64,000 bases of DNA from Brachyspira murdochii DSM 12563. Its GTDB lineage: Bacteria; Spirochaetota; Brachyspiria; Brachyspirales; Brachyspiraceae. Shown here one piece after another: positions 1 through 64,000 of this stretch (positions within the stretch are counted from its first letter, which is position 1; each line of letters begins with the position of its first letter). The position numbers were made by a program, and so were the translations under genes. Under the pieces are notes generated by a model. That model was not told where the DNA came from and did no database searches. It worked only from the letters and a program-made list of their open reading frames with translations. The DNA lies in contig NC_014150.1 of NCBI RefSeq assembly GCF_000092845.1, positions 2,169,510-2,233,509 on the forward strand, read 5' to 3'.

Positions 1-148
1 ATAAACCGCACTTACATTTTACTAGCCTCAAATTTAAGATATACGGTGCGGGAAGCCCGTATGGCGAATACTCAGCCGCACGTACATTGTACTATCTGTA
101 AGGGGTTGCGTTGCCGTGCGGGAAGGTGCTACAGCTCGTAGGAGAATA
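1..148. repeat. Two-copy GC-rich 70-bp intergenic repeat
   Basis: The stretch holds two imperfect copies of a unit of about 70 bp. CCGCAC(T/G)TACATT(T/G)TACTA occurs at 6-24 and 76-94, and GTGCGGGAAG at 46-55 and 116-125, each pair offset by exactly 70. GTGCGG and CCGCAC can pair, so each unit could fold. It is clearly richer in G+C than the flanking DNA. GTGCGGGAAG recurs at 9814-9823. It may be a dispersed intergenic repeat family; no coding potential is seen, and the left edge is cut by the window. Confidence 0.6.
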
Positions 149-766
149 CTAAATAATATTATCTCTTATGTTCGGAAGTAAATTGTAAATAGAATCTCCT
201 ATTGTGCTTTCAAAATACGATTTTATTTCAAATACCTTCTTCCACCTTAAAACACTTTGAGGAAATGTACCATATCTTAAAGCTACATCTATAAATCTTT
301 TTTCTAAAATACAAAAACCTGTAGATAAGGCAAGACTATCGCATAATTGTATAAGCAAATCATAATCATCATACACAGCATTACTTATAAACTCTTTCAT
401 AAAGTTGTAATCATCTTCTGGCATATCAAATTTTCCTATTGCAGTATTTATATCCTGTATCATAAATGCATGACTTATGCATATTTGAGCCAATTTATCC
501 CAGCCATATTTAATGCAGTATTTGTAGCCATCTATTAAATGCCTCTCAGCACTTATTCCAGTGTATCTTCCTATGTCATGAAGAAGCCCAAATATGTAGG
601 CATTATCTTCATCTAGTTTTTTGTTTTTAGAGTTTTTATTGTAGTGTGATGCTATTATTCTTGCAGCTTTGGCAGCGTATCTTGAGTGTTCAGCCCAAGG
701 AGTAGGGTTTGATTTATACGCTTTATTTAATTCGTATTCAGCTCTTTCTAAATCTAGTATTTCCAT
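149..766 (-). CDS. HD-domain protein (predicted metal-dependent phosphohydrolase)
   Basis: This 205-residue cytoplasmic protein has an HD-superfamily signature: His at about 27 (WAEHSRYAA) and the His-Asp pair in LLHDIGRY at about 62-69, then a helical region with a later His/Asp set (SHAF, QLCDSLAL). HD proteins hydrolyse phosphate esters, often of nucleotides; the substrate cannot be told here. There is no GYP motif, so it is not a typical c-di-GMP phosphodiesterase. No signal peptide or membrane segment is visible. It is divergent from the lipoprotein gene to its right. Confidence 0.75.
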   Translation of the reverse strand: MEILDLERAEYELNKAYKSNPTPWAEHSRYAAKAARIIASHYNKNSKNKKLDEDNAYIFGLLHDIGRYTGISAERHLIDGYKYCIKYGWDKLAQICISHAFMIQDINTAIGKFDMPEDDYNFMKEFISNAVYDDYDLLIQLCDSLALSTGFCILEKRFIDVALRYGTFPQSVLRWKKVFEIKSYFESTIGDSIYNLLPNIRDNII

Positions 767-866
767 ATGTGTATTTTATAACTTTTTTCAAAAAATAAAT
801 AGTATAATTGGGAACTTTTATATTAATTTAACGTCTAATAAACAAAATAAGTAATAGGGTATCACT

Positions 867-1121
867 ATGTTAAAAAAAATTATTTTGGCATTTTCTTCTA
901 TAATACCACTTTTTTTATTAAGTTCATGTTCTCCAGCATTTGACCATATGTTTCATAGACCTCCAGTTCCTCCTCATATGAGAGGATATATGATGTTTGG
1001 TCCTCATTTTGGTATTAACGGTGTACTTGGAATGATAATTAAAGTATTAATCATAGTTGCTTTAATCTTTCTTATAAAAATGCTATATAATAATAAAGAT
1101 AAAAATAACAAAAAAGAATAG
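867..1121 (+). CDS. Small predicted lipoprotein with C-terminal membrane segment
   Basis: The 84-residue product starts with a lipoprotein signal peptide, the lipobox LSSC placing the lipidated Cys at residue 21. A Pro/His/Met-rich stretch (RPPVPPHMRGYMMFGPHFG) follows, then a hydrophobic segment at about 52-74 and a Lys/Asn-rich tail. The His/Met-rich part could bind metal, but that is only a suggestion. A weak AGGG lies upstream of the ATG. I do not recognise the family. Confidence 0.7.
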   Translation: MLKKIILAFSSIIPLFLLSSCSPAFDHMFHRPPVPPHMRGYMMFGPHFGINGVLGMIIKVLIIVALIFLIKMLYNNKDKNNKKE

Positions 1122-1134
1122 TTTTATATTTTAG

Positions 1135-1359
1135 ACTTGTTTCAAAGGTATTTGAAAATATTATATATAAAATTTTAATAATTTATCAATTACAGAAACA
1201 GTGTTTTATATGTTGTACAAACTATTGTTTTAGTATATAAATATGCAGTCTTTAGCTGTCAAAGGAACTCAGAGCTGGCATGATTGTGTTCCGCAGCTAT
1301 GATTAAAAAATATTAAATAAAAAATTTTAAGTATTAAGAAATTGAGTTTTGAAACAAGT
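1135..1359. repeat. Element with terminal inverted repeats, copy A (MITE-like)
   Basis: The 225-bp segment is bounded by perfect 12-bp inverted repeats, ACTTGTTTCAAA at 1135-1146 and TTTGAAACAAGT at 1348-1359. A related element lies at 51775-52026: both share internal stretches such as TTTTAGTATATAAA followed by a CAGTCTTT block, and an AT-rich right end. The centres differ. No transposase is encoded and no convincing target-site duplication is seen. Most of the 334-bp gap between the lipoprotein and RND genes is this element. Confidence 0.65.
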
Positions 1360-1455
1360 ATTTTGAAATTTATTGATAAAAGACTATTGAATATTTCTTA
1401 GAATTTAATATCATATTTGCGTAATATTTTATATGATATAAATTTGTAAAAAATA

Positions 1456-4400
1456 ATGAAGAAATTTATTACTTTAATAGTAAGCAGACCCACAACAGTA
1501 TTTGTTACACTCGTATCCATGTTCATAATTGGATTTATAAGCATATCAAGACTTAATATAAATTATCTCCCAGATATGGAGGTTCCTATTATCAGTATAA
1601 AAACAACATACGATAATGCAGGACCAGAAGAAGTAGAGAAATCGGTTACAAGAGTAGTAGAAAATGCAGTATCTTCTGTTAATAATGTAAAAACGATTAA
1701 GTCCAAATCAAAAGAGTCAGAGTCTAATGTAGAAATAGAGTTTAATTGGGGCACAGATTTGCAAACAGCATCTGATGATATAAGAGAAGCTATTGATATG
1801 ATTCGCTCTTCACTTCCTGATGAAGCAGATAACCCTAATATATCAAAGTTTTCAAGTGATGCTACCCCTATAATGAATATAGCATTTTTCGGTACTGATA
1901 ATTTATCATCGCTTTATGATTTAGTAGACAGTCAGATACTTACAAGATTAGAACAGGTTGACGGAGTGGCACAAACTGAAATAAGAGGCGGACTTAAAAA
2001 AATTATACGTGTTGATATAGATTTAAACAGACTAAATGCCTATTCTATAGATATTAATGATATAGTAAAAACTCTAGCATTGGAAAATCAGAATGTAGCA
2101 GGAGGCGAAACTTATGAGGGCGTTTATAAATATAATATAAGAACTACTGGTGAGTTTAAAACTGTAAAGGATATTGAAGATGTTGTTATAATGCTTAAAG
2201 ATGAAATTTATCCAGTAAGGGTAAGAGATATAGCATATGTTCATGAGGATTATGAAGATGATTCTGAGATAGTGCGTATTAACGGACAAAAATCTTTAAC
2301 TATTGCTGTTACAAAAGAGTCCGGAGGAAATATTATACAAATATCCAGAGATGTAGAAAAAAGACTTAATGAAATAATGCTTCCTTCTGGTATTTATTAT
2401 CAGATATTGTTTAATAGTTCAGACACTATAAAAAACTCTATACGCAATGTACTTAATACAGTATGGCAGGGGGCTTTATTTGCTGTTATAGTTCTTATGA
2501 TATATTTATGGGATATAAAAAGCGTATTTATTATAAGCATTTCTATACCAGTATCAGTAATAAGCACATTTATATTGATGTATTTTTTTGATATTACTAT
2601 TAATGTTATATCGCTTTCTGGTTTAGTTTTGGGTGTAGGAATGATGGTAGATAATTCTATAGTTGTACTAGAGAATATATTTTATTATAATGATTATTAT
2701 TCAAAATATGTACATGATAAAAGAAGCAGTATAATAAGTAATTTTAAAGCATCTATTTTGGGAGCAAGCGAGGTATCAATTGCAATAACCGCTTCTACTT
2801 TGACAAGTGTATGCGTATTTCTTCCGTTTCTATTTGTTCAGGGTGAAATGGGGCAGATGTTCAGTGATTTATGTATGACAGTTTCAATATCGCTTATATC
2901 TTCTCTTTTGGTTGCTTTAACTATAGTTCCTTTATTAGCTTCAAGACTTCATAAAGGCAATAGTAAAAGCAGAATTAATTTATTATTAAAGAGTTTGGAG
3001 AGTTTTTTTAATGATAAAATACATAGTAATGTAGAGAAGTTTTATTTAAGTATGCTTGCTATTGTAATAAAAAATAAAAAGAAATCATTTGCTTTAATAT
3101 CTGTTTTATTATTTCTATCATTATTTTTATTATTAACAAATATAGGAAGAGAAGGCTATCCAGTATCAGATGAAGGAACAATAATTTCAAGATTAAGACT
3201 TCCAGTAGGTGCTAGGGTAGAGTTTACAGATATGTTTATACATAGAATGGAAAATGATATAGAAAGTGCTTTAAGTAATAATATGGCTTATTATGAGACT
3301 AGAGTGAGAACTGGAAGAAATGAACATCATGGAGAGGTGAGAGTAAAATTAATAGACAGAGAATACGGAAGGAAATTAGATATAAGCTATTATATAGAGA
3401 TGATTAGAAACAGAGTAAATGGATATCCCGGACGTATAGAGCTTAATTCTGAAAATGTAGCTTTGGGTAAGCCTAAAGATTATAGTGCTATTGTTATAGA
3501 GCTTGTGGGAGATGATTTAGAAAGAGGTTATGATGTGGCTAGCAATATTATAGCGGCAGTAAATAAAGTTGACGGCATTAGAAATGTTTTGATAAAAGAA
3601 GATGATTCTAATCATGAATTGGTTTTTGATATTGACAGGGATTTGGTATCAAAAATGGGTATCAATATTAATACAGTTGCCAATATTATAAGAACTTCTT
3701 TCAGCGGAACAACTGCAAGTAAGATGACATTAGATAATTCTATATATGTAGATACTGATATAATAGTGCGTTTGGAAGATACAAACAGAGATAATGTTTC
3801 AAGTATTCAAAAGATGATGATACCTACAAAAAACGGCATAGTGCCTATTTCATCATTAGTAGATATACATAGAGGAACAGGTCCAATAGAAATAAACCGT
3901 AAGAATGATAAAAGAATTATAGAGATAAATGCTAGTTCTTTCGGAAGACCTATAAATGAAATTATAGAAGATATAAGAAAAGAGCTTAATAATATATATA
4001 TACCAAGCGGGTTTTCTGTTAATTTTTCAGGCGATTATGAGGATATGCAGGAAGCATTTATTCAGCTTATTGTATCTTTAATAATGGCTTTGGTATTTGT
4101 ATATGCCATTATAGCAGGGCAGTTTGAATCGTATATTACTCCTTTTGTAATATCTTTGGCAGTCCCTTTTGCATTATTTGGGGCTTTGATATTTCTTTAT
4201 TTAGGCGGACAAACTTTAAATGTTTACAGCGGAATAGGTATAATAATGCTTGTAGGAATAGTAGTTAATAACGGAATAGTTTTGATAGATTATATGAATA
4301 AGGTTGTGCTTGAAAAAAATATAAGCTGGGACAGTGCTGCTTTGGAGTCATGCAAAAGAAGATTAAGACCAGTACTCATGACATCATTAACTACAATATT

Positions 4401-4572
4401 AGGTCTTCTTCCTATGATATTTGAAGTTGGAAATGGAAGCGAAATGTACCGACCTTTAGCTATAGCGGTTTGCGGCGGATTATTATTTTCTACTATGTTT
4501 ACGCTTATAATAATACCTTCTGTATATTCTAGCTTTAGAAACAGATTTAATATAAAGATAAGAAACGATTAA
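1456..4572 (+). CDS. RND-family efflux permease (AcrB/SwrC-like)
   Basis: The 1038-residue protein has the full RND length and layout: an N-terminal membrane helix, a large periplasmic loop, a helix bundle, a second periplasmic loop and a C-terminal bundle. The helix-4 proton-relay motif reads GMMVDNSIVVLEN, with Asp399 and Asn400 where E. coli AcrB has two Asp; many HAE-type pumps share this D-N pair. It is predicted to export hydrophobic compounds by proton antiport across the inner membrane. No membrane-fusion or outer-membrane-channel gene is adjacent, so it either works alone, as SwrC is thought to, or uses partners encoded elsewhere. No clear ribosome-binding site precedes the ATG. Confidence 0.93.
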   Translation: MKKFITLIVSRPTTVFVTLVSMFIIGFISISRLNINYLPDMEVPIISIKTTYDNAGPEEVEKSVTRVVENAVSSVNNVKTIKSKSKESESNVEIEFNWGTDLQTASDDIREAIDMIRSSLPDEADNPNISKFSSDATPIMNIAFFGTDNLSSLYDLVDSQILTRLEQVDGVAQTEIRGGLKKIIRVDIDLNRLNAYSIDINDIVKTLALENQNVAGGETYEGVYKYNIRTTGEFKTVKDIEDVVIMLKDEIYPVRVRDIAYVHEDYEDDSEIVRINGQKSLTIAVTKESGGNIIQISRDVEKRLNEIMLPSGIYYQILFNSSDTIKNSIRNVLNTVWQGALFAVIVLMIYLWDIKSVFIISISIPVSVISTFILMYFFDITINVISLSGLVLGVGMMVDNSIVVLENIFYYNDYYSKYVHDKRSSIISNFKASILGASEVSIAITASTLTSVCVFLPFLFVQGEMGQMFSDLCMTVSISLISSLLVALTIVPLLASRLHKGNSKSRINLLLKSLESFFNDKIHSNVEKFYLSMLAIVIKNKKKSFALISVLLFLSLFLLLTNIGREGYPVSDEGTIISRLRLPVGARVEFTDMFIHRMENDIESALSNNMAYYETRVRTGRNEHHGEVRVKLIDREYGRKLDISYYIEMIRNRVNGYPGRIELNSENVALGKPKDYSAIVIELVGDDLERGYDVASNIIAAVNKVDGIRNVLIKEDDSNHELVFDIDRDLVSKMGININTVANIIRTSFSGTTASKMTLDNSIYVDTDIIVRLEDTNRDNVSSIQKMMIPTKNGIVPISSLVDIHRGTGPIEINRKNDKRIIEINASSFGRPINEIIEDIRKELNNIYIPSGFSVNFSGDYEDMQEAFIQLIVSLIMALVFVYAIIAGQFESYITPFVISLAVPFALFGALIFLYLGGQTLNVYSGIGIIMLVGIVVNNGIVLIDYMNKVVLEKNISWDSAALESCKRRLRPVLMTSLTTILGLLPMIFEVGNGSEMYRPLAIAVCGGLLFSTMFTLIIIPSVYSSFRNRFNIKIRND

Positions 4573-4814
4573 TTATATTTGTAATTTTTTTCTCACTCCC
4601 GCCCTTTAAAGTTTAAAATTTTATTCTGAAATAAAGATTTTCTTAATGCTTGTTACTTAATTAATAAAAGCACACCCGCCCAAGCGTTTATTAAATTTTA
4701 GGTATTTAACAGCACGCGGTGAGCGGAATTAAAATTTATAGTGAAATTATGTAATTTCTGACTAGCTTTGTTTATAAAGTGGTTTTAACGCGTGGTGAAA
4801 TAAGTTTATATATA
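4573..4814. other. Intergenic region with short C-rich repeats
   Basis: The gap between the RND gene and the terminator contains two CNCCCGCCC words (around 4594-4603 and 4673-4681) and, further right, two related G-rich words (CGCGGTGAGCGG near 4715 and CGCGTGGTGAA near 4789). These stand out from the AT-rich background and could be degenerate copies of an inverted or dispersed intergenic repeat. No open frame or RNA gene was recognised. Confidence 0.35.
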
Positions 4815-4857
4815 TTAAAAAACCTGCCCCAATAAAACTATTAAGACAGGCTTTTTT
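4815..4857 (-). terminator. Rho-independent terminator of the outer-membrane protein gene
   Basis: On the minus strand AAAAAAGCCTG pairs with CAGGTTTTTT, with further A-U and G-U pairs extending the stem, and ends in a T run. It lies about 30 bp beyond the stop codon of the minus-strand gene at 4887-5606. Confidence 0.8.
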
Positions 4858-4886
4858 AAATATGATTGTTTTATTTAACAGATAAA

Positions 4887-5606
4887 TTATGCTTTAGGTC
4901 CAAATTTAAATCCTAACTGTAATCCTATGTCAAAAGTACCTCCGTCAAGAAAAGGACCACTTACACTTCCGTCAGTGGCAACTTTAGGCATGAAATCATA
5001 ACCTAAATATAAACCTACATTCATAGCTATTTTATCAGTAAAGAATATAGAATAATCGAAAGTACCCTTTATATATCCTATTAATGCTGTAGAATACATA
5101 GTACCTATATAATTCATATTTAATTTAAGACTTCCAGCATCAGTATCTCCATATTTAACATTAATAGATGAAGCCATAGGGATTTTTACTCCTCCGCCTA
5201 TACCTATTGCAAATGCTCCAATATTTACTTTAGGGAGCAATCCTATTTGTATGCTTTCAAAAGATTGGGATAAAGTCATTTTAGGTGCTCCTGTCATACC
5301 TGTTGCAGCCTCACCATCCATAGAGAAAGCAAAAGTGTCATGTGCATATCCTATTTCTCCTAATATGCTAATACCTAAACCATCAGTTATACTAATCATA
5401 TAACCTAATTGAGCAGTAACTCCAATATCAAAGCCAACTCCTCCTTTAATAACATTTTTTGGTGTTCCTGCAGGTAATTTAGGAATACCTATGCTTAATC
5501 CAAATGGTACATTGAGTATAAACTCGAATCCGCTTGCTGCGAATGCTGATGTACTTAATGCTGCTGATAATACAGCTGTGAAAATGATTTTTTTTAAGTG
5601 TTTCAT
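4887..5606 (-). CDS. Outer-membrane beta-barrel surface protein (Brachyspira-type)
   Basis: The 239-residue protein has a signal peptide (MKHLKKIIFTAVLSAALSTS, cleavage likely after AFA) followed by alternating Gly/aromatic beta-strand sequence (GFDIGVTAQLGYMI, GISILGEIGYAHDTF) ending in GLQLGFKFGPKA. This is the pattern of a small outer-membrane barrel and resembles Brachyspira variable surface proteins. A strong Shine-Dalgarno (AAAAGGAG) sits before the ATG, and a terminator follows. An inverted repeat and a 7-bp tandem repeat lie upstream. The exact role (porin or surface antigen) is unknown. Confidence 0.8.
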   Translation of the reverse strand: MKHLKKIIFTAVLSAALSTSAFAASGFEFILNVPFGLSIGIPKLPAGTPKNVIKGGVGFDIGVTAQLGYMISITDGLGISILGEIGYAHDTFAFSMDGEAATGMTGAPKMTLSQSFESIQIGLLPKVNIGAFAIGIGGGVKIPMASSINVKYGDTDAGSLKLNMNYIGTMYSTALIGYIKGTFDYSIFFTDKIAMNVGLYLGYDFMPKVATDGSVSGPFLDGGTFDIGLQLGFKFGPKA

Positions 5607-5642
5607 AAAAAACTCCTTTTAATATTTTTTTATTTATAACAA

Positions 5643-5662
5643 TTAAAGATTTTGATCTTTAA
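5643..5662 (-). promoter_or_regulatory. Inverted repeat upstream of the surface-protein gene
   Basis: TTAAAGAT, a 4-base spacer and ATCTTTAA form a perfect 8-bp inverted repeat 37 bp upstream of the surface-protein start codon. It lies just upstream of the AT-rich TATAAA (minus strand) that could be a -10 box. An operator site is possible; no regulator is known. Confidence 0.35.
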
Positions 5663-5830
5663 CAAGTTATCAAAGATATAAAATGTATTTTGAATATAAA
5701 TTAAAAAGGTATTAATTAGATTTTTCGATTTATTAATTTTTTTTATTTGTGCAATGCGAAAAGAAATATGATGTATTATTAAGTTGTATAGATTGTATAG
5801 TGATTTTTTTGATAATTTTAGTGAATAGTT

Positions 5831-5877
5831 ATGCTGTATGCTGTATGCTGTATGCTGTATGCTGTATGCTGTATGCT
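5831..5877. repeat. Heptanucleotide tandem repeat (ATGCTGT)6
   Basis: Six perfect copies of ATGCTGT occupy 5831-5872, with a partial seventh to 5877. The tract lies between the divergent surface-protein gene (start 5606) and the secreted-protein gene (start 6186). Such tracts gain and lose copies by slipped-strand mispairing, and 7 is not a multiple of 3. A T12 run at 5968-5979 is a second possible unstable tract in the same gap. Confidence 0.95.
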
Positions 5878-5989
5878 TTCATAGTAATTAATTTCTCCGT
5901 CTAAATTAACTGAATACATATTAAATTAATAAATAAAATTGTCAATATTTATTAAAGAATATTTGTGTTTTTTTTTTTTATTATTGCTA

Positions 5990-6050
5990 ATAAAAATTGT
6001 TCGCTAAAAACATATAGCAGATGAATTTGCTATATGCTCACAATTTTTAT
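5990..6050. other. Long two-part hairpin in the intergenic region
   Basis: ATAAAAATTGT (5990-6000) pairs perfectly with ACAATTTTTAT (6040-6050), and inside it CATATAGCA (6011-6019) pairs perfectly with TGCTATATG (6028-6036). The 61-nt structure lies 136 bp upstream of the next start codon. It could be a terminator for a leftward or rightward transcript, a small RNA or a miniature element; none can be chosen from sequence alone. Confidence 0.5.
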
Positions 6051-6185
6051 ATTTGGCTTTCTAATATTAAAAATTATTATTTTTTATTAAAAACATAATA
6101 ATATTAAAGATATATAATTTTTCTTATGTTATTTTTACTTTTTTCCGATAAAGTATTATAGTAGTATTTTTTAAGGTAATGACGT

Positions 6186-7568
6186 ATGAAACATAGAATA
6201 TTATTACTTTTATTTATAATTATAAGCTGTTCTAATATATTTGCCCAAAATGATAACTTTTTGGATACAATTATGTTGGATCAAATTAAAAGAGTTTATC
6301 CTAATGATAATGTAGTAGCACCGTCCAGTTATGTTATTAGTATGAACTTTGATTTAAATAGATATAGATTAAATGAACCTATAACTATGGAAATAAAGAT
6401 ATATGCCAAAAAAGGAACTGTAAGTTTTACAAACTCCATTAATCCTTTTAATAATTATAGCTTTACAGTTTATGATAATTACAATAATCCAGTAGTATCA
6501 TCAGACAATTATACTTTATGGAAATATAAAAATGAAAGATCTTTAGATTCTTCTAAAGACAGAGTAGTAACTCTTAATGAAGGCGAAAGTTTTTCATATT
6601 ATGTAGATTTAAATAATTGGTTTTACTTTGACAAAACTGGAAGATACCGAGTAGAATGCAGTTTTAATCCTATGCCGGAAATAAGTGATAATTTTTCTAT
6701 GAAAGCCGATACAGCTTATTTCTTATTAGATAATGCTAGAACCTATCAGCAGCAGGGAAATACAACACCTTATAATGTTGTAACTAATATTTCACAGTTA
6801 GAACAATTCTCACCTTACAGTGTTGTATCCAATACTTTATTTTCTATGAAAAATAGGGATTGGACTAATTATTTCAGCTACATGCATATGCCTTCTATAA
6901 TAAGCATAAGCCAAAGATATTATGAAGCATACAGAAATAATTACAGCAATAGCTATCTCGAAGACTTTACAGATACCGGAGTGCGTCAGAAGGCTAGAAC
7001 ATTAAGTTTTGAGGCATTTTTAAGAGATCAGTTTGCTGATGGAATTAGTGCCAGCATGCTAAGAACTAATTTTGGCAATAATTTCTTAAATAATTTGGAA
7101 ATGGCTTATAAATCCAGTAATATAAGAGAACTTGCTATAAGATTTGATATTCTTTACAGAACTTCTTTGCCTGAAGACAGAAAAGTATTATTTGATGAGT
7201 TTAAAAAATATTTGGCTTCAGCTTATGACAGACAGGTAAGAAATAATTTTATAGCGGAACTTCAAAGAGATGTTATATCTACTAAAGATGCTAAATTAAA
7301 AGAGCATTATAGTGCCATTTTGAATATGATTAGAAATGAATATGATCCTGCAGTAAATTATACTCTTCTAAACTATACTATCGATAAAACAACAATTACT
7401 GAAGATTATGGTTTGCCTAGAGCAGAAGTTGAAACTAGACTTTATCATAGATATTTTAACGCTGATACTGGCGATGTTTATGACCCTGTTGTAAGAAGAA
7501 CATTTATATTAAGACAGATGGGTCAGTATTGGTATATTGTTAATTATTATGATACTGTTGTAAATTAA
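6186..7568 (+). CDS. Secreted or lipoprotein of unknown function with N-terminal beta domain
   Basis: The 460-residue protein begins with a signal peptide. It may be cleaved after FAQ, or lipidated at Cys15 of the possible lipobox IISC. Residues about 45-160 look like a beta-sandwich (YVISMNFDLNRYRLNEPITM ... GESFSYYVDL ... GRYRVECSF), similar in style to BsuPI-like domains. The remainder is mostly helical with Tyr/Arg-rich segments and ends in a beta-strand pair (TFILRQMGQYWYIVNYYDT). AAGG precedes the ATG, and a terminator follows. Likely periplasmic or outer-membrane associated; I cannot assign a function. Confidence 0.65.
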   Translation: MKHRILLLLFIIISCSNIFAQNDNFLDTIMLDQIKRVYPNDNVVAPSSYVISMNFDLNRYRLNEPITMEIKIYAKKGTVSFTNSINPFNNYSFTVYDNYNNPVVSSDNYTLWKYKNERSLDSSKDRVVTLNEGESFSYYVDLNNWFYFDKTGRYRVECSFNPMPEISDNFSMKADTAYFLLDNARTYQQQGNTTPYNVVTNISQLEQFSPYSVVSNTLFSMKNRDWTNYFSYMHMPSIISISQRYYEAYRNNYSNSYLEDFTDTGVRQKARTLSFEAFLRDQFADGISASMLRTNFGNNFLNNLEMAYKSSNIRELAIRFDILYRTSLPEDRKVLFDEFKKYLASAYDRQVRNNFIAELQRDVISTKDAKLKEHYSAILNMIRNEYDPAVNYTLLNYTIDKTTITEDYGLPRAEVETRLYHRYFNADTGDVYDPVVRRTFILRQMGQYWYIVNYYDTVVN

Positions 7569-7585
7569 GAAAATAATTAATTGAT

Positions 7586-7627
7586 AATAAGGGGCGTTTA
7601 AGAATATTTTTCGCTTCTTATTATTTT
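7586..7627 (+). terminator. Rho-independent terminator
   Basis: AATAAGGGGCG (7586-7596) pairs with CGCTTCTTATT (7612-7622), using G-U pairs, and is followed by a T run. It ends the transcript of the secreted-protein gene before the rpmE promoter. Confidence 0.75.
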
Positions 7628-7665
7628 TATATGCTATTTCAAAAAATAAATTTATTTTTAAGCTA

Positions 7666-7694
7666 TTGCAAAAAGACTAATTTTATAATATAAT
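7666..7694 (+). promoter_or_regulatory. Sigma-70-type promoter for rpmE
   Basis: TTGCAA at 7666-7671 and TATAAT at 7689-7694 are separated by 17 bp. They lie about 50 bp upstream of the rpmE start codon. Confidence 0.6.
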
Positions 7695-7745
7695 ATAAAC
7701 TTAATATCAAAAATTATATTATTTTACTTTTAATGGAGAAGCAAA

Positions 7746-7949
7746 ATGAAAAAAGATATACACCCTCAATACTTTGAAACAGATGTAAACTGTGCCTGCG
7801 GAGCGAACTTTAAAATACATTCCGTACAAAAAACTTTACACGTAGATATTTGTCATAACTGCCACCCTTTCTTTACAGGTAAGCAAAAAATTCTTGATAC
7901 AGCAGGAAGAGTTGATAAATTTAAAAAACGTTATGGCTTAAAAAAATAA
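7746..7949 (+). CDS. rpmE: Ribosomal protein L31, zinc-binding type
   Basis: The 67-residue protein matches bacterial L31 in length. It carries the four zinc-ligand Cys of the C+ form (C16, C18, C36, C39) and the family signature [22 protein letters not shown]31 sits at the central protuberance of the 50S subunit and bridges to 30S. GGAG lies before the ATG, and a sigma-70-like promoter is visible. The methyltransferase gene starts 3 nt after its stop and is probably co-transcribed. Confidence 0.97.
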
Positions 7950-7952
7950 TTT

Positions 7953-8921
7953 ATGAATCAAAACCGTTCGTCTAAAAATAAAACTATAATTTTAGATGGA
8001 GATGATGCAGAAAAGTTTTCCAAACGTTTAATAACTTTAAAAGAAAAAACTAGTCTTGATTCTATTCTTAACAAGACAATTTGTAATGATTTTTTTGAGT
8101 CTATAAATTATCTTCCCGATAATTTTATAGACTTAGCTATTATAGATCCCCCTTATAATTTAAATAAAGATTTCGGTAATCTTAATTTTAGAAAAAAATC
8201 GGACAATGATTATAATCAGTATATAGATTCTTTTATAAGTTTGATTATACCTCATCTGAAAAAAACGGCTTCTATATATGTATGCTGCGATTTATTTTCA
8301 AGCTCTGCTGTGTATGATGTGCTTAGTAAATATTTTATTGTGCGAAATAGAATTACTTGGCAGAGAGAAAAGGGAAGAGGGGCCCAATTTAATTGGAAGA
8401 ATGCTTTGGAAGATATATGGTTTGCTACAGTGTCAAATAATTATTATTTTAATATAGATGCTGTAAAGATGAAAAGAAGAGTAATAGCTCCATACAGAGA
8501 AGAGGGTAAGCCAAAAGACTGGCAGGAAACGGAGGAAGGAAAATTTAGATTAACTCACCCTTCTAATTTTTGGGATGATATAAGTGTGCCTTATTGGTCT
8601 ATGGCAGAAAATACTACGCACCCTACACAAAAGCCTGAAAAATTAATTGCAAAATTACTTTTGGCAAGTTCAAAAGAGGGTGATATAGTTTTTGATCCTT
8701 TTGTAGGAAGCGGTACTACTGTAGTAGTTGCAAATAAATTAAATAGAAAATATGTATCTATAGAAATGGATAAATATTATGCATTACTTACTGAGTATAG
8801 ATTAGAAAAATCAAATACTGATAAAAATATTCAGGGATTTGCTGATGGGGTTTTTTGGGAAAGAAATACTTATTCATATTTAAAATCATTAATGACAAAA
8901 ACTAAAAAAGATAACATCTGA
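7953..8921 (+). CDS. Adenine-type site-specific DNA methyltransferase (beta class)
   Basis: The 322-residue enzyme shows catalytic motif IV as DPPY at 65-68 and the S-adenosylmethionine-binding motif FDPFVGSGTT at about 247-256, the order of beta-class amino-methyltransferases. The middle region (about 110-210) would hold the target-recognition segment. It is predicted to methylate adenine N6 (or cytosine N4) within a specific site. It starts 3 nt after rpmE with no Shine-Dalgarno of its own, suggesting translational coupling. No restriction endonuclease is adjacent: the next gene is a B3/4-domain protein. It is therefore probably an orphan methylase with a regulatory or protective role. Confidence 0.9.
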   Translation: MNQNRSSKNKTIILDGDDAEKFSKRLITLKEKTSLDSILNKTICNDFFESINYLPDNFIDLAIIDPPYNLNKDFGNLNFRKKSDNDYNQYIDSFISLIIPHLKKTASIYVCCDLFSSSAVYDVLSKYFIVRNRITWQREKGRGAQFNWKNALEDIWFATVSNNYYFNIDAVKMKRRVIAPYREEGKPKDWQETEEGKFRLTHPSNFWDDISVPYWSMAENTTHPTQKPEKLIAKLLLASSKEGDIVFDPFVGSGTTVVVANKLNRKYVSIEMDKYYALLTEYRLEKSNTDKNIQGFADGVFWERNTYSYLKSLMTKTKKDNI

Positions 8922-8966
8922 TAAAATATTAACTTCGATCTCATAATATTTAGGAGTTTATATAAT

Positions 8967-9668
8967 ATGAAATTCATAATTGAAAATAAAGTATTTGAAA
9001 CTTTAAATGAGCTTTCTGTTGCTGTAGTTGTAGCAAAAAATATTGATAATACTAAAAAGATAGATGATATATCCTCTATGCTTGAAGAGAATATTTTGAA
9101 TGCAGAAAAAGATTTTGATAATATAAAGGTAAAAGAAAGCGAATATATAAAATGTTATAGAGATGCCTTTCAAAAACTTAATATTAATCCAAACAAATTT
9201 ATGTGTTCTATAGAGGCATTACTTACTAGAATATCAAAAAAGAAAGGAATGCCTAATATAAATGCTGTTGTCGATTTAGTAAATGCTGTATCAATAAAAT
9301 ATAAACTCCCTATGGGGGCACATGATTTGGATTCTATGAAAGAGGATTTTTATATAAGATACTCAAAAAAAGGAGATATTTTTATCCCTTTCGGAGAAAC
9401 TGAAAGCGAAGAAGTTGATGAAAATGAATTAGTATATGTTTCTTCTAATGATGTAAGAACTAGAAGATGGATATGGAGGCAAAGCGAACATGGAAAAATT
9501 GTTGAAACTTCTTCAAATATAATATTTCCTATAGATGCTTTTTTAGGTGTTAATGATGATAGGGCTATTAGTGCTAGAGATGAGCTTAGCTCTCTGCTTT
9601 CTAAATTCTTTAACTGCACTATTGAAGTAGGAATGATTAATGCAGAAAATAATTATATAGAGTTTTAA
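8967..9668 (+). CDS. B3/4 tRNA-binding-domain protein
   Basis: The 233-residue protein resembles stand-alone B3/4 domains, the editing domain of phenylalanyl-tRNA synthetase beta chain. Family-like segments include YRDAFQKLNINPNKFMCSIE, then INAVVDLVNAVSIKYKLPMG with AHDLD, and a C-terminal RRWIWRQSEHGKI. Solo B3/4 proteins are thought to act in amino-acid or tRNA quality control; here that is inference from similarity. GGAG precedes the ATG. It follows the methyltransferase by 45 bp and may share its transcript; a terminator lies downstream. Confidence 0.8.
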   Translation: MKFIIENKVFETLNELSVAVVVAKNIDNTKKIDDISSMLEENILNAEKDFDNIKVKESEYIKCYRDAFQKLNINPNKFMCSIEALLTRISKKKGMPNINAVVDLVNAVSIKYKLPMGAHDLDSMKEDFYIRYSKKGDIFIPFGETESEEVDENELVYVSSNDVRTRRWIWRQSEHGKIVETSSNIIFPIDAFLGVNDDRAISARDELSSLLSKFFNCTIEVGMINAENNYIEF

Positions 9669-9832
9669 TTAAGAGTAAAAAATATATTATAAAATTTTAA
9701 CAATCTATTTTACTACGCATTAAAACAGTTTTTTAATAAACTAATCAATAATTTACATAATCTCATTATAAATTACAATGCTGTTAAAAACAGAAAATTT
9801 AAAAAAAACGCTTGTGCGGGAAGTTAAAGTAT

Positions 9833-9880
9833 AAAAATGCTTGGTTATTGTATTTTTTTACAAAAGACCAAGCATTTTTT
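9833..9880. terminator. Bidirectional terminator between the B3/4 gene and purD
   Basis: AAAAATGCTTGGT (9833-9845) and ACCAAGCATTTTT (9867-9879) form a perfect 13-bp stem, flanked by A and T runs on the two sides. Placed between convergent genes, it can end transcription from both, most closely purD (stop at 9890). Confidence 0.9.
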
Positions 9881-9889
9881 ATTTACTTT

Positions 9890-11143
9890 TTATTTTATTA
9901 ATCCAATATCTTTTCTGTAGTATTTATCTTTAAAATCTATTTTTTCAATATCTTCATAAGTAAGTTTTCTGGCCTCTTCTAAAGTGTCAGCAATATTAAC
10001 TACATTAAGAACACGTCCTCCGTCAGTAACAATATTATTATTTTCATCTATTTTAGCACCTGCAATAAAGCACTTACCTTTTATATTTTCAATACCTTCT
10101 ATTTTGTATCCTTTGTTATAACTAGCAGGATATCCGCCTGATGCCATTACAACACAGCATGCATGCTTATTTTTCCATTTGATATTTAAACTTGATATGT
10201 CTTTTTTCATAGCAGATTCTATAATAGATAAATAGTCAGTATCTAAAAGCTGAAGCACTGCCTGAGTTTCAGGATCTCCCATTCTCACATTGTACTCAAG
10301 CAAATACACACCTTTTTTTGTTATCATAATCCCAAAAAATATAATTCCGGCAAATGACATTTTTTCAGCCTTTATTCCTTTAAGTGTAGGCTCTAATATA
10401 TCTTTTATAAATAATTCTTCTGCTTCTTTTGTATAGTACGGATTCGGTGCTATAACTCCCATTCCTCCGGTATTGTTTCCAGTATCATTATCACCTATCT
10501 TTTTATGATCTTTAGCAGATATAAAAGGTATTATAACATTGCTGTCAGTTACTGAAAGTATAGAAGCTTCATAACCCTCTAAAAACTCTTCTATTACTAT
10601 TTCATCGCCTGCTTCTTTAAATATTTTTTTAATCATTATATCTTCTAAAGCATTTTGAGCCTCTTTTTTATCTTGACATATTAAAACACCTTTACCTAAA
10701 GCAAGTCCGCTCGCCTTTATAACTATAGGATAGCTGCATTTATTTAAATATTCACTTGCTTTATTATAATCAGTAAATGTTTCATATTCTGCAGTTTTAA
10801 CTCCATACTTTTTCATAAAATTTTTTGAATATGCTTTAGAGCCTTCAAGTATGGCAGCATGTTTATTAGGTCCGAATATTTTAAGTCCGTTTTCTTCAAA
10901 CTTATCAGCTATTCCATATACAAGCATTTCTTCGCTTCCTACAATAGTTAAATCAATATTTTCATTTTTAGCAAAGTTTAATATTTCATCTATAGTAGAA
11001 ATGTTTACATTTTTACATTTTTTTTCTCTATGAGTTCCAGCATTTCCTAAAGCACAATATATTTTTGATACTCTTTCATTTTTACTCAAATTATTGCAAA
11101 TGGCATGCTCTCTGGCACCTGAACCTATAACAAGTATTTTCAT
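9890..11143 (-). CDS. purD: Phosphoribosylamine-glycine ligase
   Basis: The 417-residue ATP-grasp enzyme begins MKILVIGSGAREHAI, the PurD N-terminal signature, and contains PIVIKASGLALGKGVLIC (ATP-grasp), GGMGVIAP and VRMGDPETQAVLQLL near the metal site. It joins glycine to 5-phosphoribosylamine in the second step of purine synthesis. Length is typical for the family. AAAGGAT lies upstream of the ATG. No other pur gene is adjacent, so it appears to be a single-gene transcript ended by the hairpin at 9833-9880. Confidence 0.97.
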   Translation of the reverse strand: MKILVIGSGAREHAICNNLSKNERVSKIYCALGNAGTHREKKCKNVNISTIDEILNFAKNENIDLTIVGSEEMLVYGIADKFEENGLKIFGPNKHAAILEGSKAYSKNFMKKYGVKTAEYETFTDYNKASEYLNKCSYPIVIKASGLALGKGVLICQDKKEAQNALEDIMIKKIFKEAGDEIVIEEFLEGYEASILSVTDSNVIIPFISAKDHKKIGDNDTGNNTGGMGVIAPNPYYTKEAEELFIKDILEPTLKGIKAEKMSFAGIIFFGIMITKKGVYLLEYNVRMGDPETQAVLQLLDTDYLSIIESAMKKDISSLNIKWKNKHACCVVMASGGYPASYNKGYKIEGIENIKGKCFIAGAKIDENNNIVTDGGRVLNVVNIADTLEEARKLTYEDIEKIDFKDKYYRKDIGLIK

Positions 11144-11399
11144 GATTTTATCCTTTAATTAATAAATAATAATATAGCAGAGTATTATTATAAAAAGAAT
11201 TTTCTTTATTAGCTTTATTATACTTAAAATATAAACTTTGTCAAAAATTAGTTTTTATATTTTTATTCTTTTTTTGTGCTATATGGCAAGATTTGTTTTA
11301 CTATTATTTTATCAAGATTATAGGTATTGATGAAATTTGTCGTATAGGCAGTCACAACCTATGTATTTTAAGACAGCATATAATTATATTTTAAGGTTT

Positions 11400-11428
11400 A
11401 ATAAATATAATTATTAATTATATTTATT
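11400..11428. other. AT-only hairpin upstream of the sialidase promoter
   Basis: AATAAATATAAT (11400-11411) and ATTATATTTATT (11417-11428) form a perfect 12-bp inverted repeat with a 5-base loop. It lies in the gap between purD and the sialidase promoter. It could be a protein-binding site or a cruciform; in such AT-rich DNA chance is also possible. Confidence 0.35.
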
Positions 11429-11465
11429 AAAAAAATGTAAATCCATAAAAAAATTTCAAATAAAT

Positions 11466-11494
11466 TTGAAAAATGGGGATAATTTTACTATACT
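11466..11494 (+). promoter_or_regulatory. Predicted sigma-70-type promoter of the sialidase operon
   Basis: TTGAAA (11466-11471) and TATACT (11489-11494) are separated by 17 bp. A start of transcription near 11501 would leave a leader of about 290 nt containing a palindrome, a small ORF and two pentanucleotide tracts. A second promoter nearer the gene cannot be excluded. Confidence 0.5.
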
Positions 11495-11504
11495 TATGAT
11501 ATAG

Positions 11505-11528
11505 GTTAATGTTCACGTGAACATTAAC
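11505..11528. promoter_or_regulatory. Perfect 24-bp palindromic operator candidate
   Basis: The half-site GTTAATGTTCAC is followed directly by its exact reverse complement, giving a 24-bp palindrome centred on CACGTG. It starts about ten bases after the predicted -10 box, overlapping or just past the start of transcription, a classic repressor position. ATGTTCAC/GTGAACAT resembles operators of LacI- or GntR-type sugar regulators; that assignment is inference. Confidence 0.65.
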
Positions 11529-11551
11529 TAGCAAACTAATATGAGGATAAT

Positions 11552-11623
11552 ATGATCAGTAACTTTATTTTCACTAATTGTACTCGAGTTCAGTTCAGTT
11601 CAGTTCAGTTCAGTTATATGTAG
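11552..11623 (+). other. Small leader ORF running through the AGTTC tract
   Basis: An ATG at 11552 is preceded by GAGGA at a good distance. It opens a 23-codon frame that runs through the AGTTC repeats and stops at TAG 11621-11623. If the AGTTC tract gained one copy (or lost two), the frame would pass through the TTCTA tract and stay open to a TGA at 11796-11798, overlapping the sialidase ATG (11795-11797) as ATGA. With one copy fewer it would stop at 11674-11676. It could be a phase-variable leader coupling translation to the sialidase; chance is not excluded. Confidence 0.4.
11587..11615. repeat. Pentanucleotide tandem repeat (AGTTC), 5.8 copies
   Basis: Five perfect AGTTC copies at 11587-11611 are followed by a partial AGTT. 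The tract lies in the predicted leader of the sialidase operon and inside the small ORF starting at 11552. Copy changes would shift that frame because 5 is not a multiple of 3. Confidence 0.95.
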
Positions 11624-11625
11624 AA

Positions 11626-11670
11626 TTCTATTCTATTCTATTCTATTCTATTCTATTCTATTCTATTCTA
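11626..11670. repeat. Pentanucleotide tandem repeat (TTCTA)9
   Basis: Nine perfect TTCTA copies occupy 11626-11670, ten bases after the AGTTC tract and 124 bp before the sialidase start codon. The repeat contains no stop codon in any forward frame, so it can be read through in all frames. Confidence 0.95.
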
Positions 11671-11794
11671 GAATAATAGAAAATAAAATACTTTTTACAT
11701 CTTATATCATTTCTAAACTTTTTTCAAGACCATTCTGCATTTACCAGTTAAATGCTTATTATAAAAATACAATATTTATAGAGGAGTTTATATC

Positions 11795-13213
11795 ATGAAA
11801 AAAAATTTAATTATCTCTTTTGTATTGATATGTGCATTTGTATTTGCAATATCTTGTAATAATAAAAACGTTACAGGAGCAGGCGGAGGTAATACTGGAG
11901 GTTCAGGCGGAGGCAGTACTGTTGGAAGCGGTTATGTACTCCCTGCTGGTTCTTTAAGTCAGGAAGAACAAAATCAACCTATGGATCCGAATAATAACTA
12001 TACTACATTGTGGACAGCTGGTCAAGGAGCAACTGGATATAGAATACCTGCTTTGGCAGTAACAAGAAATGGAGTGATAGTTGCAGCAGCAGATAGAAGA
12101 CATAATGGTTATCAAGATTTAGGTAAACAAAATGTTATAGATGTTGTTGTAAGAACAAGTAAGGATTTGGGTAAAACTTGGTCAGAAAGCAAAGTTGTAG
12201 TACAAGCAAATAATATAACAGATTCTTATGGCGATGCTTTTTTAATGGTTGATCCTGTAGCTAAAAGCACTATATATATGGGAGTTGTAACAGAACCAGG
12301 TATACAGAAAAAAGATATAAATCAAACAGGAATCACTAAAATATTTAGAAGTACTGATGATGGTGCTACTTGGTCTTTATGGTCTACCTTAGATGCAAAT
12401 AGTGTAATATTTAAAGGGGGAAAAGCTAAACCTTCTACAGGATTTGGGGCTTCTGGTCAGGGTGTAACATTAAGATATGGGCAACATAAAGGAAAAATAA
12501 TGTTTGCATTCTTCGGTTGGGGAGCAAATAGTAGTGGTTCTTCACCTTTAACAGTTTCAGCAATAGTCAGTTCAGACGGTAAAACTTGGGAAAATCTAGG
12601 CTATTTAAATTCAAGTACAGGTGGGGGTGATGGTAATATTGATGAAACTAAAGCAATAGAGCTTTCTGATGGAAGAATACTTTTCAATCATAGAAGATCT
12701 GTTAGTGCTGGTGGAAGATCTTGGTCTATATCTTCGGATGGTGGTGCAAGTTGGCAATGGTTAGGTAAAGATCCAGAATTAGTAGATCCAGGTAATAATG
12801 CAGATATATTCAGATACGAATATAATGGCAAACGTATAAAAACTGACAAATACATATTGTATATACACTCAGATCAAGCCCCTAATGGTACATGGTATCA
12901 AAATAGAATAAATCACCATGTTAAACTTTCTGTAAATGAGCTTAATAATGGTGCTGCTAATACATCTGGAAAATTCCAATATGACAGACAACTAATAAAT
13001 GATGGTATGAACACATATTCAGGATATCCTACTATAACTGTATTGCCTGATGGTACTATAGCTACTTTAACTGAAGAACTTCCAAAATCTCAGAGTAAAG
13101 GTACAGATCATTATAATATAGTATTTAGAAGATTTAACTTAAATTGGTTAACTTCAGGTGCTGAATCTGTTAACTATAGTACTGACTATTTATTTCAAGA
13201 AGCTATGAATTAA
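11795..13213 (+). CDS. Exo-alpha-sialidase lipoprotein (GH33-type)
   Basis: The 472-residue protein has a lipoprotein signal (AISC, Cys21) and a Gly/Ser linker at about 28-46, then a sialidase beta-propeller. It carries YRIP (82-85, first triad Arg at 83), the catalytic-acid region AADRRHNG (Asp100), and four Asp-boxes at about 122-129, 186-193, 259-265 and 313-320. Arg300 and Arg371 are likely triad partners, and Tyr408 in TYSGYP is the likely nucleophile. It would release terminal sialic acid from host mucin at the cell surface. A GAGGAG site precedes the ATG; the leader has two pentanucleotide tracts and a palindrome. The next gene encodes an outer-membrane barrel 18 bp downstream. Confidence 0.9.
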   Translation: MKKNLIISFVLICAFVFAISCNNKNVTGAGGGNTGGSGGGSTVGSGYVLPAGSLSQEEQNQPMDPNNNYTTLWTAGQGATGYRIPALAVTRNGVIVAAADRRHNGYQDLGKQNVIDVVVRTSKDLGKTWSESKVVVQANNITDSYGDAFLMVDPVAKSTIYMGVVTEPGIQKKDINQTGITKIFRSTDDGATWSLWSTLDANSVIFKGGKAKPSTGFGASGQGVTLRYGQHKGKIMFAFFGWGANSSGSSPLTVSAIVSSDGKTWENLGYLNSSTGGGDGNIDETKAIELSDGRILFNHRRSVSAGGRSWSISSDGGASWQWLGKDPELVDPGNNADIFRYEYNGKRIKTDKYILYIHSDQAPNGTWYQNRINHHVKLSVNELNNGAANTSGKFQYDRQLINDGMNTYSGYPTITVLPDGTIATLTEELPKSQSKGTDHYNIVFRRFNLNWLTSGAESVNYSTDYLFQEAMN

Positions 13214-13231
13214 TATAGAGGAAAATAAAAA

Positions 13232-14452
13232 ATGAGAAAATATATATTAAATACAATATTATGTACATGTTTAGTATTTAGTTCTGTTTACGGTTATTTT
13301 GGTGCTGATATGAACTTTATTGACTTCTTGGTTCATAGTAATCAATTGAGCGTTAGAACTGATAGATTTGGTATTCTAGCGGGTACAAGTAATGTAAGAG
13401 TAGCTGTTGGTATAACAGGTGCAAATAGCTTATCCGATTTAATAATACATAATATAGGTGATATAGGAGGAACAAATGGTGTTATAAGTTTAGTTCCTTC
13501 TGTTTTGGCTGGTATAGGTTATGATGCAGGTTTTTGGGGGATAGGGGCAGGTTATGAATTTACTTATAAATCTGATTCATATATGGTTCATACTCCTGTA
13601 ATAACTGCTACTGTTTTAGATGATGCTCTTAGAATAAATGTACCTGTTTCTATAGGTGTAGGTTCTAAAAGTAAAACAACTGTTGCCGATCTTACAGGTG
13701 CTTATGTAGTATCAACTGCTATTGAAGCAAGATATTATTTCCCTAGAGAAATGCCTGTATTAAGTCAATTAAGATTTTTTGTAAACTATGGGAATGCATA
13801 TATTGAAAATGTTGCAGATAATCAGCAGTATTTAAGACAGCAGTCTTTTGGTTTGCAAGCTAGAATATACTTCAAAATAGAAACTCCTGAAGTATTAATA
13901 GAACCTATTTTAAGAGTTCAGTATGATCAATCATTAGCTACAGATAATAAAAACTTTGGAGCAAATATAATAAATGATAATTTCTCTATTTCTGCTAAAG
14001 GTTTTGCCCCTTATTATCCTACAACAGGACCTGGAAGTTCTACCGGCGGTAATGGTGCCAATACTGGTTCTGGATTAAATGGAGGATATTTAGCTTCTAT
14101 TCCTGGATCATATTATGCAATAGAACCTTATAGAGTTGGTGTTGCTGTACCTGTTGGTTTTACTGCTACTTCATTAGATGAAAATATTAGTTTTTATCTT
14201 GAACCTGCTTTATCATTTACAATGATAGGAGCTAAGCATATTTACCAGAGTTCTGCTTCACAAAATGAAAGGAATTCCATATTTGGATTAGGATATGTAG
14301 TTTATGGAGAATTATATATACGTCCTGTAAAAAGTTTGGAATGGTACTTTGAAATTCAAACTGGTGGTGTAACTATAGCTGATAGTTTAAAAAATCCTAG
14401 TCAAACTAGTTTAGTATTCAATGGTAAAACTGGTTTGAGTTATTATTTTTAA
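13232..14452 (+). CDS. Outer-membrane beta-barrel protein co-transcribed with the sialidase
   Basis: The 406-residue protein has a signal peptide (cleavage near VYG) and long stretches of alternating beta-strand sequence rich in Gly, Tyr and Phe (GIGYDAGFWGIGAGYEFTYK). It ends in an aromatic strand, GLSYYF, typical of barrels folded by the BAM machinery. A Gly/Ser/Thr-rich loop lies at about 270-290. AGAGGAAA precedes the ATG, 18 bp after the sialidase, and a strong terminator follows, so the two form one operon. A role in handling sialidase products or displaying the enzyme is possible; the sequence does not show it. Confidence 0.8.
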   Translation: MRKYILNTILCTCLVFSSVYGYFGADMNFIDFLVHSNQLSVRTDRFGILAGTSNVRVAVGITGANSLSDLIIHNIGDIGGTNGVISLVPSVLAGIGYDAGFWGIGAGYEFTYKSDSYMVHTPVITATVLDDALRINVPVSIGVGSKSKTTVADLTGAYVVSTAIEARYYFPREMPVLSQLRFFVNYGNAYIENVADNQQYLRQQSFGLQARIYFKIETPEVLIEPILRVQYDQSLATDNKNFGANIINDNFSISAKGFAPYYPTTGPGSSTGGNGANTGSGLNGGYLASIPGSYYAIEPYRVGVAVPVGFTATSLDENISFYLEPALSFTMIGAKHIYQSSASQNERNSIFGLGYVVYGELYIRPVKSLEWYFEIQTGGVTIADSLKNPSQTSLVFNGKTGLSYYF

Positions 14453-14503
14453 TAAAAAATGAAAAATAATAAAAACTGATTCTTTTTTCTTCTAAATATT
14501 TTT

Positions 14504-14534
14504 AAGCCGTCTATATTTTATAGGCGGCTTTTTT
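14504..14534 (+). terminator. Rho-independent terminator of the sialidase operon
   Basis: AAGCCGTCTATA (14504-14515) pairs with TATAGGCGGCTT (14519-14530) and is followed by a T run. It lies 52 bp after the barrel gene. Confidence 0.9.
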
Positions 14535-14597
14535 ACTTTACATTTTTACTTATTGCATTATAATAGAAGAAATCATTAAAAATTAGGATAAAAAAAT

Positions 14598-15482
14598 ATG
14601 AATCTTAAAGAATATATGAATATAAGACTTAAAGATATTAATAATAATATTGAAAATATATTTGACAAAAGCGATATTGAATTAGAAAATAGCTTTATAG
14701 AAATGCTTAAATATCCTCTTGATGCAGGCGGTAAAAGATTAAGACCTGTACTTACTTTATTGGCATGCGAACTTTTTGAAGGTGATTATAAAAAAGCTGT
14801 AATACCTGCAGTATCATTAGAGCTTATACATACATATTCTTTAGTTCATGATGATTTACCTGCTATGGACAATGATGATTTGAGACGCGGCAAACCTACA
14901 ACGCATGTTAAATACGGTGAGGCTAATGCTATACTTGTAGGCGACGGACTTCTAACCCATGCTTTTCAGTTACTTTCTAAAGCGGATGTCAAAGACAGCA
15001 CTTTAAGAAAACTTTTATTTGAATTAAGCTATGCTGCTGGAATTAACGGAATGGTTATGGGACAGTTTATCGATTTATATTACGAAGAGAAAGAAATTAA
15101 TTTTGATATGCTTAAAGTTCTTCATGCTAAAAAGACAGCTGCTATGATTAGAGGAGCTGTAAGACTTGGGGCGATATCTTCTGAAAACGACAATGATATA
15201 GAAAATATAACAAAATACGGTGAAGCTATAGGACTTGCATTTCAGATACAGGACGATATACTTGATGTAATTTCCGACAATGAAACCTTAGGTAAAACTG
15301 TAGGTAAAGATGAAAAAGAAGGCAAACTTACATACGTTAAGCAGTTCGGACTTGAAGGAGCCAAAAAAGAGGCAAAAAAGGTAACAGAAAAAGCAATTGA
15401 ATATTTAAATCCTTATAAAGAGAGCGAAGCTAAAAATATTTTGATAGAATTAGCAAACTATATAATAGAGAGAAAATCTTAA
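14598..15482 (+). CDS. ispA: Polyprenyl diphosphate synthase (farnesyl/geranylgeranyl type)
   Basis: The 294-residue enzyme has both aspartate-rich motifs of trans-prenyl synthases: DDLPAMD with Asp85, Asp86 and Asp91, and DDILD at 219-223. It also has GGKRLRP near residue 44 and GKTVGKD near the C terminus. It condenses isopentenyl diphosphate with allylic diphosphates in the cytoplasm, most likely giving farnesyl diphosphate for quinones and undecaprenyl carriers. The four residues between the Asp pair and the third Asp match bacterial FPP/GGPP synthases. AGGAT precedes the ATG. Exact chain length is not certain. Confidence 0.92.
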   Translation: MNLKEYMNIRLKDINNNIENIFDKSDIELENSFIEMLKYPLDAGGKRLRPVLTLLACELFEGDYKKAVIPAVSLELIHTYSLVHDDLPAMDNDDLRRGKPTTHVKYGEANAILVGDGLLTHAFQLLSKADVKDSTLRKLLFELSYAAGINGMVMGQFIDLYYEEKEINFDMLKVLHAKKTAAMIRGAVRLGAISSENDNDIENITKYGEAIGLAFQIQDDILDVISDNETLGKTVGKDEKEGKLTYVKQFGLEGAKKEAKKVTEKAIEYLNPYKESEAKNILIELANYIIERKS

Positions 15483-15579
15483 AAATATTTAAATAAAATG
15501 CATTTTACTAAGTTCTTTGTCTAACTCTCCGATAACAAAATAATAAAATATAAATTTAATTAAAAAAATATAATATATT

Positions 15580-17430
15580 ATGAATGAAACTAGAAAAATT
15601 AACTTAGAAGCAATAAACAAAAATATTAAAGCATACCCTTATGACTTTATTAATATTCTTGGTAATGCCAAACAATCAGATATAACTTTAGAAGTAATAG
15701 AAACAAAATCTCAAAAACCTTCCGCTAAAGTTATAAAAAATGGAAAGCATATACTTCTTCATAGTGCTTATGACCCGATAAAAGAAGCTAATACTTTAAT
15801 AAAAGAAATTGAAAATGATGAAGATTTGGATTTGGTATTTATATTCGGCATTGGGGCTGGTTATTTGATTAATGCTGTAAAAAAACTTAATGTTTCCATT
15901 GCTGTAATTGAGCCTGATATAAATTTTTTCAGCACTTTAATAGATAATTTTAGATTAGATAAAATACTTGAAGATAGTAAAATAACATTTTTTATAGGCG
16001 GAAATGATGATGAGGATATAGAAAAGTTTATATCTATAACTACAACAAAAAAAGTTAAATTTTTTGTTACAAGGTCTTATGCTTCGCTATTTCCTGAAGA
16101 GGCTATGCATTATCAAAGTAAAGTGCTTTCTGTAGTAGATAAAAAAATTATAAATATAAACACTATTTCAAGATTTGATAAACTATGGGCTTATAATATA
16201 GCTTCCAATGCTGTTGAAATTGCAACTCATTATGGGGTTAATAGATTTTTCGACAAATACAAAAATATACCAGCAGTTATAGTATCAGCAGGTCCTTCGC
16301 TTGAAAAAAACATAAGAAAATTAAAAGATATGAAAAATAAAGCAATTATAATAGCAGTTGATACAGCAATGAAGCCTTTATCATCACATGGCATATCTCC
16401 TCATTTTGTTATAACTATTGACCCTCAGAAAAAAAACTCCAAATATTTCAGAAATATTCATTTTGAAGACACAGTTTTAATAGCAGAGTCATCAGTCGAC
16501 CATGAAGCTATAGAATCATTTAAAGGTCCAATATATTTTATAGATTCAATATTTCCATTAGCAAAATATTTTATGAAGCAATTAGGAAAAAGAGGGGACA
16601 TTACTATGGGAGGAAGCGTTTCCACTGCTGCATATGATTTCGCCGTTAGAATTGGGGCTAATCCTATAATAATGGTTGGACTTGATTTATCTTTTCCTAA
16701 TCATCAAACTCATATAAAAGGAAGCTACCATGAAGAAAATTTCTTTACTGAAATAGGAAAGCTCGATTCTTATGACAGCAGAATATATAAAGTTCTCGTT
16801 GCTGGTAATTTAAGAGAAGAGAAAAATATATATGGTGATAGCGTATTTACTGATTCCAGATTTGATATGTACAGAAACTGGTATGAGGCTCAATGTGCAG
16901 CTAATAGTAATATAAAATTCTATAATGCCACAGAGGGAGGCGTTATAATAAAAGCAATGGAGAATATCACTCTTCAGGAGATTATTGATAAATTAGATAA
17001 TATAAATATACAAATAGATAAAAATGACAGAAATATAGATGATAAAACAAAAATACTTGAGAGCTTAAAAAATGGTTTAATAAAAATAGATAAAGAAATA
17101 ATATCATTAAAGCCGTACACAGAAGAGGCAATTAATTTATGCTATACAATAAATGATGAGCTTTCAAGACATAGAAAAGTAGACAAACTCATTTTAAAAC
17201 TAGATGAAGCTGATATAAAAATACTTAATATAAGCAAAGTTAATGAGTTTTTAGGAATTACTATGCAGAAAACTATTAAAACTATAACAGAAGGTTTTGA
17301 GTTTAAAGATGAAAATATGAATAAAGCTATAGTAAGTTCATTCAAATTATACGAAGCTATGAAAGACAGCATTGATTTTAATCATTATATAATAGAACGT
17401 GCCTTGATAAAGATAAATAAAGATTTATAA
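15580..17430 (+). CDS. Maf-type motility-associated glycosyltransferase (DUF115)
   Basis: The 616-residue protein contains the DUF115 core: FIFGIGAGYLINAV at about 88-101, IAVIEPD, then VIVSAGPSLEKNI, AVDTAMKPL, ISPHFVITIDPQ and MVGLDLSFPN. The C-terminal 150 residues are helical, probably coiled coil. Maf proteins modify flagellins with nonulosonic acids in Campylobacter and Aeromonas, so a flagellin-modifying role is likely in this spirochaete; substrate and acceptor are inference. There is no signal peptide, and no Shine-Dalgarno is visible before the chosen ATG. Confidence 0.85.
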   Translation: MNETRKINLEAINKNIKAYPYDFINILGNAKQSDITLEVIETKSQKPSAKVIKNGKHILLHSAYDPIKEANTLIKEIENDEDLDLVFIFGIGAGYLINAVKKLNVSIAVIEPDINFFSTLIDNFRLDKILEDSKITFFIGGNDDEDIEKFISITTTKKVKFFVTRSYASLFPEEAMHYQSKVLSVVDKKIININTISRFDKLWAYNIASNAVEIATHYGVNRFFDKYKNIPAVIVSAGPSLEKNIRKLKDMKNKAIIIAVDTAMKPLSSHGISPHFVITIDPQKKNSKYFRNIHFEDTVLIAESSVDHEAIESFKGPIYFIDSIFPLAKYFMKQLGKRGDITMGGSVSTAAYDFAVRIGANPIIMVGLDLSFPNHQTHIKGSYHEENFFTEIGKLDSYDSRIYKVLVAGNLREEKNIYGDSVFTDSRFDMYRNWYEAQCAANSNIKFYNATEGGVIIKAMENITLQEIIDKLDNINIQIDKNDRNIDDKTKILESLKNGLIKIDKEIISLKPYTEEAINLCYTINDELSRHRKVDKLILKLDEADIKILNISKVNEFLGITMQKTIKTITEGFEFKDENMNKAIVSSFKLYEAMKDSIDFNHYIIERALIKINKDL

Positions 17431-17911
17431 TAAAACAAAAATATAAATTTATTACTAAATTAATTTTGTAAAATATTTTCATGATTTCAAATTCTTTTAT
17501 GTCTGAAGTAGTACTATTAGGTATTTATTGGTATAAAAGAATCATATGCTGCATTATAAATTATTTAATACATTCCGCGGCATATATAGATATGCAGTAA
17601 TTGTGTTTTTCATAAATCCTAAATATAAAAAATTTTGCAGAAGTATCGTCAAAAAATATTATAATACATTTATAAAATATAGAAATTTATAAAATAAAAT
17701 CATTTTAGTATATATAATAGACTTAATTTACGCATCTATTGACATATAAATTTTTAATATAATTTATTTAGTATTAAATGTATTATAGCTAATAAAAAAA
17801 TATATGATTATTATAAAATTATTTAATCGCAGTAATAAATGTATACTATAATTCATTTAAAAAATTTTATATATCATTATTATTATAAAATATATTGAGG
17901 AGATTAAAGTT
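17431..17911. other. AT-rich 481-bp intergenic region
   Basis: The gap has no convincing open frame or RNA gene. TTGACA at 17739-17744 is followed only 13 bp later by TATAAT, a poor spacing. A second TATAAT at 17847-17852 lacks a good -35 box. The region must carry the promoter for the DUF2589 cassette that starts at 17912. Confidence 0.4.
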
Positions 17912-18499
17912 ATGTCTAAATTTAATGAAGTAATTATTGCAATTGCAAAATCAGTAGCTGAAGCAGAAGCTCAGCTAGAAGAAGTACAGCTAAGTAATTT
18001 ATCAAAATACTTTAAAAAAAAGATAGATAAAAATCATAGTGAAGTAAGCGAATATTTACCCGGTATATTTCCTATAAGATTAAAAATCGGCGTACCTGAT
18101 GAAAACAATAAATACGGCAATAAATATTATTGTGTTCCATATATAAATTTGCTTCCAATATCTCAGCTTAATATAGATTCAGTTAAAACTTCTTTTGATA
18201 TAGGTATTGTTGAACTTATAGAACCACAAAAAAGTAATAATAAATCCGTGTTTAATAATGTTTATGATGATGATAAAGTATGTAATATGAGTGATTTTGA
18301 AAATTCTTCAAATATATCCGTTGATGTTACAGGTGCTGGTCTAGATAAATGCAAAGGAACAACTATAAATGTTCAAGTTTCAATTTCTAAAACAGAAATT
18401 AGTGATGGAATGTCTAGACTCATAAACGAAATAACAAATTTAAGTCAAGGATTCATAGAAGTCAAAGATGACAAAAATGATATTAATAATGAAAATTAA
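17912..18499 (+). CDS. DUF2589-like protein, first gene of the cassette
   Basis: The 195-residue protein has an N-terminal Ala/Glu-rich helix (IAIAKSVAEAEAQLEEVQL), a central beta-rich part (FPIRLKIGVPDENNKYGNKY, LNIDSVKTSFDIGIVELI) and a C-terminal beta-strand plus helix (TINVQVSISKTEISDGMSRL). The order helix, beta sandwich, then a (D/E)GM(S/P)RL-type helix matches the next gene, so the two appear to be diverged paralogues of DUF2589. A GAGGAG site precedes the ATG. No signal peptide. Function unknown; it is the first of four closely spaced genes. Confidence 0.65.
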   Translation: MSKFNEVIIAIAKSVAEAEAQLEEVQLSNLSKYFKKKIDKNHSEVSEYLPGIFPIRLKIGVPDENNKYGNKYYCVPYINLLPISQLNIDSVKTSFDIGIVELIEPQKSNNKSVFNNVYDDDKVCNMSDFENSSNISVDVTGAGLDKCKGTTINVQVSISKTEISDGMSRLINEITNLSQGFIEVKDDKNDINNEN

Positions 18500-18541
18500 T
18501 TAAATATTAAAATATAAAAAATATACTTTAAGGAGGAAATT

Positions 18542-19171
18542 ATGGCCGGTCCAATAGCAAATCAATTTACAGGTCTTCCAATGGCATCTCTTATAGGAGG
18601 TCCTTTACAGGCAGTAGCCGATGCCCAATTAAGTTTGGCTAATACTACAAAAAACTTTATAGAAACAGTTGCTTTTGACCAAACTAAAGATAATAATAAT
18701 AATGTTAAAAAGACATTAAGAATGGTTGAGTTTGAATACCAAAGGTTATTAACCCCAGACGGCAAGGATAGCAATGGCGGTGATGGCGGTGTTGTAAATA
18801 TGACATTAAAGGTACCTTTTATTAGTATAGTTAAAGTACCGTCTCTATTTGTAGATTCTGTTGATATTACTTTTGATATGGAAGTAAAAAGTTCAGAAGA
18901 AGAAAAAAGTACTGATGATAAATCAGCGTCAGGAACAGGTGAGGGAGAGCTTAACTTAGGACTATTTTCTATTAAAGCTACAATAACAGGTTCTATAAGT
19001 TCTCATAAAGAAAACACTAGAAAAACAGATACTTCAGCTAAATACCATGTAGAAGTTCATGCAGTTGATCAAGGTATGCCTGAAGGGCTTGCTAGAGTAT
19101 TAGATATTATTAATGCTAATATAGCTCCTATATCACCTAAATTACCTGATGATAATAATAAAAATAAATGA
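18542..19171 (+). CDS. DUF2589 domain protein
   Basis: The 209-residue protein shows the DUF2589 layout: GGPLQAVADAQLSLANTTKN with FIETVAF following, a beta-sandwich (MTLKVPFISIVKVPSLFVDS, VDITFDMEVKSS), an acidic low-complexity loop, FSIKATITGSISS, and the C-terminal VHAVDQGMPEGLARVLDII. The family's role has not been established as far as I know. A very strong TAAGGAGG site suggests high translation. No signal peptide or membrane helix is visible, so it is probably cytoplasmic. It lies 42 bp after its paralogue. Confidence 0.75.
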   Translation: MAGPIANQFTGLPMASLIGGPLQAVADAQLSLANTTKNFIETVAFDQTKDNNNNVKKTLRMVEFEYQRLLTPDGKDSNGGDGGVVNMTLKVPFISIVKVPSLFVDSVDITFDMEVKSSEEEKSTDDKSASGTGEGELNLGLFSIKATITGSISSHKENTRKTDTSAKYHVEVHAVDQGMPEGLARVLDIINANIAPISPKLPDDNNKNK

Positions 19172-19207
19172 TAATAAAGTTATATATTCTAATATTAAAA
19201 TTAAAAA

Positions 19208-19555
19208 ATGATTATTAGTTTTAATAATATAAAAAAAAATTTAGATGAAAAATCTATTCTGATAAAAAAGGTTTATGAGGCAGAGCTTTTAAAAAAATGT
19301 TCTGCCTTAATACCTCTTTTACAGGATAAATTTAATACTAAAGAAGTATGTAATTTTCTTTCTTATACAAATTACAATGCTGATATTAGTTTTACTATTA
19401 CAGTATATAAAATATCTGAAAATGTATTTTCTATTAATAATGATAATGTTTCAAAAGATTCTTATAAACTTTATTTCTCATCTAAAAATGGTATAAAAAT
19501 CAATGATAAAATTGTAAATAATTTTGAAAATATGGTATTAGTTATAGATAGTTAG
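19208..19555 (+). CDS. Small protein of the DUF2589 cassette
   Basis: The 115-residue protein is unrecognised. It has an N-terminal helical half (about 1-55) and a beta-rich second half with ADISFTITVYKISENVFS and YKLYFSSKNGIKI. The strand pattern resembles the beta part of the two preceding genes but is too weak to call homology. No clear ribosome-binding site precedes the ATG. It follows the DUF2589 gene by 36 bp, so it is likely part of the same transcript. Confidence 0.6.
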   Translation: MIISFNNIKKNLDEKSILIKKVYEAELLKKCSALIPLLQDKFNTKEVCNFLSYTNYNADISFTITVYKISENVFSINNDNVSKDSYKLYFSSKNGIKINDKIVNNFENMVLVIDS

Positions 19556-19592
19556 TAAAAATGTTAATTATTTTTTTATTTTGGAGTTTAGT

Positions 19593-19865
19593 ATGGCTGA
19601 AAATAAAATTTTTGATTTAAGTAATATAAGATATGTTAAGAGGATAATAGTAGGTCAGAATGATCCGAATGTTCCTTATAAAGAAGAAGATTATCAAAAA
19701 GCAAATGAGCTTTTAAATAAATGTTTAAATGAAATTCCTAAAGGAAAAATTATAGGTATAGAAAGAAATTTTTATCTATTTAATTTAGGAGAACATCAAG
19801 TAGTTCTTCAATGGCTTACTTATCATGTAGGATTTGAAAGAAAACCTATGTGGCTTGAAGAATAA
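19593..19865 (+). CDS. Small protein closing the DUF2589 cassette
   Basis: I take the ATG at 19593 as the start because GGAG lies seven bases upstream; a TTG at 19581 would overlap that site. The 90-residue product contains YVKRIIVGQNDPNVPYKEED, a helical KANELLNKCL and a C-terminal FNLGEHQVVLQWLTYHVGFE. It is unrecognised and probably cytoplasmic. It ends 14 bp before the convergent map gene. Confidence 0.6.
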   Translation: MAENKIFDLSNIRYVKRIIVGQNDPNVPYKEEDYQKANELLNKCLNEIPKGKIIGIERNFYLFNLGEHQVVLQWLTYHVGFERKPMWLEE

Positions 19866-19878
19866 TTTATTAATAATT

Positions 19879-20673
19879 CTATTTTTTTATTCCAAGTATT
19901 TCCACACCAGTTTGAGTGATTAAAACAGTATGTTCAAAATGAACAGCTAAAGAATAGTCTGGAGTAGATAAAGTCCAGCCGTCTTTTTCTTTTTCGTATT
20001 TATCAGTGCCGTTTGTTATCATAAGCTCTAATGCAAGCACCATATTAGGTTCTAATATTACATCATTATTAGGGTGATAAAAATTAAATATATAAGGAGC
20101 TTCATGATATTCATAGCCCACACCATGTCCTGTAAGCGATTTTATAACACTAAATCCGTATTCATGAACTTTATTTTCAACAGTTTTTCCATATTCGCTT
20201 AAAAGTACATTGGGCTTTAATCTATAAATAGAATATTCTAAAGATTTTTTGCAGGCATCTATAAGTTTATATGCTCTATGATTAACAGATCCCATGCCGC
20301 CTTCTATAACTACTGTTCTGGCACAGTCAGCATAATATCCATTATATTTCACCCCAACATCTACGCATACAGGCTCTCCATGAACAAGTATTTTATTATT
20401 AGTTGGTCTTCCATGTGCTATTTCATTACCGCTTGATATGCTTGTAGCAAATCCATAATCTGGAACTTCAAGGTTAGCAGGATATGCATTTTGGCTTTTT
20501 ATAAATTTTTCAACTTCTTTATCTATTTTAGAAGCTCTTACTCCGGAGATGCAAAGTTTGAAAGCTAAATCTATAGAGTCCTGTGCTATTTTTGCTGCTT
20601 TTCTTATATTTTCTACAGCTTCATCATCTTTTATGCTTGGTTTTACTATATCTTTCATCTCTTTTATAAACAT
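19879..20673 (-). CDS. map: Methionine aminopeptidase, type I
   Basis: The 264-residue enzyme contains all five metal ligands of the family: Asp105 (VCVDVGV), Asp116 (YYADCARTV), His183 (TGHGVGYEYH), Glu216 (ALELM) and Glu247 (FEHTVLI), plus the substrate His87 (NEIAHG). It removes initiator Met from new proteins. The N-terminal extension of about 15 residues is modest. AAAGGAT precedes the ATG. It sits 17 bp after the small membrane-protein gene and may be the last gene of the minus-strand operon starting at 27098. Confidence 0.96.
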   Translation of the reverse strand: MFIKEMKDIVKPSIKDDEAVENIRKAAKIAQDSIDLAFKLCISGVRASKIDKEVEKFIKSQNAYPANLEVPDYGFATSISSGNEIAHGRPTNNKILVHGEPVCVDVGVKYNGYYADCARTVVIEGGMGSVNHRAYKLIDACKKSLEYSIYRLKPNVLLSEYGKTVENKVHEYGFSVIKSLTGHGVGYEYHEAPYIFNFYHPNNDVILEPNMVLALELMITNGTDKYEKEKDGWTLSTPDYSLAVHFEHTVLITQTGVEILGIKK

Positions 20674-20690
20674 TTTCTTTTTATCCTTTA

Positions 20691-20954
20691 TTATTTTAAA
20701 GATTTAGGAGTAAATATATATAAAAGAATAACAAGTATAATAGCACCTAGTACGGCAGATGATAAATTTATTCTTACATATTGTATATTGCTTATTCTAG
20801 GAAGATAATAAGAACCAAGCAAAGCACCTGCAGTAGATATAAGAAACATCATCACCCAGCCGCCGAATACTCTTATTTTTAATATTTTTGAAAATATAAG
20901 GCTTACAATGATTCCTATAACTATAAATGCTGATACTACTATAATATATTCCAT
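20691..20954 (-). CDS. Small membrane protein, transglycosylase-associated (GlsB/YeaQ)-like
   Basis: The 87-residue protein has three predicted membrane helices (about 4-24, 31-50 and 62-82) with Gly-rich turns (FGGWVMMFLISTAGALLGSY) reminiscent of the GlsB/YeaQ/YmgE family. The match is by pattern only. It lies between the acidic-repeat sensor gene and map, 30 and 17 bp from each. Confidence 0.55.
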   Translation of the reverse strand: MEYIIVVSAFIVIGIIVSLIFSKILKIRVFGGWVMMFLISTAGALLGSYYLPRISNIQYVRINLSSAVLGAIILVILLYIFTPKSLK

Positions 20955-20984
20955 TTGTTTTCTGCAACCTCTTTTATTATAATT

Positions 20985-23900
20985 TTAGTTAGATGAAAGT
21001 CCTATAAAGAATGATTTTAATCCTCCTTTATCATTTTCTACCGGAACAAATATCATATGAGATATATCTTCTCTGTCAGAAGCATCAAATTTATTTTTTA
21101 GAGAATCAGAAGAAAACGGGTCTGATACATATAAAGTTTTTTTATGCGATAAAATCTTTTTAAATAAAGCCTCATTCTCATTTATATTTAATTTATCTTT
21201 TGTAGCATCAGATATATTCTGAGATTCATCTATACTGTAGCTGCCGTCATTTTTTTTTGTAAGCATAGCTGCATGTTTTATATCAAGACCAGACTGCTCT
21301 TTTATCCAATTAAGCATGTCATGCATATTTTTATTGATAAATTTTTTACCCCTGATTGATTTTAATACATTTTTCCATCCGGCTGTCATGTTCTCTTTTA
21401 CTTTTTCTTCTGCCTCTCTGTAATAATCATCAGGTATTTTAGGTACCTCTTCAGGGTCATATAAATCTTTATCTGTAAGGTCGTCTGTATCAAATGTGTC
21501 TTTTTCACTTGCAGGTTTTACTACTTCTCCATCATCATATTCTTCTCTGAAATTAGGTGATAAATTAGAGTTATGATTATCGCTGTTTTCTTCATCATCA
21601 TAATCTCCAAGAAGAAAATCTCTGTTAAGAGAGAAGTTAAAAGCATCGCTTGAAGAAAAATACTCTTCTTCTTTTTTTACTATTTCATCTTCTAAAATAG
21701 AACCATGACTTATCAAAATGTCCCCCTCGTTATTATCATCTATAATATCATCAATGCCTTTTATTATATCCTCATTTTTATTATTGTCTATATTACTATT
21801 ATCAATTGTCTCTTCTAGTTTATCATCATCTTCTTTTATACTATCTGAATTTTCTTCATTATATGAATCAGGTATATCGTCCATATTTTCAATCGTATCA
21901 TCTATATTATCATCATCATTATTATCTTCACTTTTATTTTCTAGCTCATCATTCAAATTAGGTATGTCGTCTAGATTTTCTATAGTATCATCTATATTAT
22001 TATCATCATCGTTATTGTCTTTGCCTTTATTTTCTAGCTCATCATTCAAATTAGGTATGTCGTCTAGGTTTTCTATAGTATCATCTATATTATTATCATC
22101 ATCATCGTTATTGTCTTCGCCTTTATTTTCTAGCTCATCATTCAAATTAGGTATGTCATATAAGTTTTCTATAGTATCATCTATATTACTATCATTATTA
22201 GCAGTATCTAAATTATTTGCTTCATCATCATCTGCAATATTATCAGCATCAAGAAGTTCATCATCAGTATACTCTTTCATCTCTGGCATACTTTCATCTT
22301 TATTTTCTTCTTCTTTGTTATCTTCTTCATCGTTTATAATGTCGTCCAAGTTAGGTACATCTTCATCATCATCTACAATATTATCAGCATCAAGGAGTTC
22401 ATCATCAGTATACTCTTTCATTTCCGGCATACTTTCATCTTTATTTTCTTCTTCTTTGTTATCTTCTTCATCGTTTATAATGTCGTCCAAGTTAGGTACA
22501 TCTTCATCATCATCTACAATATTATCAGCATCAAGAAGTTCATCGTCAGTATACTCTTTCATCTCGGGCATACTTTCATCTTTATTTTCTTCTTCTTTGT
22601 TATCTTCTTCATCGTTTATAATGTCGTCCAAGTTAGGTACATCTTCATCATCTTCTATGATATTATCAGCATCAAGAAGTTCATCGTCAGTATACTCTTT
22701 CATCTCGGGCATACTTTCATCTTTATTATCTTCTTCTTTGTTATCTTCTTCATCGTTTATAATGTCGTCCAAGTTAGGTACATCTTCATCATCATCTACA
22801 ATATTATCAGCATCAAGGAGTTCATCATCAGTATACTCTTTCATTTCCGGCATACTTTCATCTTTATTTTCTTCTTCTTTGTTATCTTCTTCATCGTTTA
22901 TAATGTCGTCCAAGTTAGGTACATCTTCATCATCTTCTATGATATTATCAGCGTCAAGAAGTTCATCGTCAGTATACTCTTTCATTTCCGGCATACTTTC
23001 ATCTTTATTTTCTTCTTCTTTGTTATCTTCTTCATCGTTTATAATGTCGTCCAAGTTAGGTACATCTTCATCATCTTCTATGATATTATCAGCATCAAGA
23101 AGTTCATCGTCAGTATACTCTTTCATCTCGGGCATACTTTCATCTTTATTCTCTTCTTCTTTGTTATCTTCTTCATCGTTTATAATGTCGTCCAAGTTAG
23201 GTACTTCGTAATCATCTTCTATGATATTATCAGCGTCAAGAAGTTCATCGTCAGTATACTCTTTCATTTCCGGCATACTTTCATCTTTATTTTCTTCTTC
23301 TTTGTTATCCTCTTCATCATTTATAATATCGTCCAAGTTAGGTACTTCGTCATCATCTTCTATGATATTATCAGCATCAAGAAGTTCATCGTCAGTATAC
23401 TCTTTCATTTCCGGCATACTTTCATCTTTATTATCTTCTTCTATGTTTTCTTCTTCATCGTTTATAATATCGTCCAAGTTAGGTACATCTTCATCATCTT
23501 CTATGATATTATCAGCATCAAGAAGTTCATCGTCAGTATACTCTTTCATTTCCGGCATACTTTCATCTTTATTATCTTCTTCTATGTTATCTTCTTCATC
23601 ATTTATAATATCGTCCAAGTTAGGTACTTCATCAAAATCTTCATCATTTACTATGCTGTCTAAGGAAGATAAATCGCCTATTTTTATACTCTCATCTTCT
23701 TTTTTATCCTCTTCAAGTACATCATCTAAAGAAGATAAATCTCCTAATTTTAGACTTTCATCATTATCATCATTATTATCCTCTTCATCATCTTTTACAG
23801 TCTCGCCTCCGTCTTCAAGTACATCATCTAAAGAGGATAAATCGCCTATTTTTATACTGTCATCATCTTCTTCATTATCTTTTTTTATTTCAATTTCTTC

Positions 23901-24995
23901 TACATCATCTATATCAGGAAGATCAACTTTATTTGCTTTTGTGATTCTGTCTCTTTTATTATTAAAGTATTTTATACTATCATCATCTAATGAATCTATT
24001 GCATCTATATCGTAGTCATCTATATTAAACTCTTCATCATTGACAATATTGGCATTATCATAGTTATTTATAGGAGGTTCGCTTTCATCATATATATTTT
24101 CTTCTTTATCATCATCATCTTCATCATCATCATTGTTAGATTTATTTCTTTCAAGTAAAGAAGTAGTTATTAAAAATAATGATGATAATGATAAAAGAGC
24201 AAGTATAATATATTTTAAATATTTCTGTATAATAGGAACATTTAATTCTAATATACCAATGCTGAAATTATCTATATCTTTGACTTTGCTTGAATAGAAT
24301 GTAAAAGTATTATTATCAACATCAATAGTACCAGAACTTCCAATATCTTTATCCATATATTGTGTAAGACTGTCTCTTGATATGCTGTTTATATCTATAG
24401 AAGGGTTATGATATACAACGCCATTAGGAAGAACTACAAAGTTTAAGTTGTAAGAAGTATTTTCAAATATTTTTTTAAATACGCTTGCAACTATATATCC
24501 TACTTCTATCCCTCTGTCATTTTTAATTGGTTTTACAAAATAAACACCGTCATAATCTTTATCAAAGAATGCTCTGGCATTAGATTTTTTATAGCTTTCC
24601 AAATCTACAGGTTTAGTTTTTACTGGAGAAGAAAATACTGGCTTGCCGTCTGCTAAATATAATGCTACAGTATCAAAAGGATAGTTGCCGCTTCTGAATA
24701 TTGATATTATTCTGTCTCTTTCGGCTTCATCTATACCGTTTAATATAACCTGCTGAAGTAAGTTTATAAAAGGATAGCTTTCTACTATTTTATTAAGTCT
24801 GTCATCATAGTCTTTTACGAGATTTACTATACTGTTTTGACAAATCAAAGCATTTCTGTCAAGTTTTTTTGTATCAACATCAAATGCATCTTTTTTTAGT
24901 CCGAATACAAATGTTATAAATAAAGCAAGAACTATTATATTGATTAAAATAGATATATATACAAAGACAGATATCTTACCATGTTTATCAGACAT
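20985..24995 (-). CDS. Membrane sensor-like protein with giant acidic repeat tail
   Basis: The 1336-residue protein has a membrane helix at about 8-31 and a periplasmic sensor-like region (about 35-255, Cache-like in style: YPFDTVALYLADGKPVFSS and GVYFVKPIKNDRGIEVGYIV). A second helix follows at about 258-280. The cytoplasmic tail of about 900 residues is Asp/Glu/Asn-rich. It includes ten 47-residue repeats with the core MKEYTDDELLDADNI and VPNLDDIINDEE, and about four shorter DDIPNLNDELENK repeats. The last 135 residues look folded and GAF-like (MTAGWKNVLKSIRGKKF to FVPVENDKGGLKSFFIGL). No kinase, receptor or cyclase output domain is seen. GAGGAGA precedes the ATG. It follows a similar gene by 33 bp. 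Confidence 0.7.
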   Translation of the reverse strand: MSDKHGKISVFVYISILINIIVLALFITFVFGLKKDAFDVDTKKLDRNALICQNSIVNLVKDYDDRLNKIVESYPFINLLQQVILNGIDEAERDRIISIFRSGNYPFDTVALYLADGKPVFSSPVKTKPVDLESYKKSNARAFFDKDYDGVYFVKPIKNDRGIEVGYIVASVFKKIFENTSYNLNFVVLPNGVVYHNPSIDINSISRDSLTQYMDKDIGSSGTIDVDNNTFTFYSSKVKDIDNFSIGILELNVPIIQKYLKYIILALLSLSSLFLITTSLLERNKSNNDDDEDDDDKEENIYDESEPPINNYDNANIVNDEEFNIDDYDIDAIDSLDDDSIKYFNNKRDRITKANKVDLPDIDDVEEIEIKKDNEEDDDSIKIGDLSSLDDVLEDGGETVKDDEEDNNDDNDESLKLGDLSSLDDVLEEDKKEDESIKIGDLSSLDSIVNDEDFDEVPNLDDIINDEEDNIEEDNKDESMPEMKEYTDDELLDADNIIEDDEDVPNLDDIINDEEENIEEDNKDESMPEMKEYTDDELLDADNIIEDDDEVPNLDDIINDEEDNKEEENKDESMPEMKEYTDDELLDADNIIEDDYEVPNLDDIINDEEDNKEEENKDESMPEMKEYTDDELLDADNIIEDDEDVPNLDDIINDEEDNKEEENKDESMPEMKEYTDDELLDADNIIEDDEDVPNLDDIINDEEDNKEEENKDESMPEMKEYTDDELLDADNIVDDDEDVPNLDDIINDEEDNKEEDNKDESMPEMKEYTDDELLDADNIIEDDEDVPNLDDIINDEEDNKEEENKDESMPEMKEYTDDELLDADNIVDDDEDVPNLDDIINDEEDNKEEENKDESMPEMKEYTDDELLDADNIVDDDEDVPNLDDIINDEEDNKEEENKDESMPEMKEYTDDELLDADNIADDDEANNLDTANNDSNIDDTIENLYDIPNLNDELENKGEDNNDDDDNNIDDTIENLDDIPNLNDELENKGKDNNDDDNNIDDTIENLDDIPNLNDELENKSEDNNDDDNIDDTIENMDDIPDSYNEENSDSIKEDDDKLEETIDNSNIDNNKNEDIIKGIDDIIDDNNEGDILISHGSILEDEIVKKEEEYFSSSDAFNFSLNRDFLLGDYDDEENSDNHNSNLSPNFREEYDDGEVVKPASEKDTFDTDDLTDKDLYDPEEVPKIPDDYYREAEEKVKENMTAGWKNVLKSIRGKKFINKNMHDMLNWIKEQSGLDIKHAAMLTKKNDGSYSIDESQNISDATKDKLNINENEALFKKILSHKKTLYVSDPFSSDSLKNKFDASDREDISHMIFVPVENDKGGLKSFFIGLSSN
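22216..23627 (-). repeat. Array of ten 141-bp coding repeats
   Basis: In-frame repeats of 141 bp (47 codons) encode the VPNLDDIINDEE and MKEYTDDELLD units. Neighbouring copies are nearly identical at DNA level, so expansion and contraction by recombination is likely, without breaking the frame. The antisense frame is open only because the repeat is biased. Edges are approximate. Confidence 0.85.
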
Positions 24996-25028
24996 ATAAT
25001 CTCCTCTAAAAAACTACACTATTTTTAT

Positions 25029-27098
<2,070 letters not shown>

Positions 27099-27244
27099 AA
27101 TGCTTAAGCCTTTAATAAAAATTGTTGAGTATATAAAAAACTACTATTAGTTATCGGCTAAAGCAAATTTTACTTGAAAGTTTTATTTTGCGATTAGAAA
27201 GTATAAAAGTATATAAAAAAGTATCTAATAAGAAATAAAAAATA

Positions 27245-27457
27245 CCTCCGCTGAGCCGTATACGACATAAATGCGCCTGACTTTTCGCGTCAGGTGGGCT
27301 CCTCAGAAACATGACCTTGATTTCTCAAAACCGTATCGCGATACCGGCGAGCCTATCATTAATGCTTCGCTCCAGATCCCTAATGCATTAATTTATACTG
27401 GCGCAAGAATGTACAATCGCTTAACGAGAACAGCAGAGTTGTATACAATATAAATGC
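27245..27457. other. GC-rich structured island flanked by short direct repeats
   Basis: GTATACGACATAAATGC (27258-27274) and GTATACAATATAAATGC (27441-27457) are 15/17 identical direct repeats bracketing about 165 bp of DNA far richer in G+C than its surroundings. The interior holds a CCTGAC/GTCAGG hairpin (27276-27294) and a perfect 12-bp palindrome GTATCGCGATAC (27333-27344). The plus-strand frame at 27271-27453 (60 codons) has no recognisable features and no ribosome-binding site. The rest of the 440-bp gap is AT-rich and seems empty. It could be an inserted element or the scar of one. Confidence 0.5.
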
Positions 27458-27574
27458 TTTTTTATTATTTGTCAATACTGTAAAAAATATATTAACATAA
27501 TAACTGCTATTGACAAACATTTTGAGAAAAATATAATAATGTTACGCTTATTTTTATTTAATGAGGAATTTTAC

Positions 27575-28180
27575 ATGATTAGAAATATAATTTCGGATAT
27601 AGGTAATGTGCTGTATGAGTTTAGTACAAGCAGTATTTTAGATGAATATGTAGATGAAAGCGATAGAAAAGAGTTTTTTGATAATACTTTTGGAAGTAAG
27701 AATTGGAATTTAATGGATAAGGGAGAAATTAGCTTTGAAGATTCAAGAAAATATTTTATAGATAAATGTCCTAAATATGAAGAACTTATCAATAAAATTT
27801 TTGATACTTCTTTAACATTATGCCTCAATAAACATCATAATAATATTAATTTATTAAAAGAATATAAAGATAAAGGTTTTTCTATATATTATTTATCTAA
27901 TATGCCTTCTGAAACTTTTGAGGTTTTGAGAAAAGAAACTGACTTTTTTGATAATACTTGTATTGGGGGCGTTATTTCAGCTCATATAAAGATGATTAAG
28001 CCTAATAGAGATATTTATGAATATTTTTTGAGTAAATTTAATTTGAATGCAAATGAATGCGTATTTATAGATGATAATGCTGATAATGTAAAAACAGCTA
28101 TAGATATTGGAATAAATGCTTTTCAGCTTAAAACAATAGATGATATGCATGCGGTTTTAAAAGAAATTTTACATAAATAA
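27575..28180 (+). CDS. HAD-superfamily hydrolase
   Basis: I choose the ATG at 27575 because GAGGA precedes it; an upstream in-frame ATG at 27539 lacks a site. The 201-residue product begins MIRNIISDIGNVLYEF, the HAD motif I in the DIGNV form seen in YihX-like phosphatases. It continues with YYLSNMPSE (motif II Ser), KMIKPNRDIYEYFL (motif III Lys) and CVFIDDNADNVKTA (motif IV acidic pair). It probably dephosphorylates a small metabolite; the substrate is unknown. It is followed after 29 bp by the histidine kinase gene. Confidence 0.88.
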   Translation: MIRNIISDIGNVLYEFSTSSILDEYVDESDRKEFFDNTFGSKNWNLMDKGEISFEDSRKYFIDKCPKYEELINKIFDTSLTLCLNKHHNNINLLKEYKDKGFSIYYLSNMPSETFEVLRKETDFFDNTCIGGVISAHIKMIKPNRDIYEYFLSKFNLNANECVFIDDNADNVKTAIDIGINAFQLKTIDDMHAVLKEILHK

Positions 28181-28209
28181 TATTTTATTATAAGTTATTA
28201 GCAAATAAT

Positions 28210-30000
28210 ATGAAGTTTATAAAGAATATTTTTAATAATATAAAAAAAAGATATGGAATATTTCTTCCTTCTGTTATTAGTATATTTACATTGATTAGTC
28301 TTATAGCCTCTGTGTGGATAAGCACATTTATATATGAACCTAATATAGTAAATCCGTTTTATGTGTTTGCGGTTATTTTTTTTCCATTTACAAGCATCAT
28401 AATAGGAATAATACTCGTAATAAAGTTTATAATAGATGCTATACTTAAAAAAGAAGGTTCGCATTTAAAATTGGTTATAGTATTCATAATGGGGCTTATG
28501 ACTGTTATGCCTAGTATGTTGGTCAGCAAAATATCGACTTATATAATTAAAAGCAATTTAGATTTGTTTTTAGATCAAAATGTCAATGCTTCAGTGTCAT
28601 ATGTAATAGATTTGTCTAATATTGAAATCATCAATAAAAGAAACTATATGACAGATGTTATTAATAGTGTCGGCATAAATTATTTTAATAACATATATCA
28701 AAACATTAAATCTGGGAATTTTGATTATAATAGCATATATAAAATGGTTAAAGAATCAGAATATTTTAATAATATAGTTTTTTTATCAAATTATTATAAT
28801 GGTAATAATATAATATTCTTTAATTCTGGCAATTATATACCTTTGGATATCAATTATAAACTTGATAATAAAGATACTATATTTGTGAACAGTGAATATA
28901 ACGGACTTTTTTATGTAAATGCTATAATACCTTTAACTTACAGTAATAATTATGTAATATGGTCTGAAGTTATGCCTAGAAACTATATTGAAATTAGAAA
29001 CAGTGCTTTGGAGGCTTTTAGGATATATAATTCTGTTAATATGTTTGCAAATGAGTTTTCTATAATACTCAGTCTTTTATATTTGTTTATATTAGGTATA
29101 TCAACATTTTTTTCTATAATACTTGGTATTGCTCTTTCAAGGCTTATAACAAGACCCATCAGTTTGATACTTAGTGCTACAAACTCAATAACTAATGCTG
29201 ATTTTAATATAGATATGAAGCTTGGCGGTGTTCATGATATGAGAAATTTGATTCATAGATTTAATGTAATGGCTAGAGCTTTAAAATACCATAGAGATAG
29301 AGAAAATATAAGAGCTAGGCTTGAAACTTGGAGGGAGGCTGCTATAAAAGTAGCCCATGAGATAAAAAATCCGCTTATGCCTATAATAATGAATGCTGAA
29401 CTTATTGAAAGAAAATTATCTGTAAATATGACAGAAAAAGATGTTGAAAGATCAAAAAGATCTACAGCTGTTATAGTAAAAAATGCCAATGTAATATCTA
29501 GTCTTATAAAATCTTTTTCAGAGTTCTCTTTTGCTATTAAACTTTCTGATGAGAAACAGTCTATTAATAGTGTTATTATTGAGGCAGCTGAATCTTTTAA
29601 AAATACTAATAATATAATATTTAATGTTGTTTTAAGTAAGCATGATTATTTTATTAATATGGATAGAGAAAAATTTATAATGGCATTTAGAAATTTAATA
29701 AAAAATGCTGTAGAGGCTATGGAAAACTCTGAAAGATCTATAATTTACATATCTTCATATCATGAGATAATAGATTTAAATGAATTTTTTATAGTAAGTA
29801 TAACAGATACTGGAATAGGTATAGAAAGCGGCAATTTACATAAAATATTTGAGCCTTATTTCACTTCTAAAGATAAAGGTACTGGAATAGGACTTGCTAC
29901 GGTAGAAAAAATCATATCTGAACATAAAGGTACTATAGAGGTTGAATCTATAGCTGGAGAGGGTACTACATTTTTTATAAAGTTTATGATAGAATCATAA
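28210..30000 (+). CDS. NtrY-like membrane sensor histidine kinase
   Basis: The 596-residue kinase has N-terminal membrane helices (about 20-100), a periplasmic sensor region, another helix at about 280-310 and a HAMP-like linker (LITRPISLILSATNSI). The phosphoacceptor His383 lies in VAHEIKNPLMPI; the N box is NLIKNAVEAM, and the ATP lid is DTGIGI followed by FEPYFTSKDKGTGIGLATVE. The HEIKNPL form is typical of NtrY and related kinases. No ordinary response regulator is adjacent; the convergent neighbour is a receiver that lacks the phosphorylated Asp. No clear ribosome-binding site. Confidence 0.92.
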   Translation: MKFIKNIFNNIKKRYGIFLPSVISIFTLISLIASVWISTFIYEPNIVNPFYVFAVIFFPFTSIIIGIILVIKFIIDAILKKEGSHLKLVIVFIMGLMTVMPSMLVSKISTYIIKSNLDLFLDQNVNASVSYVIDLSNIEIINKRNYMTDVINSVGINYFNNIYQNIKSGNFDYNSIYKMVKESEYFNNIVFLSNYYNGNNIIFFNSGNYIPLDINYKLDNKDTIFVNSEYNGLFYVNAIIPLTYSNNYVIWSEVMPRNYIEIRNSALEAFRIYNSVNMFANEFSIILSLLYLFILGISTFFSIILGIALSRLITRPISLILSATNSITNADFNIDMKLGGVHDMRNLIHRFNVMARALKYHRDRENIRARLETWREAAIKVAHEIKNPLMPIIMNAELIERKLSVNMTEKDVERSKRSTAVIVKNANVISSLIKSFSEFSFAIKLSDEKQSINSVIIEAAESFKNTNNIIFNVVLSKHDYFINMDREKFIMAFRNLIKNAVEAMENSERSIIYISSYHEIIDLNEFFIVSITDTGIGIESGNLHKIFEPYFTSKDKGTGIGLATVEKIISEHKGTIEVESIAGEGTTFFIKFMIES

Positions 30001-30004
30001 AAAA

Positions 30005-30361
30005 TTAAAGTGCTTCTATTTTACTTACCAATTTAGTTATATGAGAAGGATATTTCATGCAGGTGATATTCAGCCTTTTAGCCTCTTTTTCCATATCTAA
30101 ATCTATATTTTCATATAGAAAAAATATTGTGAACTCATGAAATTCGGGCATTTTCTGCAATTCACTTATAAACTCTATAACGTTAATCCATACAAGATTA
30201 GGATTGAACACCAATATTCTTATACTGTATTTATATATTTTGCTTATAAGTTCATAAAGATTTTCAGCTATGAACACTTGTATAGATGAGCTTTCAAGAG
30301 CCGCTTTTACTTTGTTGGAGCGGTTATTATCATCATCTATTATTATAGCTGAGTAATTCAT
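30005..30361 (-). CDS. Degenerate receiver-domain protein
   Basis: The 118-residue protein is one receiver-like domain: the acidic pocket IIDDD lies at 7-11, and the last strand carries the usual Lys (TCMKYPSH). At the phosphorylation site the sequence is LVFNPN, with Asn53 where Asp is expected. It is therefore probably not phosphorylated in the usual way, a pseudo-receiver. No output domain follows. It is convergent with the NtrY-like kinase (4 bp apart), so co-transcription is not possible, but a functional link is tempting. Confidence 0.7.
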   Translation of the reverse strand: MNYSAIIIDDDNNRSNKVKAALESSSIQVFIAENLYELISKIYKYSIRILVFNPNLVWINVIEFISELQKMPEFHEFTIFFLYENIDLDMEKEAKRLNITCMKYPSHITKLVSKIEAL

Positions 30362-30388
30362 AGGCCAAACTCATTTAAGATATTGATG

Positions 30389-30472
30389 TGCCGAGAGAGG
30401 GACTCGAACCCTCACTGAGTTGCCTCAGGCAGATTTTGAGTCTGCTGCGTCTACCAATTTCGCCATCTCGGC
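30389..30472 (-). tRNA. tRNA-Leu (anticodon CAA)
   Basis: On the minus strand GCCGAGA pairs with TCTCGGC as acceptor stem. The anticodon loop CTCAAAA between GCAGA and TCTGC gives anticodon CAA, reading UUG. A long variable arm and the TTCGAGTCC T-loop fit a class II leucine tRNA of 84 nt. The CCA end is not encoded. Confidence 0.95.
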
Positions 30473-30634
30473 AAAATATTATATTAATAATATAATATCA
30501 TTTTAATTGCTTAGATTATAAATGATACTTTATAAAAATCAAGTATTATGTTATATATTTTTTCTTTTTTTGTGTATATATGTTTTATTTATTGTAAAAT
30601 ATGGTAAAATGATCATATATGATGAGGGTTTGTT

Positions 30635-31639
30635 ATGAAGATTACATTAGACATGTCTATATCAAAACTTCTTGATGCTTTTGACAGAGAATTCGGCGTA
30701 TCACTTGGAATATATAAAGGGGCTCATAAATCAGATAATATAAAATTATTTGAAATATCAGACCCTAGAAAAAGTCAAAAGGCTTTTATAGTTATAAATA
30801 AAGATACAAGCGTAGAAAGTGCTGAGGCTATGTTTAGAAATACATTCGGCATAAGAGTTCAGATTAAAGATAGAAATGGAAATACAGTAAGTCAGGAAAG
30901 TACATTAGGCGGCATTAGAAAGTTAGATAAAGGTTATGTTGATGATGAAAATAAAAATAATTTATTAGAAGATGATGATGCTTCTTCTAATGAAATCCAA
31001 GAAGAAAATGGTAAAAAGAAGAAAAGGAAAAAAGCATATTTTCTAAAGCCTAAAACAGTAAAACATACAGTAGAAGATAAAATAAAAGAAATAGACAAAT
31101 ACTATCTAAACTTTCAGAGATCAGAAAGATATAAATATATGCTTAATCTTTTATCATGCATAGAAGAGGCTAAACTTGCATACCCTGATTCCAAAGAATT
31201 AACGGATCATATAGAAGATATAAAGTCAAAGTCATTAAATATATCAAATTTAAGTATAAAGAAAAGAAGATTTGCTATATTGGTATTAATTATAGTAACA
31301 GGAGTATTATCAGCAGTAGGTGTAGGAATATGGGGGTATAATCTTTATCAAAAGGTAAAAAAAGACAAAGAAGCAGATATTATAATTAAAGAAATAGATA
31401 ATTTGAGAATGAGAAAAGGTTCTCTTATGGAAAGCGGTAATATATCCGAAGCCAATGCTATAGATGAAAGTATAAACTCAAAATCAGAGCGTCTTAATAG
31501 TATTCAAAATGCAAGCAGCGTATCGGTAGCAAATTATTTTTTAATAATAGCATTTTTTATGGCTGTAATAGTAGCTATGTTTATATTAAGGCTTAATAAA
31601 TATAATGTAACATCTATACGTTTTGGTAAGAATACATAA
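30635..31639 (+). CDS. Membrane protein with small N-terminal domain, function unknown
   Basis: The 334-residue protein starts with a compact domain of about 100 residues (MKITLDMSISKLLDAFDREF, then GVSLGIYKGAHKSD and ESTLGGIRKLDKG). A charged linker with a basic patch (KKKKRKKAYF) follows at about 128-140, then a helical region, a membrane helix at about 211-233, a coiled-coil segment and a second helix at about 303-322. No signal peptide, so the N-terminal domain is cytoplasmic. GAGGG precedes the ATG. I do not recognise the family. It lies just upstream of the HD-GYP gene, but with its own gap of about 100 bp. Confidence 0.6.
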   Translation: MKITLDMSISKLLDAFDREFGVSLGIYKGAHKSDNIKLFEISDPRKSQKAFIVINKDTSVESAEAMFRNTFGIRVQIKDRNGNTVSQESTLGGIRKLDKGYVDDENKNNLLEDDDASSNEIQEENGKKKKRKKAYFLKPKTVKHTVEDKIKEIDKYYLNFQRSERYKYMLNLLSCIEEAKLAYPDSKELTDHIEDIKSKSLNISNLSIKKRRFAILVLIIVTGVLSAVGVGIWGYNLYQKVKKDKEADIIIKEIDNLRMRKGSLMESGNISEANAIDESINSKSERLNSIQNASSVSVANYFLIIAFFMAVIVAMFILRLNKYNVTSIRFGKNT

Positions 31640-31741
31640 TAATTTTATTACAGCAAAATTATTTTACTTGATAATATATCACTATATGATATTATATACC
31701 TTAAAGTGCGATGATTTTTTATTATGTAGAGAGGATTTTAA

Positions 31742-32881
31742 ATGGCAAAAATTATTATACCATTAAATGAAGTAAAAGAGGGAATGAAAGTAGCCAGTAA
31801 TATATATAATAGTGATGATAAAAGAATAGTAGATATTGGTACTGTGATTACAAAAGATATTATAGAAACTTTAAAAAGAAACTCTATTACAACAATTAGC
31901 GTAATGGAGCTTTTAGACCTCAAAAAAGAGAATACTGTTAATACTGCAGGAGATGGTAAAAAAGCTGTTATCAGAGGTATAGTTGAAGAAAACGGTAAAA
32001 AAATATTAAAAATAGATAGTGAAGAAGTTGCCAAAAAAAAGGAAATGACTATAGAAAAAACTAAATCATTATATGAAACTGCTAAAAAAGGCGGAGGAAT
32101 AGATTTTGATTCTATGAAAAAAGAAGTTAATAATATGCTTTCTTCTATAGTAGAAAATAAGGAAGCACATTCTTACCTTTCTATGTTAAAAAGAAAAGAT
32201 GAAACTATGTATAAGCATGCAGTTGATGTCGCTACTTTATCTGCTATTACAGCTGGAGAACTAAACTTAACTAAAGTAGATATGGCTAATATTATGCTTG
32301 GTGCTTTAGTTCATGATATAGGCAAGGTTCTTATTCAGGAGAGTCTCCTTACAAAGGTAAATCTTACAAAAGAGGAAGAAGCCATATTAAAGAAACACCC
32401 AACACAAGGCTATAAACTTGTAAAAAGGGATAATTTAGATGACAATATAGCAGATATTGTACTTGAGCATCATGAGAAGTATGACGGAAGCGGATATCCT
32501 TTTCAAAAAGATAATAAAGATATAAGTCTTTACAGTAAAATAGTTGCTGTATGTAATACTTTTAATAATCTTATAACCAAAGGCGAACATGGAGTACCTT
32601 ATACTCCTGATAAAGCTGTAAAGGTTATAATATCGCTTGCTAAAAAAGATTTTGACAGCGATGTTGTGAAGGCATTTCAAAAGGCTATAGGTTTTTATCC
32701 TAATAATACAAGAGTTAAACTATCAAATGGTTCTATAGCTAGAGTAATAGAGCAGAATCCTAATCTTCCTTTAAGACCTGTGCTTTCTATAGTAAAACAT
32801 CTTGACGGTACAGTAAGCGATGGTATGGAAATTGTTGATTTATCTGCTTCTAGTGATTTATTTATTAAAGAGATAATGTAG
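31742..32881 (+). CDS. HD-GYP cyclic-di-GMP phosphodiesterase
   Basis: The 379-residue protein has an N-terminal regulatory region with the style of DUF3391 (PLNEVKEGMKVASNIYN), then an HD-GYP domain: HAVDVATLSA, HDIGK with His191 and Asp192, KKHPTQGYKL, and EHHEKYDGSGYP with Gly251-Tyr252-Pro253. It should hydrolyse cyclic di-GMP in the cytoplasm and so tune motility or surface behaviour. All key residues are present. AGAGGAT precedes the ATG. Neighbouring genes (CheX, receiver, kinase) fit a signalling region. Confidence 0.93.
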   Translation: MAKIIIPLNEVKEGMKVASNIYNSDDKRIVDIGTVITKDIIETLKRNSITTISVMELLDLKKENTVNTAGDGKKAVIRGIVEENGKKILKIDSEEVAKKKEMTIEKTKSLYETAKKGGGIDFDSMKKEVNNMLSSIVENKEAHSYLSMLKRKDETMYKHAVDVATLSAITAGELNLTKVDMANIMLGALVHDIGKVLIQESLLTKVNLTKEEEAILKKHPTQGYKLVKRDNLDDNIADIVLEHHEKYDGSGYPFQKDNKDISLYSKIVAVCNTFNNLITKGEHGVPYTPDKAVKVIISLAKKDFDSDVVKAFQKAIGFYPNNTRVKLSNGSIARVIEQNPNLPLRPVLSIVKHLDGTVSDGMEIVDLSASSDLFIKEIM

Positions 32882-32890
32882 AATATTTGT

Positions 32891-33223
32891 TTAATATTTT
32901 AGCTTTTGCTTTTTACTTAACAATCTTACCAAATATCTTAATTCATATTTTGAGTAGAAATCTTTAACCATAGTAACTCCTCTTCTATTAAAAAAAGAAA
33001 AGTAATGGTATTTTTCTAAAGTTTCTAAAAGTTTGCTGAAATGCTCTTTTTCTAATTTGAAAGCTGATGAAACCTCTTCCAAAGAATATAATTTATCATC
33101 ATCTTTGAAGTATCTATTTAGAAATTTATTTGATTTTATCGCTGCAGTAATGTTATTAACAATTATTTTTATTATAAAAACTATAATAAACAATATTAAT
33201 AAATACTGTACTGTTTTTGGCAT
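32891..33223 (-). CDS. Small membrane-anchored protein downstream of cheX
   Basis: The 110-residue protein has one N-terminal membrane helix (about 5-25) and a basic cytoplasmic part. Segments such as YSLEEVSSAFKLEKEHFSKL and KYHYFSFFNRRGVTMV could form a winged-helix-like fold, but this is weak. Its start lies 2 bp after the cheX stop, so it is translated from the cheX transcript. Function unknown. Confidence 0.55.
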   Translation of the reverse strand: MPKTVQYLLILFIIVFIIKIIVNNITAAIKSNKFLNRYFKDDDKLYSLEEVSSAFKLEKEHFSKLLETLEKYHYFSFFNRRGVTMVKDFYSKYELRYLVRLLSKKQKLKY

Positions 33224-33225
33224 TA

Positions 33226-33699
33226 TTAATTAGCTTGATTAAACAAAATTAAGTTCATAAATATTTCGCCTAGTTCAGTTTTATAGTTTATGGACAATAT
33301 TTTATCATTTTCTTTTTCAAGCATAGACATTTGCTCGCTCATAAGTATAGCAGGCGGTGTCATATCCAAATCTATATGTTTTGTAGAGAGATCATTAATA
33401 GCACTTCCTGCAACCATATTAACAAATTCTTTAATTGTGGCAATAAATATATCATCTATTGAAGTTATAGCTTCCATATTAAGAGCAGAAGCTAATTTAA
33501 AAGCAGTAGCTTTGCTCATATTAAACATAAGTCTTCCGCTTAAATCTCCTGTAATACCTACAAAAACTATAACGCCTCCAACATGATTGGCATTTCTGTA
33601 TATTCTAACATCGCCTTTTCCAACTTTAGAATTAAAATAGCTTTTTAATATAATTACTGTACCTTTGCTGAAAGCATTTACTACATCTAAGTCAAACAT
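33226..33699 (-). CDS. cheX: CheX-family chemotaxis phosphatase
   Basis: The 157-residue protein shows the CheC/CheX/FliY phosphatase pattern. GLTG-like GITGDLSGRLMFNMS lies at about 48-62, followed by the single active-site motif EFVNMVAG with Glu91 and Asn94 (ExxN). One motif rather than two is the mark of CheX. CheX removes phosphate from CheY and is the usual CheY phosphatase in spirochaetes. It is cytoplasmic. A small membrane protein follows in the same operon. Confidence 0.85.
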   Translation of the reverse strand: MFDLDVVNAFSKGTVIILKSYFNSKVGKGDVRIYRNANHVGGVIVFVGITGDLSGRLMFNMSKATAFKLASALNMEAITSIDDIFIATIKEFVNMVAGSAINDLSTKHIDLDMTPPAILMSEQMSMLEKENDKILSINYKTELGEIFMNLILFNQAN

Positions 33700-33896
33700 A
33701 TTTATAACACCATATAATTTTATTTTTATTTATTATCGGAAATGAGTATTATATTTTTAACAGTATAAATTATCAAGATTAAAATATAATTATTTTTACT
33801 ATAAATAATATATTATATAAATCTTGACTACAAATAAAAAGAATGATATCATTAAATAAAATTATATAGTTATATAAACAATTAACCGATAATGTC

Positions 33897-34214
33897 ATGA
33901 GAGATAGAATACTTTGTTTATCTTTTGTATTATTAGTATTTTTATTTGGTATTTTTATAGATATTTTTCATAAAAATAAAAATACTAATAATAAATTAAT
34001 AAGCATTACAGTAAAAGGAGCTGCTGTTAATCAAGGGGTATATTTTTGCAGATATGGTGTTTCAGTAGCTGAAGTTTTAGAACTCTGCGGCGGTATGACA
34101 GAACTAGGTTATTTTCCTTATGGTTTTGATTATAATACGCCTATTACAAATGACACTGTAATCAATATACAAAAAAGGTATTCAACTATAAGAAAAAATT
34201 ATGAAGAGAATTGA
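33897..34214 (+). CDS. Membrane-anchored SLBB-like protein
   Basis: The 105-residue protein has an N-terminal membrane helix (about 4-22) and then a beta-grasp-like SLBB segment: ISITVKGAAVNQGVY, VSVAEVLELCGGM and VINIQKR. SLBB domains bind sugars or other ligands in exported proteins. It ends 3 bp before the start codon of the giant acidic protein gene, so the two are probably translated together. No clear ribosome-binding site. Confidence 0.65.
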   Translation: MRDRILCLSFVLLVFLFGIFIDIFHKNKNTNNKLISITVKGAAVNQGVYFCRYGVSVAEVLELCGGMTELGYFPYGFDYNTPITNDTVINIQKRYSTIRKNYEEN

Positions 34215-34217
34215 ATA

Positions 34218-37200
34218 GTGGAAAAAGAGTTCGCTAGTATTTTTGAGGATAATAAAGACATCTCACTCAATGAGTATGATATTAATAAACTTATAGAAAG
34301 AACTATAAAAATTAAAGAGAATGAATTTCCTATAATATCTATAGGAAATACTGATAAAGACAGCCCAAAAATACAAGGTGTAGTAACTTCTAAAGAATAT
34401 AATAAAGATATACTCGAATTTAACAACGTTCATGCAAAAGCAAATAGTGATAAATCAGATTCTTTAAATAGTGCATACACAGATGAAGAAAATAAACAAT
34501 ATAAAAATTTAGAAGAAAGTTTAAGTTTATCTGAAAATGATTTAGAATCTGCAGGTAATATTATAGATTCTGAATTAGATATGTCTTCGCTTTTCCAAAA
34601 TGCATTAAATAATACCGAAGCAAATGATGATAAAAAAGATAATGATAATAATAAAGAAGAAGATTTATTAAATGAACAAAATTATGTAGTTGATAATATA
34701 TATTCTAGAGAAGAAAACGATATTCATAAAAGTGCTGAAAAAGAAGCATTAACGGAAGATGAATTGAATACTCTTGAAACAGTTGAAGATTTTAATTTAG
34801 AAGATTCTTTTGAAAAAAATGAAAATCCTTTAGATGAAGAAGAAGAATTTGAAGATACATCTGATATTTCAAATATAGGAATGAAAGAATATACTGATGA
34901 AGAACTTCTTGATATAAATAATATATTAGATGATGAGGAGTTTTCTTCTAATGAGACATTATCAGAAAACTCTATTGAAAATCCTTTAGAAGAAACTTTA
35001 TCAATAGAAGAAGACCAACCAGAAGAAAGTACGGATAGTACCTCAGATAATGAAGAAACATCAGACCTAGAGATGAAAGAATACAGTGATGAAGAGCTTT
35101 TGGATTCTAGTAATATCTTGGAAGAAGCTGCTGCAATTTCAGAAGAAACATCATCAATAGAAGAAGAACAATCAGAAGAAAGTACGGATAGTACCTCAGA
35201 TAATGAAGAAACATCAGATATAGAGATGAAAGAATACAGTGATGAAGAGCTTTTGGATTCTAGTAATATCTTAGAAGAAGCTGCTGCAATTTCAGAAGAA
35301 ACTTCTTCAATAGAAGAAGAACAATCAGAAGAAAGTACGGATAATACCTCAGATAATGAAGAAACATCAGACCTAGAGATGAAAGAATACAGTGATGAAG
35401 AGCTTTTGGATTCTAGTAATATCTTGGAAGAAGCTGCTGCAATTTCAGAAGAAACTTCATCAATAGAAGAAGAACAATCAGAAGAAAGTACGGATAATAC
35501 CTCAGATAATGAAGAAACATCAGACCTAGAGATGAAAGAATACAGTGATGAAGAGCTTTTGGATTCTAGTAATATCTTAGAAGAAGCTGCTGCAATTTCA
35601 GAAGAAACATCATCAAAAGAAGAAGAACAATCAGAAGAAAGTACGGATAGTACCTCAGATAATGAAGAAACATCAGACCTAGAGATGAAAGAATACAGTG
35701 ATGAAGAGCTTTTGGATTCTAGTAATATCTTGGAAGAAGCTGCTGCTGCAATTTCAGAAGAAACATCATCAAAAGAAGAAGAACAATCAGAAGAAAGTAC
35801 GGATAGTACCTCAGATAATGAAGAAACATCAGACCTAGAGATGAAAGAATACAGTGATGAAGAGCTTTTGGATTCTAGTAATATCTTAGAAGAAGCTGCT
35901 GCAATTTCAGAAGAAACATCATCAAAAGAAGAAGAACAATCAGAAGAAAGTACGGATAATACCTCAGATAATGAAGAAACATCAGACCTAGAGATGAAAG
36001 AATACAGTGATGAAGAGCTTTTGGATTCTAGTAATATCTTGGAAGAAGCTGCTGCAATTTCAGAAGAAACATCATCAAAAGAAGAAGAACAATCAGAAGA
36101 AAGTACTGATAGTACCTCAGATAATGAAGAAACATCAGACCTAGAGATGAAAGAATACAGTGATGAAGAGCTTTTGGATTCTAGTAATATCTTGGAAGAA
36201 GAAGCTGCAATTTTAGAAGAAACATCATCAAAAGAAGAAGAACAATCAGAAGAAAGTACGGATAATACCTCAGATAATGAAGAAACATCAGACCTAGAGA
36301 TGAAAGAATACAGTGATGAAGAGCTTTTGGATTCTAGTAATATCTTAGAAGAAGCTGCTGCAATTTCAGAAGAAACATCATCAAAAGAAGAAGAACAATC
36401 AGAAGAAAGTACGGATAATACTTTAGATAATGAAGAAACATCAGACATAGAGATGAAAGAATACAGTGATGAAGAGCTTTTGGATTCTAGTAATATCTTG
36501 GAAGAAGAAGCTGCAATTTTAGAAGAAACATCATCAATAGAAGAAGAACAATCAGAAGAAAGTACGGATAATACCTCAGATAATGAAGAAACATCAGACC
36601 TAGAGATGAAAGAATACAGTGATGAAGAGCTTTTGGATTCTAGTAATATCTTGGAAGAAGAAGCTGCAATTTTAGAAGAAACATCATCAATAGAAGAAGA
36701 ACAACCAGAAGAAAGTACGGATAGTACCTCAGATAATGAAGAAACATCAGACCTAGAGATGAAAGAATACAGTGATGAAGAGCTTTTGGATTCTAGTAAT
36801 ATCTTGGAAGAAGAAACTCCAATTTCAGAAGGAACATCATCAATAGAAGAAGAACAATCAGAAGAAAGTACGGATAATACCTCAGATAATGAAGAAACAT
36901 CAGATATAGAGATGAAAGAATACAGTGATGAAGAGCTTTTGGATTCTAGTAATATTTTGGAAGAAGAAACTACAATTTCAGAAGGAACATCATCAATAGA
37001 AGAAGACCAACCAGAAGAAAGTACGGATAATACCTCAGATAATGAAGAAACATCAGATATAGAGATGAAAGAATACAGTGATGAAGAGCTTTTGGATTCT
37101 AGTAATATTTTGGAAGAAGAAACTACAATTTCAGAAGGAACATCATCAAAAGAAGAAGAACAACCAGAAGAAAGTACGGATAATACCTCAGATAATGAAG

Positions 37201-40200
37201 AAACATCAGACCTAGAGATGAAAGAATACAGTGATGAAGAGCTTTTGGATTCTAGTAATATCTTGGAAGAAGAAGCTAAATATATTAAAGAATTATCTGG
37301 TGAAGAAGTTTTAGATGATAATTTAGAAGAATTAGGAAACATAGAAGAAAGTTTATCATTAGAAGATTTGGAAAATATCGAAGAGGGTTTGGAAGAGCTT
37401 GAGCATATAGAAGAAGATATATCAGAATCTGTAGCTTCAGAGGAAGAAAGTTTGTCATTAGATAAATATATGCTTATAGATTCAGAAGACGGAACTAAAA
37501 TAAAAAGAACTTCTTATGCTAAAGATAATATAGATTTAGAAAATGCTGTATTTTCAGATGAGCAAAATTATGTTGTAAAGCATATATATTCTGAGGAGCA
37601 AGATGAACTTATAAAAGAAGTATCAGAAAAAGACAGTGTAACAGAGGAAGAATTAGAGGAATTAGATTTTGTAGAAGAATTTGATTTAAATAACTTTTTT
37701 GCTAATAAAAGTACAGATAGCAGTAATATATCTGAAGATGATATAGAAGTTCCTGATTTAGATGATGATACATTTATACCTGTAAATGATGAAGATTTAG
37801 CAATGTCTGATGAAGAATTAGATCTGCCTGATATAGAAGATGAAGAACCTAGAGATGCTGATTTATTAAAAGAAGACAATCTAAAAGAAGATGAAAAAGT
37901 CATAGAATATGATAAATATAATAATAGAGATGTTGTAGTACCTGATATAGATAATGTTGATTATATAGATGAATCTAACTATATTAATGAAGCAGATAAC
38001 ACTGAAGATGATGTTATACAGTTATCTGGAAATGAACTTGATTTAATAACTAAAGATTTTGATATTAATGAAAAAATAGATAATGATAATATTTCTGATA
38101 AAAATGATGCGGAATCTTCAGATGAAGAGCTTGAAGAAATTGATGATGGTTATATAAATACCAATGAGGAAGACATAACTGATGATTACAGAGAAAATAA
38201 TTATACATTATCAGAAATGTCGGATGAAGAGCTTGAAGAAATTGATGATGGTTATATAAATACCAATGAAGAAGACATAACTGATGATTATAGAGAAAAT
38301 AATTATACATTATCAGAAATGTCGGATGAAGAGCTTGAAGAAATTGATGATGGTTATATAAATACCAATGAAGAAGACATAACTGATGATTACAGAGAAA
38401 ATAATTATACATTATCAGAAATGTCGGATGAAGAGCTTGAAGAAATTGATGATGGTTATATAAATACCAATGAGGAAGACATAACTGATGATTATAGAGA
38501 AAATAATTATACATTATCAGAAATGTCGGATGAAGAGCTTGAAGAAATTGATGATGGTTATATAAATACTAATGAAGAAGACATAACTGATGATTATAGA
38601 GAAAATAATTATACATTATCAGAAATGTCGGATGAAGAGCTTGAAGAAATTGATGATAATTATGAATATGATTTAAAAAAAGAAGAATTATTATCTGACG
38701 AAATAAAAGAAGCATCTTCATCAGATATAGAAGATACTTCTATGTTATCAGAAAATATTGCAGAAAATGAAAGTAATTCATCATCAGAAGAAGATTTATC
38801 CGAAGAAAACGTATATATTTCAGATACATCAAAAGAACCAGAAGAGGCATCATTAGAAGAATTAAGTGAGCAAGCAGAAGGAGTTTCAGATAGTTCAGAA
38901 GAACCTTTAGAATTAAAAGAAGAATTACCAGAAGAAAAAAACGTAGAAGAAACTTCAGAACCAACTAATGATTATATAAAAAGAATGCATGAAGAGTATT
39001 TGAATAATCATCATACAGAAGATAACATTCCCTATAATGATGATTATATAAGTAAATTCAAAAACCTTCATGAAGAATATATAAAAGAAAATGTAAAGAA
39101 AGAGGAAGAAACTTCTGAGGTATCAGAAGATATTTCAAATCAATCTGAAGATTTGGAAGAAAGTAAAGAAGATATATTATCAGAAGAGATAACTGAACAA
39201 ACAGATGAAATTGAGAAATCATCTCCAGAACCAACTAATGATTATATAAAAAGAATGCATGAAGAGTATTTGAATAATCATCGTACAGAAGATAATATTC
39301 CCTCTAATGATGATTATATAAGTAAATTCAAAAATCTTCATGAAGAATATATAAAAGAAAATGTAAAGAAAGAGGAAGAAACTCCTGAAGTATCAGAAGA
39401 TATTTCAAATCAATCTGAGGATTTGGAAGAAAGTAAAGAAGATATATTATCAGAAGAGATAACTGAACAAACAGATGAAATTGAGAAATCATTTCCAGAA
39501 CCAACTAATGATTATATAAAAAGAATGCATGAAGAGTATTTGAATAATCATCGTACAGAAGATAACATTCCCTATAATGATGATTATATAAGTAAATTCA
39601 AAAACCTTCATGAAGAATATATAAAAGAAAATGTAAAGAAAGAGGAAGAAACTTCTGAGGTATCAGAAGATATTGAAGAAGAAATAGAAGATATTTCAAA
39701 TCAATCTGAGGATTTGGAAGAAAGTAAAGAAGATATATTATCAGAAGAGATAACTGAACAAACAGATGAAATTGAGAAATCATCTCCAGAACCAACTAAT
39801 GATTATATAAAAAGAATGCATGAAGAGTATTTGAATAATCATCGTACAGAAGATAACATTCCCTATAATGATGATTATATAAGTAAATTCAAAAACCTTC
39901 ATGAAGAATATATAAAAGAAAATGTAAAGAAAGAGGAAGAAACTCCTGAAGTATCAGAAGATATTTCAAATCAATCTGAAGATTTGGAAGAAAATAAAGA
40001 ATATCCTTTGCCAGAGGATACAAACGAACAAATTGAAGAATTGGCAGAAGAAGAAATAATTAATAATGAAGAAGATTTGACAGAAGAAGAAAAATCAATG
40101 TATCACAGCTATTTGAATGGTGATCAATCTTCTAATGATGATGTATCAGAAGAAGTAGAAACATCAGAGGTACCTACTACAGATTATAATGAAGAATCAG

Positions 40201-43200
40201 AAAAGATAGAGGAAGAAGCAAATCAAGAAGAGACAGTACCAGAAGAATTAATCGAACAAACAGAAGAAGTTTCAGAGAGTACAGAAGAGCCTTCCGATAT
40301 AAAAGAAGAATTGGCAGAAGAAGAAATAATTAATAATGAAGAAGATTTGACAGATGAAGATAAAGCTATGATAGAAGGCTATTTAGATAAAGTAGACAAT
40401 TATGCCGAAGAAGATTTAACAGAAGAAGAAAAATTAATGTATCACAGCTATTTGAATAGTGAACAATCTTCTAATGATGATGTATCAGAAGAAGTAGAAA
40501 CATCAGAGGCACCTACTACAGATTATAATGAAGAATCAGAAAAGATAGAGGAAGAAGCAAATCAAGAAGAGACAGTACCAGAAGAATTAATCGAACAAAC
40601 AGAAGAAGTTTCAGAGAGTACAGAAGAGCCTTCCGATATAAAAGAAGAATTGGCAGAAGAAGAAATAATTAATAATGAAGAAGATTTGACAGATGAAGAT
40701 AAAGCTATGATAGAAGGCTGTTTAGATAAAGTAGACAATTATGCCGAAGAAGATTTAACAGAAGAAGAAAAATTAATGTATCACAGCTATTTGAATAGTG
40801 AACAATCTTCTAATGATGATGTATCAGAAGAAGTAGAAACATCAGAAGAGCCAAATATTGATAATGTAGAGTTAGAGAAAGCAGATGAAGAAGAAAACAA
40901 AGAAGAATTTTCATCAGATGAATTAACAGAACAAACAGAAGAAGTTTCAGAGAGTACAGAAGAGCCTTCCGATATAAAAGAAGAATTGGCAGAAGAAGAG
41001 ATAATTAATAATGAAGAAGATTTGACAGACGAAGATAAAGCTATGATAGAAGGCTATTTAGATAAGGTAGACAATCATGCCGAAGAAGATTTAACAGAAG
41101 AAGAAAAATCAATGTATCACAGCTATTTGAATGGTGATCAATCTTCTAATGATGATGTATCAGAAGAAGTAGAAACATCAGAAGAGTCAAATATTGATAA
41201 TGTAGAATTAGATAAAGCAGAGGAAGAAGCAAATCAAGAAGAGAGAGTACCAGAAGAATTAATCGAACAAACAGAAGAAGTTTCAGAGAGTACAGAAGAG
41301 CCTTCCGATATAAAAGAAGAATTGGCAGAAGAAGAGATAATTAATAATGAAGAAGATTTGACAGACGAAGATAAAGCTATGATAGAAGGCTATTTAGATA
41401 AGGTAGACAATCATGCCGAAGAAGATTTAACAGAAGAAGAAAAATCAATGTATCACAGCTATTTGAATGGTGATCAGTCTTCTAATGATGATGTATCAGA
41501 AGAAGTAGAAACATCAGAGGCACCTACTACAGATTATAATGAAGAATTAGAAAAGATAGAGGAAGAAGCAAATCAAGAAGAGACAGTACCAGAAGAATTA
41601 ATCGAACAAATAGAAGAAGTTTCAGAGAGTACAGAAGAGCCTTCCGAATTAAAAGAAGAATTAGAATCAGAAGAAGAAATAATTAATAATGAAGAAGATT
41701 TGACAGACGAAGATAAAGCTATGATAGAAGGCTATTTAGATAAGGTAGACAATCATGCCGAAGAAGATTTAACAGAAGAAGAAAAATCAATGTATCACAG
41801 CTATTTGAATGGTGATCAGTCTTCTAATGATGATGTATCAGAAGAAGTAGAAACATCAGAGGCACCTACTACAGATTATAATGAAGAATTAGAAAAGATA
41901 GAGGAAGAAGCAAATCAAGAAGAGACAGTACCAGAAGAATTAATCGAACAAATAGAAGAAGTTTCAGAGAGTACAGAAGAGCCTTCCGATATAAAAGAAG
42001 AATTGGCAGAAGAAGAAATAATTAATAATGAAGAAGATTTGACAGACGAAGATAAGGCTATGATAGAAGGCTATTTAGATAAGGTAGACAATCATGCCGA
42101 AGAAGATTTAACAGAAGAAGAAAAATCAATGTATCACAGCTATTTGAATAGTGATCAATCTTCTAATGATGATGTATCAGAAGAAGTAGAAACATCAGAG
42201 GCACCTACTACAGATTATAATGAAGAATTAGAAAAGATAGAGGAAGAAGCAAATCAAGAAGAGACAGTACCAGAAGAATTAATCGAACAAATAGAAGAAG
42301 TTTCAGAGAGTACAGAAGAGCCTTCCGAATTAAAAGAAGAATTAGAATCAGAAGAAGAAATAATTAATAATGAAGAAGATTTGACAGACGAAGATAAAGC
42401 TATGATAGAAGGCTATTTAGATAAGGTAGACAATCATGCCGAAGAAGATTTAACAGAAGAAGAAAAATCAATGTATCACAGCTATTTGAATGGTGATCAG
42501 TCTTCTAATGATGATGCAGGAGAAGAAACAGAAATAACAGAAGAAGCTGATGTGGGAAATGATGAAGTACAAGAAGAAATTAAAGAAAATGATAAAAAAG
42601 ATGATTTAAAAGACGATGATATACTTAAAACAAAAGAAGATAATATAGTAGATGAAGACCTTGAAAATATATTATCTGACAATAATGTTCAAATAGATGA
42701 AATAAGAGATTCTGATTTAAATATGTTAGAAAATATTATAAAAGGTAAGGAAGAGGAAGACGGAGAAGAACTTATACGTATAAATAATAAAACAATTGAA
42801 AGTAATATTCAGCAAGAAGAAACTAAAGTTAAGTCTGTAGAAAATTTTGATTCTATGGAAGAGCTTTTAAATAAGGAGACAAATATGTCTGAAGAAAAAG
42901 AATTACAAACTATAGAAAAAGATAATGTAGACAGCAGTGTTGCAGTTGAAGATGAGTTTAAATTGGGTGATGATAACGGACCTATATTAATTGAAGAAGA
43001 ACATAAGCCTTCCAATAGCAGTGATGATGACGATTTTGACGGAGAGATAACACAGTCCGATTTGGATTATGCTATTAAATTGTTTGAATCAGAAGAGACA
43101 AACGGAAGCAATAATGAATATAGTTCTAAACAGGATATTTTATTATCAGAAAATGAAATTAATAAATTTAAAAAGCTATTTGGTTATTTCAAAAATATTG

Positions 43201-43292
43201 TAGAAAAGATGTCTCCTGAGGATTTAAATGATTTCTCTAAAACAGAATTTTATGATATGTATTCATCATTATTTAGAAAATTTGGCGATTAA
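34218..43292 (+). CDS. Giant acidic repeat protein, 3024 residues
   Basis: The frame starts with GTG and is open for 3024 codons. It has no signal peptide or membrane helix, so it is probably cytoplasmic unless anchored through its upstream neighbour. Four repeat arrays follow each other. A is fifteen 51-residue units around MKEYSDEELLDSSNI (from about residue 286); B is five 34-residue units SDEELEEIDDGYIN; C is four units of about 90 residues with NDYIKRMHEEYLNN; D is seven or eight units of about 113 residues with DLTDEDKAMIEGYLDKV and MYHSYLN. EQNYVV(D/K)xIYS modules flank array A (about residues 153 and 1114). The C terminus (about 2970-3024) looks folded. Composition is dominated by Glu, Ser and Asp. 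Function unknown. Confidence 0.75.
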   Translation: MEKEFASIFEDNKDISLNEYDINKLIERTIKIKENEFPIISIGNTDKDSPKIQGVVTSKEYNKDILEFNNVHAKANSDKSDSLNSAYTDEENKQYKNLEESLSLSENDLESAGNIIDSELDMSSLFQNALNNTEANDDKKDNDNNKEEDLLNEQNYVVDNIYSREENDIHKSAEKEALTEDELNTLETVEDFNLEDSFEKNENPLDEEEEFEDTSDISNIGMKEYTDEELLDINNILDDEEFSSNETLSENSIENPLEETLSIEEDQPEESTDSTSDNEETSDLEMKEYSDEELLDSSNILEEAAAISEETSSIEEEQSEESTDSTSDNEETSDIEMKEYSDEELLDSSNILEEAAAISEETSSIEEEQSEESTDNTSDNEETSDLEMKEYSDEELLDSSNILEEAAAISEETSSIEEEQSEESTDNTSDNEETSDLEMKEYSDEELLDSSNILEEAAAISEETSSKEEEQSEESTDSTSDNEETSDLEMKEYSDEELLDSSNILEEAAAAISEETSSKEEEQSEESTDSTSDNEETSDLEMKEYSDEELLDSSNILEEAAAISEETSSKEEEQSEESTDNTSDNEETSDLEMKEYSDEELLDSSNILEEAAAISEETSSKEEEQSEESTDSTSDNEETSDLEMKEYSDEELLDSSNILEEEAAILEETSSKEEEQSEESTDNTSDNEETSDLEMKEYSDEELLDSSNILEEAAAISEETSSKEEEQSEESTDNTLDNEETSDIEMKEYSDEELLDSSNILEEEAAILEETSSIEEEQSEESTDNTSDNEETSDLEMKEYSDEELLDSSNILEEEAAILEETSSIEEEQPEESTDSTSDNEETSDLEMKEYSDEELLDSSNILEEETPISEGTSSIEEEQSEESTDNTSDNEETSDIEMKEYSDEELLDSSNILEEETTISEGTSSIEEDQPEESTDNTSDNEETSDIEMKEYSDEELLDSSNILEEETTISEGTSSKEEEQPEESTDNTSDNEETSDLEMKEYSDEELLDSSNILEEEAKYIKELSGEEVLDDNLEELGNIEESLSLEDLENIEEGLEELEHIEEDISESVASEEESLSLDKYMLIDSEDGTKIKRTSYAKDNIDLENAVFSDEQNYVVKHIYSEEQDELIKEVSEKDSVTEEELEELDFVEEFDLNNFFANKSTDSSNISEDDIEVPDLDDDTFIPVNDEDLAMSDEELDLPDIEDEEPRDADLLKEDNLKEDEKVIEYDKYNNRDVVVPDIDNVDYIDESNYINEADNTEDDVIQLSGNELDLITKDFDINEKIDNDNISDKNDAESSDEELEEIDDGYINTNEEDITDDYRENNYTLSEMSDEELEEIDDGYINTNEEDITDDYRENNYTLSEMSDEELEEIDDGYINTNEEDITDDYRENNYTLSEMSDEELEEIDDGYINTNEEDITDDYRENNYTLSEMSDEELEEIDDGYINTNEEDITDDYRENNYTLSEMSDEELEEIDDNYEYDLKKEELLSDEIKEASSSDIEDTSMLSENIAENESNSSSEEDLSEENVYISDTSKEPEEASLEELSEQAEGVSDSSEEPLELKEELPEEKNVEETSEPTNDYIKRMHEEYLNNHHTEDNIPYNDDYISKFKNLHEEYIKENVKKEEETSEVSEDISNQSEDLEESKEDILSEEITEQTDEIEKSSPEPTNDYIKRMHEEYLNNHRTEDNIPSNDDYISKFKNLHEEYIKENVKKEEETPEVSEDISNQSEDLEESKEDILSEEITEQTDEIEKSFPEPTNDYIKRMHEEYLNNHRTEDNIPYNDDYISKFKNLHEEYIKENVKKEEETSEVSEDIEEEIEDISNQSEDLEESKEDILSEEITEQTDEIEKSSPEPTNDYIKRMHEEYLNNHRTEDNIPYNDDYISKFKNLHEEYIKENVKKEEETPEVSEDISNQSEDLEENKEYPLPEDTNEQIEELAEEEIINNEEDLTEEEKSMYHSYLNGDQSSNDDVSEEVETSEVPTTDYNEESEKIEEEANQEETVPEELIEQTEEVSESTEEPSDIKEELAEEEIINNEEDLTDEDKAMIEGYLDKVDNYAEEDLTEEEKLMYHSYLNSEQSSNDDVSEEVETSEAPTTDYNEESEKIEEEANQEETVPEELIEQTEEVSESTEEPSDIKEELAEEEIINNEEDLTDEDKAMIEGCLDKVDNYAEEDLTEEEKLMYHSYLNSEQSSNDDVSEEVETSEEPNIDNVELEKADEEENKEEFSSDELTEQTEEVSESTEEPSDIKEELAEEEIINNEEDLTDEDKAMIEGYLDKVDNHAEEDLTEEEKSMYHSYLNGDQSSNDDVSEEVETSEESNIDNVELDKAEEEANQEERVPEELIEQTEEVSESTEEPSDIKEELAEEEIINNEEDLTDEDKAMIEGYLDKVDNHAEEDLTEEEKSMYHSYLNGDQSSNDDVSEEVETSEAPTTDYNEELEKIEEEANQEETVPEELIEQIEEVSESTEEPSELKEELESEEEIINNEEDLTDEDKAMIEGYLDKVDNHAEEDLTEEEKSMYHSYLNGDQSSNDDVSEEVETSEAPTTDYNEELEKIEEEANQEETVPEELIEQIEEVSESTEEPSDIKEELAEEEIINNEEDLTDEDKAMIEGYLDKVDNHAEEDLTEEEKSMYHSYLNSDQSSNDDVSEEVETSEAPTTDYNEELEKIEEEANQEETVPEELIEQIEEVSESTEEPSELKEELESEEEIINNEEDLTDEDKAMIEGYLDKVDNHAEEDLTEEEKSMYHSYLNGDQSSNDDAGEETEITEEADVGNDEVQEEIKENDKKDDLKDDDILKTKEDNIVDEDLENILSDNNVQIDEIRDSDLNMLENIIKGKEEEDGEELIRINNKTIESNIQQEETKVKSVENFDSMEELLNKETNMSEEKELQTIEKDNVDSSVAVEDEFKLGDDNGPILIEEEHKPSNSSDDDDFDGEITQSDLDYAIKLFESEETNGSNNEYSSKQDILLSENEINKFKKLFGYFKNIVEKMSPEDLNDFSKTEFYDMYSSLFRKFGD
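35016..37275 (+). repeat. Array A: fifteen 153-bp coding repeats
   Basis: Units of 153 bp (51 codons) encode MKEYSDEELLDSSNI plus a variable Glu/Ser linker. One unit carries an extra Ala codon. A first degenerate unit at about 34880 reads MKEYTDEELLDINNI, closer to the repeats of the minus-strand gene at 20985-24995. Copies are nearly identical in DNA. Edges are approximate. Confidence 0.85.
38121..38650 (+). repeat. Array B: five 102-bp coding repeats
   Basis: Five in-frame units of 102 bp (34 codons) begin SDEELEEIDDGYINTNEED and are almost identical in DNA sequence; a sixth partial unit closes the array. Confidence 0.85.
38961..40010 (+). repeat. Array C: four coding repeats of 270-291 bp
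   Basis: Units start with the codons for PTNDYIKRMHEEYLNN at 38961, 39231, 39501 and 39792. The third unit is 21 bp longer, through an added seven-codon acidic insert. Confidence 0.85.
40043..42520 (+). repeat. Array D: seven to eight coding repeats of about 340 bp
   Basis: MYHSYLN occurs eight times and DEDKAMIEGYLDKVDN seven times in this stretch. These two segments resemble each other, so each large unit may itself be a doubled smaller motif of the form LT(D/E)E(D/E)KxM followed by YL. Confidence 0.8.
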
Positions 43293-43300
43293 AAATAAAA

Positions 43301-43327
43301 AAGGGGCTTAAATAAGCCCCTTTTTTA
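43301..43327 (+). terminator. Rho-independent terminator of the giant gene
   Basis: AAGGGGCTTA and TAAGCCCCTT form a strong hairpin followed by a T run, 9 bp after the stop codon. Confidence 0.92.
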
Positions 43328-43416
43328 TTATAACCTATTTTTATCTATTGCGATTTTTTACATGTATATAGTTATATTATTGTACAATTGTGTAAAAATA
43401 TATAATTTCAACATCT

Positions 43417-43944
43417 CTAATTTCTATCTTTTAAAAGTACCAAATCTTCACCTTCTAATTCTTTAACTCTTACAGATACATACTGATCTTCTGGTACATT
43501 AAGAGCAAGCCCAACATAATTGGCAGATACAGGCAGTTCTCTTCCAAATCTATCAACCAATACCAATAATGCTACTTTTTTAGGTCTTCCATATTCAAAT
43601 AAAGCATTCAAAGCAGCCCTAATAGTTCTTCCTGTATAAAGCACATCATCTACAAGAAGTATAGTTTTTCCAGTAATATCAAAAGGTATATCAGTTTCTT
43701 TAATTTCCGGAAACTCTGAAAGTGAGGATAAATCATCTCTGTAAAGATTAATGTCTATTGCTCCAATAGGTATTTCTATCTTTACTTTTTCTTCCAAAAG
43801 TTTTTTTAATCTTATTCCTAAAAAATCACCTCGTCTTCTTATTCCTACAATAGCGAGCTTTTCAATATCTTCTTTTTCTATGATTTCGGCTGCTAATCTA
43901 GGAAGAACTTTTTCATATTCTTCAGCTTTTAATAAAACTCTCAT
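43417..43944 (-). CDS. pyrR: Bifunctional pyrimidine regulator / uracil phosphoribosyltransferase
   Basis: The 175-residue protein has the PRPP-binding motif ILLVDDVLYTGRTIRAAL (95-112) and the PyrR features GIRRRGDFLGIRL and a C-terminal VRVKELEGEDLVLL. PyrR binds pyr mRNA to cause attenuation and can form UMP from uracil and PRPP. No pyr biosynthetic gene is adjacent in this window, so its targets lie elsewhere. AAGGAGT precedes the ATG. Confidence 0.93.
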   Translation of the reverse strand: MRVLLKAEEYEKVLPRLAAEIIEKEDIEKLAIVGIRRRGDFLGIRLKKLLEEKVKIEIPIGAIDINLYRDDLSSLSEFPEIKETDIPFDITGKTILLVDDVLYTGRTIRAALNALFEYGRPKKVALLVLVDRFGRELPVSANYVGLALNVPEDQYVSVRVKELEGEDLVLLKDRN

Positions 43945-44064
43945 TTTAATACTCCTTAAGATATTGCTTTATTTTTATGAAATTAATCAATTTTTTAAAA
44001 TTATAACGATTAAAAGAAAAAAAATCAACATTATTATTTTTTTACTTTTGCATAAAAAATATGT

Positions 44065-44090
44065 TAAGTGTTTTAATACTTTACCGATAT
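44065..44090 (+). promoter_or_regulatory. Candidate sigma-28 (flagellar) promoter for fliL
   Basis: TAAGTGTT (44065-44072), a 10-bp spacer and ACCGATAT (44083-44090) resemble the flagellar sigma-28 consensus TAAAGTTT-N11-GCCGATAA. It lies about 107 bp upstream of fliL in a 253-bp gap otherwise without visible features. Confidence 0.45.
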
Positions 44091-44197
44091 TATATATAAA
44101 GACAGTAAAAAAAGTTAAAGTTAACATAAGAGTTGCTAATTTTATTTTACTGTTATATAATTGAAAACAAACATATTAATTTAAGTGAGGAAATTAT

Positions 44198-44746
44198 ATG
44201 GCAGACGAAGAAAACTTAGACGAAGAATTGGATGAAGGCGAAGAAGAGCAAGCCGAAGCTGCACCAAAGAAGAAATTTGGTTTAAGCCCTATGATTGTAA
44301 AAATCCTTATGGGAGTTGCTGCCATTTTAGTTGTGGCTTTAATATCTGGGCTTATAGCATTTTTTGTATCTAAAAGTGTAGGAAAAGCTGCAGGAGTTCA
44401 AGGCGGAGTAGTTGACGATATGGTAAAACAGCCGCCTCCATCAATATATCGTATAGATCCGGAGTTCAATGTAAACACAGCTGACATGGACGTAGCTAGA
44501 TATGTAAAGGTTAGTATAATATTAACTTATACTACTAATGTAAAACAGCTTGCAGTAGAACTTCCAGAAAGATTCTATATGATAAGAGATAGAATTACTA
44601 CAATCCTTAGTTCTTATACTTATGATCAGTTAAGGACTAATGAAGGCAGAGAGCAGTTAAAAGCTGATATTAAGCGAGAGATTAATAGTATGCTTAGAAA
44701 TGGTCAAATAGATGGTATATTATTTGATAACTTCTTATTAAGCTAA
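44198..44746 (+). CDS. fliL: Flagellar basal-body protein FliL
   Basis: The 182-residue protein has an acidic N-terminal tail, one membrane helix at about 33-56 and a periplasmic FliL domain (YRIDPEFNVNTADMDVARYV, then KVSIILTY, ending QIDGILFDNFLLS). FliL rings surround the stator and support motor torque. GTGAGGA precedes the ATG. It leads the fliL-fliM-fliY operon. Confidence 0.93.
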   Translation: MADEENLDEELDEGEEEQAEAAPKKKFGLSPMIVKILMGVAAILVVALISGLIAFFVSKSVGKAAGVQGGVVDDMVKQPPPSIYRIDPEFNVNTADMDVARYVKVSIILTYTTNVKQLAVELPERFYMIRDRITTILSSYTYDQLRTNEGREQLKADIKREINSMLRNGQIDGILFDNFLLS

Positions 44747-44787
44747 TAAAAGAAGAACGGAAAAAATATTTATAGAAGGATACTCGT

Positions 44788-45819
44788 ATGACAGAAGTAT
44801 TGTCACAAAGCGAAATAGATGCGTTACTAAGTGCTATATCATCTGGTGAAAGTTTAGATAATATTGATACTAAGCGTGTAGAAGTAGAACACAGAAAGAT
44901 AAAGATATACGATTTCAAACGTCCAGATAAGTTTTCAAAAGACCAAATTAGAACGCTTCAAATGATGCATGAAAACTTCGCACGTGTTACTACAACTTCA
45001 TTATCAGCACAATTAAGAACATTAGTAGGTATTCACGTAGCAAGCGTAGACCAGCTTACTTATGAAGAGTTTATAAGAAGTGTTAGTAATCCTTCTACTT
45101 TGGCTATAGTTAGTATGGATCCTTTGAAAGGAAGTTCTATACTAGAGATTGACCCGTCTATCACTTTTACTATAATTGATAGATTGTTTGGGGGTCCGGG
45201 TGAGAGTCCTAAGAATTTAAATAGGGAGCTTACAGATATTGAGTTATCAGTTATGGAAGGTATTATAGTAAGAATACTCGGTAACTTAAGGGAGGCTTGG
45301 TCTCAGGTAATAGACTTAAGACCGCGTTTGGGTTCTATCGAAACTAACCCTCAGTTTGCTCAGATGGTTAGCCCTAATGACATGGTTGTACTTATTACTT
45401 TGGAGACTAAAGTAGCCGATGTGGAAGGTATGATGAACTTTTGTATACCATATATTACTATTGAGCCTATACTTTCTAAGTTTTCAGCTCAGTATTGGTA
45501 TGCATCTATTAGAAGAGGAAGCACTAGCGAAAATTTAAAGATAATAAAAGAAAAATTACAAAATATATTTGTTGAAACTTCGGCGGAACTTGGATCTATG
45601 CAATTACCGCTATCAGACATTCTCAATCTTCAGAAAGGCGATGTAGTTAAGTTTACTGATACTAAGATTACAGATCCTGTTATATTCAAGATAGGAAACA
45701 GAAAGAAATTCTTATGTCGTCCGGGTATATCAGGCAGCAGAATGGCTGTACAGCTTACAGGTGTTATGGATGGCGAGGCTGATATAACCGAAGACGATTT
45801 ATTAAAAGAGGAGGATTAA
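44788..45819 (+). CDS. fliM: Flagellar motor switch protein FliM
   Basis: The 343-residue protein starts with the CheY-P-binding peptide LSQSEIDALLSAIS, continues with FKRPDKFSKDQIRTLQMMHE and the middle-domain signature GGPGESPKNLNRELTDIE, and ends with a SpoA domain (LPLSDILNLQKGDVVKF). FliM forms the C-ring and receives the chemotaxis signal. AAGGAT precedes the ATG; fliY follows after 4 bp. Confidence 0.97.
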   Translation: MTEVLSQSEIDALLSAISSGESLDNIDTKRVEVEHRKIKIYDFKRPDKFSKDQIRTLQMMHENFARVTTTSLSAQLRTLVGIHVASVDQLTYEEFIRSVSNPSTLAIVSMDPLKGSSILEIDPSITFTIIDRLFGGPGESPKNLNRELTDIELSVMEGIIVRILGNLREAWSQVIDLRPRLGSIETNPQFAQMVSPNDMVVLITLETKVADVEGMMNFCIPYITIEPILSKFSAQYWYASIRRGSTSENLKIIKEKLQNIFVETSAELGSMQLPLSDILNLQKGDVVKFTDTKITDPVIFKIGNRKKFLCRPGISGSRMAVQLTGVMDGEADITEDDLLKEED

Positions 45820-45823
45820 GGTT

Positions 45824-46903
45824 ATGATGAGTGACGGTGCATTATCTCAAGATGAAATAGAAGCTTTGCTAAAAGGTGCCGATGAAGCTTTTGGAGGCGA
45901 TTCCAAAGCATCTAGTAATGGCGGCGGAAATGTAGATAAGCAACTTTTTAATGAAGCGGCTAAAATGATAGCAGAAAATCAAGCCTTTTCACTATCATCT
46001 ATTTCTACTAAGACTGTATCCATTACTAATATTACTACTACAGTTGGAGATGTTAATAACTTACATCAAATGCTCTCTGGTAAAATGATAGAAGCTAAAG
46101 TGGGTTATACAGGCTCTATTACTGGAAATGTTTACTATTTCATGGGAGAAAATGAGGCTTTAATAGTTGCTTCTCTTATGATGGGACAAAAAGAAGCTGC
46201 TTTAAATGATATGGTAGCTCAGGTATTAAAAGAGGCTTTCTCTCAAATGGTGGGAGTTTCTGACAGTGCTTTATCTTCTAGGTTTGGCGGCAGTTTTACT
46301 AATTCGCCTATAGAAACTTCTATACTAGAAGATGCTTTCAGTATTAATATACCCGGACCTTTGGCTATAGTAAGCGGTTCTTTGTCTATTGAGGGTGAAG
46401 TGGAAAATGCTCCATATGTATTTGCTTTGGAACTGCCTTTATTACAAAGCCTTTTAGGTTCTGCTTCTTCATCTTCTCAAGCTCCTGCTTCAAATGCAGC
46501 AGCTTCAAGTGCTGGCAGTAGTGCCGCTTCAAATCCTATGGCCGGACTTGTAGATAATCAGGCATTTGATTCTGGTCCTCAGCTTGGTGTACAGCATGCA
46601 GAGTTTAATTCTTTAATGCCTGCTTCTGATGTACAAGGAACTGGTAATATCGGTCTTCTTATGGACGTTACCATGAATATGACCGTAGAACTAGGTAGAG
46701 CTACTATGACTATCAGAGATATTTTAGGACTTGGTGAAGGTTCTATCATAGAGCTTCAAAAGCTAGCTGGTGAACCTGTAGATTTGCTTGTTAATGGTAA
46801 ATTGATAGCTAAAGGTGAGGTTGTAGTAATAGATGAAAACTTCGGTGTTCGTGTTACTGATATTATTAACCCTATGGACAGACTTACTAATAAACCTAGA
46901 TAA
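45824..46903 (+). CDS. fliY: Flagellar switch protein FliY (CheC-like plus FliN domain)
   Basis: The 359-residue protein combines an N-terminal FliM-like peptide (LSQDEIEALLKGADEA), a CheC-like middle (about 60-210) and an Ala/Ser linker at about 215-245. The C-terminal FliN/SpoA domain includes MTVELGRATMTIRDILGLGE and [20 protein letters not shown]. The middle has no clear complete ExxN phosphatase motif, so phosphatase activity is doubtful. It starts at either ATG of the pair at 45824/45827, within the GAGGAGG context of the fliM end. Confidence 0.9.
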   Translation: MMSDGALSQDEIEALLKGADEAFGGDSKASSNGGGNVDKQLFNEAAKMIAENQAFSLSSISTKTVSITNITTTVGDVNNLHQMLSGKMIEAKVGYTGSITGNVYYFMGENEALIVASLMMGQKEAALNDMVAQVLKEAFSQMVGVSDSALSSRFGGSFTNSPIETSILEDAFSINIPGPLAIVSGSLSIEGEVENAPYVFALELPLLQSLLGSASSSSQAPASNAAASSAGSSAASNPMAGLVDNQAFDSGPQLGVQHAEFNSLMPASDVQGTGNIGLLMDVTMNMTVELGRATMTIRDILGLGEGSIIELQKLAGEPVDLLVNGKLIAKGEVVVIDENFGVRVTDIINPMDRLTNKPR

Positions 46904-46933
46904 TATAAGTTAAAATAATTACCAATAAATTAT

Positions 46934-46960
46934 AGCGGGGACTAAAGTCCTCGCTTTTTT
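46934..46960 (+). terminator. Terminator of the fliL-fliM-fliY operon
   Basis: AGCGGGGACT (46934-46943) pairs with AGTCCTCGCT (46946-46955) and is followed by a T run. It separates fliY from the second FliN gene. Confidence 0.9.
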
Positions 46961-47052
46961 ATTTTAAATAGTAAAATTTTTTTTATAACTTAATTGAAAT
47001 TATATAATAAACATATATAATATACTTATTATAAATATACAGAAGTAAAATA

Positions 47053-47385
47053 ATGGCGGATAAAAAGACAGTAACTAATAATCCTAACAATTCAGGCAAT
47101 ATCAGTTTGCTTATGGACGTTACTATTAACGTAACTGTAGAATTAGGAAGAGCACGTTTAACTGTGAGAGAGATATTAAGTCTTGGAGAGGGTTCTATTA
47201 TAGAGCTTCAGAAATTGGCAGGTGAACCTGTAGATTTGCTTGTTAATGGTAAATTGATAGCTAAAGGTGAGGTTGTTGTAATAGATGAATGTTTTGGTGT
47301 GCGTATTACAGAAATTGCTGATTCTATAAATAACATAGTTCCAGAAAAATCTGAAGAAGAAAAGTCTAAAGAAGAAATTAAATAA
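47053..47385 (+). CDS. fliN: Second flagellar switch protein, FliN type
   Basis: The 110-residue protein is essentially one SpoA/FliN domain ([20 protein letters not shown] followed by [19 protein letters not shown]) with a short acidic-basic tail. It matches the C-terminal domain of FliY; 56 bp are identical between the genes (46769-46824 and 47221-47276). It has its own upstream gap after a terminator, so it may be expressed apart from fliY. No clear ribosome-binding site is seen. Confidence 0.92.
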
Positions 47386-47398
47386 TTAAAGATTATTT

Positions 47399-47953
47399 TT
47401 GTCATTTTATATAAAATTGTGTTATGAAATTTTGGAGATATTCATTATAGAAGATAAATATAAAAATGCAGTTCATTATATAATAGATAAATGTAAAAAT
47501 CCTTATAAATTAGGTTCTATAAAATTAAATAAAATATTATTATTTACAGATGGTATTTTACTTAGAAAAACTGGTAAGACATTAACTGAGGATACATATA
47601 TAAAAAGACAATTTGGTCCTGTACCTAAGAATATATTAAAAATTTTAAATATACTCAAGAATGATAATGCTATAGCTATAAGAGAGGGTGAAAAAAATAA
47701 TGATGCCCGTTTATTTTTTAGCTTAAAAGAGCCTAATATATCAAATTTATCGTCAATAGAAATAGATGCTTTATATACCTTTACAATGCATATATATAAT
47801 AATTTTAAAGCAAAAGAAATTAGTGATATAAGTTACCAATTTAAAATATGGGATTTTCTTAATATAGGCGATGAAGTGGATTTATATCCATATTTTATTT
47901 CTGAAGAGGCAGAAATAACAAAAGAAGATATTGATTGGGCTTTAAGTGTATAA
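47399..47953 (+). CDS. Panacea-domain (SocA-like) antitoxin
   Basis: The protein (up to 184 residues) carries the Panacea/DUF4065 signature KLGSIKLNKILLFTDGILLR, then TYIKRQFGPVPKNIL with the typical Gly-Pro-x-Pro. Panacea proteins neutralise diverse toxins in toxin-antitoxin pairs. No in-frame ATG exists near the start: the TTG at 47399 gives the longest frame, but the best ribosome-binding site (GGAG at 47434-47437) points to an ATT at 47444. The stop is followed 13 bp later by an interrupted ORF, the probable remnant of the partner. Confidence 0.82.
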   Translation: MSFYIKLCYEILEIFIIEDKYKNAVHYIIDKCKNPYKLGSIKLNKILLFTDGILLRKTGKTLTEDTYIKRQFGPVPKNILKILNILKNDNAIAIREGEKNNDARLFFSLKEPNISNLSSIEIDALYTFTMHIYNNFKAKEISDISYQFKIWDFLNIGDEVDLYPYFISEEAEITKEDIDWALSV

Positions 47954-47966
47954 AGGGTTATATTAG

Positions 47967-48287
47967 ATGTCTATCGAAATTATTATAGATGATAATGTAA
48001 ATAAATATAAAGATATTATTATAAAAGAATATGCTCATTTTTAAAAACTTTATGATTCTATATATAAAAAAATAGCTTCTGGAGAGAAAGGAGAGCAAAT
48101 AAAAGAAGATACTTTTTTGTTTAAAGAGAGAGATTTATATTCTGATACTAGTAAACAAATAGAAGTTACTGTTTTATTTTCAAGAAAAGCGTTAAAGAAT
48201 AATAATGATATTTTTATAGAAATTAGGATAATAGCTTTCAAATTTAAAGATTTAAATAATGGCAATATTATAATTTCTAATAATTAA
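47967..48287 (+). pseudogene. Interrupted partner ORF downstream of the Panacea antitoxin
   Basis: An ATG at 47967 follows AAAGGG at a suitable distance and opens a frame of 25 codons ending at TAA 48042-48044. The same frame then continues for 80 codons to TAA 48285-48287, with coding-like sequence (KLYDSIYKKIASGEKG, EVTVLFSRKALKN). One in-frame stop thus splits a protein of about 106 residues. Its place right after a Panacea gene makes it a candidate toxin that has been inactivated. The family is not recognised, and a sequencing error or real recoding is not excluded. Confidence 0.6.
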
Positions 48288-48380
48288 TTATAAAAATATT
48301 TATTTGTATTATCATCTATATATAAAAATTATTTACTTGAGCTTTAATTTAATAAAATTCTTTACGATAATTTAATTACT

Positions 48381-49325
48381 ATGAATAACAAAAACCGTTT
48401 TATAATTTTTTCAGTAGTTATTATCGTTTTAATAATTGTATCTTTCTCATCACTTATTGTTACAGCAAATACTAAAGTTTCTGAAAATATAGTAAGAGAA
48501 AGCGAAGTAAATAAAGTTTCTACACCTAGTGAGAAATTTAATGATATAATAGAAAATAGAAAAATTAGGATACTTATAGATCCGGGACATAATGCAGCTA
48601 CTAAAGGGGCATTAGGATATTTAGGTTATGAATATTATGTTAATTTAAGAGTGGCTAGAGAATTAGCTAAAATACTTTCAGAAGATGACAGATTTGAGTA
48701 TTTTTTAAGCAGAGACGGAGCATATTACAGCAGACCTATTAAAGAATATATGACTAATAATTATGCTGAACTTTTAGGAATATACAATACAAAAGTAAAA
48801 GGCGAAGAGAGAACTGGCAATTTAACTAGATATCAGACTTTAGAGATGTATGCCATAAGACATTATGCTATAGATAATAATTTTGACCTTTTACTTAGTA
48901 TACATTTTGATTATATGCCTTATATCAGCAGAAGGGCTAAAACTTCTGGTTTTCATGTTATAGTAAGTCCTTATAATAAAGAGTTTCCAGCTTCTATGCA
49001 GGTTGCTTATAAATTATCTGAGCGTATGCAGGAAAAATATAAAATATCTCCTGTTATAGGACATGACAGAGTACTTCCTAATAATGTATGGAAATTTTAT
49101 GATAAAGAGGAATTAATTAAAGAGGGAATATCTTTGAGAGGATTAATAGTTATAGGAGATGCTTTTGAAAATGCCTATAATAAACAGGAAATAAAAAAAG
49201 ATGTACCTTCTGTACTCATAGAATCTGCTTTTATGCATGAATGGCAGTTTGGAAGCATTAAAGCTATAAGAGAGCTAGCAAATCAAATGTATGAGGCTCT
49301 AGTTGATGTATATACTACAAAATAG
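48381..49325 (+). CDS. N-acetylmuramoyl-L-alanine amidase (Amidase_3)
   Basis: The 314-residue protein has a membrane anchor or signal at about 7-28 and an Amidase_3 domain with zinc ligands His70 (ILIDPGHN), Glu84 (GYEYYVNLR) and His175 (LLSIHFD) and the catalytic Glu281 (VLIESAF). It would cut the bond between N-acetylmuramic acid and the stem peptide in the periplasm, as in daughter-cell separation. An insertion at about 115-160 is longer than in minimal amidases. The next gene encodes a LytM-like protein, a likely activator. Confidence 0.9.
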   Translation: MNNKNRFIIFSVVIIVLIIVSFSSLIVTANTKVSENIVRESEVNKVSTPSEKFNDIIENRKIRILIDPGHNAATKGALGYLGYEYYVNLRVARELAKILSEDDRFEYFLSRDGAYYSRPIKEYMTNNYAELLGIYNTKVKGEERTGNLTRYQTLEMYAIRHYAIDNNFDLLLSIHFDYMPYISRRAKTSGFHVIVSPYNKEFPASMQVAYKLSERMQEKYKISPVIGHDRVLPNNVWKFYDKEELIKEGISLRGLIVIGDAFENAYNKQEIKKDVPSVLIESAFMHEWQFGSIKAIRELANQMYEALVDVYTTK

Positions 49326-49395
49326 GTAGTTTAACTGTTGATTAAATATTAATATTTTGATAAAATAGTTACCATTAATTAGGCAGCAGATTATA

Positions 49396-50301
49396 ATGTA
49401 TATGAAACATAAAAAAAAGAAAAATAATAAATATATTAATAAAAAACCTTCTGCGTTTCATTTATTTTTAAAAAAAATCAGACAGTTTCTCACGCATAAA
49501 ATATTTTTTATGTTTATACCTCATTCTAAAAAGAAAACTAAAACATTATCGATTCCTGTATATTCTTTAATAATTATTGTTATAGTAATTATTTCAGCAT
49601 TACTTTCTACTTTTTCTTTTTTGACTAAAAATACTGTACTTGCAAGTAAAACGGAAATATTAAGCGGAAGCTATAAAGATAAATTGGCAGAGATAAATTC
49701 ATTAGAAACTATTTTTAATTCAGTAGTAACTAATGATTACTATATGACTGACATGTCTAATATTGCTAGTATATTAAAGATAGATAATGATACTATGTCT
49801 TTTTCTAATAACTATGCAGATAATATTTTGCTTATGAACTCAAGGGCTGATGAATTAGAAAAAATAAGATTATATTTAGAGGAATTAAAAGCAAATATTA
49901 ACTCTAAAAATAATTCTCTTGAATCTATTCCTTCAATACTTCCTATAGATTCAAGATACGCAGTTATATCAAGACCATATCAGGAAGGTTCAATTATATC
50001 TAAAGGGGTAGGTTTTGAAACTATAGCTGGTACTTTGATAAGAGCAGCTGCATCAGGCACTGTTAATGATGTTTCATATGATAAAGACAGCGGATTTACC
50101 ATCACTATTTATCATAGATTTGGTATTGTTACAAGATACAGCGGACTTGCTACTTCTGCTGTGTCTGAGAAGATGACTGTAAAAAAGGGTGAAATATTAG
50201 GAAATGCCAAAACTGGTATTTTTGACTATGATCTTAAAATAGCGACAAAATATGTTAATCCTTTGATATTTACTACTTTAGAATATGAAGATGGAGAATA
50301 A
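49396..50301 (+). CDS. Membrane-anchored degenerate LytM (M23) protein
   Basis: The 301-residue protein has a basic cytoplasmic start, a membrane helix at about 52-74, a helical periplasmic stretch with coiled-coil character and a C-terminal LytM fold (GTLIRAAASGTVNDVSYDKD, then HRFGIVTRYSGL, MTVKKGEILGNAKTGIF). The zinc ligands of active M23 enzymes are missing: the HxxxD position is occupied by GFETIAG, and the HxH position by DYDLK. It is thus probably catalytically dead, like EnvC and NlpD, which activate amidases. Its position after an amidase gene fits that role. Confidence 0.8.
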   Translation: MYMKHKKKKNNKYINKKPSAFHLFLKKIRQFLTHKIFFMFIPHSKKKTKTLSIPVYSLIIIVIVIISALLSTFSFLTKNTVLASKTEILSGSYKDKLAEINSLETIFNSVVTNDYYMTDMSNIASILKIDNDTMSFSNNYADNILLMNSRADELEKIRLYLEELKANINSKNNSLESIPSILPIDSRYAVISRPYQEGSIISKGVGFETIAGTLIRAAASGTVNDVSYDKDSGFTITIYHRFGIVTRYSGLATSAVSEKMTVKKGEILGNAKTGIFDYDLKIATKYVNPLIFTTLEYEDGE

Positions 50302-50518
50302 AAACTTAAAAAATGCTGTAAGATATGCGGCACTTGGAGCTGAGTTTGGGAGTATGGTGCTTGGTTTAGCTTTTGTAGGGCATTATGCAGATAAACATTT
50401 TAACAGCAGACCTTTATTTACAATAATAGGTATATTTGTTGGTTTTGTTTCCGGCATTTACAGACTTTACCAGATATCAAAGGCTTTTGATAAAATGAAT
50501 AAAAATAATAAGGATTAA
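50285..50518 (+). CDS. AtpZ/AtpI-like small membrane protein
   Basis: The 77-residue protein has two membrane helices (about 14-32 and 42-62) with the AtpZ/AtpI pattern (LGAEFGSMVLGLAFVGHYAD, GFVSGIYRLYQI). Relatives sit before ATP synthase operons and help assemble the c-ring or carry Mg2+/Ca2+. No atp genes are in this window. Its start overlaps the end of the LytM gene by 17 bp, suggesting coupled translation; a second ATG at 50291 is possible. Confidence 0.7.
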   Translation: MKMENKNLKNAVRYAALGAEFGSMVLGLAFVGHYADKHFNSRPLFTIIGIFVGFVSGIYRLYQISKAFDKMNKNNKD

Positions 50519-50521
50519 AGT

Positions 50522-51721
50522 ATGAAGCCTATAATAAATAGTTTATTAGATACTGATTTATATAAATTTACCATGCAGCAATGTGCTTTAAGACAGTTTT
50601 CTGATGTTTGGGTACGTTATGTATTTAAAAGCAGGAATATATTAGATTGGACTTTTGAAATGCATGAGGAGCTTTTAAGACAAATAAAATATTTCTGCAG
50701 CTTAAGTTTCAAAAAAGATGAACTTGAATATTTGGCTTCTTTAAGATTTATAAAAAAAGATTATATAGAGTTTTTAAAATTATACAGACCTTTAGAAGAA
50801 CATGTAAAAGCCTTATTTGATAATGATAAATTAACCGTTGAAATAGAAGGTCCTTGGTATCAGACTATACTTTGGGAAATACCTATGCTTGCTATGATTA
50901 GCGAGATTTATTATACATATACTGTTTGTAAAGAGGATAATGGAAAAAAAGCATATGAACAGGCGGAGATTAATTTATTAAAAAAAATAGATGAAAAACT
51001 TCTTCCTATGCATAAAGAAGATAAAGGATTTAAACTTTCAGAGTTTGGGACTAGAAGAAGGTTTTCTTTTGATTGGCAGAATAAAGTTGTTGATATACTC
51101 AAGAAAAAACTTCCGTCTTCCTGTTTGGTTGGTACTAGTAATGTTTATTTTGCTAAAAAATATGATTTGCTTGCTGTAGGTACAAATGCTCATGAATATT
51201 ATCAAATAGGGCAGGCATTGGATAAAGTAAGGCTTGCAGAGAGTCAGAAATTTATGCTTCAGTCTTGGGTTAATGAATACAGAGGTGATTTAGGTATAGC
51301 ATTGTCCGATACATTAGGTACTGATAAATTTTTGAAAGATTTTGATTTATATTTTGCAAAACTCTATGACGGAATAAGACATGATTCCGGAGATCCTATA
51401 GCTTGGGGATATAAAGTTATAAACCATTATAAAAGTCTTAGAGTAGATCCTAAAACAAAAACTCTGCTTTTCAGCGACAGCCTAAATTTTGATAAAGCAT
51501 ATGTCATATATAAAGAGTTTAAAGATGAAGCTAATGTAACATTTGGTATAGGTACTTATATTACAAATGATTTTGAACCAGTTTCTAAGCCTTTGAATAT
51601 AGTTATGAAACTTCAAAGTGTCAATGGCAAACCTGTAGCAAAACTATCTGATGATGATGGCAAAACTATTTGCGAAGATGAAGCATTTTTGAATTATTTA
51701 AAGATAGTTGCCAAAGAGTGA
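50522..51721 (+). CDS. pncB: Nicotinate phosphoribosyltransferase
   Basis: The 399-residue enzyme begins INSLLDTDLYKFTMQQ, the PncB N-terminal signature, and contains FGTRRRFSFDWQNKV, GTSNVYFAKKY, GTNAHEYYQIGQA and the PRPP-binding region DGIRHDSGDPIAWGYKVI. It converts nicotinate and PRPP to nicotinate mononucleotide for NAD salvage, using ATP. Length is normal. It starts 3 bp after the AtpZ/AtpI-like gene, whose end supplies the AAGGAT site. Confidence 0.96.
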   Translation: MKPIINSLLDTDLYKFTMQQCALRQFSDVWVRYVFKSRNILDWTFEMHEELLRQIKYFCSLSFKKDELEYLASLRFIKKDYIEFLKLYRPLEEHVKALFDNDKLTVEIEGPWYQTILWEIPMLAMISEIYYTYTVCKEDNGKKAYEQAEINLLKKIDEKLLPMHKEDKGFKLSEFGTRRRFSFDWQNKVVDILKKKLPSSCLVGTSNVYFAKKYDLLAVGTNAHEYYQIGQALDKVRLAESQKFMLQSWVNEYRGDLGIALSDTLGTDKFLKDFDLYFAKLYDGIRHDSGDPIAWGYKVINHYKSLRVDPKTKTLLFSDSLNFDKAYVIYKEFKDEANVTFGIGTYITNDFEPVSKPLNIVMKLQSVNGKPVAKLSDDDGKTICEDEAFLNYLKIVAKE

Positions 51722-51774
51722 AAAAATAAATATATTTTGCATTCTCCAATTTCTAATGTTGTAATTATTAATAG

Positions 51775-52026
51775 ATTTGTTTCAAAAGTACTTGACAAAT
51801 AATTTTAATAGTTTATTGTTTTATGCTAAATTATATAATATTAATTATTATATAATTTATATGTTTTACATGTTGTATAATTTATTCTTTTAGTATATAA
51901 ACATTCAGTCTTTTTGCTTCTTTGGGTCACCAAAAGAAGTGGGGTTTGGGGCAAAGCCCCAACTATAATTTAAAAATATTAAATTAAAAATTTATAAATA
52001 TTAATAAATTTAGTTTTGAAACAAGT
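51775..52026. repeat. Element with terminal inverted repeats, copy B (MITE-like)
   Basis: The 252-bp segment starts ATTTGTTTCAAAA and ends TTTTGAAACAAGT. It shares both ends and several internal blocks with copy A at 1135-1359. Its centre differs and holds a GGGGC-AAA-GCCCC hairpin and a CTTCTTT/AAAGAAG-type inverted repeat. No transposase frame. It accounts for much of the gap between pncB and the small gene at 52331; the rest (52027-52280) is AT-rich with nothing recognisable. Confidence 0.65.
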
Positions 52027-52280
52027 TGATTATATAAATCATATTAAGATAGTTTATAATTTGAATTAATTATAAATTTCACTTTTTATATATAAGACTT
52101 GTTTATATATAATGTATGAGTATAATTTTATAAGAGTAAGGTAAATTTCTAACAATTAAATATAATGTGAATAAAAAGTATTTTTATTTTTTATTTATAC
52201 TTTATTATATAATTTTATTTTCAATAATGTTTAGTAATGTGTAAAAAAAACTTGATAAAATTATATTTTTTCATATTTTC

Positions 52281-52308
52281 TTGACAATAGCATTATTATT
52301 TATATACT
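52281..52308 (+). promoter_or_regulatory. Strong sigma-70-type promoter for the 47-residue protein
   Basis: A consensus TTGACA (52281-52286) is followed, after a 16-bp spacer, by TATACT (52303-52308). The predicted start of transcription is within about 20 bp of the small gene's ribosome-binding site. Confidence 0.75.
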
Positions 52309-52330
52309 TTTAAATAAAAGGGGGAATTAT

Positions 52331-52474
52331 ATGCCTAAAAAAGTAAAAAAATTAAACTTAAAAAAAACTAATAATATGTTAACTGAACATAAGCTTGACG
52401 ATGGAACTATAGTAAAACTTAATCCTACAGTTACAAGAATAGTATTGTTTGATAATAAAAATAAAATTAATTAA
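52331..52474 (+). CDS. Small basic protein of 47 residues
   Basis: The ORF has an AAAGGGG site seven bases upstream of the ATG and a near-consensus promoter. The product starts MPKKVKKLNLKKTNN and continues with LDDGTIVKLNPTVTRIVLFD. It is strongly basic at the N terminus with a short beta-like second half, so it may bind nucleic acid or the ribosome, but I do not recognise it. It is convergent with hisZ (3 bp between the stops). Confidence 0.6.
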   Translation: MPKKVKKLNLKKTNNMLTEHKLDDGTIVKLNPTVTRIVLFDNKNKIN

Positions 52475-52477
52475 TAA

Positions 52478-53590
52478 TTATATTAAAATGTTATTATCAA
52501 ATATATATTTTTGTTTATAATTATATTCTGTATTATATTCATCAGTATATATATCTGTTCTTACTTTCTTTCCTTCTCTTATAAAACTATGTACTTTCTT
52601 TAATAATTCTTTTTCATCACCGCTTTTATAGAGTATTAATACGTCAAAGTCATATTCATTTTTTTCTGTATCTTTTTTGTATAATTTATCCATATAAACA
52701 GCAAAGCCTATTGCATTTTTTTTATTTTTATTTTGTGTATGAGCATTGAATTTGTCTAATAATTTATCGTATCTTCCTCCAGAAAGTACAGCATCATTAT
52801 TTCCTTTTATATATCCTTTAAAAATTATTCCGTTATAATATCCAAGTTTGCTTTCTATAGAAAAATCTAAAAGTATATTTTCAAAGTTATTATAGTTTTC
52901 AAATACTCCTAATAAGCTTTTTAATTCATCATATGCCTGCTGCATTTTTTCGTTTATTATTATATTTTTTATTTTTTCTAATACTTCTTTATAGTTTCCA
53001 GATATGTCTATTAATGATATAATATAGCTTTTTAATTTATCGTCTATATTATTTGATATTAATGTTTTTTCTAAATCATGTTTATTTTTGCTGTATATTA
53101 ATTTGAGAGTTTCTAATTTTTTATCTTCATCTAGGTTAAGCTCATCTATTAAAGCAGACATAAAATCTATGCTTGATATTTCGAGTATGTATTCTTTATT
53201 GATTGCTTTTAAGCTGTCTATTGCCATACTGATAATTTCTAAATTTGAATATTTACTTAAAGTTCCTATTATTTCAACACCCACCTGCTGTATTTCTTCA
53301 TACTCATTTGAAACTTCATCTATTTTATAAATATCTTCTATATAGAATAATTTTTTTGTGTATTTATCATTATCTTTTAGAACTTTTTTTACTATAGATA
53401 ATGTAACATCTGGTCTTAATGACTGAAGATTTCCATTGAGATTCATAAATGTGAGTATATGTTCTGTTTGAAGAAAATCTTTATAATTATTATATAGATT
53501 ATAATCTTCAAATTTGCTTAATTTTATTTTTTTATATCCGTACTCTTCATATATTTTTGTTAATTTAGAAACTATAGTATTTTCATTCAT
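52478..53590 (-). CDS. hisZ: HisRS-like protein, probable HisZ
   Basis: The 370-residue protein has the class II synthetase fold of HisRS: motif-2-like SLRPDVTLSIVKKVL and FYIEDIYKID, EEIQQVGVEIIG, and the histidine-A loops LGYYNGIIFKGYI and LSGGRYDKLL with GFAVYMDKLY. It lacks the anticodon-binding domain of full HisRS and matches HisZ length. HisZ activates the short form of HisG, ATP phosphoribosyltransferase, in histidine synthesis. No hisG is adjacent, so the call rests on length and domain content. Confidence 0.82.
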   Translation of the reverse strand: MNENTIVSKLTKIYEEYGYKKIKLSKFEDYNLYNNYKDFLQTEHILTFMNLNGNLQSLRPDVTLSIVKKVLKDNDKYTKKLFYIEDIYKIDEVSNEYEEIQQVGVEIIGTLSKYSNLEIISMAIDSLKAINKEYILEISSIDFMSALIDELNLDEDKKLETLKLIYSKNKHDLEKTLISNNIDDKLKSYIISLIDISGNYKEVLEKIKNIIINEKMQQAYDELKSLLGVFENYNNFENILLDFSIESKLGYYNGIIFKGYIKGNNDAVLSGGRYDKLLDKFNAHTQNKNKKNAIGFAVYMDKLYKKDTEKNEYDFDVLILYKSGDEKELLKKVHSFIREGKKVRTDIYTDEYNTEYNYKQKYIFDNNILI

Positions 53591-53745
53591 GATATTTATT
53601 TCTTCTTTTTAATAATATTTGAAAAGTATTATAATCTAAAAATAAAAAAATAACCATATACAGTAATTAAAAATATGATTGTTTTATTAAAGATGATAAA
53701 TAAAATATTTATTTAAATAAATTTTACACTTATGGAAATTAAGTA

Positions 53746-53773
53746 TTGACTTATTAACTTTTTTTAATATACT
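53746..53773 (+). promoter_or_regulatory. Sigma-70-type promoter for the small exported protein
   Basis: TTGACT (53746-53751), a 16-bp spacer and TATACT (53768-53773) lie just upstream of the AAGAAGAGA site of the gene at 53806. The remaining part of the 215-bp gap is AT-rich without other features. Confidence 0.6.
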
Positions 53774-53805
53774 AAAATTTTATATATTAAAGAAGAGATT
53801 GTTTT

Positions 53806-54030
53806 ATGAAGAAATATTTATTTATATTATCATTTATGCTTTTAGTTTTATTTTCAGAGCAGGAATGCAAAGGACCAGACGGAGACAGTAAGCCTACTCC
53901 TTTCAGAAAAGAATTAGTTTCTATTAGATACAAATATTATTTGGATATAGAAGGTATTTTTTATAGTGTGATAATATTTTCTGCTATTGCTTTGCCTTTA
54001 CTTTATATAGTTAATAAAAAAATTGACTGA
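53806..54030 (+). CDS. Small membrane protein with exported N-terminal part
   Basis: The 74-residue protein has a signal-like helix (MKKYLFILSFMLLVLFSEQE), a short polar stretch with Cys22 and a second membrane helix at about 50-69. LFSEQEC is not a good lipobox. It may span the membrane twice. Unrecognised; it is followed after 26 bp by another small gene. Confidence 0.55.
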   Translation: MKKYLFILSFMLLVLFSEQECKGPDGDSKPTPFRKELVSIRYKYYLDIEGIFYSVIIFSAIALPLLYIVNKKID

Positions 54031-54056
54031 TAAATATGTTTTTTGGGAGATAATTT

Positions 54057-54470
54057 ATGATAAATATAGAAGATTTAGTTGATGTAGAAGATGCTAATAT
54101 AAAAGAAGATGATTGGGAATTGTATAAAGTATTTAAGCCTATGAAAGTTTTTGGCAAGCATTTGGAAACATTATTTGATATAGGTATACATAAGGTTTGG
54201 AAACTTGAGGATATTATTAATAGCTTGAAAACTCATGTTAATATATTATCCGATTCAAAAGAAGAATTGAAAAATGCTTATGGGGACTTTATGTTTAAAG
54301 ATGTAGATGATGATTGGTATAATAATATAGATATATATAAAATACTGATAAAAATAAATGAAGACGGCAGTATAGAGTCAAGAGTAGAATGCGGCGATGA
54401 TGAGAATACATTCAATGTGTATTTTAGAAATAATGATATAGTAAATATTATGGAATCTAATATAAGATAG
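54057..54470 (+). CDS. Conserved-looking acidic protein, function unknown
   Basis: The 137-residue soluble protein is acidic, with a helical first half (VFGKHLETLFDIGIHKVWKL) and a beta-rich second half (IYKILIKINEDGSIESRVEC, FNVYFRNNDIV). GGGAGA precedes the ATG. No signal peptide. No family is recognised. It is convergent with lrgB, 3 bp apart. Confidence 0.55.
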   Translation: MINIEDLVDVEDANIKEDDWELYKVFKPMKVFGKHLETLFDIGIHKVWKLEDIINSLKTHVNILSDSKEELKNAYGDFMFKDVDDDWYNNIDIYKILIKINEDGSIESRVECGDDENTFNVYFRNNDIVNIMESNIR

Positions 54471-54473
54471 TAT

Positions 54474-55184
54474 TTAAGCCCATATCATTAAAAGCAGTTT
54501 ATAAAGAATAGGAAGAAGCACCACAGTTAAAGCTCCAGCAACTCCAATGGCAAGTCCAGACATAGCTCCTTCAGTTTCTCCCATTTCTATAGCTTTACTT
54601 GTTCCCACAGCATGCGAAGCCGTACCTATTGCAAGCCCTGTAGCAAGAGGAGATTTTATTTTAAATATCTTACATACAAATGGGGCAATTGTAGCACCGA
54701 CCACTCCGGAAATAATAACTGATAAAACAGTAATAGATCTCATTCCTCCCATATTTGCAGTAATATCTACAGCAATTGCCGTTGTAACAGATTTTGTAAG
54801 TAGTGAAGGAAATAAGTCTTCAGATATACCTAGTAATTTTGCTGATATAAATATACCAGTTATTCCTATAGAGCTTCCTATTGCTATGCTTATTAATATA
54901 ACAGCTAGATTTGCTTTAAGAATAGGGAGGTTTCTGTATATAGGAAGGGCTAAAACTACAGTTGCAGGTCCTACAAGAGCATTTATAAATTTACCTCCGC
55001 TTTCATTATATACACTATATGGTACTTTCATAAAGTATAGAGAAAAACCTACTAATATTACACTAGTTACTAGCGGGGTAAGTATAGGAAGTTTAGTTTT
55101 TATATATATGGTGTATGATATTATATATGCTATTAAAGTTATTACTATTGGTATTATAGGATTTTGTATAAATAGTTCTTTCAT
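54474..55184 (-). CDS. lrgB: LrgB-family membrane protein
   Basis: The 236-residue protein is strongly hydrophobic with about six or seven membrane helices and the LrgB signatures KLPILTPLVTSVILVG, LLTKSVTTAIAVDITANMGG and IGTASHAVGTSKAIEMGETE. LrgB works with LrgA; the pair has been linked to holin-like control of murein hydrolases and to pyruvate uptake. GGAGATT precedes the ATG. lrgA lies directly upstream. Confidence 0.93.
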   Translation of the reverse strand: MKELFIQNPIIPIVITLIAYIISYTIYIKTKLPILTPLVTSVILVGFSLYFMKVPYSVYNESGGKFINALVGPATVVLALPIYRNLPILKANLAVILISIAIGSSIGITGIFISAKLLGISEDLFPSLLTKSVTTAIAVDITANMGGMRSITVLSVIISGVVGATIAPFVCKIFKIKSPLATGLAIGTASHAVGTSKAIEMGETEGAMSGLAIGVAGALTVVLLPILYKLLLMIWA

Positions 55185-55213
55185 AATTAATCTCCAACTA
55201 TTATTTTTTAATA

Positions 55214-55573
55214 CTATTTTCTTAATTTTGATAATAATTTTTCAAGTATTTGAGCAGATAATCCAGTAGCCGCCATAATAACTACTACCATAAATACACA
55301 TATGATTACAAAAGGTATAATTTCATCTTTTACATATTTGTATTCGTCCATTATAGCCAAAGTACCGGGTATAAAAAGCATTGACATATTAGCAATTAAT
55401 AAATCGCTTGCTTCGTCTATGTGATTTTCTTTTAGTATTCCAAGCATAAGCAGTATAAAAAGAAGTATCATTCCTATTACATTCCCTGGTATTGGAAGTT
55501 TTAATGTTTTACTAAAAATATCAGCGATAGAGTATATAGAAAAAATGATTGTAAATTGTTTAATGAGTTTCAT
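55214..55573 (-). CDS. lrgA: LrgA/CidA-family holin-like protein
   Basis: The 119-residue protein has about four membrane helices and the CidA/LrgA signature LPIPGNVIGMILLFILLMLG followed by ANMSMLFIPGTLAIMDEYK. It is the partner of lrgB, 29 bp downstream. Together they are predicted to act at the inner membrane in pyruvate transport or cell-lysis control. Confidence 0.92.
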   Translation of the reverse strand: MKLIKQFTIIFSIYSIADIFSKTLKLPIPGNVIGMILLFILLMLGILKENHIDEASDLLIANMSMLFIPGTLAIMDEYKYVKDEIIPFVIICVFMVVVIMAATGLSAQILEKLLSKLRK

Positions 55574-55704
55574 ATTTAATTTTCCGTTTTAAAAAATTTG
55601 CTATAAATTATATATATATCTTATTTGTTTTTCAATAGCTTAATACTGTTAAAAATAATGTTTTTATAGTTTTTATATAAAAATATTATTTTTGTATTTA
55701 GTTA

Positions 55705-55733
55705 TTGACATAAATTATTTTTGGGTATATAAT
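55705..55733 (+). promoter_or_regulatory. Consensus sigma-70-type promoter of the rpmG cluster
   Basis: A perfect TTGACA (55705-55710) and a perfect TATAAT (55728-55733) are 17 bp apart, as expected for a highly expressed translation and transcription operon. Confidence 0.85.
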
Positions 55734-55779
55734 AGGATACCTTGTAAATTATAGGTCATATAAATTTGAGGAGCTAACA

Positions 55780-55956
55780 ATGGCAGGTGCTAAAGTAAAA
55801 ACCGAACAAATACATCTTCAATGTACTGAATGTAAAAGAAAAAATTATATAACAACTAAAAATAAACAAAATGTTCCAGAAAAATTAGAATTAAAAAAAT
55901 ATTGTCCTCATGATAAAAAACACGCAATTCATAAGGAATTAAAGGTATCAAGATAA
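55780..55956 (+). CDS. rpmG: Ribosomal protein L33
   Basis: The 58-residue ORF has the L33 pattern [20 protein letters not shown] and [18 protein letters not shown]. Three of the four zinc Cys are present (15, 18 and 42); the fourth position is Asp45 in CPHD, with His44 beside it. It follows a GAGGAG site and the consensus promoter. It leads the tRNA-Trp/secE/nusG cluster. Confidence 0.95.
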
Positions 55957-55992
55957 ATACTTCTTTTTTATAAGAATATATTTATAAATTTT

Positions 55993-56065
55993 GGGTCAGT
56001 AGTTCAATTGGTAGAGCACCGGTCTCCAAAACCGGGTGTTGCAGGTTCGACTCCTGTCTGACCTG
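55993..56065 (+). tRNA. tRNA-Trp (anticodon CCA)
   Basis: GGGTCAG pairs with CTGACCT (one G-U) as acceptor stem, and the anticodon loop CTCCAAA between CCGGT and ACCGG gives CCA. The T-loop TTCGACT is normal. Placement between rpmG and secE is common in bacteria. CCA is not encoded. Confidence 0.96.
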
Positions 56066-56110
56066 AATAATTCTTAATTATTATTAAAAAAATAATTTAA
56101 GGTAAGCTTT

Positions 56111-56431
56111 ATGGCAGATAAAAAGAAAAATAGTTTTTTGAATTCTATACAGGAAATTAAGAAAGAGCTTTTTGAGAGAAGTGTATGGCCTACTCGTCAG
56201 GATGTTATAAATCAAACAGTTGTAGTTATAGTTTTGCTTATAGCTGCTTCTGCTTTTTTGGGGGCTGCTGATTATGTTGTAACATTTGTAGTTAGGGCTT
56301 TATTAGATGGTTCTATTTTGAGTAGCTTAATATCTTCAAAAATCACATTGATATTAATATTAGCTGTAGTTGTTTTGTTTGTAATATATTTTGCTATTCG
56401 TTATATGAGAAAAAATAGATATAATAGGTGA
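56111..56431 (+). CDS. secE: Preprotein translocase subunit SecE
   Basis: The 106-residue protein contains the SecE core ELFERSVWPTRQDVINQTVV followed by a membrane helix. A second hydrophobic segment at about 77-97 lies C-terminal to the usual end, making it longer than minimal SecE. It clamps SecY in the inner membrane. AAGG precedes the ATG; nusG follows after 6 bp. Confidence 0.93.
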   Translation: MADKKKNSFLNSIQEIKKELFERSVWPTRQDVINQTVVVIVLLIAASAFLGAADYVVTFVVRALLDGSILSSLISSKITLILILAVVVLFVIYFAIRYMRKNRYNR

Positions 56432-56437
56432 AAAAAT

Positions 56438-57025
56438 ATGTCTGAAGAAATGGCTGATATAAAAGATTATAGATGGTATATAGTTCATACTCAACATGGT
56501 TATGAAAATAAAGTTCGTGAGCGTATAGAGAAAAGAACTAAAGAAAATGGTATGACTGATTTAATAGTTGATATATATATACCTTCTGAAACTGTAACTT
56601 CTACAAAAAATGGTAAGAAAGTATCTAAAGAAGAATTTTTTTATCCGGGCTATGTTTTAGTAAAAATGGTTATGAATGATGCAACACAGTCTATGGTTAG
56701 ACGTACTCCGGGTGTTGCAGGTTTTATAGGCAGTCATGCTACAACTAAAGAAGAAGGTAATATAATACCTACTCCTTTAAGTGAAGCAGATGTTGCCCGT
56801 ATATTTGAAAATAGAGATGAAAAATCTAAAACAGAGATAAATGAAATTATAGGAATGGAATTTGATATAGGAGAGAAGGTTCAGGTAATAGACGGGCCTT
56901 TCAATGGTTTGAATGGAGTTATAGAGAATATCAATTCTGATAAAGGCAGAGTAACTGTAAAAATAGAAATATTCGGCAGAAGCACTCCTACAGAATTAGA
57001 GTTTAGTAAAGTAAAGAAATTATAA
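56438..57025 (+). CDS. nusG: Transcription termination/antitermination protein NusG
   Basis: The 195-residue protein has the NGN domain (RWYIVHTQHGYENKVRERIE, FFYPGYVLVKMVMND, TPGVAGFIG) and a C-terminal KOW motif (EKVQVIDGPFNGLNGVIENI). NusG binds RNA polymerase and links it to Rho or the ribosome. AGGTGA precedes the ATG. Confidence 0.97.
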   Translation: MSEEMADIKDYRWYIVHTQHGYENKVRERIEKRTKENGMTDLIVDIYIPSETVTSTKNGKKVSKEEFFYPGYVLVKMVMNDATQSMVRRTPGVAGFIGSHATTKEEGNIIPTPLSEADVARIFENRDEKSKTEINEIIGMEFDIGEKVQVIDGPFNGLNGVIENINSDKGRVTVKIEIFGRSTPTELEFSKVKKL

Positions 57026-57052
57026 AAATAAATAAATCAAGAGGTAGTAAAA

Positions 57053-57475
57053 ATGGCTAAAAGAGTAGTTGGTATTGTAAAGGTTCGCATACCGGGCGGA
57101 GAGGCAACACCTGCTCCACCATTAGGACCAGCATTAGGTCAGAAGCAGATACAAATAGCCGCTTTCGTTAAAGATTTTAATGCAAAAACTTCTAAAATGA
57201 AAGGGCAAATATTAAATACCTATATAACAGTATATGAAGATAAAACATATACATTTGTTACTAAAGGTACATCTACTTCTACTTTAATTAAGAAAAAATT
57301 GGGCATAGAAAAAGGTTCTGGAGAGCCTAATAAAACTAAAGTTGCTGCAATCAATCAAAAGCAGCTTGAAGAAATAGCTCAAGAGAAGATGGCTTATATG
57401 TCAGCTAATGATATAGAAGCAGCTAAAAAAATAGTTGCGGGTACAGCTCGTGCTATGGGTATAAAAGTAGAATAA
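57053..57475 (+). CDS. rplK: Ribosomal protein L11
   Basis: The 140-residue protein has the L11 N-terminal signature VKVRIPGGEATPAPPLGPAL followed by GQKQIQIAAFVKDFN, and the rRNA-binding C-terminal part ending IVAGTARAMGIKVE. It forms the GTPase-associated stalk base with L10/L7/L12. AGAGGTAG precedes the ATG. Confidence 0.98.
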   Translation: MAKRVVGIVKVRIPGGEATPAPPLGPALGQKQIQIAAFVKDFNAKTSKMKGQILNTYITVYEDKTYTFVTKGTSTSTLIKKKLGIEKGSGEPNKTKVAAINQKQLEEIAQEKMAYMSANDIEAAKKIVAGTARAMGIKVE

Positions 57476-57541
57476 TAATATAAAAGCATACCATTTATTA
57501 TAAATGGAAGTAGACGTTTGAAAAAAAGGAAGAAAATAATT

Positions 57542-58243
57542 ATGGCAACAAAAGAAAAGAAAATAGGTGGCAAACGTTACGACGCTATACGTAAACAAGT
57601 AGAGAGATTAAAACTCTATTCAGTAGAAGAGGCTATTGATTTAGCTAAGAAAAATGCTACCTGTAAATTTGATGAAACTATTGAGGTAACAATAAACCTT
57701 AATATCTTACCAAAACACTCAATAAGAGATACATTATCATTCCCAAATGCATTTGGTAAAGAAAAAAGAGTAGTAGTATTTGCTCAAGGTGAGAAAGCTG
57801 ATGAGGCAAAAGCAGCAGGAGCCATGGAAGTTGGTTTTGAAGATTTGATAGATAAAGTTAAAGGCGGATATACTGACTTTGATGTTGCTATTTCTACTCC
57901 AGATTTAATGAAGGAAGTAGGTAAATTAGGACAAATCCTCGGAAGAAAAGGTCTTATGCCTAACCCAAAAACAGGAACAGTTACGCTTGATATAGCTCAG
58001 GCTGTGAAAAGTTTCAAAGCTGGAAGAATGGAATACAGAGCAGATAAAAATGGTATAGTAAGAATGGGTATTGGTAAGGCTTCTATGAATGCTTCTCAAT
58101 TAAATGAAAATTTCAAAGCATTCTATGATGAAATTTTAAGAAAAAAACCTACAGATTTGAAAGGTGAATACATTAAAGCAGTAGGCGTAACATCTACAAT
58201 GGGTGTAGGTATAAAAATAGATCATAAAAAAATCAAAATGTAA
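57542..58243 (+). CDS. rplA: Ribosomal protein L1
   Basis: I place the start at 57542 because AAGGAAG precedes it and L1 proteins begin near this point; an upstream in-frame ATG at 57518 would add eight basic residues. The 233-residue protein carries [20 protein letters not shown] and [20 protein letters not shown], typical of L1. It binds 23S rRNA at the E-site stalk and often represses its own operon. Confidence 0.97.
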
Positions 58244-58347
58244 TTAATTTAGCGATAAACCTATTTTGTTTTTAGCGAAGTCATATTTTGTGATCCCATT
58301 ATATGAATAGTTACAGCGAAATGGTTTAATATAATAGAGGTGGTAGT
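58244..58347 (+). promoter_or_regulatory. rplJ leader, candidate L10 autoregulatory region
   Basis: The 104-nt gap between rplA and rplJ contains two TAGCGA/AGCGAA words (58251 and 58274 areas) and ends with AGAGGTGG before rplJ. In many bacteria the L10 leader binds the L10-L12 complex to control translation. I see no secure structure, so the call rests on position. Confidence 0.35.
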
Positions 58348-58872
58348 ATGCCTAATAAGAAAAACATTGAAACAGTATCATTTCTTAAAGAAAGTATGGG
58401 CAGCTGTGCAGGATTGGTATTCTTCGATTATAGAGGAGTAACAGTATCTCAGCTTACAGATTTAAGACGTGAATTAGCTAAGACTTCTTCTTCAATGAAA
58501 ATATGTAAAAACTCTTTAGTTGATATTGCTTTAAAAGAGTTAGGCAGAGAAGTAAAAGATGAAATGTTTGTCAATCCTACAGCAGTAGTATTTGCTAAGG
58601 AAGATGTACCTGGTGCAGCTAAAGTAATAAGCGAAGCATCTAAGAAAAATGACAAAATAAAAATTAAAGGCGGCTATATGGGTGAAGATTTACTTGACCC
58701 AGCACAAGTACAAGTTGTAGCTAACATTCCGCCAAGAGAAGTTTTGCTTTCTCATCTTGTTACAGCACTCGAGTCTCCTATATCAAGTTTTGCAAACAGC
58801 TTGCAAAGCATCATATCAGAGCTTGCTTATGTGCTTGACAGTGTTGAAGAAGAAAAGAAAAAATCAGCTTAA
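58348..58872 (+). CDS. rplJ: Ribosomal protein L10
   Basis: The 174-residue protein contains GLVFFDYRGVTVSQLTDLRR, VCKNSL-type KICKNSLVDIAL, and a C-terminal helix that binds L7/L12 dimers (LVTALESPISSFANSLQSII). It anchors the stalk to 23S rRNA. AGAGGTGG precedes the ATG. Confidence 0.97.
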   Translation: MPNKKNIETVSFLKESMGSCAGLVFFDYRGVTVSQLTDLRRELAKTSSSMKICKNSLVDIALKELGREVKDEMFVNPTAVVFAKEDVPGAAKVISEASKKNDKIKIKGGYMGEDLLDPAQVQVVANIPPREVLLSHLVTALESPISSFANSLQSIISELAYVLDSVEEEKKKSA

Positions 58873-58934
58873 TATGCTGGAAAGTTATTAAAAATAATAA
58901 AGAAAATTATTAAACAATTTTAAGGAGATAAACA

Positions 58935-59321
58935 ATGGCTTTAAGTAAAGAAGAAATATTACAAGCAATAGAAGAAATGAAAGTTATAGAGCTTCATGAA
59001 TTAGTAGAAGCTATTAAAGAAAAATTTAATGTAACAGCAGCTATGCCAGTTGCAGCAGTAGCAGCAGCTCCAGCAGGCGGTGCAGCAGCTCCAGCAGAAG
59101 AAGAAAAAAATGAATTTGATATCATTCTTACAGGTTTTGAAGCTGATAAAAAAATCGCTCTTATTAAAGAAGTTAGAGCAGTTAGCGGCTTAGGCTTAAA
59201 AGAAGCTAAAGATGCAGTAGAAAAAGGCGGAGAAACTATCAAATCAGGCGTTTCTAAAGATGAAGCAGCAGCAATCAAAAAACAATTGGAAGCTGCAGGC
59301 GGTAAAGTTGAAGTTAAATAA
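58935..59321 (+). CDS. rplL: Ribosomal protein L7/L12
   Basis: The 128-residue protein has the N-terminal dimer helix, an Ala-rich hinge (about 40-56) and the conserved C-terminal domain [20 protein letters not shown] and [15 protein letters not shown]. It recruits translation factors. TAAGGAG precedes the ATG. Confidence 0.98.
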
Positions 59322-59364
59322 TTATTTTTGTAAATATATCATTAACATTTAATGATTTAAATAT

Positions 59365-59397
59365 TAAGAAGGGTATGATACGCTTGTACCCTTCTTA
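59365..59397 (+). terminator. Hairpin between rplL and rpoB (partial terminator or processing site)
   Basis: TAAGAAGGGTA (59365-59375) and TACCCTTCTTA (59387-59397) form a perfect 11-bp stem with an 11-base loop. The following sequence TTACTATTTTT is only a weak T run. Such elements often reduce readthrough from rplL into rpoBC. Confidence 0.65.
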
Positions 59398-59453
59398 TTA
59401 CTATTTTTATCAATTCGATTATAAAAAAGCGTTTAATTTGGAGATCTTTTAAT

Positions 59454-62400
59454 ATGGCCAATAATATTCAGATAGATAATAAAGTATATCCAGAACGAGG
59501 GGTAGAGTTCGCAAAGAAATATAGGATAGAAAATGGACGTGTAAACTTTTCGCGTTCCGCTTCCGTAATAGAACCTCCTGATCTCCTCGCTATACAGAAA
59601 GAGTCATACGAGAGCTTCCTTCAAAAGGATGTACCTGAAAATAAAAGAAAAAATGAAGGATTGCAGGAAGTATTGACTTCTATATTTCCTATAGTTGCTT
59701 CCAATGAAAAAATGCAAATAGAGTTTATATCTTATTCTATAGGAGAGCCTAAAATTACAGAAAAAGAAGCTAGAAGAAGAGATAAAACTTACGCTTATCC
59801 TTTTAAAATAAAAGTTCAATTAACTGTAAGAGACCCAGAAAGAATTATAGAACAAGAAATTTTTGTAGGCGATATACCTGCTATGACAGATAGAGGCACA
59901 TTTATAATTAATGGTGCTGAACGTGTTGTAGTTTCTCAAATTCACAGATCTCCTGGTGTTGTTTTCAATAGAAGCGACAGAGATGCTATGTTTGTAGCTA
60001 AGATCATTCCAGACAGAGGTACTTGGCTTGAATTTGAGCTTGATACCAAAAAAGACATTATGTATGTTAGAATAGACAGAAAGAAAAAACTTCCTGTTAC
60101 AGTATTTTTAAGAGCTATTGGTATCACAACTAATGAAGAAATTTTGAAATTATTTTATGAAGTAGATAATATATCATTAGAAAAACTTTCAGATGAAGAT
60201 GCTAAAGAAGCTTTAATAGGCAGAAGATCTTATTCTACAGTATTTGATACAGAAAACCCTGATGAAATTATATTGAATCCAGGCGAACTTATCAACCCTA
60301 ACTTGGCTGAAAGACTTTTAATGAGTGGTATTAAAGAAATATCCGTATTAAATATGGAAGCAATAAAAGACAATGTTACCATAATTAATACTTTAGATAA
60401 AGATACAACAAAAAACCAAGAGGAAGCATGCACTAAAATTTATAATGTTATAAGACCGGGAGAACCTGCTTTAATAGAAAACGTTGTAAGAACTTGTAAT
60501 GACTTGGTATTTGACCCTAAATTGTATGCTTTGGGTGATGTAGGACGTTATAAAATAAACAAAAGATTAAACTTCCCTGAAAGCGAACAGGATAAAGTTT
60601 TAAGACATAAAGATATAATAGAGACTATTCGTTTTTTAATAAAAGTATTTATTAATGAAGAACAGTTAGATGATATAGATCACTTAGGAAACAGACGTGT
60701 AAGAAGTGTAGGAGAATTGCTTGCTATACAAATAAAAGCTGGATTTACTAGAATGGAGCGTATAGCCAAAGAAAGAATGCAAATGCAGGATATGGAAGCA
60801 GTAACTCCTCAGTCTCTTGTAAGTATTAAACTTATACAGGCTGTAATAAAAGAGTTTTATGGTACAAGCCAATTATCTCAGTTCATGGATCAGAACAATC
60901 CATTATCAGAGATTACACATAAAAGAAGATTAAACGCTTTAGGTCCGGGCGGTCTTACTAGAGACAGAGCAGGTTTTGAAGTAAGAGACGTACACCATAC
61001 TCACTATGGTAAAATATGTCCTATTGAAACTCCTGAAGGACCAAATATCGGACTTATAGTTTCACTTGCTACTTACGCTAAAATTAATAAACATGGATTC
61101 TTAGAAACTCCATATAGAAAAGTTATAGACGGAAAAGTAACAGATGAAATAGAATACTTAACAGCACATGATGAAGAGAGATATCATATTGCTGATGCTA
61201 ATGCTCCTTTAAACGAAGACGGAACATTTAAAGAAAATCTTATATCAACAAGATATAGAAGTGAATTTCCATATTCTTCACCAGATCAGGTTCAGTATAT
61301 GGACGTTTCACCTCAGCAGATAGTTTCTCTTTCAAGTTCATTAATACCGTTCTTGGAGCATGACGATGCTAACAGAGCTTTAATGGGTTCAAACATGCAG
61401 CGTCAAAGTGTTCCTTTGCTTTATCCTGAAGCTCCTATAGTGGGAACAGGTGTAGAGGCAAAAATTTGTCAGCCTGGTACTGGAATAGCAGTACATGCAA
61501 AAAGAGCTGGAAAAGTTATAAAAGTTGTACATGATGAAATTATAATTAAACCTACAAAACAAAACAGCGATGATGATTTTGATGTTTATGAATTAGTAAA
61601 ATATCAAAGAACTAACCAAGATACTAATTATCATCAAAGACCTGTAGTAAATGTGGGCGATGTAGTTAAGGCTGGAGGACTTCTAGCTGACGGACCTGCA
61701 ACTGACCATGGTGAGTTAGCACTTGGAAGAAATGTCTTAGCTGCTTTCATGATCTTTGAAGGATACAACTTTGAGGACGCTATACTTCTAAGCAGAAGAT
61801 TAGTTCAGGAAGATGTATTTACTTCCATTCACATAGAAGAGTTTTCTGTAGAAGCTCGTGAAACAAAATTAGATAAAGAAAATATAACTAGAGATATACC
61901 TAATGTATCAGATTCGGCTTTCAAAAACCTAGATGAGAGAGGAATTGTAAGAATAGGTGCCAAAGTAAAAGCAGGCGATATATTAGTAGGTAAAGTAACT
62001 CCAAAAGGTGAAACTGAAATAACTCCGGAATACAGACTTCTTCACTCAATATTCGGTGAAAAGGCAAGAGATGTAAAAGATACTTCTTTAAGAGTGCCTC
62101 ATGGTAAAGAGGGTACTGTTATAGATGTAAGAGTGTACAGCAGAGAAAACGGAGATGAATTAAAGCCGGGTGTAGAAGAAGTAGTAAAAGTATTCTTAGC
62201 TAAAAAACGTATAATACAGGAAGGCGATAAAATGGCAGGCCGTCACGGTAACAAAGGGGTTGTTGCTAGAATTATGCCTATAGAGGATATGCCTTTCTTA
62301 GAAGACGGTACTCCAGTAGATATATGTCTTAACCCATTAGGTGTACCTTCACGTATGAATATAGGTCAGGTAATTGAGATGTTACTTGGTTGGTCTGGTC

Positions 62401-62975
62401 ATAAAATGGGACTTAAATATGCTTGTCCAGTATTTGAAGGACCAAAAGAAGAGGCTTTGAGAGAGGCATTTGTTACAAGCGGTATGAATCCTAATGGAAA
62501 GGTTAGACTTTATGATGGAAGAACAGGAGAGCCTTTCAAAAATGAAGTAGCTGTTGGATACATGTATATGCTTAAACTTAATCACTTGGTTGAAGATAAA
62601 GTACATGCTAGAAGTACAGGTCCTTACTCACTCGTTACTCAGCAGCCTTTGGGAGGTAAATCTCAGTTTGGAGGTCAGCGTTTAGGAGAGATGGAAGTTT
62701 GGGCATTAGAGGCTTATGGAGCTGCAAATATGCTTCAGGAGTTCTTAACTGTTAAATCAGATGATATGACAGGACGTGCTAGAATATATGAATCTATTGT
62801 TAAAGGTGATGTTATATCTTCTCCGGGTATACCAGAAAGCTTTAACGTATTAGTTCAGGAACTTAGAGGTTTGGGTCTTAATATTACTATTCATGATGAA
62901 GAGGGCAATCAGCTTCCTTCTACTGAAAAAGAACTTAGACAAAAAACTAAAAAGAAAACACAGATTTTTAAATAA
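59454..62975 (+). CDS. rpoB: RNA polymerase beta subunit
   Basis: The 1173-residue protein has the full beta-subunit layout, with the rifampicin cluster GTSQLSQFMDQNNPLSEITH followed by KRRLNALGPGG, HYGKICPIETPEGPNIGLI, the catalytic-region GRNVLAAFMIFEGYNFEDAI and the C-terminal QPLGGKSQFGGQRLGEMEVW. Residue 494 is Asn at the position of E. coli Ser531, a change tied to natural rifampicin resistance in spirochaetes. TTGGAGA precedes the ATG. It lies 132 bp after rplL. Confidence 0.99.
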   Translation: MANNIQIDNKVYPERGVEFAKKYRIENGRVNFSRSASVIEPPDLLAIQKESYESFLQKDVPENKRKNEGLQEVLTSIFPIVASNEKMQIEFISYSIGEPKITEKEARRRDKTYAYPFKIKVQLTVRDPERIIEQEIFVGDIPAMTDRGTFIINGAERVVVSQIHRSPGVVFNRSDRDAMFVAKIIPDRGTWLEFELDTKKDIMYVRIDRKKKLPVTVFLRAIGITTNEEILKLFYEVDNISLEKLSDEDAKEALIGRRSYSTVFDTENPDEIILNPGELINPNLAERLLMSGIKEISVLNMEAIKDNVTIINTLDKDTTKNQEEACTKIYNVIRPGEPALIENVVRTCNDLVFDPKLYALGDVGRYKINKRLNFPESEQDKVLRHKDIIETIRFLIKVFINEEQLDDIDHLGNRRVRSVGELLAIQIKAGFTRMERIAKERMQMQDMEAVTPQSLVSIKLIQAVIKEFYGTSQLSQFMDQNNPLSEITHKRRLNALGPGGLTRDRAGFEVRDVHHTHYGKICPIETPEGPNIGLIVSLATYAKINKHGFLETPYRKVIDGKVTDEIEYLTAHDEERYHIADANAPLNEDGTFKENLISTRYRSEFPYSSPDQVQYMDVSPQQIVSLSSSLIPFLEHDDANRALMGSNMQRQSVPLLYPEAPIVGTGVEAKICQPGTGIAVHAKRAGKVIKVVHDEIIIKPTKQNSDDDFDVYELVKYQRTNQDTNYHQRPVVNVGDVVKAGGLLADGPATDHGELALGRNVLAAFMIFEGYNFEDAILLSRRLVQEDVFTSIHIEEFSVEARETKLDKENITRDIPNVSDSAFKNLDERGIVRIGAKVKAGDILVGKVTPKGETEITPEYRLLHSIFGEKARDVKDTSLRVPHGKEGTVIDVRVYSRENGDELKPGVEEVVKVFLAKKRIIQEGDKMAGRHGNKGVVARIMPIEDMPFLEDGTPVDICLNPLGVPSRMNIGQVIEMLLGWSGHKMGLKYACPVFEGPKEEALREAFVTSGMNPNGKVRLYDGRTGEPFKNEVAVGYMYMLKLNHLVEDKVHARSTGPYSLVTQQPLGGKSQFGGQRLGEMEVWALEAYGAANMLQEFLTVKSDDMTGRARIYESIVKGDVISSPGIPESFNVLVQELRGLGLNITIHDEEGNQLPSTEKELRQKTKKKTQIFK

Positions 62976-62979
62976 TTAG

Positions 62980-64000
<1,021 letters not shown>

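Follow-up and report, generated by a model that had tools for sequence, protein, structure and literature searches.

Can a tandem repeat located outside a gene, within a small upstream reading frame, decide whether the surface protein encoded behind it is made? The question is raised by a locus of Brachyspira murdochii, a swine-associated gut spirochete, where a heptanucleotide tract precedes the gene of a predicted outer-membrane protein (OMP). This locus, hereafter locus A, belongs to the window, that is, the whole stretch of 64,000 nucleotides analysed (G000:C1:2169510-2233509), taken from a genome that consists of a single contig of 3,241,804 bp. The titles and abstracts of the open-access papers searched did not describe SSR phase variation for Brachyspira.

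The leader ORF and its repeat tract

The elements of locus A, in the order of transcription, are the following (window coordinates):

5918-5945, minus strand: putative leader promoter, TTGACA-16-TAATAT, 10/12 consensus positions
5880-5882, minus strand: ATG that starts the leader ORF; a GGAG precedes it by 12 nt (weak spacing)
5830-5877, minus strand: heptanucleotide tract, (GCATACA)6 plus a partial GCATA (TRF; copy-number simulation)
5829-5831, minus strand: TAA that ends the leader at the present six copies, the off frame (copy-number simulation)
5630-5829, minus strand: tail of the leader ORF, a single open frame reached with 2, 5, 8 ... copies, stop TAA 5632-5630
5636-5670, minus strand: 13-bp AU-rich hairpin, ATAAC/GTTAT plus TTAAAGAT/ATCTTTAA (fold; conserved arms)
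5613-5617, minus strand: Shine-Dalgarno (SD) AGGAG of the OMP gene (from the sequence)
4887-5606, minus strand: predicted outer-membrane beta-barrel protein of 239 aa (weak OMP_b-brl_2 and OmpW matches)

The tract, which TRF scores at 6.9 copies with a 100% match, is separated from the leader ATG by one AAA codon and contains no stop in any of the three minus-strand frames. At the present six copies the leader comprises 17 codons, MKAYSIQHTAYSIQHTA followed by the stop, and ends at 5829, which agrees with the initial annotation of an ATG that enters the tract and stops directly after it. The same annotation had proposed that five copies keep the frame open to 5630, beside the OMP ribosome-binding site (RBS), and the copy-number simulation bears this out: five copies give 81 codons closed by TAA 5632-5630, 12 nt upstream of the OMP AGGAG and 23 nt upstream of the OMP ATG. 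More generally, 2, 5, 8 and 11 copies yield leaders of 74-95 codons, all ending at 5630, and with 4 or 7 copies the leader ends at 5818. The remark there on a weakly placed RBS holds for the leader ORF.

The promoter level of 10/12, common to the OMP and sialidase leaders, is reached by ~20% of 120-nt intergenic windows. A minus-strand scan at a 9-of-12 cut-off found no promoter between the tract and the OMP gene. The leader has no match in Rfam, and the tail peptide showed matches within the genus at locus A only, with no convincing homologs outside. Upstream of the leader promoter, B. murdochii carries an inserted 122-bp dispersed repeat with a hairpin (window 5968-6089, minus strand), which is missing from this position in relatives, has no Rfam match and occurs in further copies elsewhere, three of them consecutive at G000:C1:2664398-2664759.

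The OMP starts with the ATG at 5606 and its N-terminus resembles a signal peptide. Its OMP_b-brl_2 and OmpW matches are both under the curated cut-offs, and the family counts 23 matches in the B. murdochii genome.

Expectation by chance

In 464 kb of B. murdochii DNA there are eight arrays of period 5-9 with at least 3.5 copies, against one (of 3.6 copies) in a first-order Markov sequence of equal length, and the GCATACA array is far above chance. The open tail by itself is modestly unusual (p of about 0.01 in shuffles). Natural repeat-free leaders of the same genome show the same open frame in 8 of 111 cases, and in 7-11% overall, so that a single locus proves little and the open tail alone was dropped as strong evidence.

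Locus A in other Brachyspira species

Locus A was compared in six species, one genome each (the window, G017, G023, G024, G019 and G003, the latter being B. hampsonii 30446), its relatives being recognised by their same place next to a divergent 460-aa gene. At the syntenic position, G017, G023, G024 and G019 retain both the leader promoter sequence and the ATG ahead of the tract. Copy number varies between species, from two (G003) to five (G024, with GCATATA units), six (the window), at least 13 (G017, whose tract is cut by the ends of two contigs) and 15 (G023), with the proviso that repeat regions of these assemblies may contain errors; the tract is thus not invariant, in keeping with the initial annotation. 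Of the features that define SSR contingency loci, locus A consequently displays a perfect repeat above chance and a copy-number difference between species.

The open frame that the annotation had expected to be conserved is present in four of the six species: in the window, G017, G024 and G019 the tail meets no stop until 23-36 nt ahead of the gene (36 nt in the relatives), and the other two tail frames close no more than about 30 nt past the tract. In the ORF frame the tail shows no stops and one 6-nt indel, and its substitutions are synonymous more often than the 24% expected in window-G017 (synonymous to nonsynonymous 6:3, p 0.008) and window-G024 (10:8, p 0.004) and not in G017-G024 (4:8, p 0.32), these being small numbers in three comparisons that are not independent. 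The two other tail frames show no synonymous excess, and some substitutions create stops there. Since the excess is confined to the ORF frame, the latter looks to be under selection in part of the genus.

On the other hand, the switch looks dead in four of the six genomes. G019 carries at least 25 CAACAG hexamers, a unit that makes a frame shift impossible; G024 has an in-frame TAG within its unit; a 1-nt change in a poly-A run, found in the tails of G023 and G003, leaves the G023 tail frameshifted; and in G003 the leader ATG has become ATC and the promoter spacer is deleted. Judging from these lesions, the locus A switch has decayed in several relatives. The downstream gene differs as well: the window and G003 have an OMP there, and the remaining four species a lipoprotein of ~290 aa, with an interrupted reading frame in G024.

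A second GCATACA locus (locus B) is found ahead of a TPR gene and behind a gene that we take to be ispG-like, with six units in G019, three in G008 and 11 in G012, the tract being absent in other species. In G019 and G008 one of its frames ends at ATGAATAA, overlapping the TPR start. An OMP gene follows the TPR gene and one further gene in G019 and B. hampsonii, and it is at this locus B that B. hampsonii holds an 89% ortholog of the window OMP, without the leader of locus A. The locus-A OMP of B. hampsonii resembles, in turn, the locus-B OMP of G019, and because of this similarity pattern OMP alleles seem to change places between both loci. In B. alvinipulli, the OMP ortholog (L003/L032) shows internal stops or a frame break.

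The hairpin and the start of the OMP gene

The long frame runs through the hairpin (5670-5636), whose order is ATAAC-TTAAAGAT ... ATCTTTAA-GTTAT. Its arms are kept, with a loop of variable length, ahead of several Brachyspira surface-protein genes, and across the genus they show two substitutions, both preserving G-U pairs. The folding energy of the hairpin is unexceptional (z -0.88). At five other loci the hairpin is probably transcribed, because a TTGAAT-16-TAATAT (read by eye) lies upstream of it. No terminator-like site was found in 4780-6300, and the hairpin is followed by AAATAAAAAA, without a U run.

These data bear on an alternative in which the tract would be the neutral, hypermutable relic of an ancestral switch, the OMP now being driven from near its own start, for example by TGTTATAAAT at the hairpin. 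This explanation draws on the apparent death of the switch in four relatives, and on the 75 nt adjoining the OMP start that B. hampsonii and B. alvinipulli share although the leader is absent there, a conserved block which contains the extended -10-like TGTTATAAAT. However, the hairpin block is a possible but weak candidate for an OMP promoter, since TGTTATAAAT has no -35 partner and no 9-of-12 promoter is seen there, and the distance between the 5' hairpin arm and the -10-like site changes with the loop. Moreover, at the five other loci a promoter of its own precedes the hairpin, which would be part of the transcript, and the synonymous excess in window-G017 and window-G024 also speaks against a relic. 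We regard this alternative as unlikely, but as the one that best survives.

Other leader-type tracts in B. murdochii

Perfect 4-9-mer arrays of at least four copies were surveyed in 864 kb (27% of the genome), comprising the window and two evenly spaced 400-kb pieces, from which any genome-wide count is an estimate. Six leader-type arrays occur in this sample, namely those of the OMP, the sialidase (two adjacent arrays), C (a lipoprotein leader with unit AGTCTAC), the paralogous D and D' (unit ACACTCG) and E (unit CATCG). In all of them a predicted promoter with 10-12 of 12 matches lies just upstream of an ATG, which is followed by the tract. The promoters of C, D and D' reach 12/12, a level that 1.1% of 120-nt intergenic windows match. 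All six loci have non-triplet units, and each leader has a single frame that remains open between tract and gene, the other two closing earlier. By the same arithmetic, the present copy numbers place all six in an off frame.

The initial annotation had likened locus A to the sialidase leader and suggested a shared control principle. The likeness of geometry (promoter, ATG, tract and one open frame) holds. The shared principle is supported well past the two tracts first noticed, since the sialidase leader is joined by C, D, D' and E and the open frame is conserved at two of these further loci; it finds mixed evidence at locus A itself, where four relatives appear to lack a working switch. Given that D and D' are paralogs, the six open frames out of six represent five independent cases, which makes chance an unlikely explanation.

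The long frame of the sialidase leader stops at a TGA overlapping the gene ATG, and those of D and D' read AAGGAGTTCTAA-T-ATG, with the TAA 1 nt before the ATG and the SD within the ORF. The long frame of C ends at a TAG inside the SD in three species and overruns the gene start in several. The 93-codon tail of D shows no stop or indel in eight copies from seven genomes, with nonsynonymous substitutions as frequent as expected without selection, and C remains open in nine species with its amino acids drifting at about the neutral synonymous fraction. Such a pattern is what selection on translation as such, and not on the peptide made, would leave, and it is the persistence of open frames with drifting peptides that would make the act of translation the important feature.

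Three further alternatives can be weighed at this point. Tract length could tune the mRNA level or folding of the OMP in a graded, frame-independent manner, after the model of the 7-bp repeats ahead of Haemophilus hmw1A and hmw2A, as might be thought from G019, which retains its CAACAG units at the same place with the frame fixed. We consider this clearly unlikely, as all six leader-type loci have non-triplet units with one frame open to the gene, and as the frames of C and D are kept open without amino-acid conservation. Still less probable is translational interference, in which the long frame would block or compete with the OMP start (long being OFF and short ON): the overrunning frame of C favours it, but D, D' and the sialidase show the classical coupling layout, in which the ORF runs up to the start codon and includes the SD, and the long frame of locus A stops before the SD. 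Finally, the leader could encode a small phase-variable protein (74-95 aa) that serves some function of its own and has no bearing on OMP expression. This is very improbable despite the synonymous excess in window-G017 and window-G024, given the lack of convincing homologs beyond locus A, the neutral drift of the C and D peptides, and a frame that closes next to the downstream gene at each locus.

Other repeats were noticed in the course of the survey. Two L160 tracts lie at or near the 3' end of an upstream gene: AGACC x11.6 (L160:2374-2431), behind which a strong hairpin and six T precede the next gene, and AACAG x10.6 (L160:6350-6402), one frame of which ends at ATGAATAA over the next start. 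Both look like the same gating attached to an upstream gene. The AGTCTAC tract (L104:16200-16640) recurs at about 30 unrelated places in the genus, several of them at contig ends, and a TTTnnnATTGCA-like motif is common to the tails of A (5829-5630), C (L104), D (L110) and D' (L160), in different frames. Within the window, a palindrome TTAATGTTCACGTGAACATTAA (about 11500-11540, plus strand) lies between the sialidase-leader promoter and its ORF as a possible operator, and long tandem repeats of 102-339 bp (22220-23642 and 34988-42541) are apparently placed within acidic proteins.

A proposed contingency leader

The preferred explanation for locus A, towards which we lean slightly, is a contingency leader, in which the GCATACA copy number would set the frame of a short ORF heading the OMP mRNA, and repeat gain or loss would probably turn the surface protein on and off at random. 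A slip of one unit would shift the ribosome between one long on frame and a pair of short off frames that close at the tract end or slightly beyond it. In the on frame, ribosomes would cover the leader, cross the hairpin and arrive at the OMP ribosome-binding site. OMP expression would most likely rise as a result, both because the leader is shielded from Rho-dependent termination or decay and because ribosomes are brought to the OMP start. Short frames would leave ~200 nt untranslated and exposed to Rho, which is encoded in the genome, or to decay. The type strain would then be in the off frame at locus A. From this layout we infer that transcription begins at the distal promoter, that the tract slips within a strain and that the leader controls the OMP itself, as well as the direction of this control and its molecular step.

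The case for this leader switch is built on the frame arithmetic, the copy-number variation, the conserved tail and the synonymous excess in the ORF frame, together with the five other leaders alike, the drift of C and D, the absence of a promoter from tract to gene in the scan, the promoter that precedes the hairpin at five other loci and the presence of Rho. Against it stand the weak RBS of the leader, the 8 of 111 control leaders that are open by chance, a downstream gene that is an OMP or a lipoprotein depending on the species, a stop farther from the gene than at D or the sialidase, the lesions of four relatives (a hexamer, an in-frame TAG, a tail frameshift, and a lost ATG with a damaged promoter) and the B. 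hampsonii ortholog that sits elsewhere without the leader.

Comparison with known systems

In the Pil1 and Pil3 surface-protein operons of Streptococcus gallolyticus, GCAGA repeats lie within a leader peptide; out-of-frame copy numbers lengthen this leader, and ribosomes are thereby carried into a terminator, the hairpin ahead of the gene (PMC3894217). Similarly, locus A has non-triplet repeats inside a leader ORF behind a predicted promoter, here with a weakly spaced RBS, and some copy numbers would take its leader through the 5670-5636 hairpin before the gene. It differs in its 7-bp unit, in a longer tail that ends beside the OMP RBS, in the unrelated organism, and in a hairpin without a U run or any intrinsic terminator found. 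Because the terminator is absent, locus A was not filed as a member of the Pil1-type attenuation systems.

The hmw1A and hmw2A genes of Haemophilus influenzae, which encode surface proteins, also carry 7-bp repeats in their 5' region, with a graded effect of their length. Locus A shares the heptanucleotide repeats 5' of such a gene, whereas the geometry of its frames points to an on/off switch, and the scan revealed no second promoter. In classical in-gene SSR phase variation (mod, opa and lic genes), slippage changes the reading frame of the gene, as could occur in the L101 and L102 tracts of B. murdochii, which lie within genes; unlike these, the repeats of locus A occupy an upstream ORF of their own and leave the structural gene intact. 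Translational coupling, in turn, has been associated with an upstream stop within about 10 nt of the downstream start (PMC3711429). D, D' and the sialidase fall within this distance, whereas locus A, with 23 nt (36 nt in relatives), does not.

Implications for the genus

A broader and more tentative view, plausible but somewhat short of probable, is that Brachyspira species use contingency leaders throughout the genus: unrelated short ORFs behind strong promoters, gated by 5- or 7-mers and open to the next start, whose peptides drift and which would independently switch many surface lipoproteins, OMPs and the sialidase, with a surface gene at locus A that differs between species and OMP alleles that change places with a second locus. 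If leaders do switch, many combinations of lipoproteins and OMPs could be displayed at the surface with coding sequences untouched, which would bear on the choice of antigens, on the comparison of strains and on the breaks of short-read assemblies. The leaders would best be read as frame-switching ORFs that phase-vary surface proteins in a way similar to the Pil1 leader-peptide switch, and the mechanism from the pili of Streptococcus gallolyticus would then be a general design, present in an unrelated phylum.

Follow-up and report, generated by a model that had tools for sequence, protein, structure and literature searches.

Slippage in repeat tracts is a familiar route to phase variation in Haemophilus, Neisseria, Campylobacter and Helicobacter. 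By analogy of layout, the nearest known mechanism to the switch proposed here is lex2A-lex2B of Haemophilus influenzae, in which a short frame is said to lie ahead of a transferase gene. Its tract has been described together with the copy numbers that are ON and OFF (PMC2651432, PMC6479036). In both systems the repeats sit within a short upstream frame, and their phase governs, or here would govern, a downstream gene that modifies the surface. The lex2A-lex2B tract consists of tetranucleotides at a single locus, whereas the Brachyspira locus has pentanucleotides in two tracts in series. Brachyspira also differs in its probable ligand-responsive operator, its non-conserved leader peptide and the many loci of this kind that it appears to hold across the genus.

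Other systems share part of this arrangement. The nadA gene of Neisseria meningitidis likewise combines a tract with ligand control of a surface gene, exerted by a ligand-responsive repressor; in nadA, however, the tract alters the spacing of promoter elements (PMC2791445), whereas our tract is transcribed as part of the leader, downstream of the candidate operator, and shifts the frame. Slippage of a non-triplet tract also shifts the frame in the Haemophilus contingency genes mod and hmg, but there the tract is within the gene and the protein is truncated, while in Brachyspira the protein is untouched and access to its start would change (PMC2651432). In Escherichia coli iraD, as may be the case here, translation of a short upstream frame governs a downstream start; unlike our locus, it is under CsrA control, without repeats or phase switching (PMC5574718). 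Neither Brachyspira nor translational coupling features in a recent review of phase variation (PMC11868660), and our searches of an open-access library turned up no report of phase variation through repeats in this genus. The sialidase switch is apparently a variant of repeat-mediated phase variation that is seemingly undescribed and used across the genus.

Reading frames of the sialidase leader

The window, a stretch of 64,000 nucleotides, comes from Brachyspira murdochii DSM 12563; the published genome of B. murdochii 56-150T has 3,241,804 bases (PMC3163572). Between purD and a sialidase gene, the order of elements is promoter, palindrome, GAGGA, ATG, AGTTC tract, TAG, ATTCT tract, stem-loop, GAGGAG and ATGA. 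The features are as follows.

9890-11143, minus strand: purD, on the 5′ flank of the sialidase leader region
11466-11494, plus strand: sigma-70-type promoter TTGAAA-17-TATACT (10 of 12 matches), upstream of both tracts
11505-11528, no strand assigned: perfect 24-bp palindrome GTTAATGTTCACGTGAACATTAAC, read from the sequence, directly past the -10 box; core at 11510-11523
11543-11547, plus strand: GAGGA, leader-frame ribosome-binding site, read from the sequence
11552-11623, plus strand: leader ORF as sequenced, 23 codons and TAG, the presumed OFF phase (sequence and frame arithmetic)
11552-11798, plus strand: extent of the leader frame in the presumed ON phase, with a frame change at the tract (frame arithmetic)
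11579-11592, no strand assigned: degenerate second copy of the candidate operator core, TGTACTCGAGTTCA, inside the leader frame, read from the sequence
11587-11615, plus strand: first tract, AGTTC x5.8 (repeat detection)
11625-11670, plus strand: second tract, ATTCT (TTCTA) x9.2 (repeat detection)
11737-11755, plus strand: small stem-loop GCATTTA-ccagt-TAAATGC ahead of the sialidase ribosome site (leader alignment, folding)
11781-11786, plus strand: GAGGAG, sialidase ribosome-binding site, read from the sequence
11795-13213, plus strand: lipoprotein sialidase, 472 aa, PF13088, with a lipobox-type N-terminus
13232-14452, plus strand: Vsp-family outer-membrane protein gene, PF05540 (E 2.8e-52)

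The sialidase, which starts at ATGA (11795-11798), matches solved bacterial sialidases down to E 9e-28. Only 18 bases separate it from the Vsp-family gene, with which it is probably co-transcribed, and the gene pair is also present at four other loci (L058, L059, L060 and L061). A block of purD, sialidase, Vsp, prenyl synthase and MptE-like genes is kept in genomes G018 and G024, and in G021 from the sialidase onward.

A sequence-only reading of this DNA had described a leader ORF interrupted by repeats, starting at 11552, stopping at 11621 and followed through the AGTTC and TTCTA tracts to an ATGA; these coordinates are exact and can be read directly from the sequence. Both tracts are perfect tandem repeats of a non-triplet unit, such that a change of one unit shifts the leader frame, which is the layout of a contingency locus. 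With a start codon served by a ribosome site, and with a frame extending as far as the next gene's start, the leader also has the layout of lex2A-type coupling. As that reading had proposed, our script found that one more AGTTC unit, or two fewer, moves the leader stop to TGA 11796-11798 when the ATTCT number is as sequenced; this stop, at +1 relative to the sialidase ATG, overlaps it. With the sequenced number of AGTTC units the leader always stops at TAG 11621-11623, and in the remaining AGTTC phases it ends at 11669 or 11674. Changes in the second tract switch the outcome as well, again as proposed: of the nine phase combinations of the two tracts, two reach the sialidase.

The same reading had judged an accidentally open frame uncommon but possible. 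When the DNA past the tracts is shuffled with its dinucleotides kept, 1.6% of trials have a frame without stops as far as the gene start; among equally distant upstream regions taken from this genome the figure is ~10%. Taken alone, the open frame is suggestive. What makes the evidence strong is that one frame stays open in every homologous leader, although their repeats differ, and that the same layout is seen again at other loci.

Other Brachyspira sialidases are 36-54% identical to the one in the window. Their leaders align with it from the -10 box through the stem-loop and keep the promoter, the ATG and the position of the tract, with a different repeat unit. The -10 region TACTATACT is conserved among them, and GAGG ahead of the leader ATG is kept in L003, L004, L019 and L027. 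Long-frame stops, given relative to the gene start, are as follows.

L003 (G018): AGTTC x8; stop at +1
L004 (G021 paralogue): ACTAC, x6-7 across three paralogues; stop at -15; ON as sequenced
L019 and L027 (G021 paralogues): ACTAC, x6-7 across the same three; stop at +17 in each
L076 (B. catarrhinii): TTTCA tract at a contig end; stop at +10
L078 (uncultured Spirochaetia, more distant): poly-C tract at a contig end; stop at +1
G024 leader: no tract; leader frame simply open to -24

In each repeat-bearing leader (the window, L003, L004, L019, L027, L076 and L078), a single frame, and no more than one, runs without stops to the gene start; the closed frames stop earlier, mostly just past the tract. 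The shuffle chance of an open frame is 1-9% per homologous locus. We looked for stop codons in the extended frame of the relatives, the finding that the sequence-only reading had said would count against it, and there were none in any relative. As sequenced, one of the three G021 paralogues is ON and two are OFF. Repeat unit and copy number differ among relatives, with one genome compared per species, and among paralogues of one genome.

Differences between homologous leaders are spread evenly over codon positions, without bias; thus, it is the open frame, not the peptide, that has been preserved. We therefore rejected a conserved leader peptide. Another candidate, NCSRE[HQ] as a peptide motif, was also dropped: the sialidase leaders of G018, G021 and G024 contain a further copy of the palindrome within the leader frame, and this operator copy encodes NCSRE[HQ] or similar. 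The absence of codon-position bias also counted against an attenuator or arrest-peptide leader, as did the lack of any terminator-like site scored in the sialidase leader and of any match to an Rfam family there. For the stem-loop at 11737-11755, both-sided changes occur at two of five pairs, which is weak covariation support; as a genome-wide element it was rejected, since its pattern is present once in the genome.

Promoter and candidate operator

A transcript start downstream of both tracts, which the sequence-only reading had recognized as fatal to it, is argued against by the conserved upstream promoter and by the absence of any plus-strand promoter-like site scored between the tracts and the sialidase. 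What had gone unremarked is the palindrome in this promoter, which from its sequence and position is a probable operator; in the mRNA it is predicted to fold as a 5′ hairpin as well. Its core, TGTTCNCGNGAACA, is found at two places in the genome, compared to ~0.05 expected. The second is at a gene for an SSS-family symporter, in the same position relative to the -10 box, and this gene is followed by one for a cyclically permuted mutarotase of the NanM kind. The pattern is present in 17 of 26 Brachyspira genomes, and the symporter site is conserved in most of those 17.

The symporter and NanM-like mutarotase pair looks like a sialic-acid uptake operon. The same palindrome stands at the promoters of this putative operon and of the sialidase, as in a sialic-acid regulon, and the natural reading of the gene identities is that it is a probable sialic-acid operator. 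Our search for the regulator of the palindrome did not find one, and the palindrome is absent at the nanA-like gene L216 (G000:C1:2448252-2449109), which is followed by a YhcH-type gene. At the position equivalent to the degenerate second core copy, 11579-11592, intact copies are found in L002, L003, L004, L019 and L027. Sialidase expression would respond both to a probable sialic-acid signal and to a random switch. At another sialidase-like gene, L021 (G017:C34), TA x14 lies ~70 bases upstream of the -10 region, possibly a promoter-type switch.

Repeat-gated leaders at other loci

In samples of the same genome, it is common for tracts whose unit is 4, 5 or 7 bases long to come after a leader ATG and 90-270 bases ahead of a gene, and for a single frame to stay open as far as the start of that gene. 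We counted as hits instances in which the long frame stops within -30 to +60 of the gene start and the next gene is at least 90 bases away; the 90-base limit was introduced after inspection of the data because shorter distances were uninformative in the controls. Own-genome instances include the following.

L102: lipoprotein; long-frame stop at +1
L094: 575-aa protein; long-frame stop at +5
L179: arylsulfotransferase-like lipoprotein; stop at -28, a hit in the third own-genome sample

Six of 11 own-genome instances were hits, compared to 1.2 expected from matched positions (P = 2e-4), a value that is not a test since the idea came from that sample. With the criterion unchanged, 10 of 15 tracts were hits in a 400-kb test sample of another Brachyspira species (G001), while 2.2 were expected (P = 3e-6); among the misses, two run in frame into the gene. 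For the third own-genome sample, which has few leader tracts, a signature was fixed beforehand (two frames closed within 30 nt and the third open for at least 80 nt). It was present in two of five instances versus ~15% in controls, which is not significant. Tracts were scarce in samples of G009 and G004, where frames ended at -18 to -67. For instances in which the following gene was 90 nt or more away, the end points were -43 to -67, beyond the limits of the hit criterion.

Across loci, long-frame stops lie anywhere between -68 and +149, and there are also in-frame fusions to the gene, although most long frames end 30 nt or less from the gene start rather than deep inside the gene. ATGA (+1) is the commonest single end point, at 14 of 39 loci, too few for a strict ATGA geometry to be the rule, and the spread of stops and the in-frame fusions mean that strict ATGA reinitiation cannot be general. 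The interpretation put forward in the sequence-only reading is supported in its core, but the ATGA overlap on which it was built, while the commonest geometry, is not the conserved feature. Judged from the leader sequences, what recurs from locus to locus is that one frame stays open as far as the start region.

In G011, the CTCACAG copy number runs from 4 to 11 among the near-identical leaders of six paralogous lipoprotein genes; therefore, such tracts change length. The switch, first put forward for the sialidase alone, belongs to a wider set in which this locus is one of many of its kind. We lean toward the view that Brachyspira has a genus-wide, undescribed layer of control, in which tens of surface and polysaccharide genes lie behind repeat-gated leader frames. 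All that is conserved in these frames would be a phase in which ribosomes arrive at the gene start; the downstream protein would be unaltered at most loci, and the switch would be stacked on ordinary regulation, here the candidate sialic-acid operator. If true, this would explain how variation in surface lipoproteins, Vsp partners and glycans could arise in these gut spirochaetes. A gene with an intact coding sequence could be silent, a state missed by annotation, and the repeat-gated loci provide a ready list for scoring from sequencing reads.

The window contains a second repeat-gated leader, on the minus strand.

5830-5877, minus strand: AGCATAC x6.9, directly after an ATG with GGAG
4887-5606, minus strand: downstream gene for a 239-aa exported protein, no Pfam match

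Its long frame is open for 197 nt and stops 26 nt before the gene. Read on the plus strand, as a TATGCTG tract at 5830, it has no long frame toward 6186; that assignment was rejected, and the tract belongs to the minus strand. Relatives of the exported protein are found in all 26 Brachyspira genomes, and some carry other tracts at the equivalent place.

L189: CAACG, stop at +1
L192: a heptamer, stop at +1
L212: ACAGT, in frame
Other relatives: no tract

Upstream of 5606 (minus strand) and in the relatives L186-L192, a stem-loop is followed by an invariant TTATAAATAAAA directly before the ribosome site. Both-sided changes occur at 4 of 11 pairs of this stem-loop, which is possibly a 5′ stabilizer.

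Proposed coupling between leader and sialidase

On strong comparative evidence from its sequence and that of its relatives, the sialidase locus is quite probably a contingency switch, acting by way of a reading frame in the leader to which the sialidase would be coupled. Transcription would start near 11501, with the operator palindrome at the promoter common to the putative sialic-acid uptake operon. Ribosomes would initiate at ATG 11552 and translate both tracts, first AGTTC and then ATTCT. One phase would take them on to the sialidase start, where they would terminate at the TGA overlapping its ATG, and either termination and reinitiation or ribosome cover of the leader would raise expression of the sialidase and possibly also of the Vsp-family gene. 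In the other phases ribosomes would stop 121-174 nt upstream, and the sialidase would be less expressed. Switching between phases would occur through slipped-strand changes in unit number, which we infer for this B. murdochii strain. Since the sialidase has a good ribosome site of its own, GAGGAG, it may also be translated without coupling. Occlusion of its start by leader RNA structure, which would make coupling necessary, was rejected, as opening energies were not above those of shuffled controls in any of nine leaders.

As the downstream ribosome site is good and no more hidden than in shuffled controls, and the ends of the long frames are scattered across loci, ribosome cover against Rho or nucleases is a serious alternative to reinitiation. 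In its full form, the short phases would expose an untranslated, AU-rich leader to Rho or ribonucleases, passing ribosomes would protect the transcript and the overlap of stop and start would be incidental. The in-frame fusions fit this explanation, as do the closed frames, which stop soon past the tract and leave 100-200 nt untranslated; however, reinitiation is available at the 14 loci with ATGA, and the leader has no scored terminator-like site. We regard such phase-dependent polarity as possible, though on the unlikely side. That the switch has the reverse sign, the long frame hindering initiation as it passes over the sialidase start and the short phases expressing the gene, is improbable: although the gene has its own ribosome site and the long frame reaches well inside the gene at some loci (+17, +34 and +149), the nearness of most ends to the start speaks against it, as does the tract-less G024 leader, whose frame is simply open. 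Initiation in bacteria is, moreover, usually helped when the preceding frame stops at the next start or close to it.

The tracts could instead act in the DNA, through the spacing between copies of the promoter or operator and something downstream, with the open frames due to chance. Spacing that depends on a tract is known for nadA (PMC2791445), and at the sialidase the second palindrome copy adjoins the tract; yet open frames far exceed matched controls at many loci without such operators, and the spacing of the operator copies is unchanged by the tract because it lies downstream of both. We consider this explanation very improbable. Still less credence goes to pure accident, an AT-rich leader with neutral repeats and a frame that happens to be open: although ~10% of ordinary upstream regions at equal distance have such a frame, one frame is open in all homologous leaders despite their differing repeats, and the G001 sample departs strongly from expectation.

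Several other repeats were noticed. Pentanucleotides at the 3′ ends of polysaccharide-type genes (L094:11735-11810, L094:14242-14281 and the tracts of L136 and L167) have a phase that decides if the frame of the upstream gene extends to the next gene start. Heptanucleotide tracts of 19 and 24 copies (L124:17855-17986 and L170:17894-18062) have no long frame toward the next gene; that of L124 lies directly past a promoter, and both are possibly another kind of switch. In L024, L086 and L091, the leader ATG is only ~8-12 bases past the -10 box, and such a short gap may mean that these frames are translated from leaderless mRNA. Within the window, near-identical repeats of 93-339 bp form long arrays at 21866-23642 and 34988-42541 (units of 141, 153, 102, 270 and 339 bp), which apparently encode acidic repeat proteins and are likely variable in copy number.

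What the first reader, a model, noticed from the sequence alone, without database searches (positions are those of the whole stretch)
20985..43292. Two giant acidic proteins at separate loci share the repeat core MKEY(S/T)D(E/D)ELLD
Seen: ten units with MKEYTDDELLDADNI in the minus-strand sensor gene (20985-24995) and fifteen with MKEYSDEELLDSSNI in the plus-strand gene (34218-43292). The first degenerate unit of the latter (MKEYTDEELLDINNI) looks intermediate, and both proteins also use (D/E)VP(D/N)LDD words. Such a specific shared core in differently spaced arrays (47 and 51 residues) implies common descent or a shared binding partner. Inference: a membrane-bound and a soluble protein may be built to bind the same module many times over, as in a scaffold.
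Basis: partly seen in the sequence, partly recalled or inferred. Interest (0 to 1): 0.78.

Follow-up and report, generated by a model that had tools for sequence, protein, structure and literature searches.

The report
Shared docking motif in spirochaete proteins
Three otherwise unrelated Brachyspira proteins, two of them large and repetitive, carry the same short peptide signature in their floppy parts, which suggests that all three dock onto one still unknown partner and hints at an undescribed scaffold inside these spirochaetes.

Summary
In 26 Brachyspira genomes the strong matches I assigned lie in A, B or C, save two array fragments in one assembly. C has the motif, mostly once, in 23 of 25 readable genomes, on both sides of the genus tree; A and B have it only on one 18-genome side, as arrays of varied length. 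Spacers diverge, the core does not. Within arrays codons are near-identical; between genes synonymous codons match close to chance. This fits a selected docking motif rather than recent copying. A is a dCache-TM-disordered-GAF-type protein. B is the Brachyspira form of an unannotated protein found in 223 of 296 Spirochaetota genomes sampled, beside fliS or MptE-like genes in the lineages checked. Best reading: a predicted-cytoplasmic linear motif recruiting one shared, unknown partner to an envelope sensor, a wall/nucleoid tether and a soluble hub. Partner unidentified; a FliM/CheY-type link was tested and not supported.

The parts
20985..24995 (-). Gene A: membrane protein of 1336 aa, TM1 - dCache-type sensor - TM2 - long acidic disordered linker with 10 motif units - conserved block - GAF-type C-terminus
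   Evidence: 26 of 26 Brachyspira genomes; AlphaFold model of the 872-aa G020 ortholog; hydrophobic windows at aa 5 and 258
24138..24995 (-). A: N-terminal TM1 + dCache-type sensor + TM2 (aa 1-286)
   Evidence: VIA Z 9.3-11.6 in the 50 rows shown, among them LuxQ, DctB, PctA; Pfam dCache below cut-off
22220..23642 (-). A: array of ten 47-aa (141-bp) units, each holding PEMKEYTDDELLDADNI
   Evidence: unit cores at 22248-22280 up to 23517-23549, step 141
21603..21770 (-). A: second conserved linker block (DIIKGIDD...DILISHGSI...YFSSSDAFN...DFLLGD)
   Evidence: Many invariant columns in 14 Brachyspira sequences; coordinates
20988..21509 (-). A: conserved C-terminal region, GAF-type fold
   Evidence: Foldseek hits to GAF domains, e.g. 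2qyb E 1.0e-3 (aligned range not printed); weak Pfam GAF_2 in 6 of 19 members; alignment A1 mean column identity 81%
25029..27098 (-). Gene next to A, same strand, 33 bp apart: 689-aa protein with acidic tail, no motif; a similar pair (by eye) in sister-genus genomes G073 and G065
34218..43292 (+). Gene B: 3024 aa, 37% D/E, net charge -939, no membrane segment
   Evidence: Brachyspira orthologs read through from 679 to 3025 aa
34881..37250 (+). B: 16 motif cores (first one MKEYTDEELLDINNI at 34881-34913; then 15 MKEYSDEELLDSSNI, step 153-156 bp)
38013..38051 (+). B: VIQLSGNELDLIT, the Brachyspira form of a module (ETIALTGDELDNIL) of B orthologs elsewhere
   Evidence: found in 12 of 12 genomes searched, in B frames only
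38121..42541 (+). B: three further repeat arrays (34-aa, about 90-aa and 113-aa units)
42981..43289 (+). B: conserved C-terminal domain
   Evidence: 223 of 296 Spirochaetota genomes sampled, 118 of 138 genera
33226..33699 (-). CheX gene upstream of B, opposite strand: context
   Evidence: Pfam CheX E 3.5e-18
44198..45819 (+). fliL and fliM downstream of B, after a phosphoribosyltransferase gene (43417-43944): context
   Evidence: Pfam FliL E 1.5e-19, FliM E 1.2e-81, Pribosyltran E 6.2e-19

Best explanation
MKEY(S/T)x(E/D)ELLD is a short linear docking motif in disordered, probably cytoplasmic segments of three unrelated Brachyspira proteins: A (dCache receptor with GAF-type tail), B (soluble acidic giant) and C (HU-type domain, one membrane helix, LysM-like domain). 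All three probably bind the same cytoplasmic partner. C is the likely older carrier and holds 1-3 sites; A and B carry it on one side of the genus tree, multiplied by tandem duplication into arrays of 2-16 sites (in the 7 genomes where both read through). The result would be a multivalent scaffold that gathers the partner at the envelope (A, C) and in the cytosol (B). Shown: sites, specificity, conservation, disorder in the models. Inferred: cytoplasmic side, binding, the single shared partner, scaffold function. Unknown: the partner.
For: Specificity: 29 profile matches in the window genome, all in A, B or C; in the other genomes each strong match that I assigned falls in A, B or C, except two array fragments in G005. 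C carries it in 23 of 25 genomes with a readable linker (G015 is an N run; G001 degenerate; G019 absent), in a linker otherwise little conserved: E295 invariant and M288, K289, Y291, L296, L297 in at least 90% of 22 sequences. Among motif carriers the residues M, K, E, Y, E, L, L, D are 73-100% conserved per gene, flanks mostly 18-70% (A's few residues after the core up to 92%). In G000 synonymous codons match 0.43-0.47 between genes (random expectation 0.56-0.60) but 0.80-0.93 within each gene; C's three copies are identical in protein but not in codons. Motif in A: 15 of 15 scorable genomes on one side of the tree, 0 of 7 on the other; in B: 17 of 17 against 0 of 5. Motif pLDDT about 27-45 in models of A and C.
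Against: No partner was found, and none could be searched for by genome-wide profiling here. The motif is missing from all three proteins in G001 and, as far as readable, in G019, and from A and B in the scorable genomes of the second group, so it is not essential to the genus. The readable part of A in G014 (697 aa up to a contig end) has none. The motif as a helix is not more amphipathic than its own shuffles (25-47% of shuffles reach it). Membrane sidedness is inferred, and no complex was modelled. Some between-gene codon identities lie above the random value (0.70-0.82 in G007, G018, G021, G025), so an old copying event is not excluded.
Confidence: 0.6

Rival explanations
1. The motif binds a domain carried by A, B or C themselves (for example the GAF-type region of A or the C-terminal domain of B), so the three form a homotypic or mutual network without a fourth partner.
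For: All three proteins are conserved in the genus, A and B lie about 12 kb apart in the motif-bearing genomes where both are on one contig, and both candidate domains are well conserved.
Against: Both regions also occur in genomes and genera without the motif. In the model of an A ortholog with two motifs and the GAF-type region the motif stays at low confidence, which is weak negative evidence.
Confidence: 0.13
2. Neutral repeat expansion: acidic low-complexity genes multiply by slippage and the shared core is coincidence without a binding partner.
For: Copy number varies (A 2-10, B 2-16 in 7 genomes where both arrays read through), B also holds other arrays, and arrays are recent (synonymous identity 0.79-1.00 in 18 of 19 within-gene comparisons; B of G017 0.54).
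Against: Composition predicts 2e-8 to 2e-7 occurrences per protein; the core is kept, mostly as a single copy, in C while its flanks change; identical residues despite near-random synonymous codons between genes.
Confidence: 0.1
3. The motif is a FliM-N/FliY-N type docking helix for phosphorylated CheY: A, B and C would titrate or localise CheY-P near CheX and the flagellar motor.
For: Shares the Phi-(S/T)-x-x-E-(L/I) start with LSQSEIDALL of FliM; B lies between cheX and fliL-fliM; in two other spirochaete lineages B lies next to fliS.
Against: The EIDALL signature (PMC9126983, passages read) is absent; the motif profile scores FliM and FliY of this window at -4.2 and -4.0 bits, away from their N-termini, and the profile of B's other module scores FliY at 0.0 bits. 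The shared start is a generic helix-capping pattern.
Confidence: 0.06
4. DNA copying (gene conversion) between loci explains the shared core.
For: Same core, tandem arrays, two loci about 12 kb apart; between-gene codon identities of 0.70-0.82 in G007, G018, G021 and G025.
Against: Between-gene synonymous identity in the window genome is below the random expectation, and the spacers are unrelated.
Confidence: 0.06
5. Host-facing repeat effector, like the tandem-repeat proteins of Ehrlichia.
For: Tandem repeats with short motifs are described there (starts of abstracts in the listing).
Against: A and C are built as inner-membrane proteins with the motif on the inferred cytoplasmic side, B has no membrane segment, and B's family occurs in 118 of 138 genera sampled.
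Confidence: 0.02

Closest known systems
Short linear motifs / microdomains in bacterial disordered regions (for example the RNase E tail; PMC4435900, start of abstract seen in a search listing)
   Same: Short conserved peptide islands in a long disordered region with divergent spacers
   Different: Here the same island sits in three unrelated proteins and is multiplied up to 16 times; partner unknown
HU-CCDC81-type proteins joined to a membrane helix and a wall-binding domain (HU-TM-SPOR of Bacteroidetes, recalled, not from a call)
   Same: C has an HU fold (VIA Z 14.1 to 9io5_T, 10.2 to single-chain IHF), one membrane helix and a LysM-like end; the order-level homolog G162 has Pfam LysM E 2.7e-8 and Bac_DNA_binding E 1.5e-7
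   Different: LysM instead of SPOR; carries the docking motif; DNA binding not shown
dCache chemoreceptors and sensor kinases
   Same: A has the membrane-dCache-membrane front
   Different: No kinase, MCP or cyclase domain found by Pfam; a long disordered array and a GAF-type region instead
FliM/FliY N-terminal CheY-P docking helix
   Same: Generic capped-helix start
   Different: EIDALL not present; profiles do not match

Membership tests
Short linear motif (SLiM) docking site | Short stretch conserved amid divergent flanks | tested here: met
   Core 73-100% against flanks mostly 18-70% among motif carriers in A (13 rows), B (15) and C (22)
Short linear motif (SLiM) docking site | Lies in intrinsically disordered sequence | tested here: met
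   pLDDT about 27-45 at the motif in models of A and C; B not modelled
Short linear motif (SLiM) docking site | Recurs in otherwise unrelated proteins | tested here: met
   A, B and C show different domains by Pfam and fold
Short linear motif (SLiM) docking site | Binds a defined domain of a partner | not testable with these tools
   No partner known; needs pull-down
FliM-N type CheY-P docking peptide | EIDALL signature | tested here: not met
   Motif reads EELLDxxNI; motif profile scores FliM and FliY at -4.2 and -4.0 bits
HU/IHF superfamily (protein C) | HU profile and fold match | tested here: met
   Pfam Bac_DNA_binding in 22 of 22 members at E <= 0.1 (best 1.7e-14); VIA Z 14.1 and 10.2
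HU/IHF superfamily (protein C) | DNA binding | not testable with these tools
   The closest fold match is a chain of a gliding-machinery G1-ATPase entry (9io5), so the fold alone does not prove DNA binding
LysM wall-binding domain (protein C) | Profile or fold match | tested here: inconclusive
   Pfam LysM not among the families listed for Brachyspira C; fold match to Kbp Z 4.6; Pfam LysM E 2.7e-8 in the order-level homolog
dCache sensor (protein A) | dCache fold between two membrane helices | tested here: met
   VIA Z 10-11.6 over about 174-262 residues in the best rows; Pfam below cut-off

The most novel reading that the evidence does not exclude
Brachyspira has an undescribed cytoplasmic scaffold organised by one peptide code: a hub receptor reads the MKEY(S/T)xEELLD site on an envelope sensor (A), on a nucleoid/wall tether (C) and on a soluble giant (B) that is the local version of an unannotated protein present in most Spirochaetota genomes sampled and near flagellar genes. 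Site number sets local avidity and is tuned between species.
Probability: 0.25. Interest if true: 0.8.

Novelty: new variant of a known kind. Interest (0 to 1): 0.6.

Why it matters
If right, it gives a direct handle (a short bait peptide) on how spirochaetes organise sensors, envelope tethers and proteins encoded near flagellar genes. Independently of the motif, B turns out to be the Brachyspira member of a protein family found in 223 of 296 Spirochaetota genomes sampled. The representatives scanned had no convincing family match: two in Pfam and seven in NCBIfam. It sits beside fliS in two lineages and near MptE-like genes in two others checked, so it is a candidate for a core spirochaete function.

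Tried and rejected
FliM/CheY reading: the motif profile scores FliM and FliY of the window at -4.2 and -4.0 bits, the profile of B's other module at -2.2 and 0.0 bits (earlier version). Relation of MKEY to the IALTGDELDNIL module of B: hhalign probability 0.3-1.8%, not supported; that module occurs in B frames only in 12 of 12 genomes. Amphipathic helix: moment not above shuffles. PDB sequence search with the motif profile: two weak hits, E 0.037 and 3.4. Phage collection: no hit. PDB profile searches with A's C-terminus, A's N-terminus and C gave nothing useful. A-B copy-number correlation (Spearman 0.77, permutation p 0.029, 7 genomes) is not used as evidence: small n, related genomes, G009's B is split into two frames. 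Weak profile matches (E 0.016-9.5) in short or unrelated frames of G011, G013, G016, G019, G065 and G146 were taken as chance. Paper searches with nothing on point: searches returned no paper; 30, 68, 87, 88 and 102 were seen as listings; in PMC4955376 four terms were looked up and the passages did not concern these proteins. So I found no description in print in this library, which lacks most subscription journals.

Full report
What was claimed and what is there. The two genes translate as described. A (20985-24995, minus, 1336 aa) holds ten MKEYTDDELLDADNI units exactly 47 aa apart; B (34218-43292, plus, 3024 aa) holds fifteen MKEYSDEELLDSSNI units 51-52 aa apart, preceded at 64 aa by MKEYTDEELLDINNI. 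Composition predicts about 4e-8 and 2e-7 such cores. The VP(D/N)LDD word is not really shared: 10 copies in A, one in B, none in C.

A third carrier. A search of the whole genome (3.24 Mb, one contig) found the motif in one other frame: C, at G000:C1:3020145-3022004 minus (L009:3146-5005), 619 aa, with three copies of PEMKEYSKEELLDINNF. Pfam gives an HU-type domain at its N-terminus, found in 22 of 22 aligned family members at E <= 0.1. The AlphaFold model of C (mean pLDDT 57) matches a chain of the Mycoplasma mobile gliding-machinery ATPase entry (Z 14.1), single-chain IHF (Z 10.2) and, at residues 455-530, the LysM protein Kbp (Z 4.6). Pfam does not list LysM for Brachyspira C, but a clear LysM (E 2.7e-8) sits together with an HU-type domain in the order-level homolog G162. 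Residues 401-429 form a hydrophobic helix. So C is read as HU - linker with motif - membrane helix - LysM-like domain, with the motif on the inferred cytoplasmic side.

A and B themselves. The model of a shorter A ortholog (872 aa, mean pLDDT 54) shows a membrane helix, a dCache-type sensor (Z 10-11.6 in the best rows), a second membrane helix, a disordered linker with the motif (pLDDT 27-40) and a folded C-terminal region; Foldseek hits include GAF domains (2qyb, E 1.0e-3), and Pfam GAF_2 appears weakly in 6 of 19 members. B is 37% acidic with net charge -939 and no membrane segment; it has no convincing Pfam or NCBIfam match. Its last 103 residues were found in 22 of 26 Brachyspira genomes (the four misses are assemblies of about 210-460 contigs) and, with a profile that included sister genera, in 223 of 296 Spirochaetota genomes and 118 of 138 genera (one match in each genome row printed). 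B orthologs read elsewhere are acidic proteins of some 210 to 1240 aa, some cut by contig ends. In two lineages the gene lies beside fliS (Pfam E 1.6e-39 and 2.4e-38), in G043 and G162 near MptE-like genes; in this window it lies between cheX and, past a phosphoribosyltransferase gene, fliL-fliM. A is found in the sister genus as a protein of about 600 aa, and its C-terminal part in two order-level genomes; these carry no motif.

Distribution of the motif. With one query, 24 of 26 Brachyspira genomes have it. A profile gives 25 of 26 at E <= 0.5, but the extra one (G019, E 0.09) is a fragment in a 28-aa frame and is taken as chance; the match list was cut at its tail. Assigned to genes: C has it in 23 of 25 genomes whose linker is readable (G015 is an N run; G001 degenerate; G019 absent). 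On one 18-genome side of the tree A has it in 15 of 15 scorable genomes; not scorable are G006 (N run), G008 and G014 (contig ends; the readable 697 aa of G014's A show none). On the other, 8-genome side A has it in none of 7 scorable genomes (G012 is cut). B has it in 17 of 17 scorable genomes of the first side (G008's piece lacks that part) and in none of 5 scorable genomes of the second (G001, G003, G010, G011, G016). The branch between the two sides has support 88/78 on a tree of A's sensor domain with long outgroup branches, so the direction of change in A and B (gain on one side, or loss on the other) is not settled. C has the motif on both sides and is therefore the likely older carrier. 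Two small array fragments at odd places in one assembly (G005) were also found.

Selection, not recent copying. Among motif carriers the residues M, K, E, Y, E, L, L, D are 73-100% conserved in each gene while flanking positions mostly fall to 18-70%, apart from a few residues after A's core. Within a gene the units are near-identical at synonymous sites (0.79-1.00 in 18 of 19 comparisons over 9 genomes; B of G017 0.54). Between genes of the same genome synonymous codons match at 0.43-0.82 against an expectation of 0.54-0.60; in the window genome 0.43-0.47, but 0.70-0.82 in some comparisons of G007, G018, G021 and G025. The three copies in C of G000 are identical in protein but not in codons. 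This fits tandem duplication inside each gene plus selection for the same peptide in three genes; an old copying event is not excluded.

How it most likely works. The shown parts are: a short conserved island in disordered sequence, confined to three otherwise unrelated proteins, single in most C proteins and multiplied in A and B. The inferred step is that each island docks one copy of the same partner, so that A and C hold the partner at the envelope and B gathers it in the cytosol. I put this at 0.6. No partner was identified. The rivals are binding to a domain of A, B or C themselves (0.13), neutral expansion (0.10), a CheY-type link (0.06, tested and not supported), gene conversion (0.06) and a host-facing role (0.02).

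What is known. Conserved islands in disordered tails are a known kind (RNase E, start of abstract seen in the listing), as are dCache receptors and HU-domain proteins. I found no description of this motif, of A, or of the B family in the library searched, which lacks most subscription journals. I rate it a new variant of a known kind, interest 0.6, because the shared code across three unrelated proteins and the wide B family are surprising and directly testable with a bait peptide, while function remains inferred.

Noticed in passing
window 34218-43292; L256-L271: B belongs to an unannotated acidic protein family found in 223 of 296 Spirochaetota genomes sampled, with a conserved C-terminal domain and an ETIALTGDELDNIL-type module seen in B frames only (12 of 12 genomes searched); neighbours include fliS and MptE-like genes.
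   Followed up: partly
window 38121-42541; L155: B holds three more tandem arrays (34-aa, about 90-aa, 113-aa units); G011's B instead repeats other units, such as IDDNTLIGDDE.
   Followed up: no
window 21603-21770: A has a second conserved linker block (DILISHGSI...YFSSSDAFN...DFLLGD) with many invariant columns in 14 Brachyspira sequences; YFSS..AF is recognisable by eye in sister-genus and order-level homologs.
   Followed up: no
L155, L159: In G011 and G016 the C gene ends about 8 kb beyond the end of B, with genes that look by eye like the phosphoribosyltransferase, fliL, fliM and fliY between them, whereas in the window genome C is 0.8 Mb away.
   Followed up: no
L165 (G005:C8:426240-426473) and L166 (G005:C12): Small fragments of A- and B-type arrays sit among genes that look by eye like outer-membrane and ankyrin-like proteins in one assembly; insertion or misassembly.
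   Followed up: no
L153 (G009): B of G009 is split into two frames inside the motif array; two short frames there also give weak motif matches.
   Followed up: no
window 17912-19171: Two adjacent DUF2589 genes (Pfam E 2.1e-23 and 9.8e-43).
   Followed up: no
window 5830-5877, 11587-11670: Short perfect microsatellites (TATGCTG x 6.9, AGTTC x 5.8, ATTCT x 9.2).
   Followed up: no
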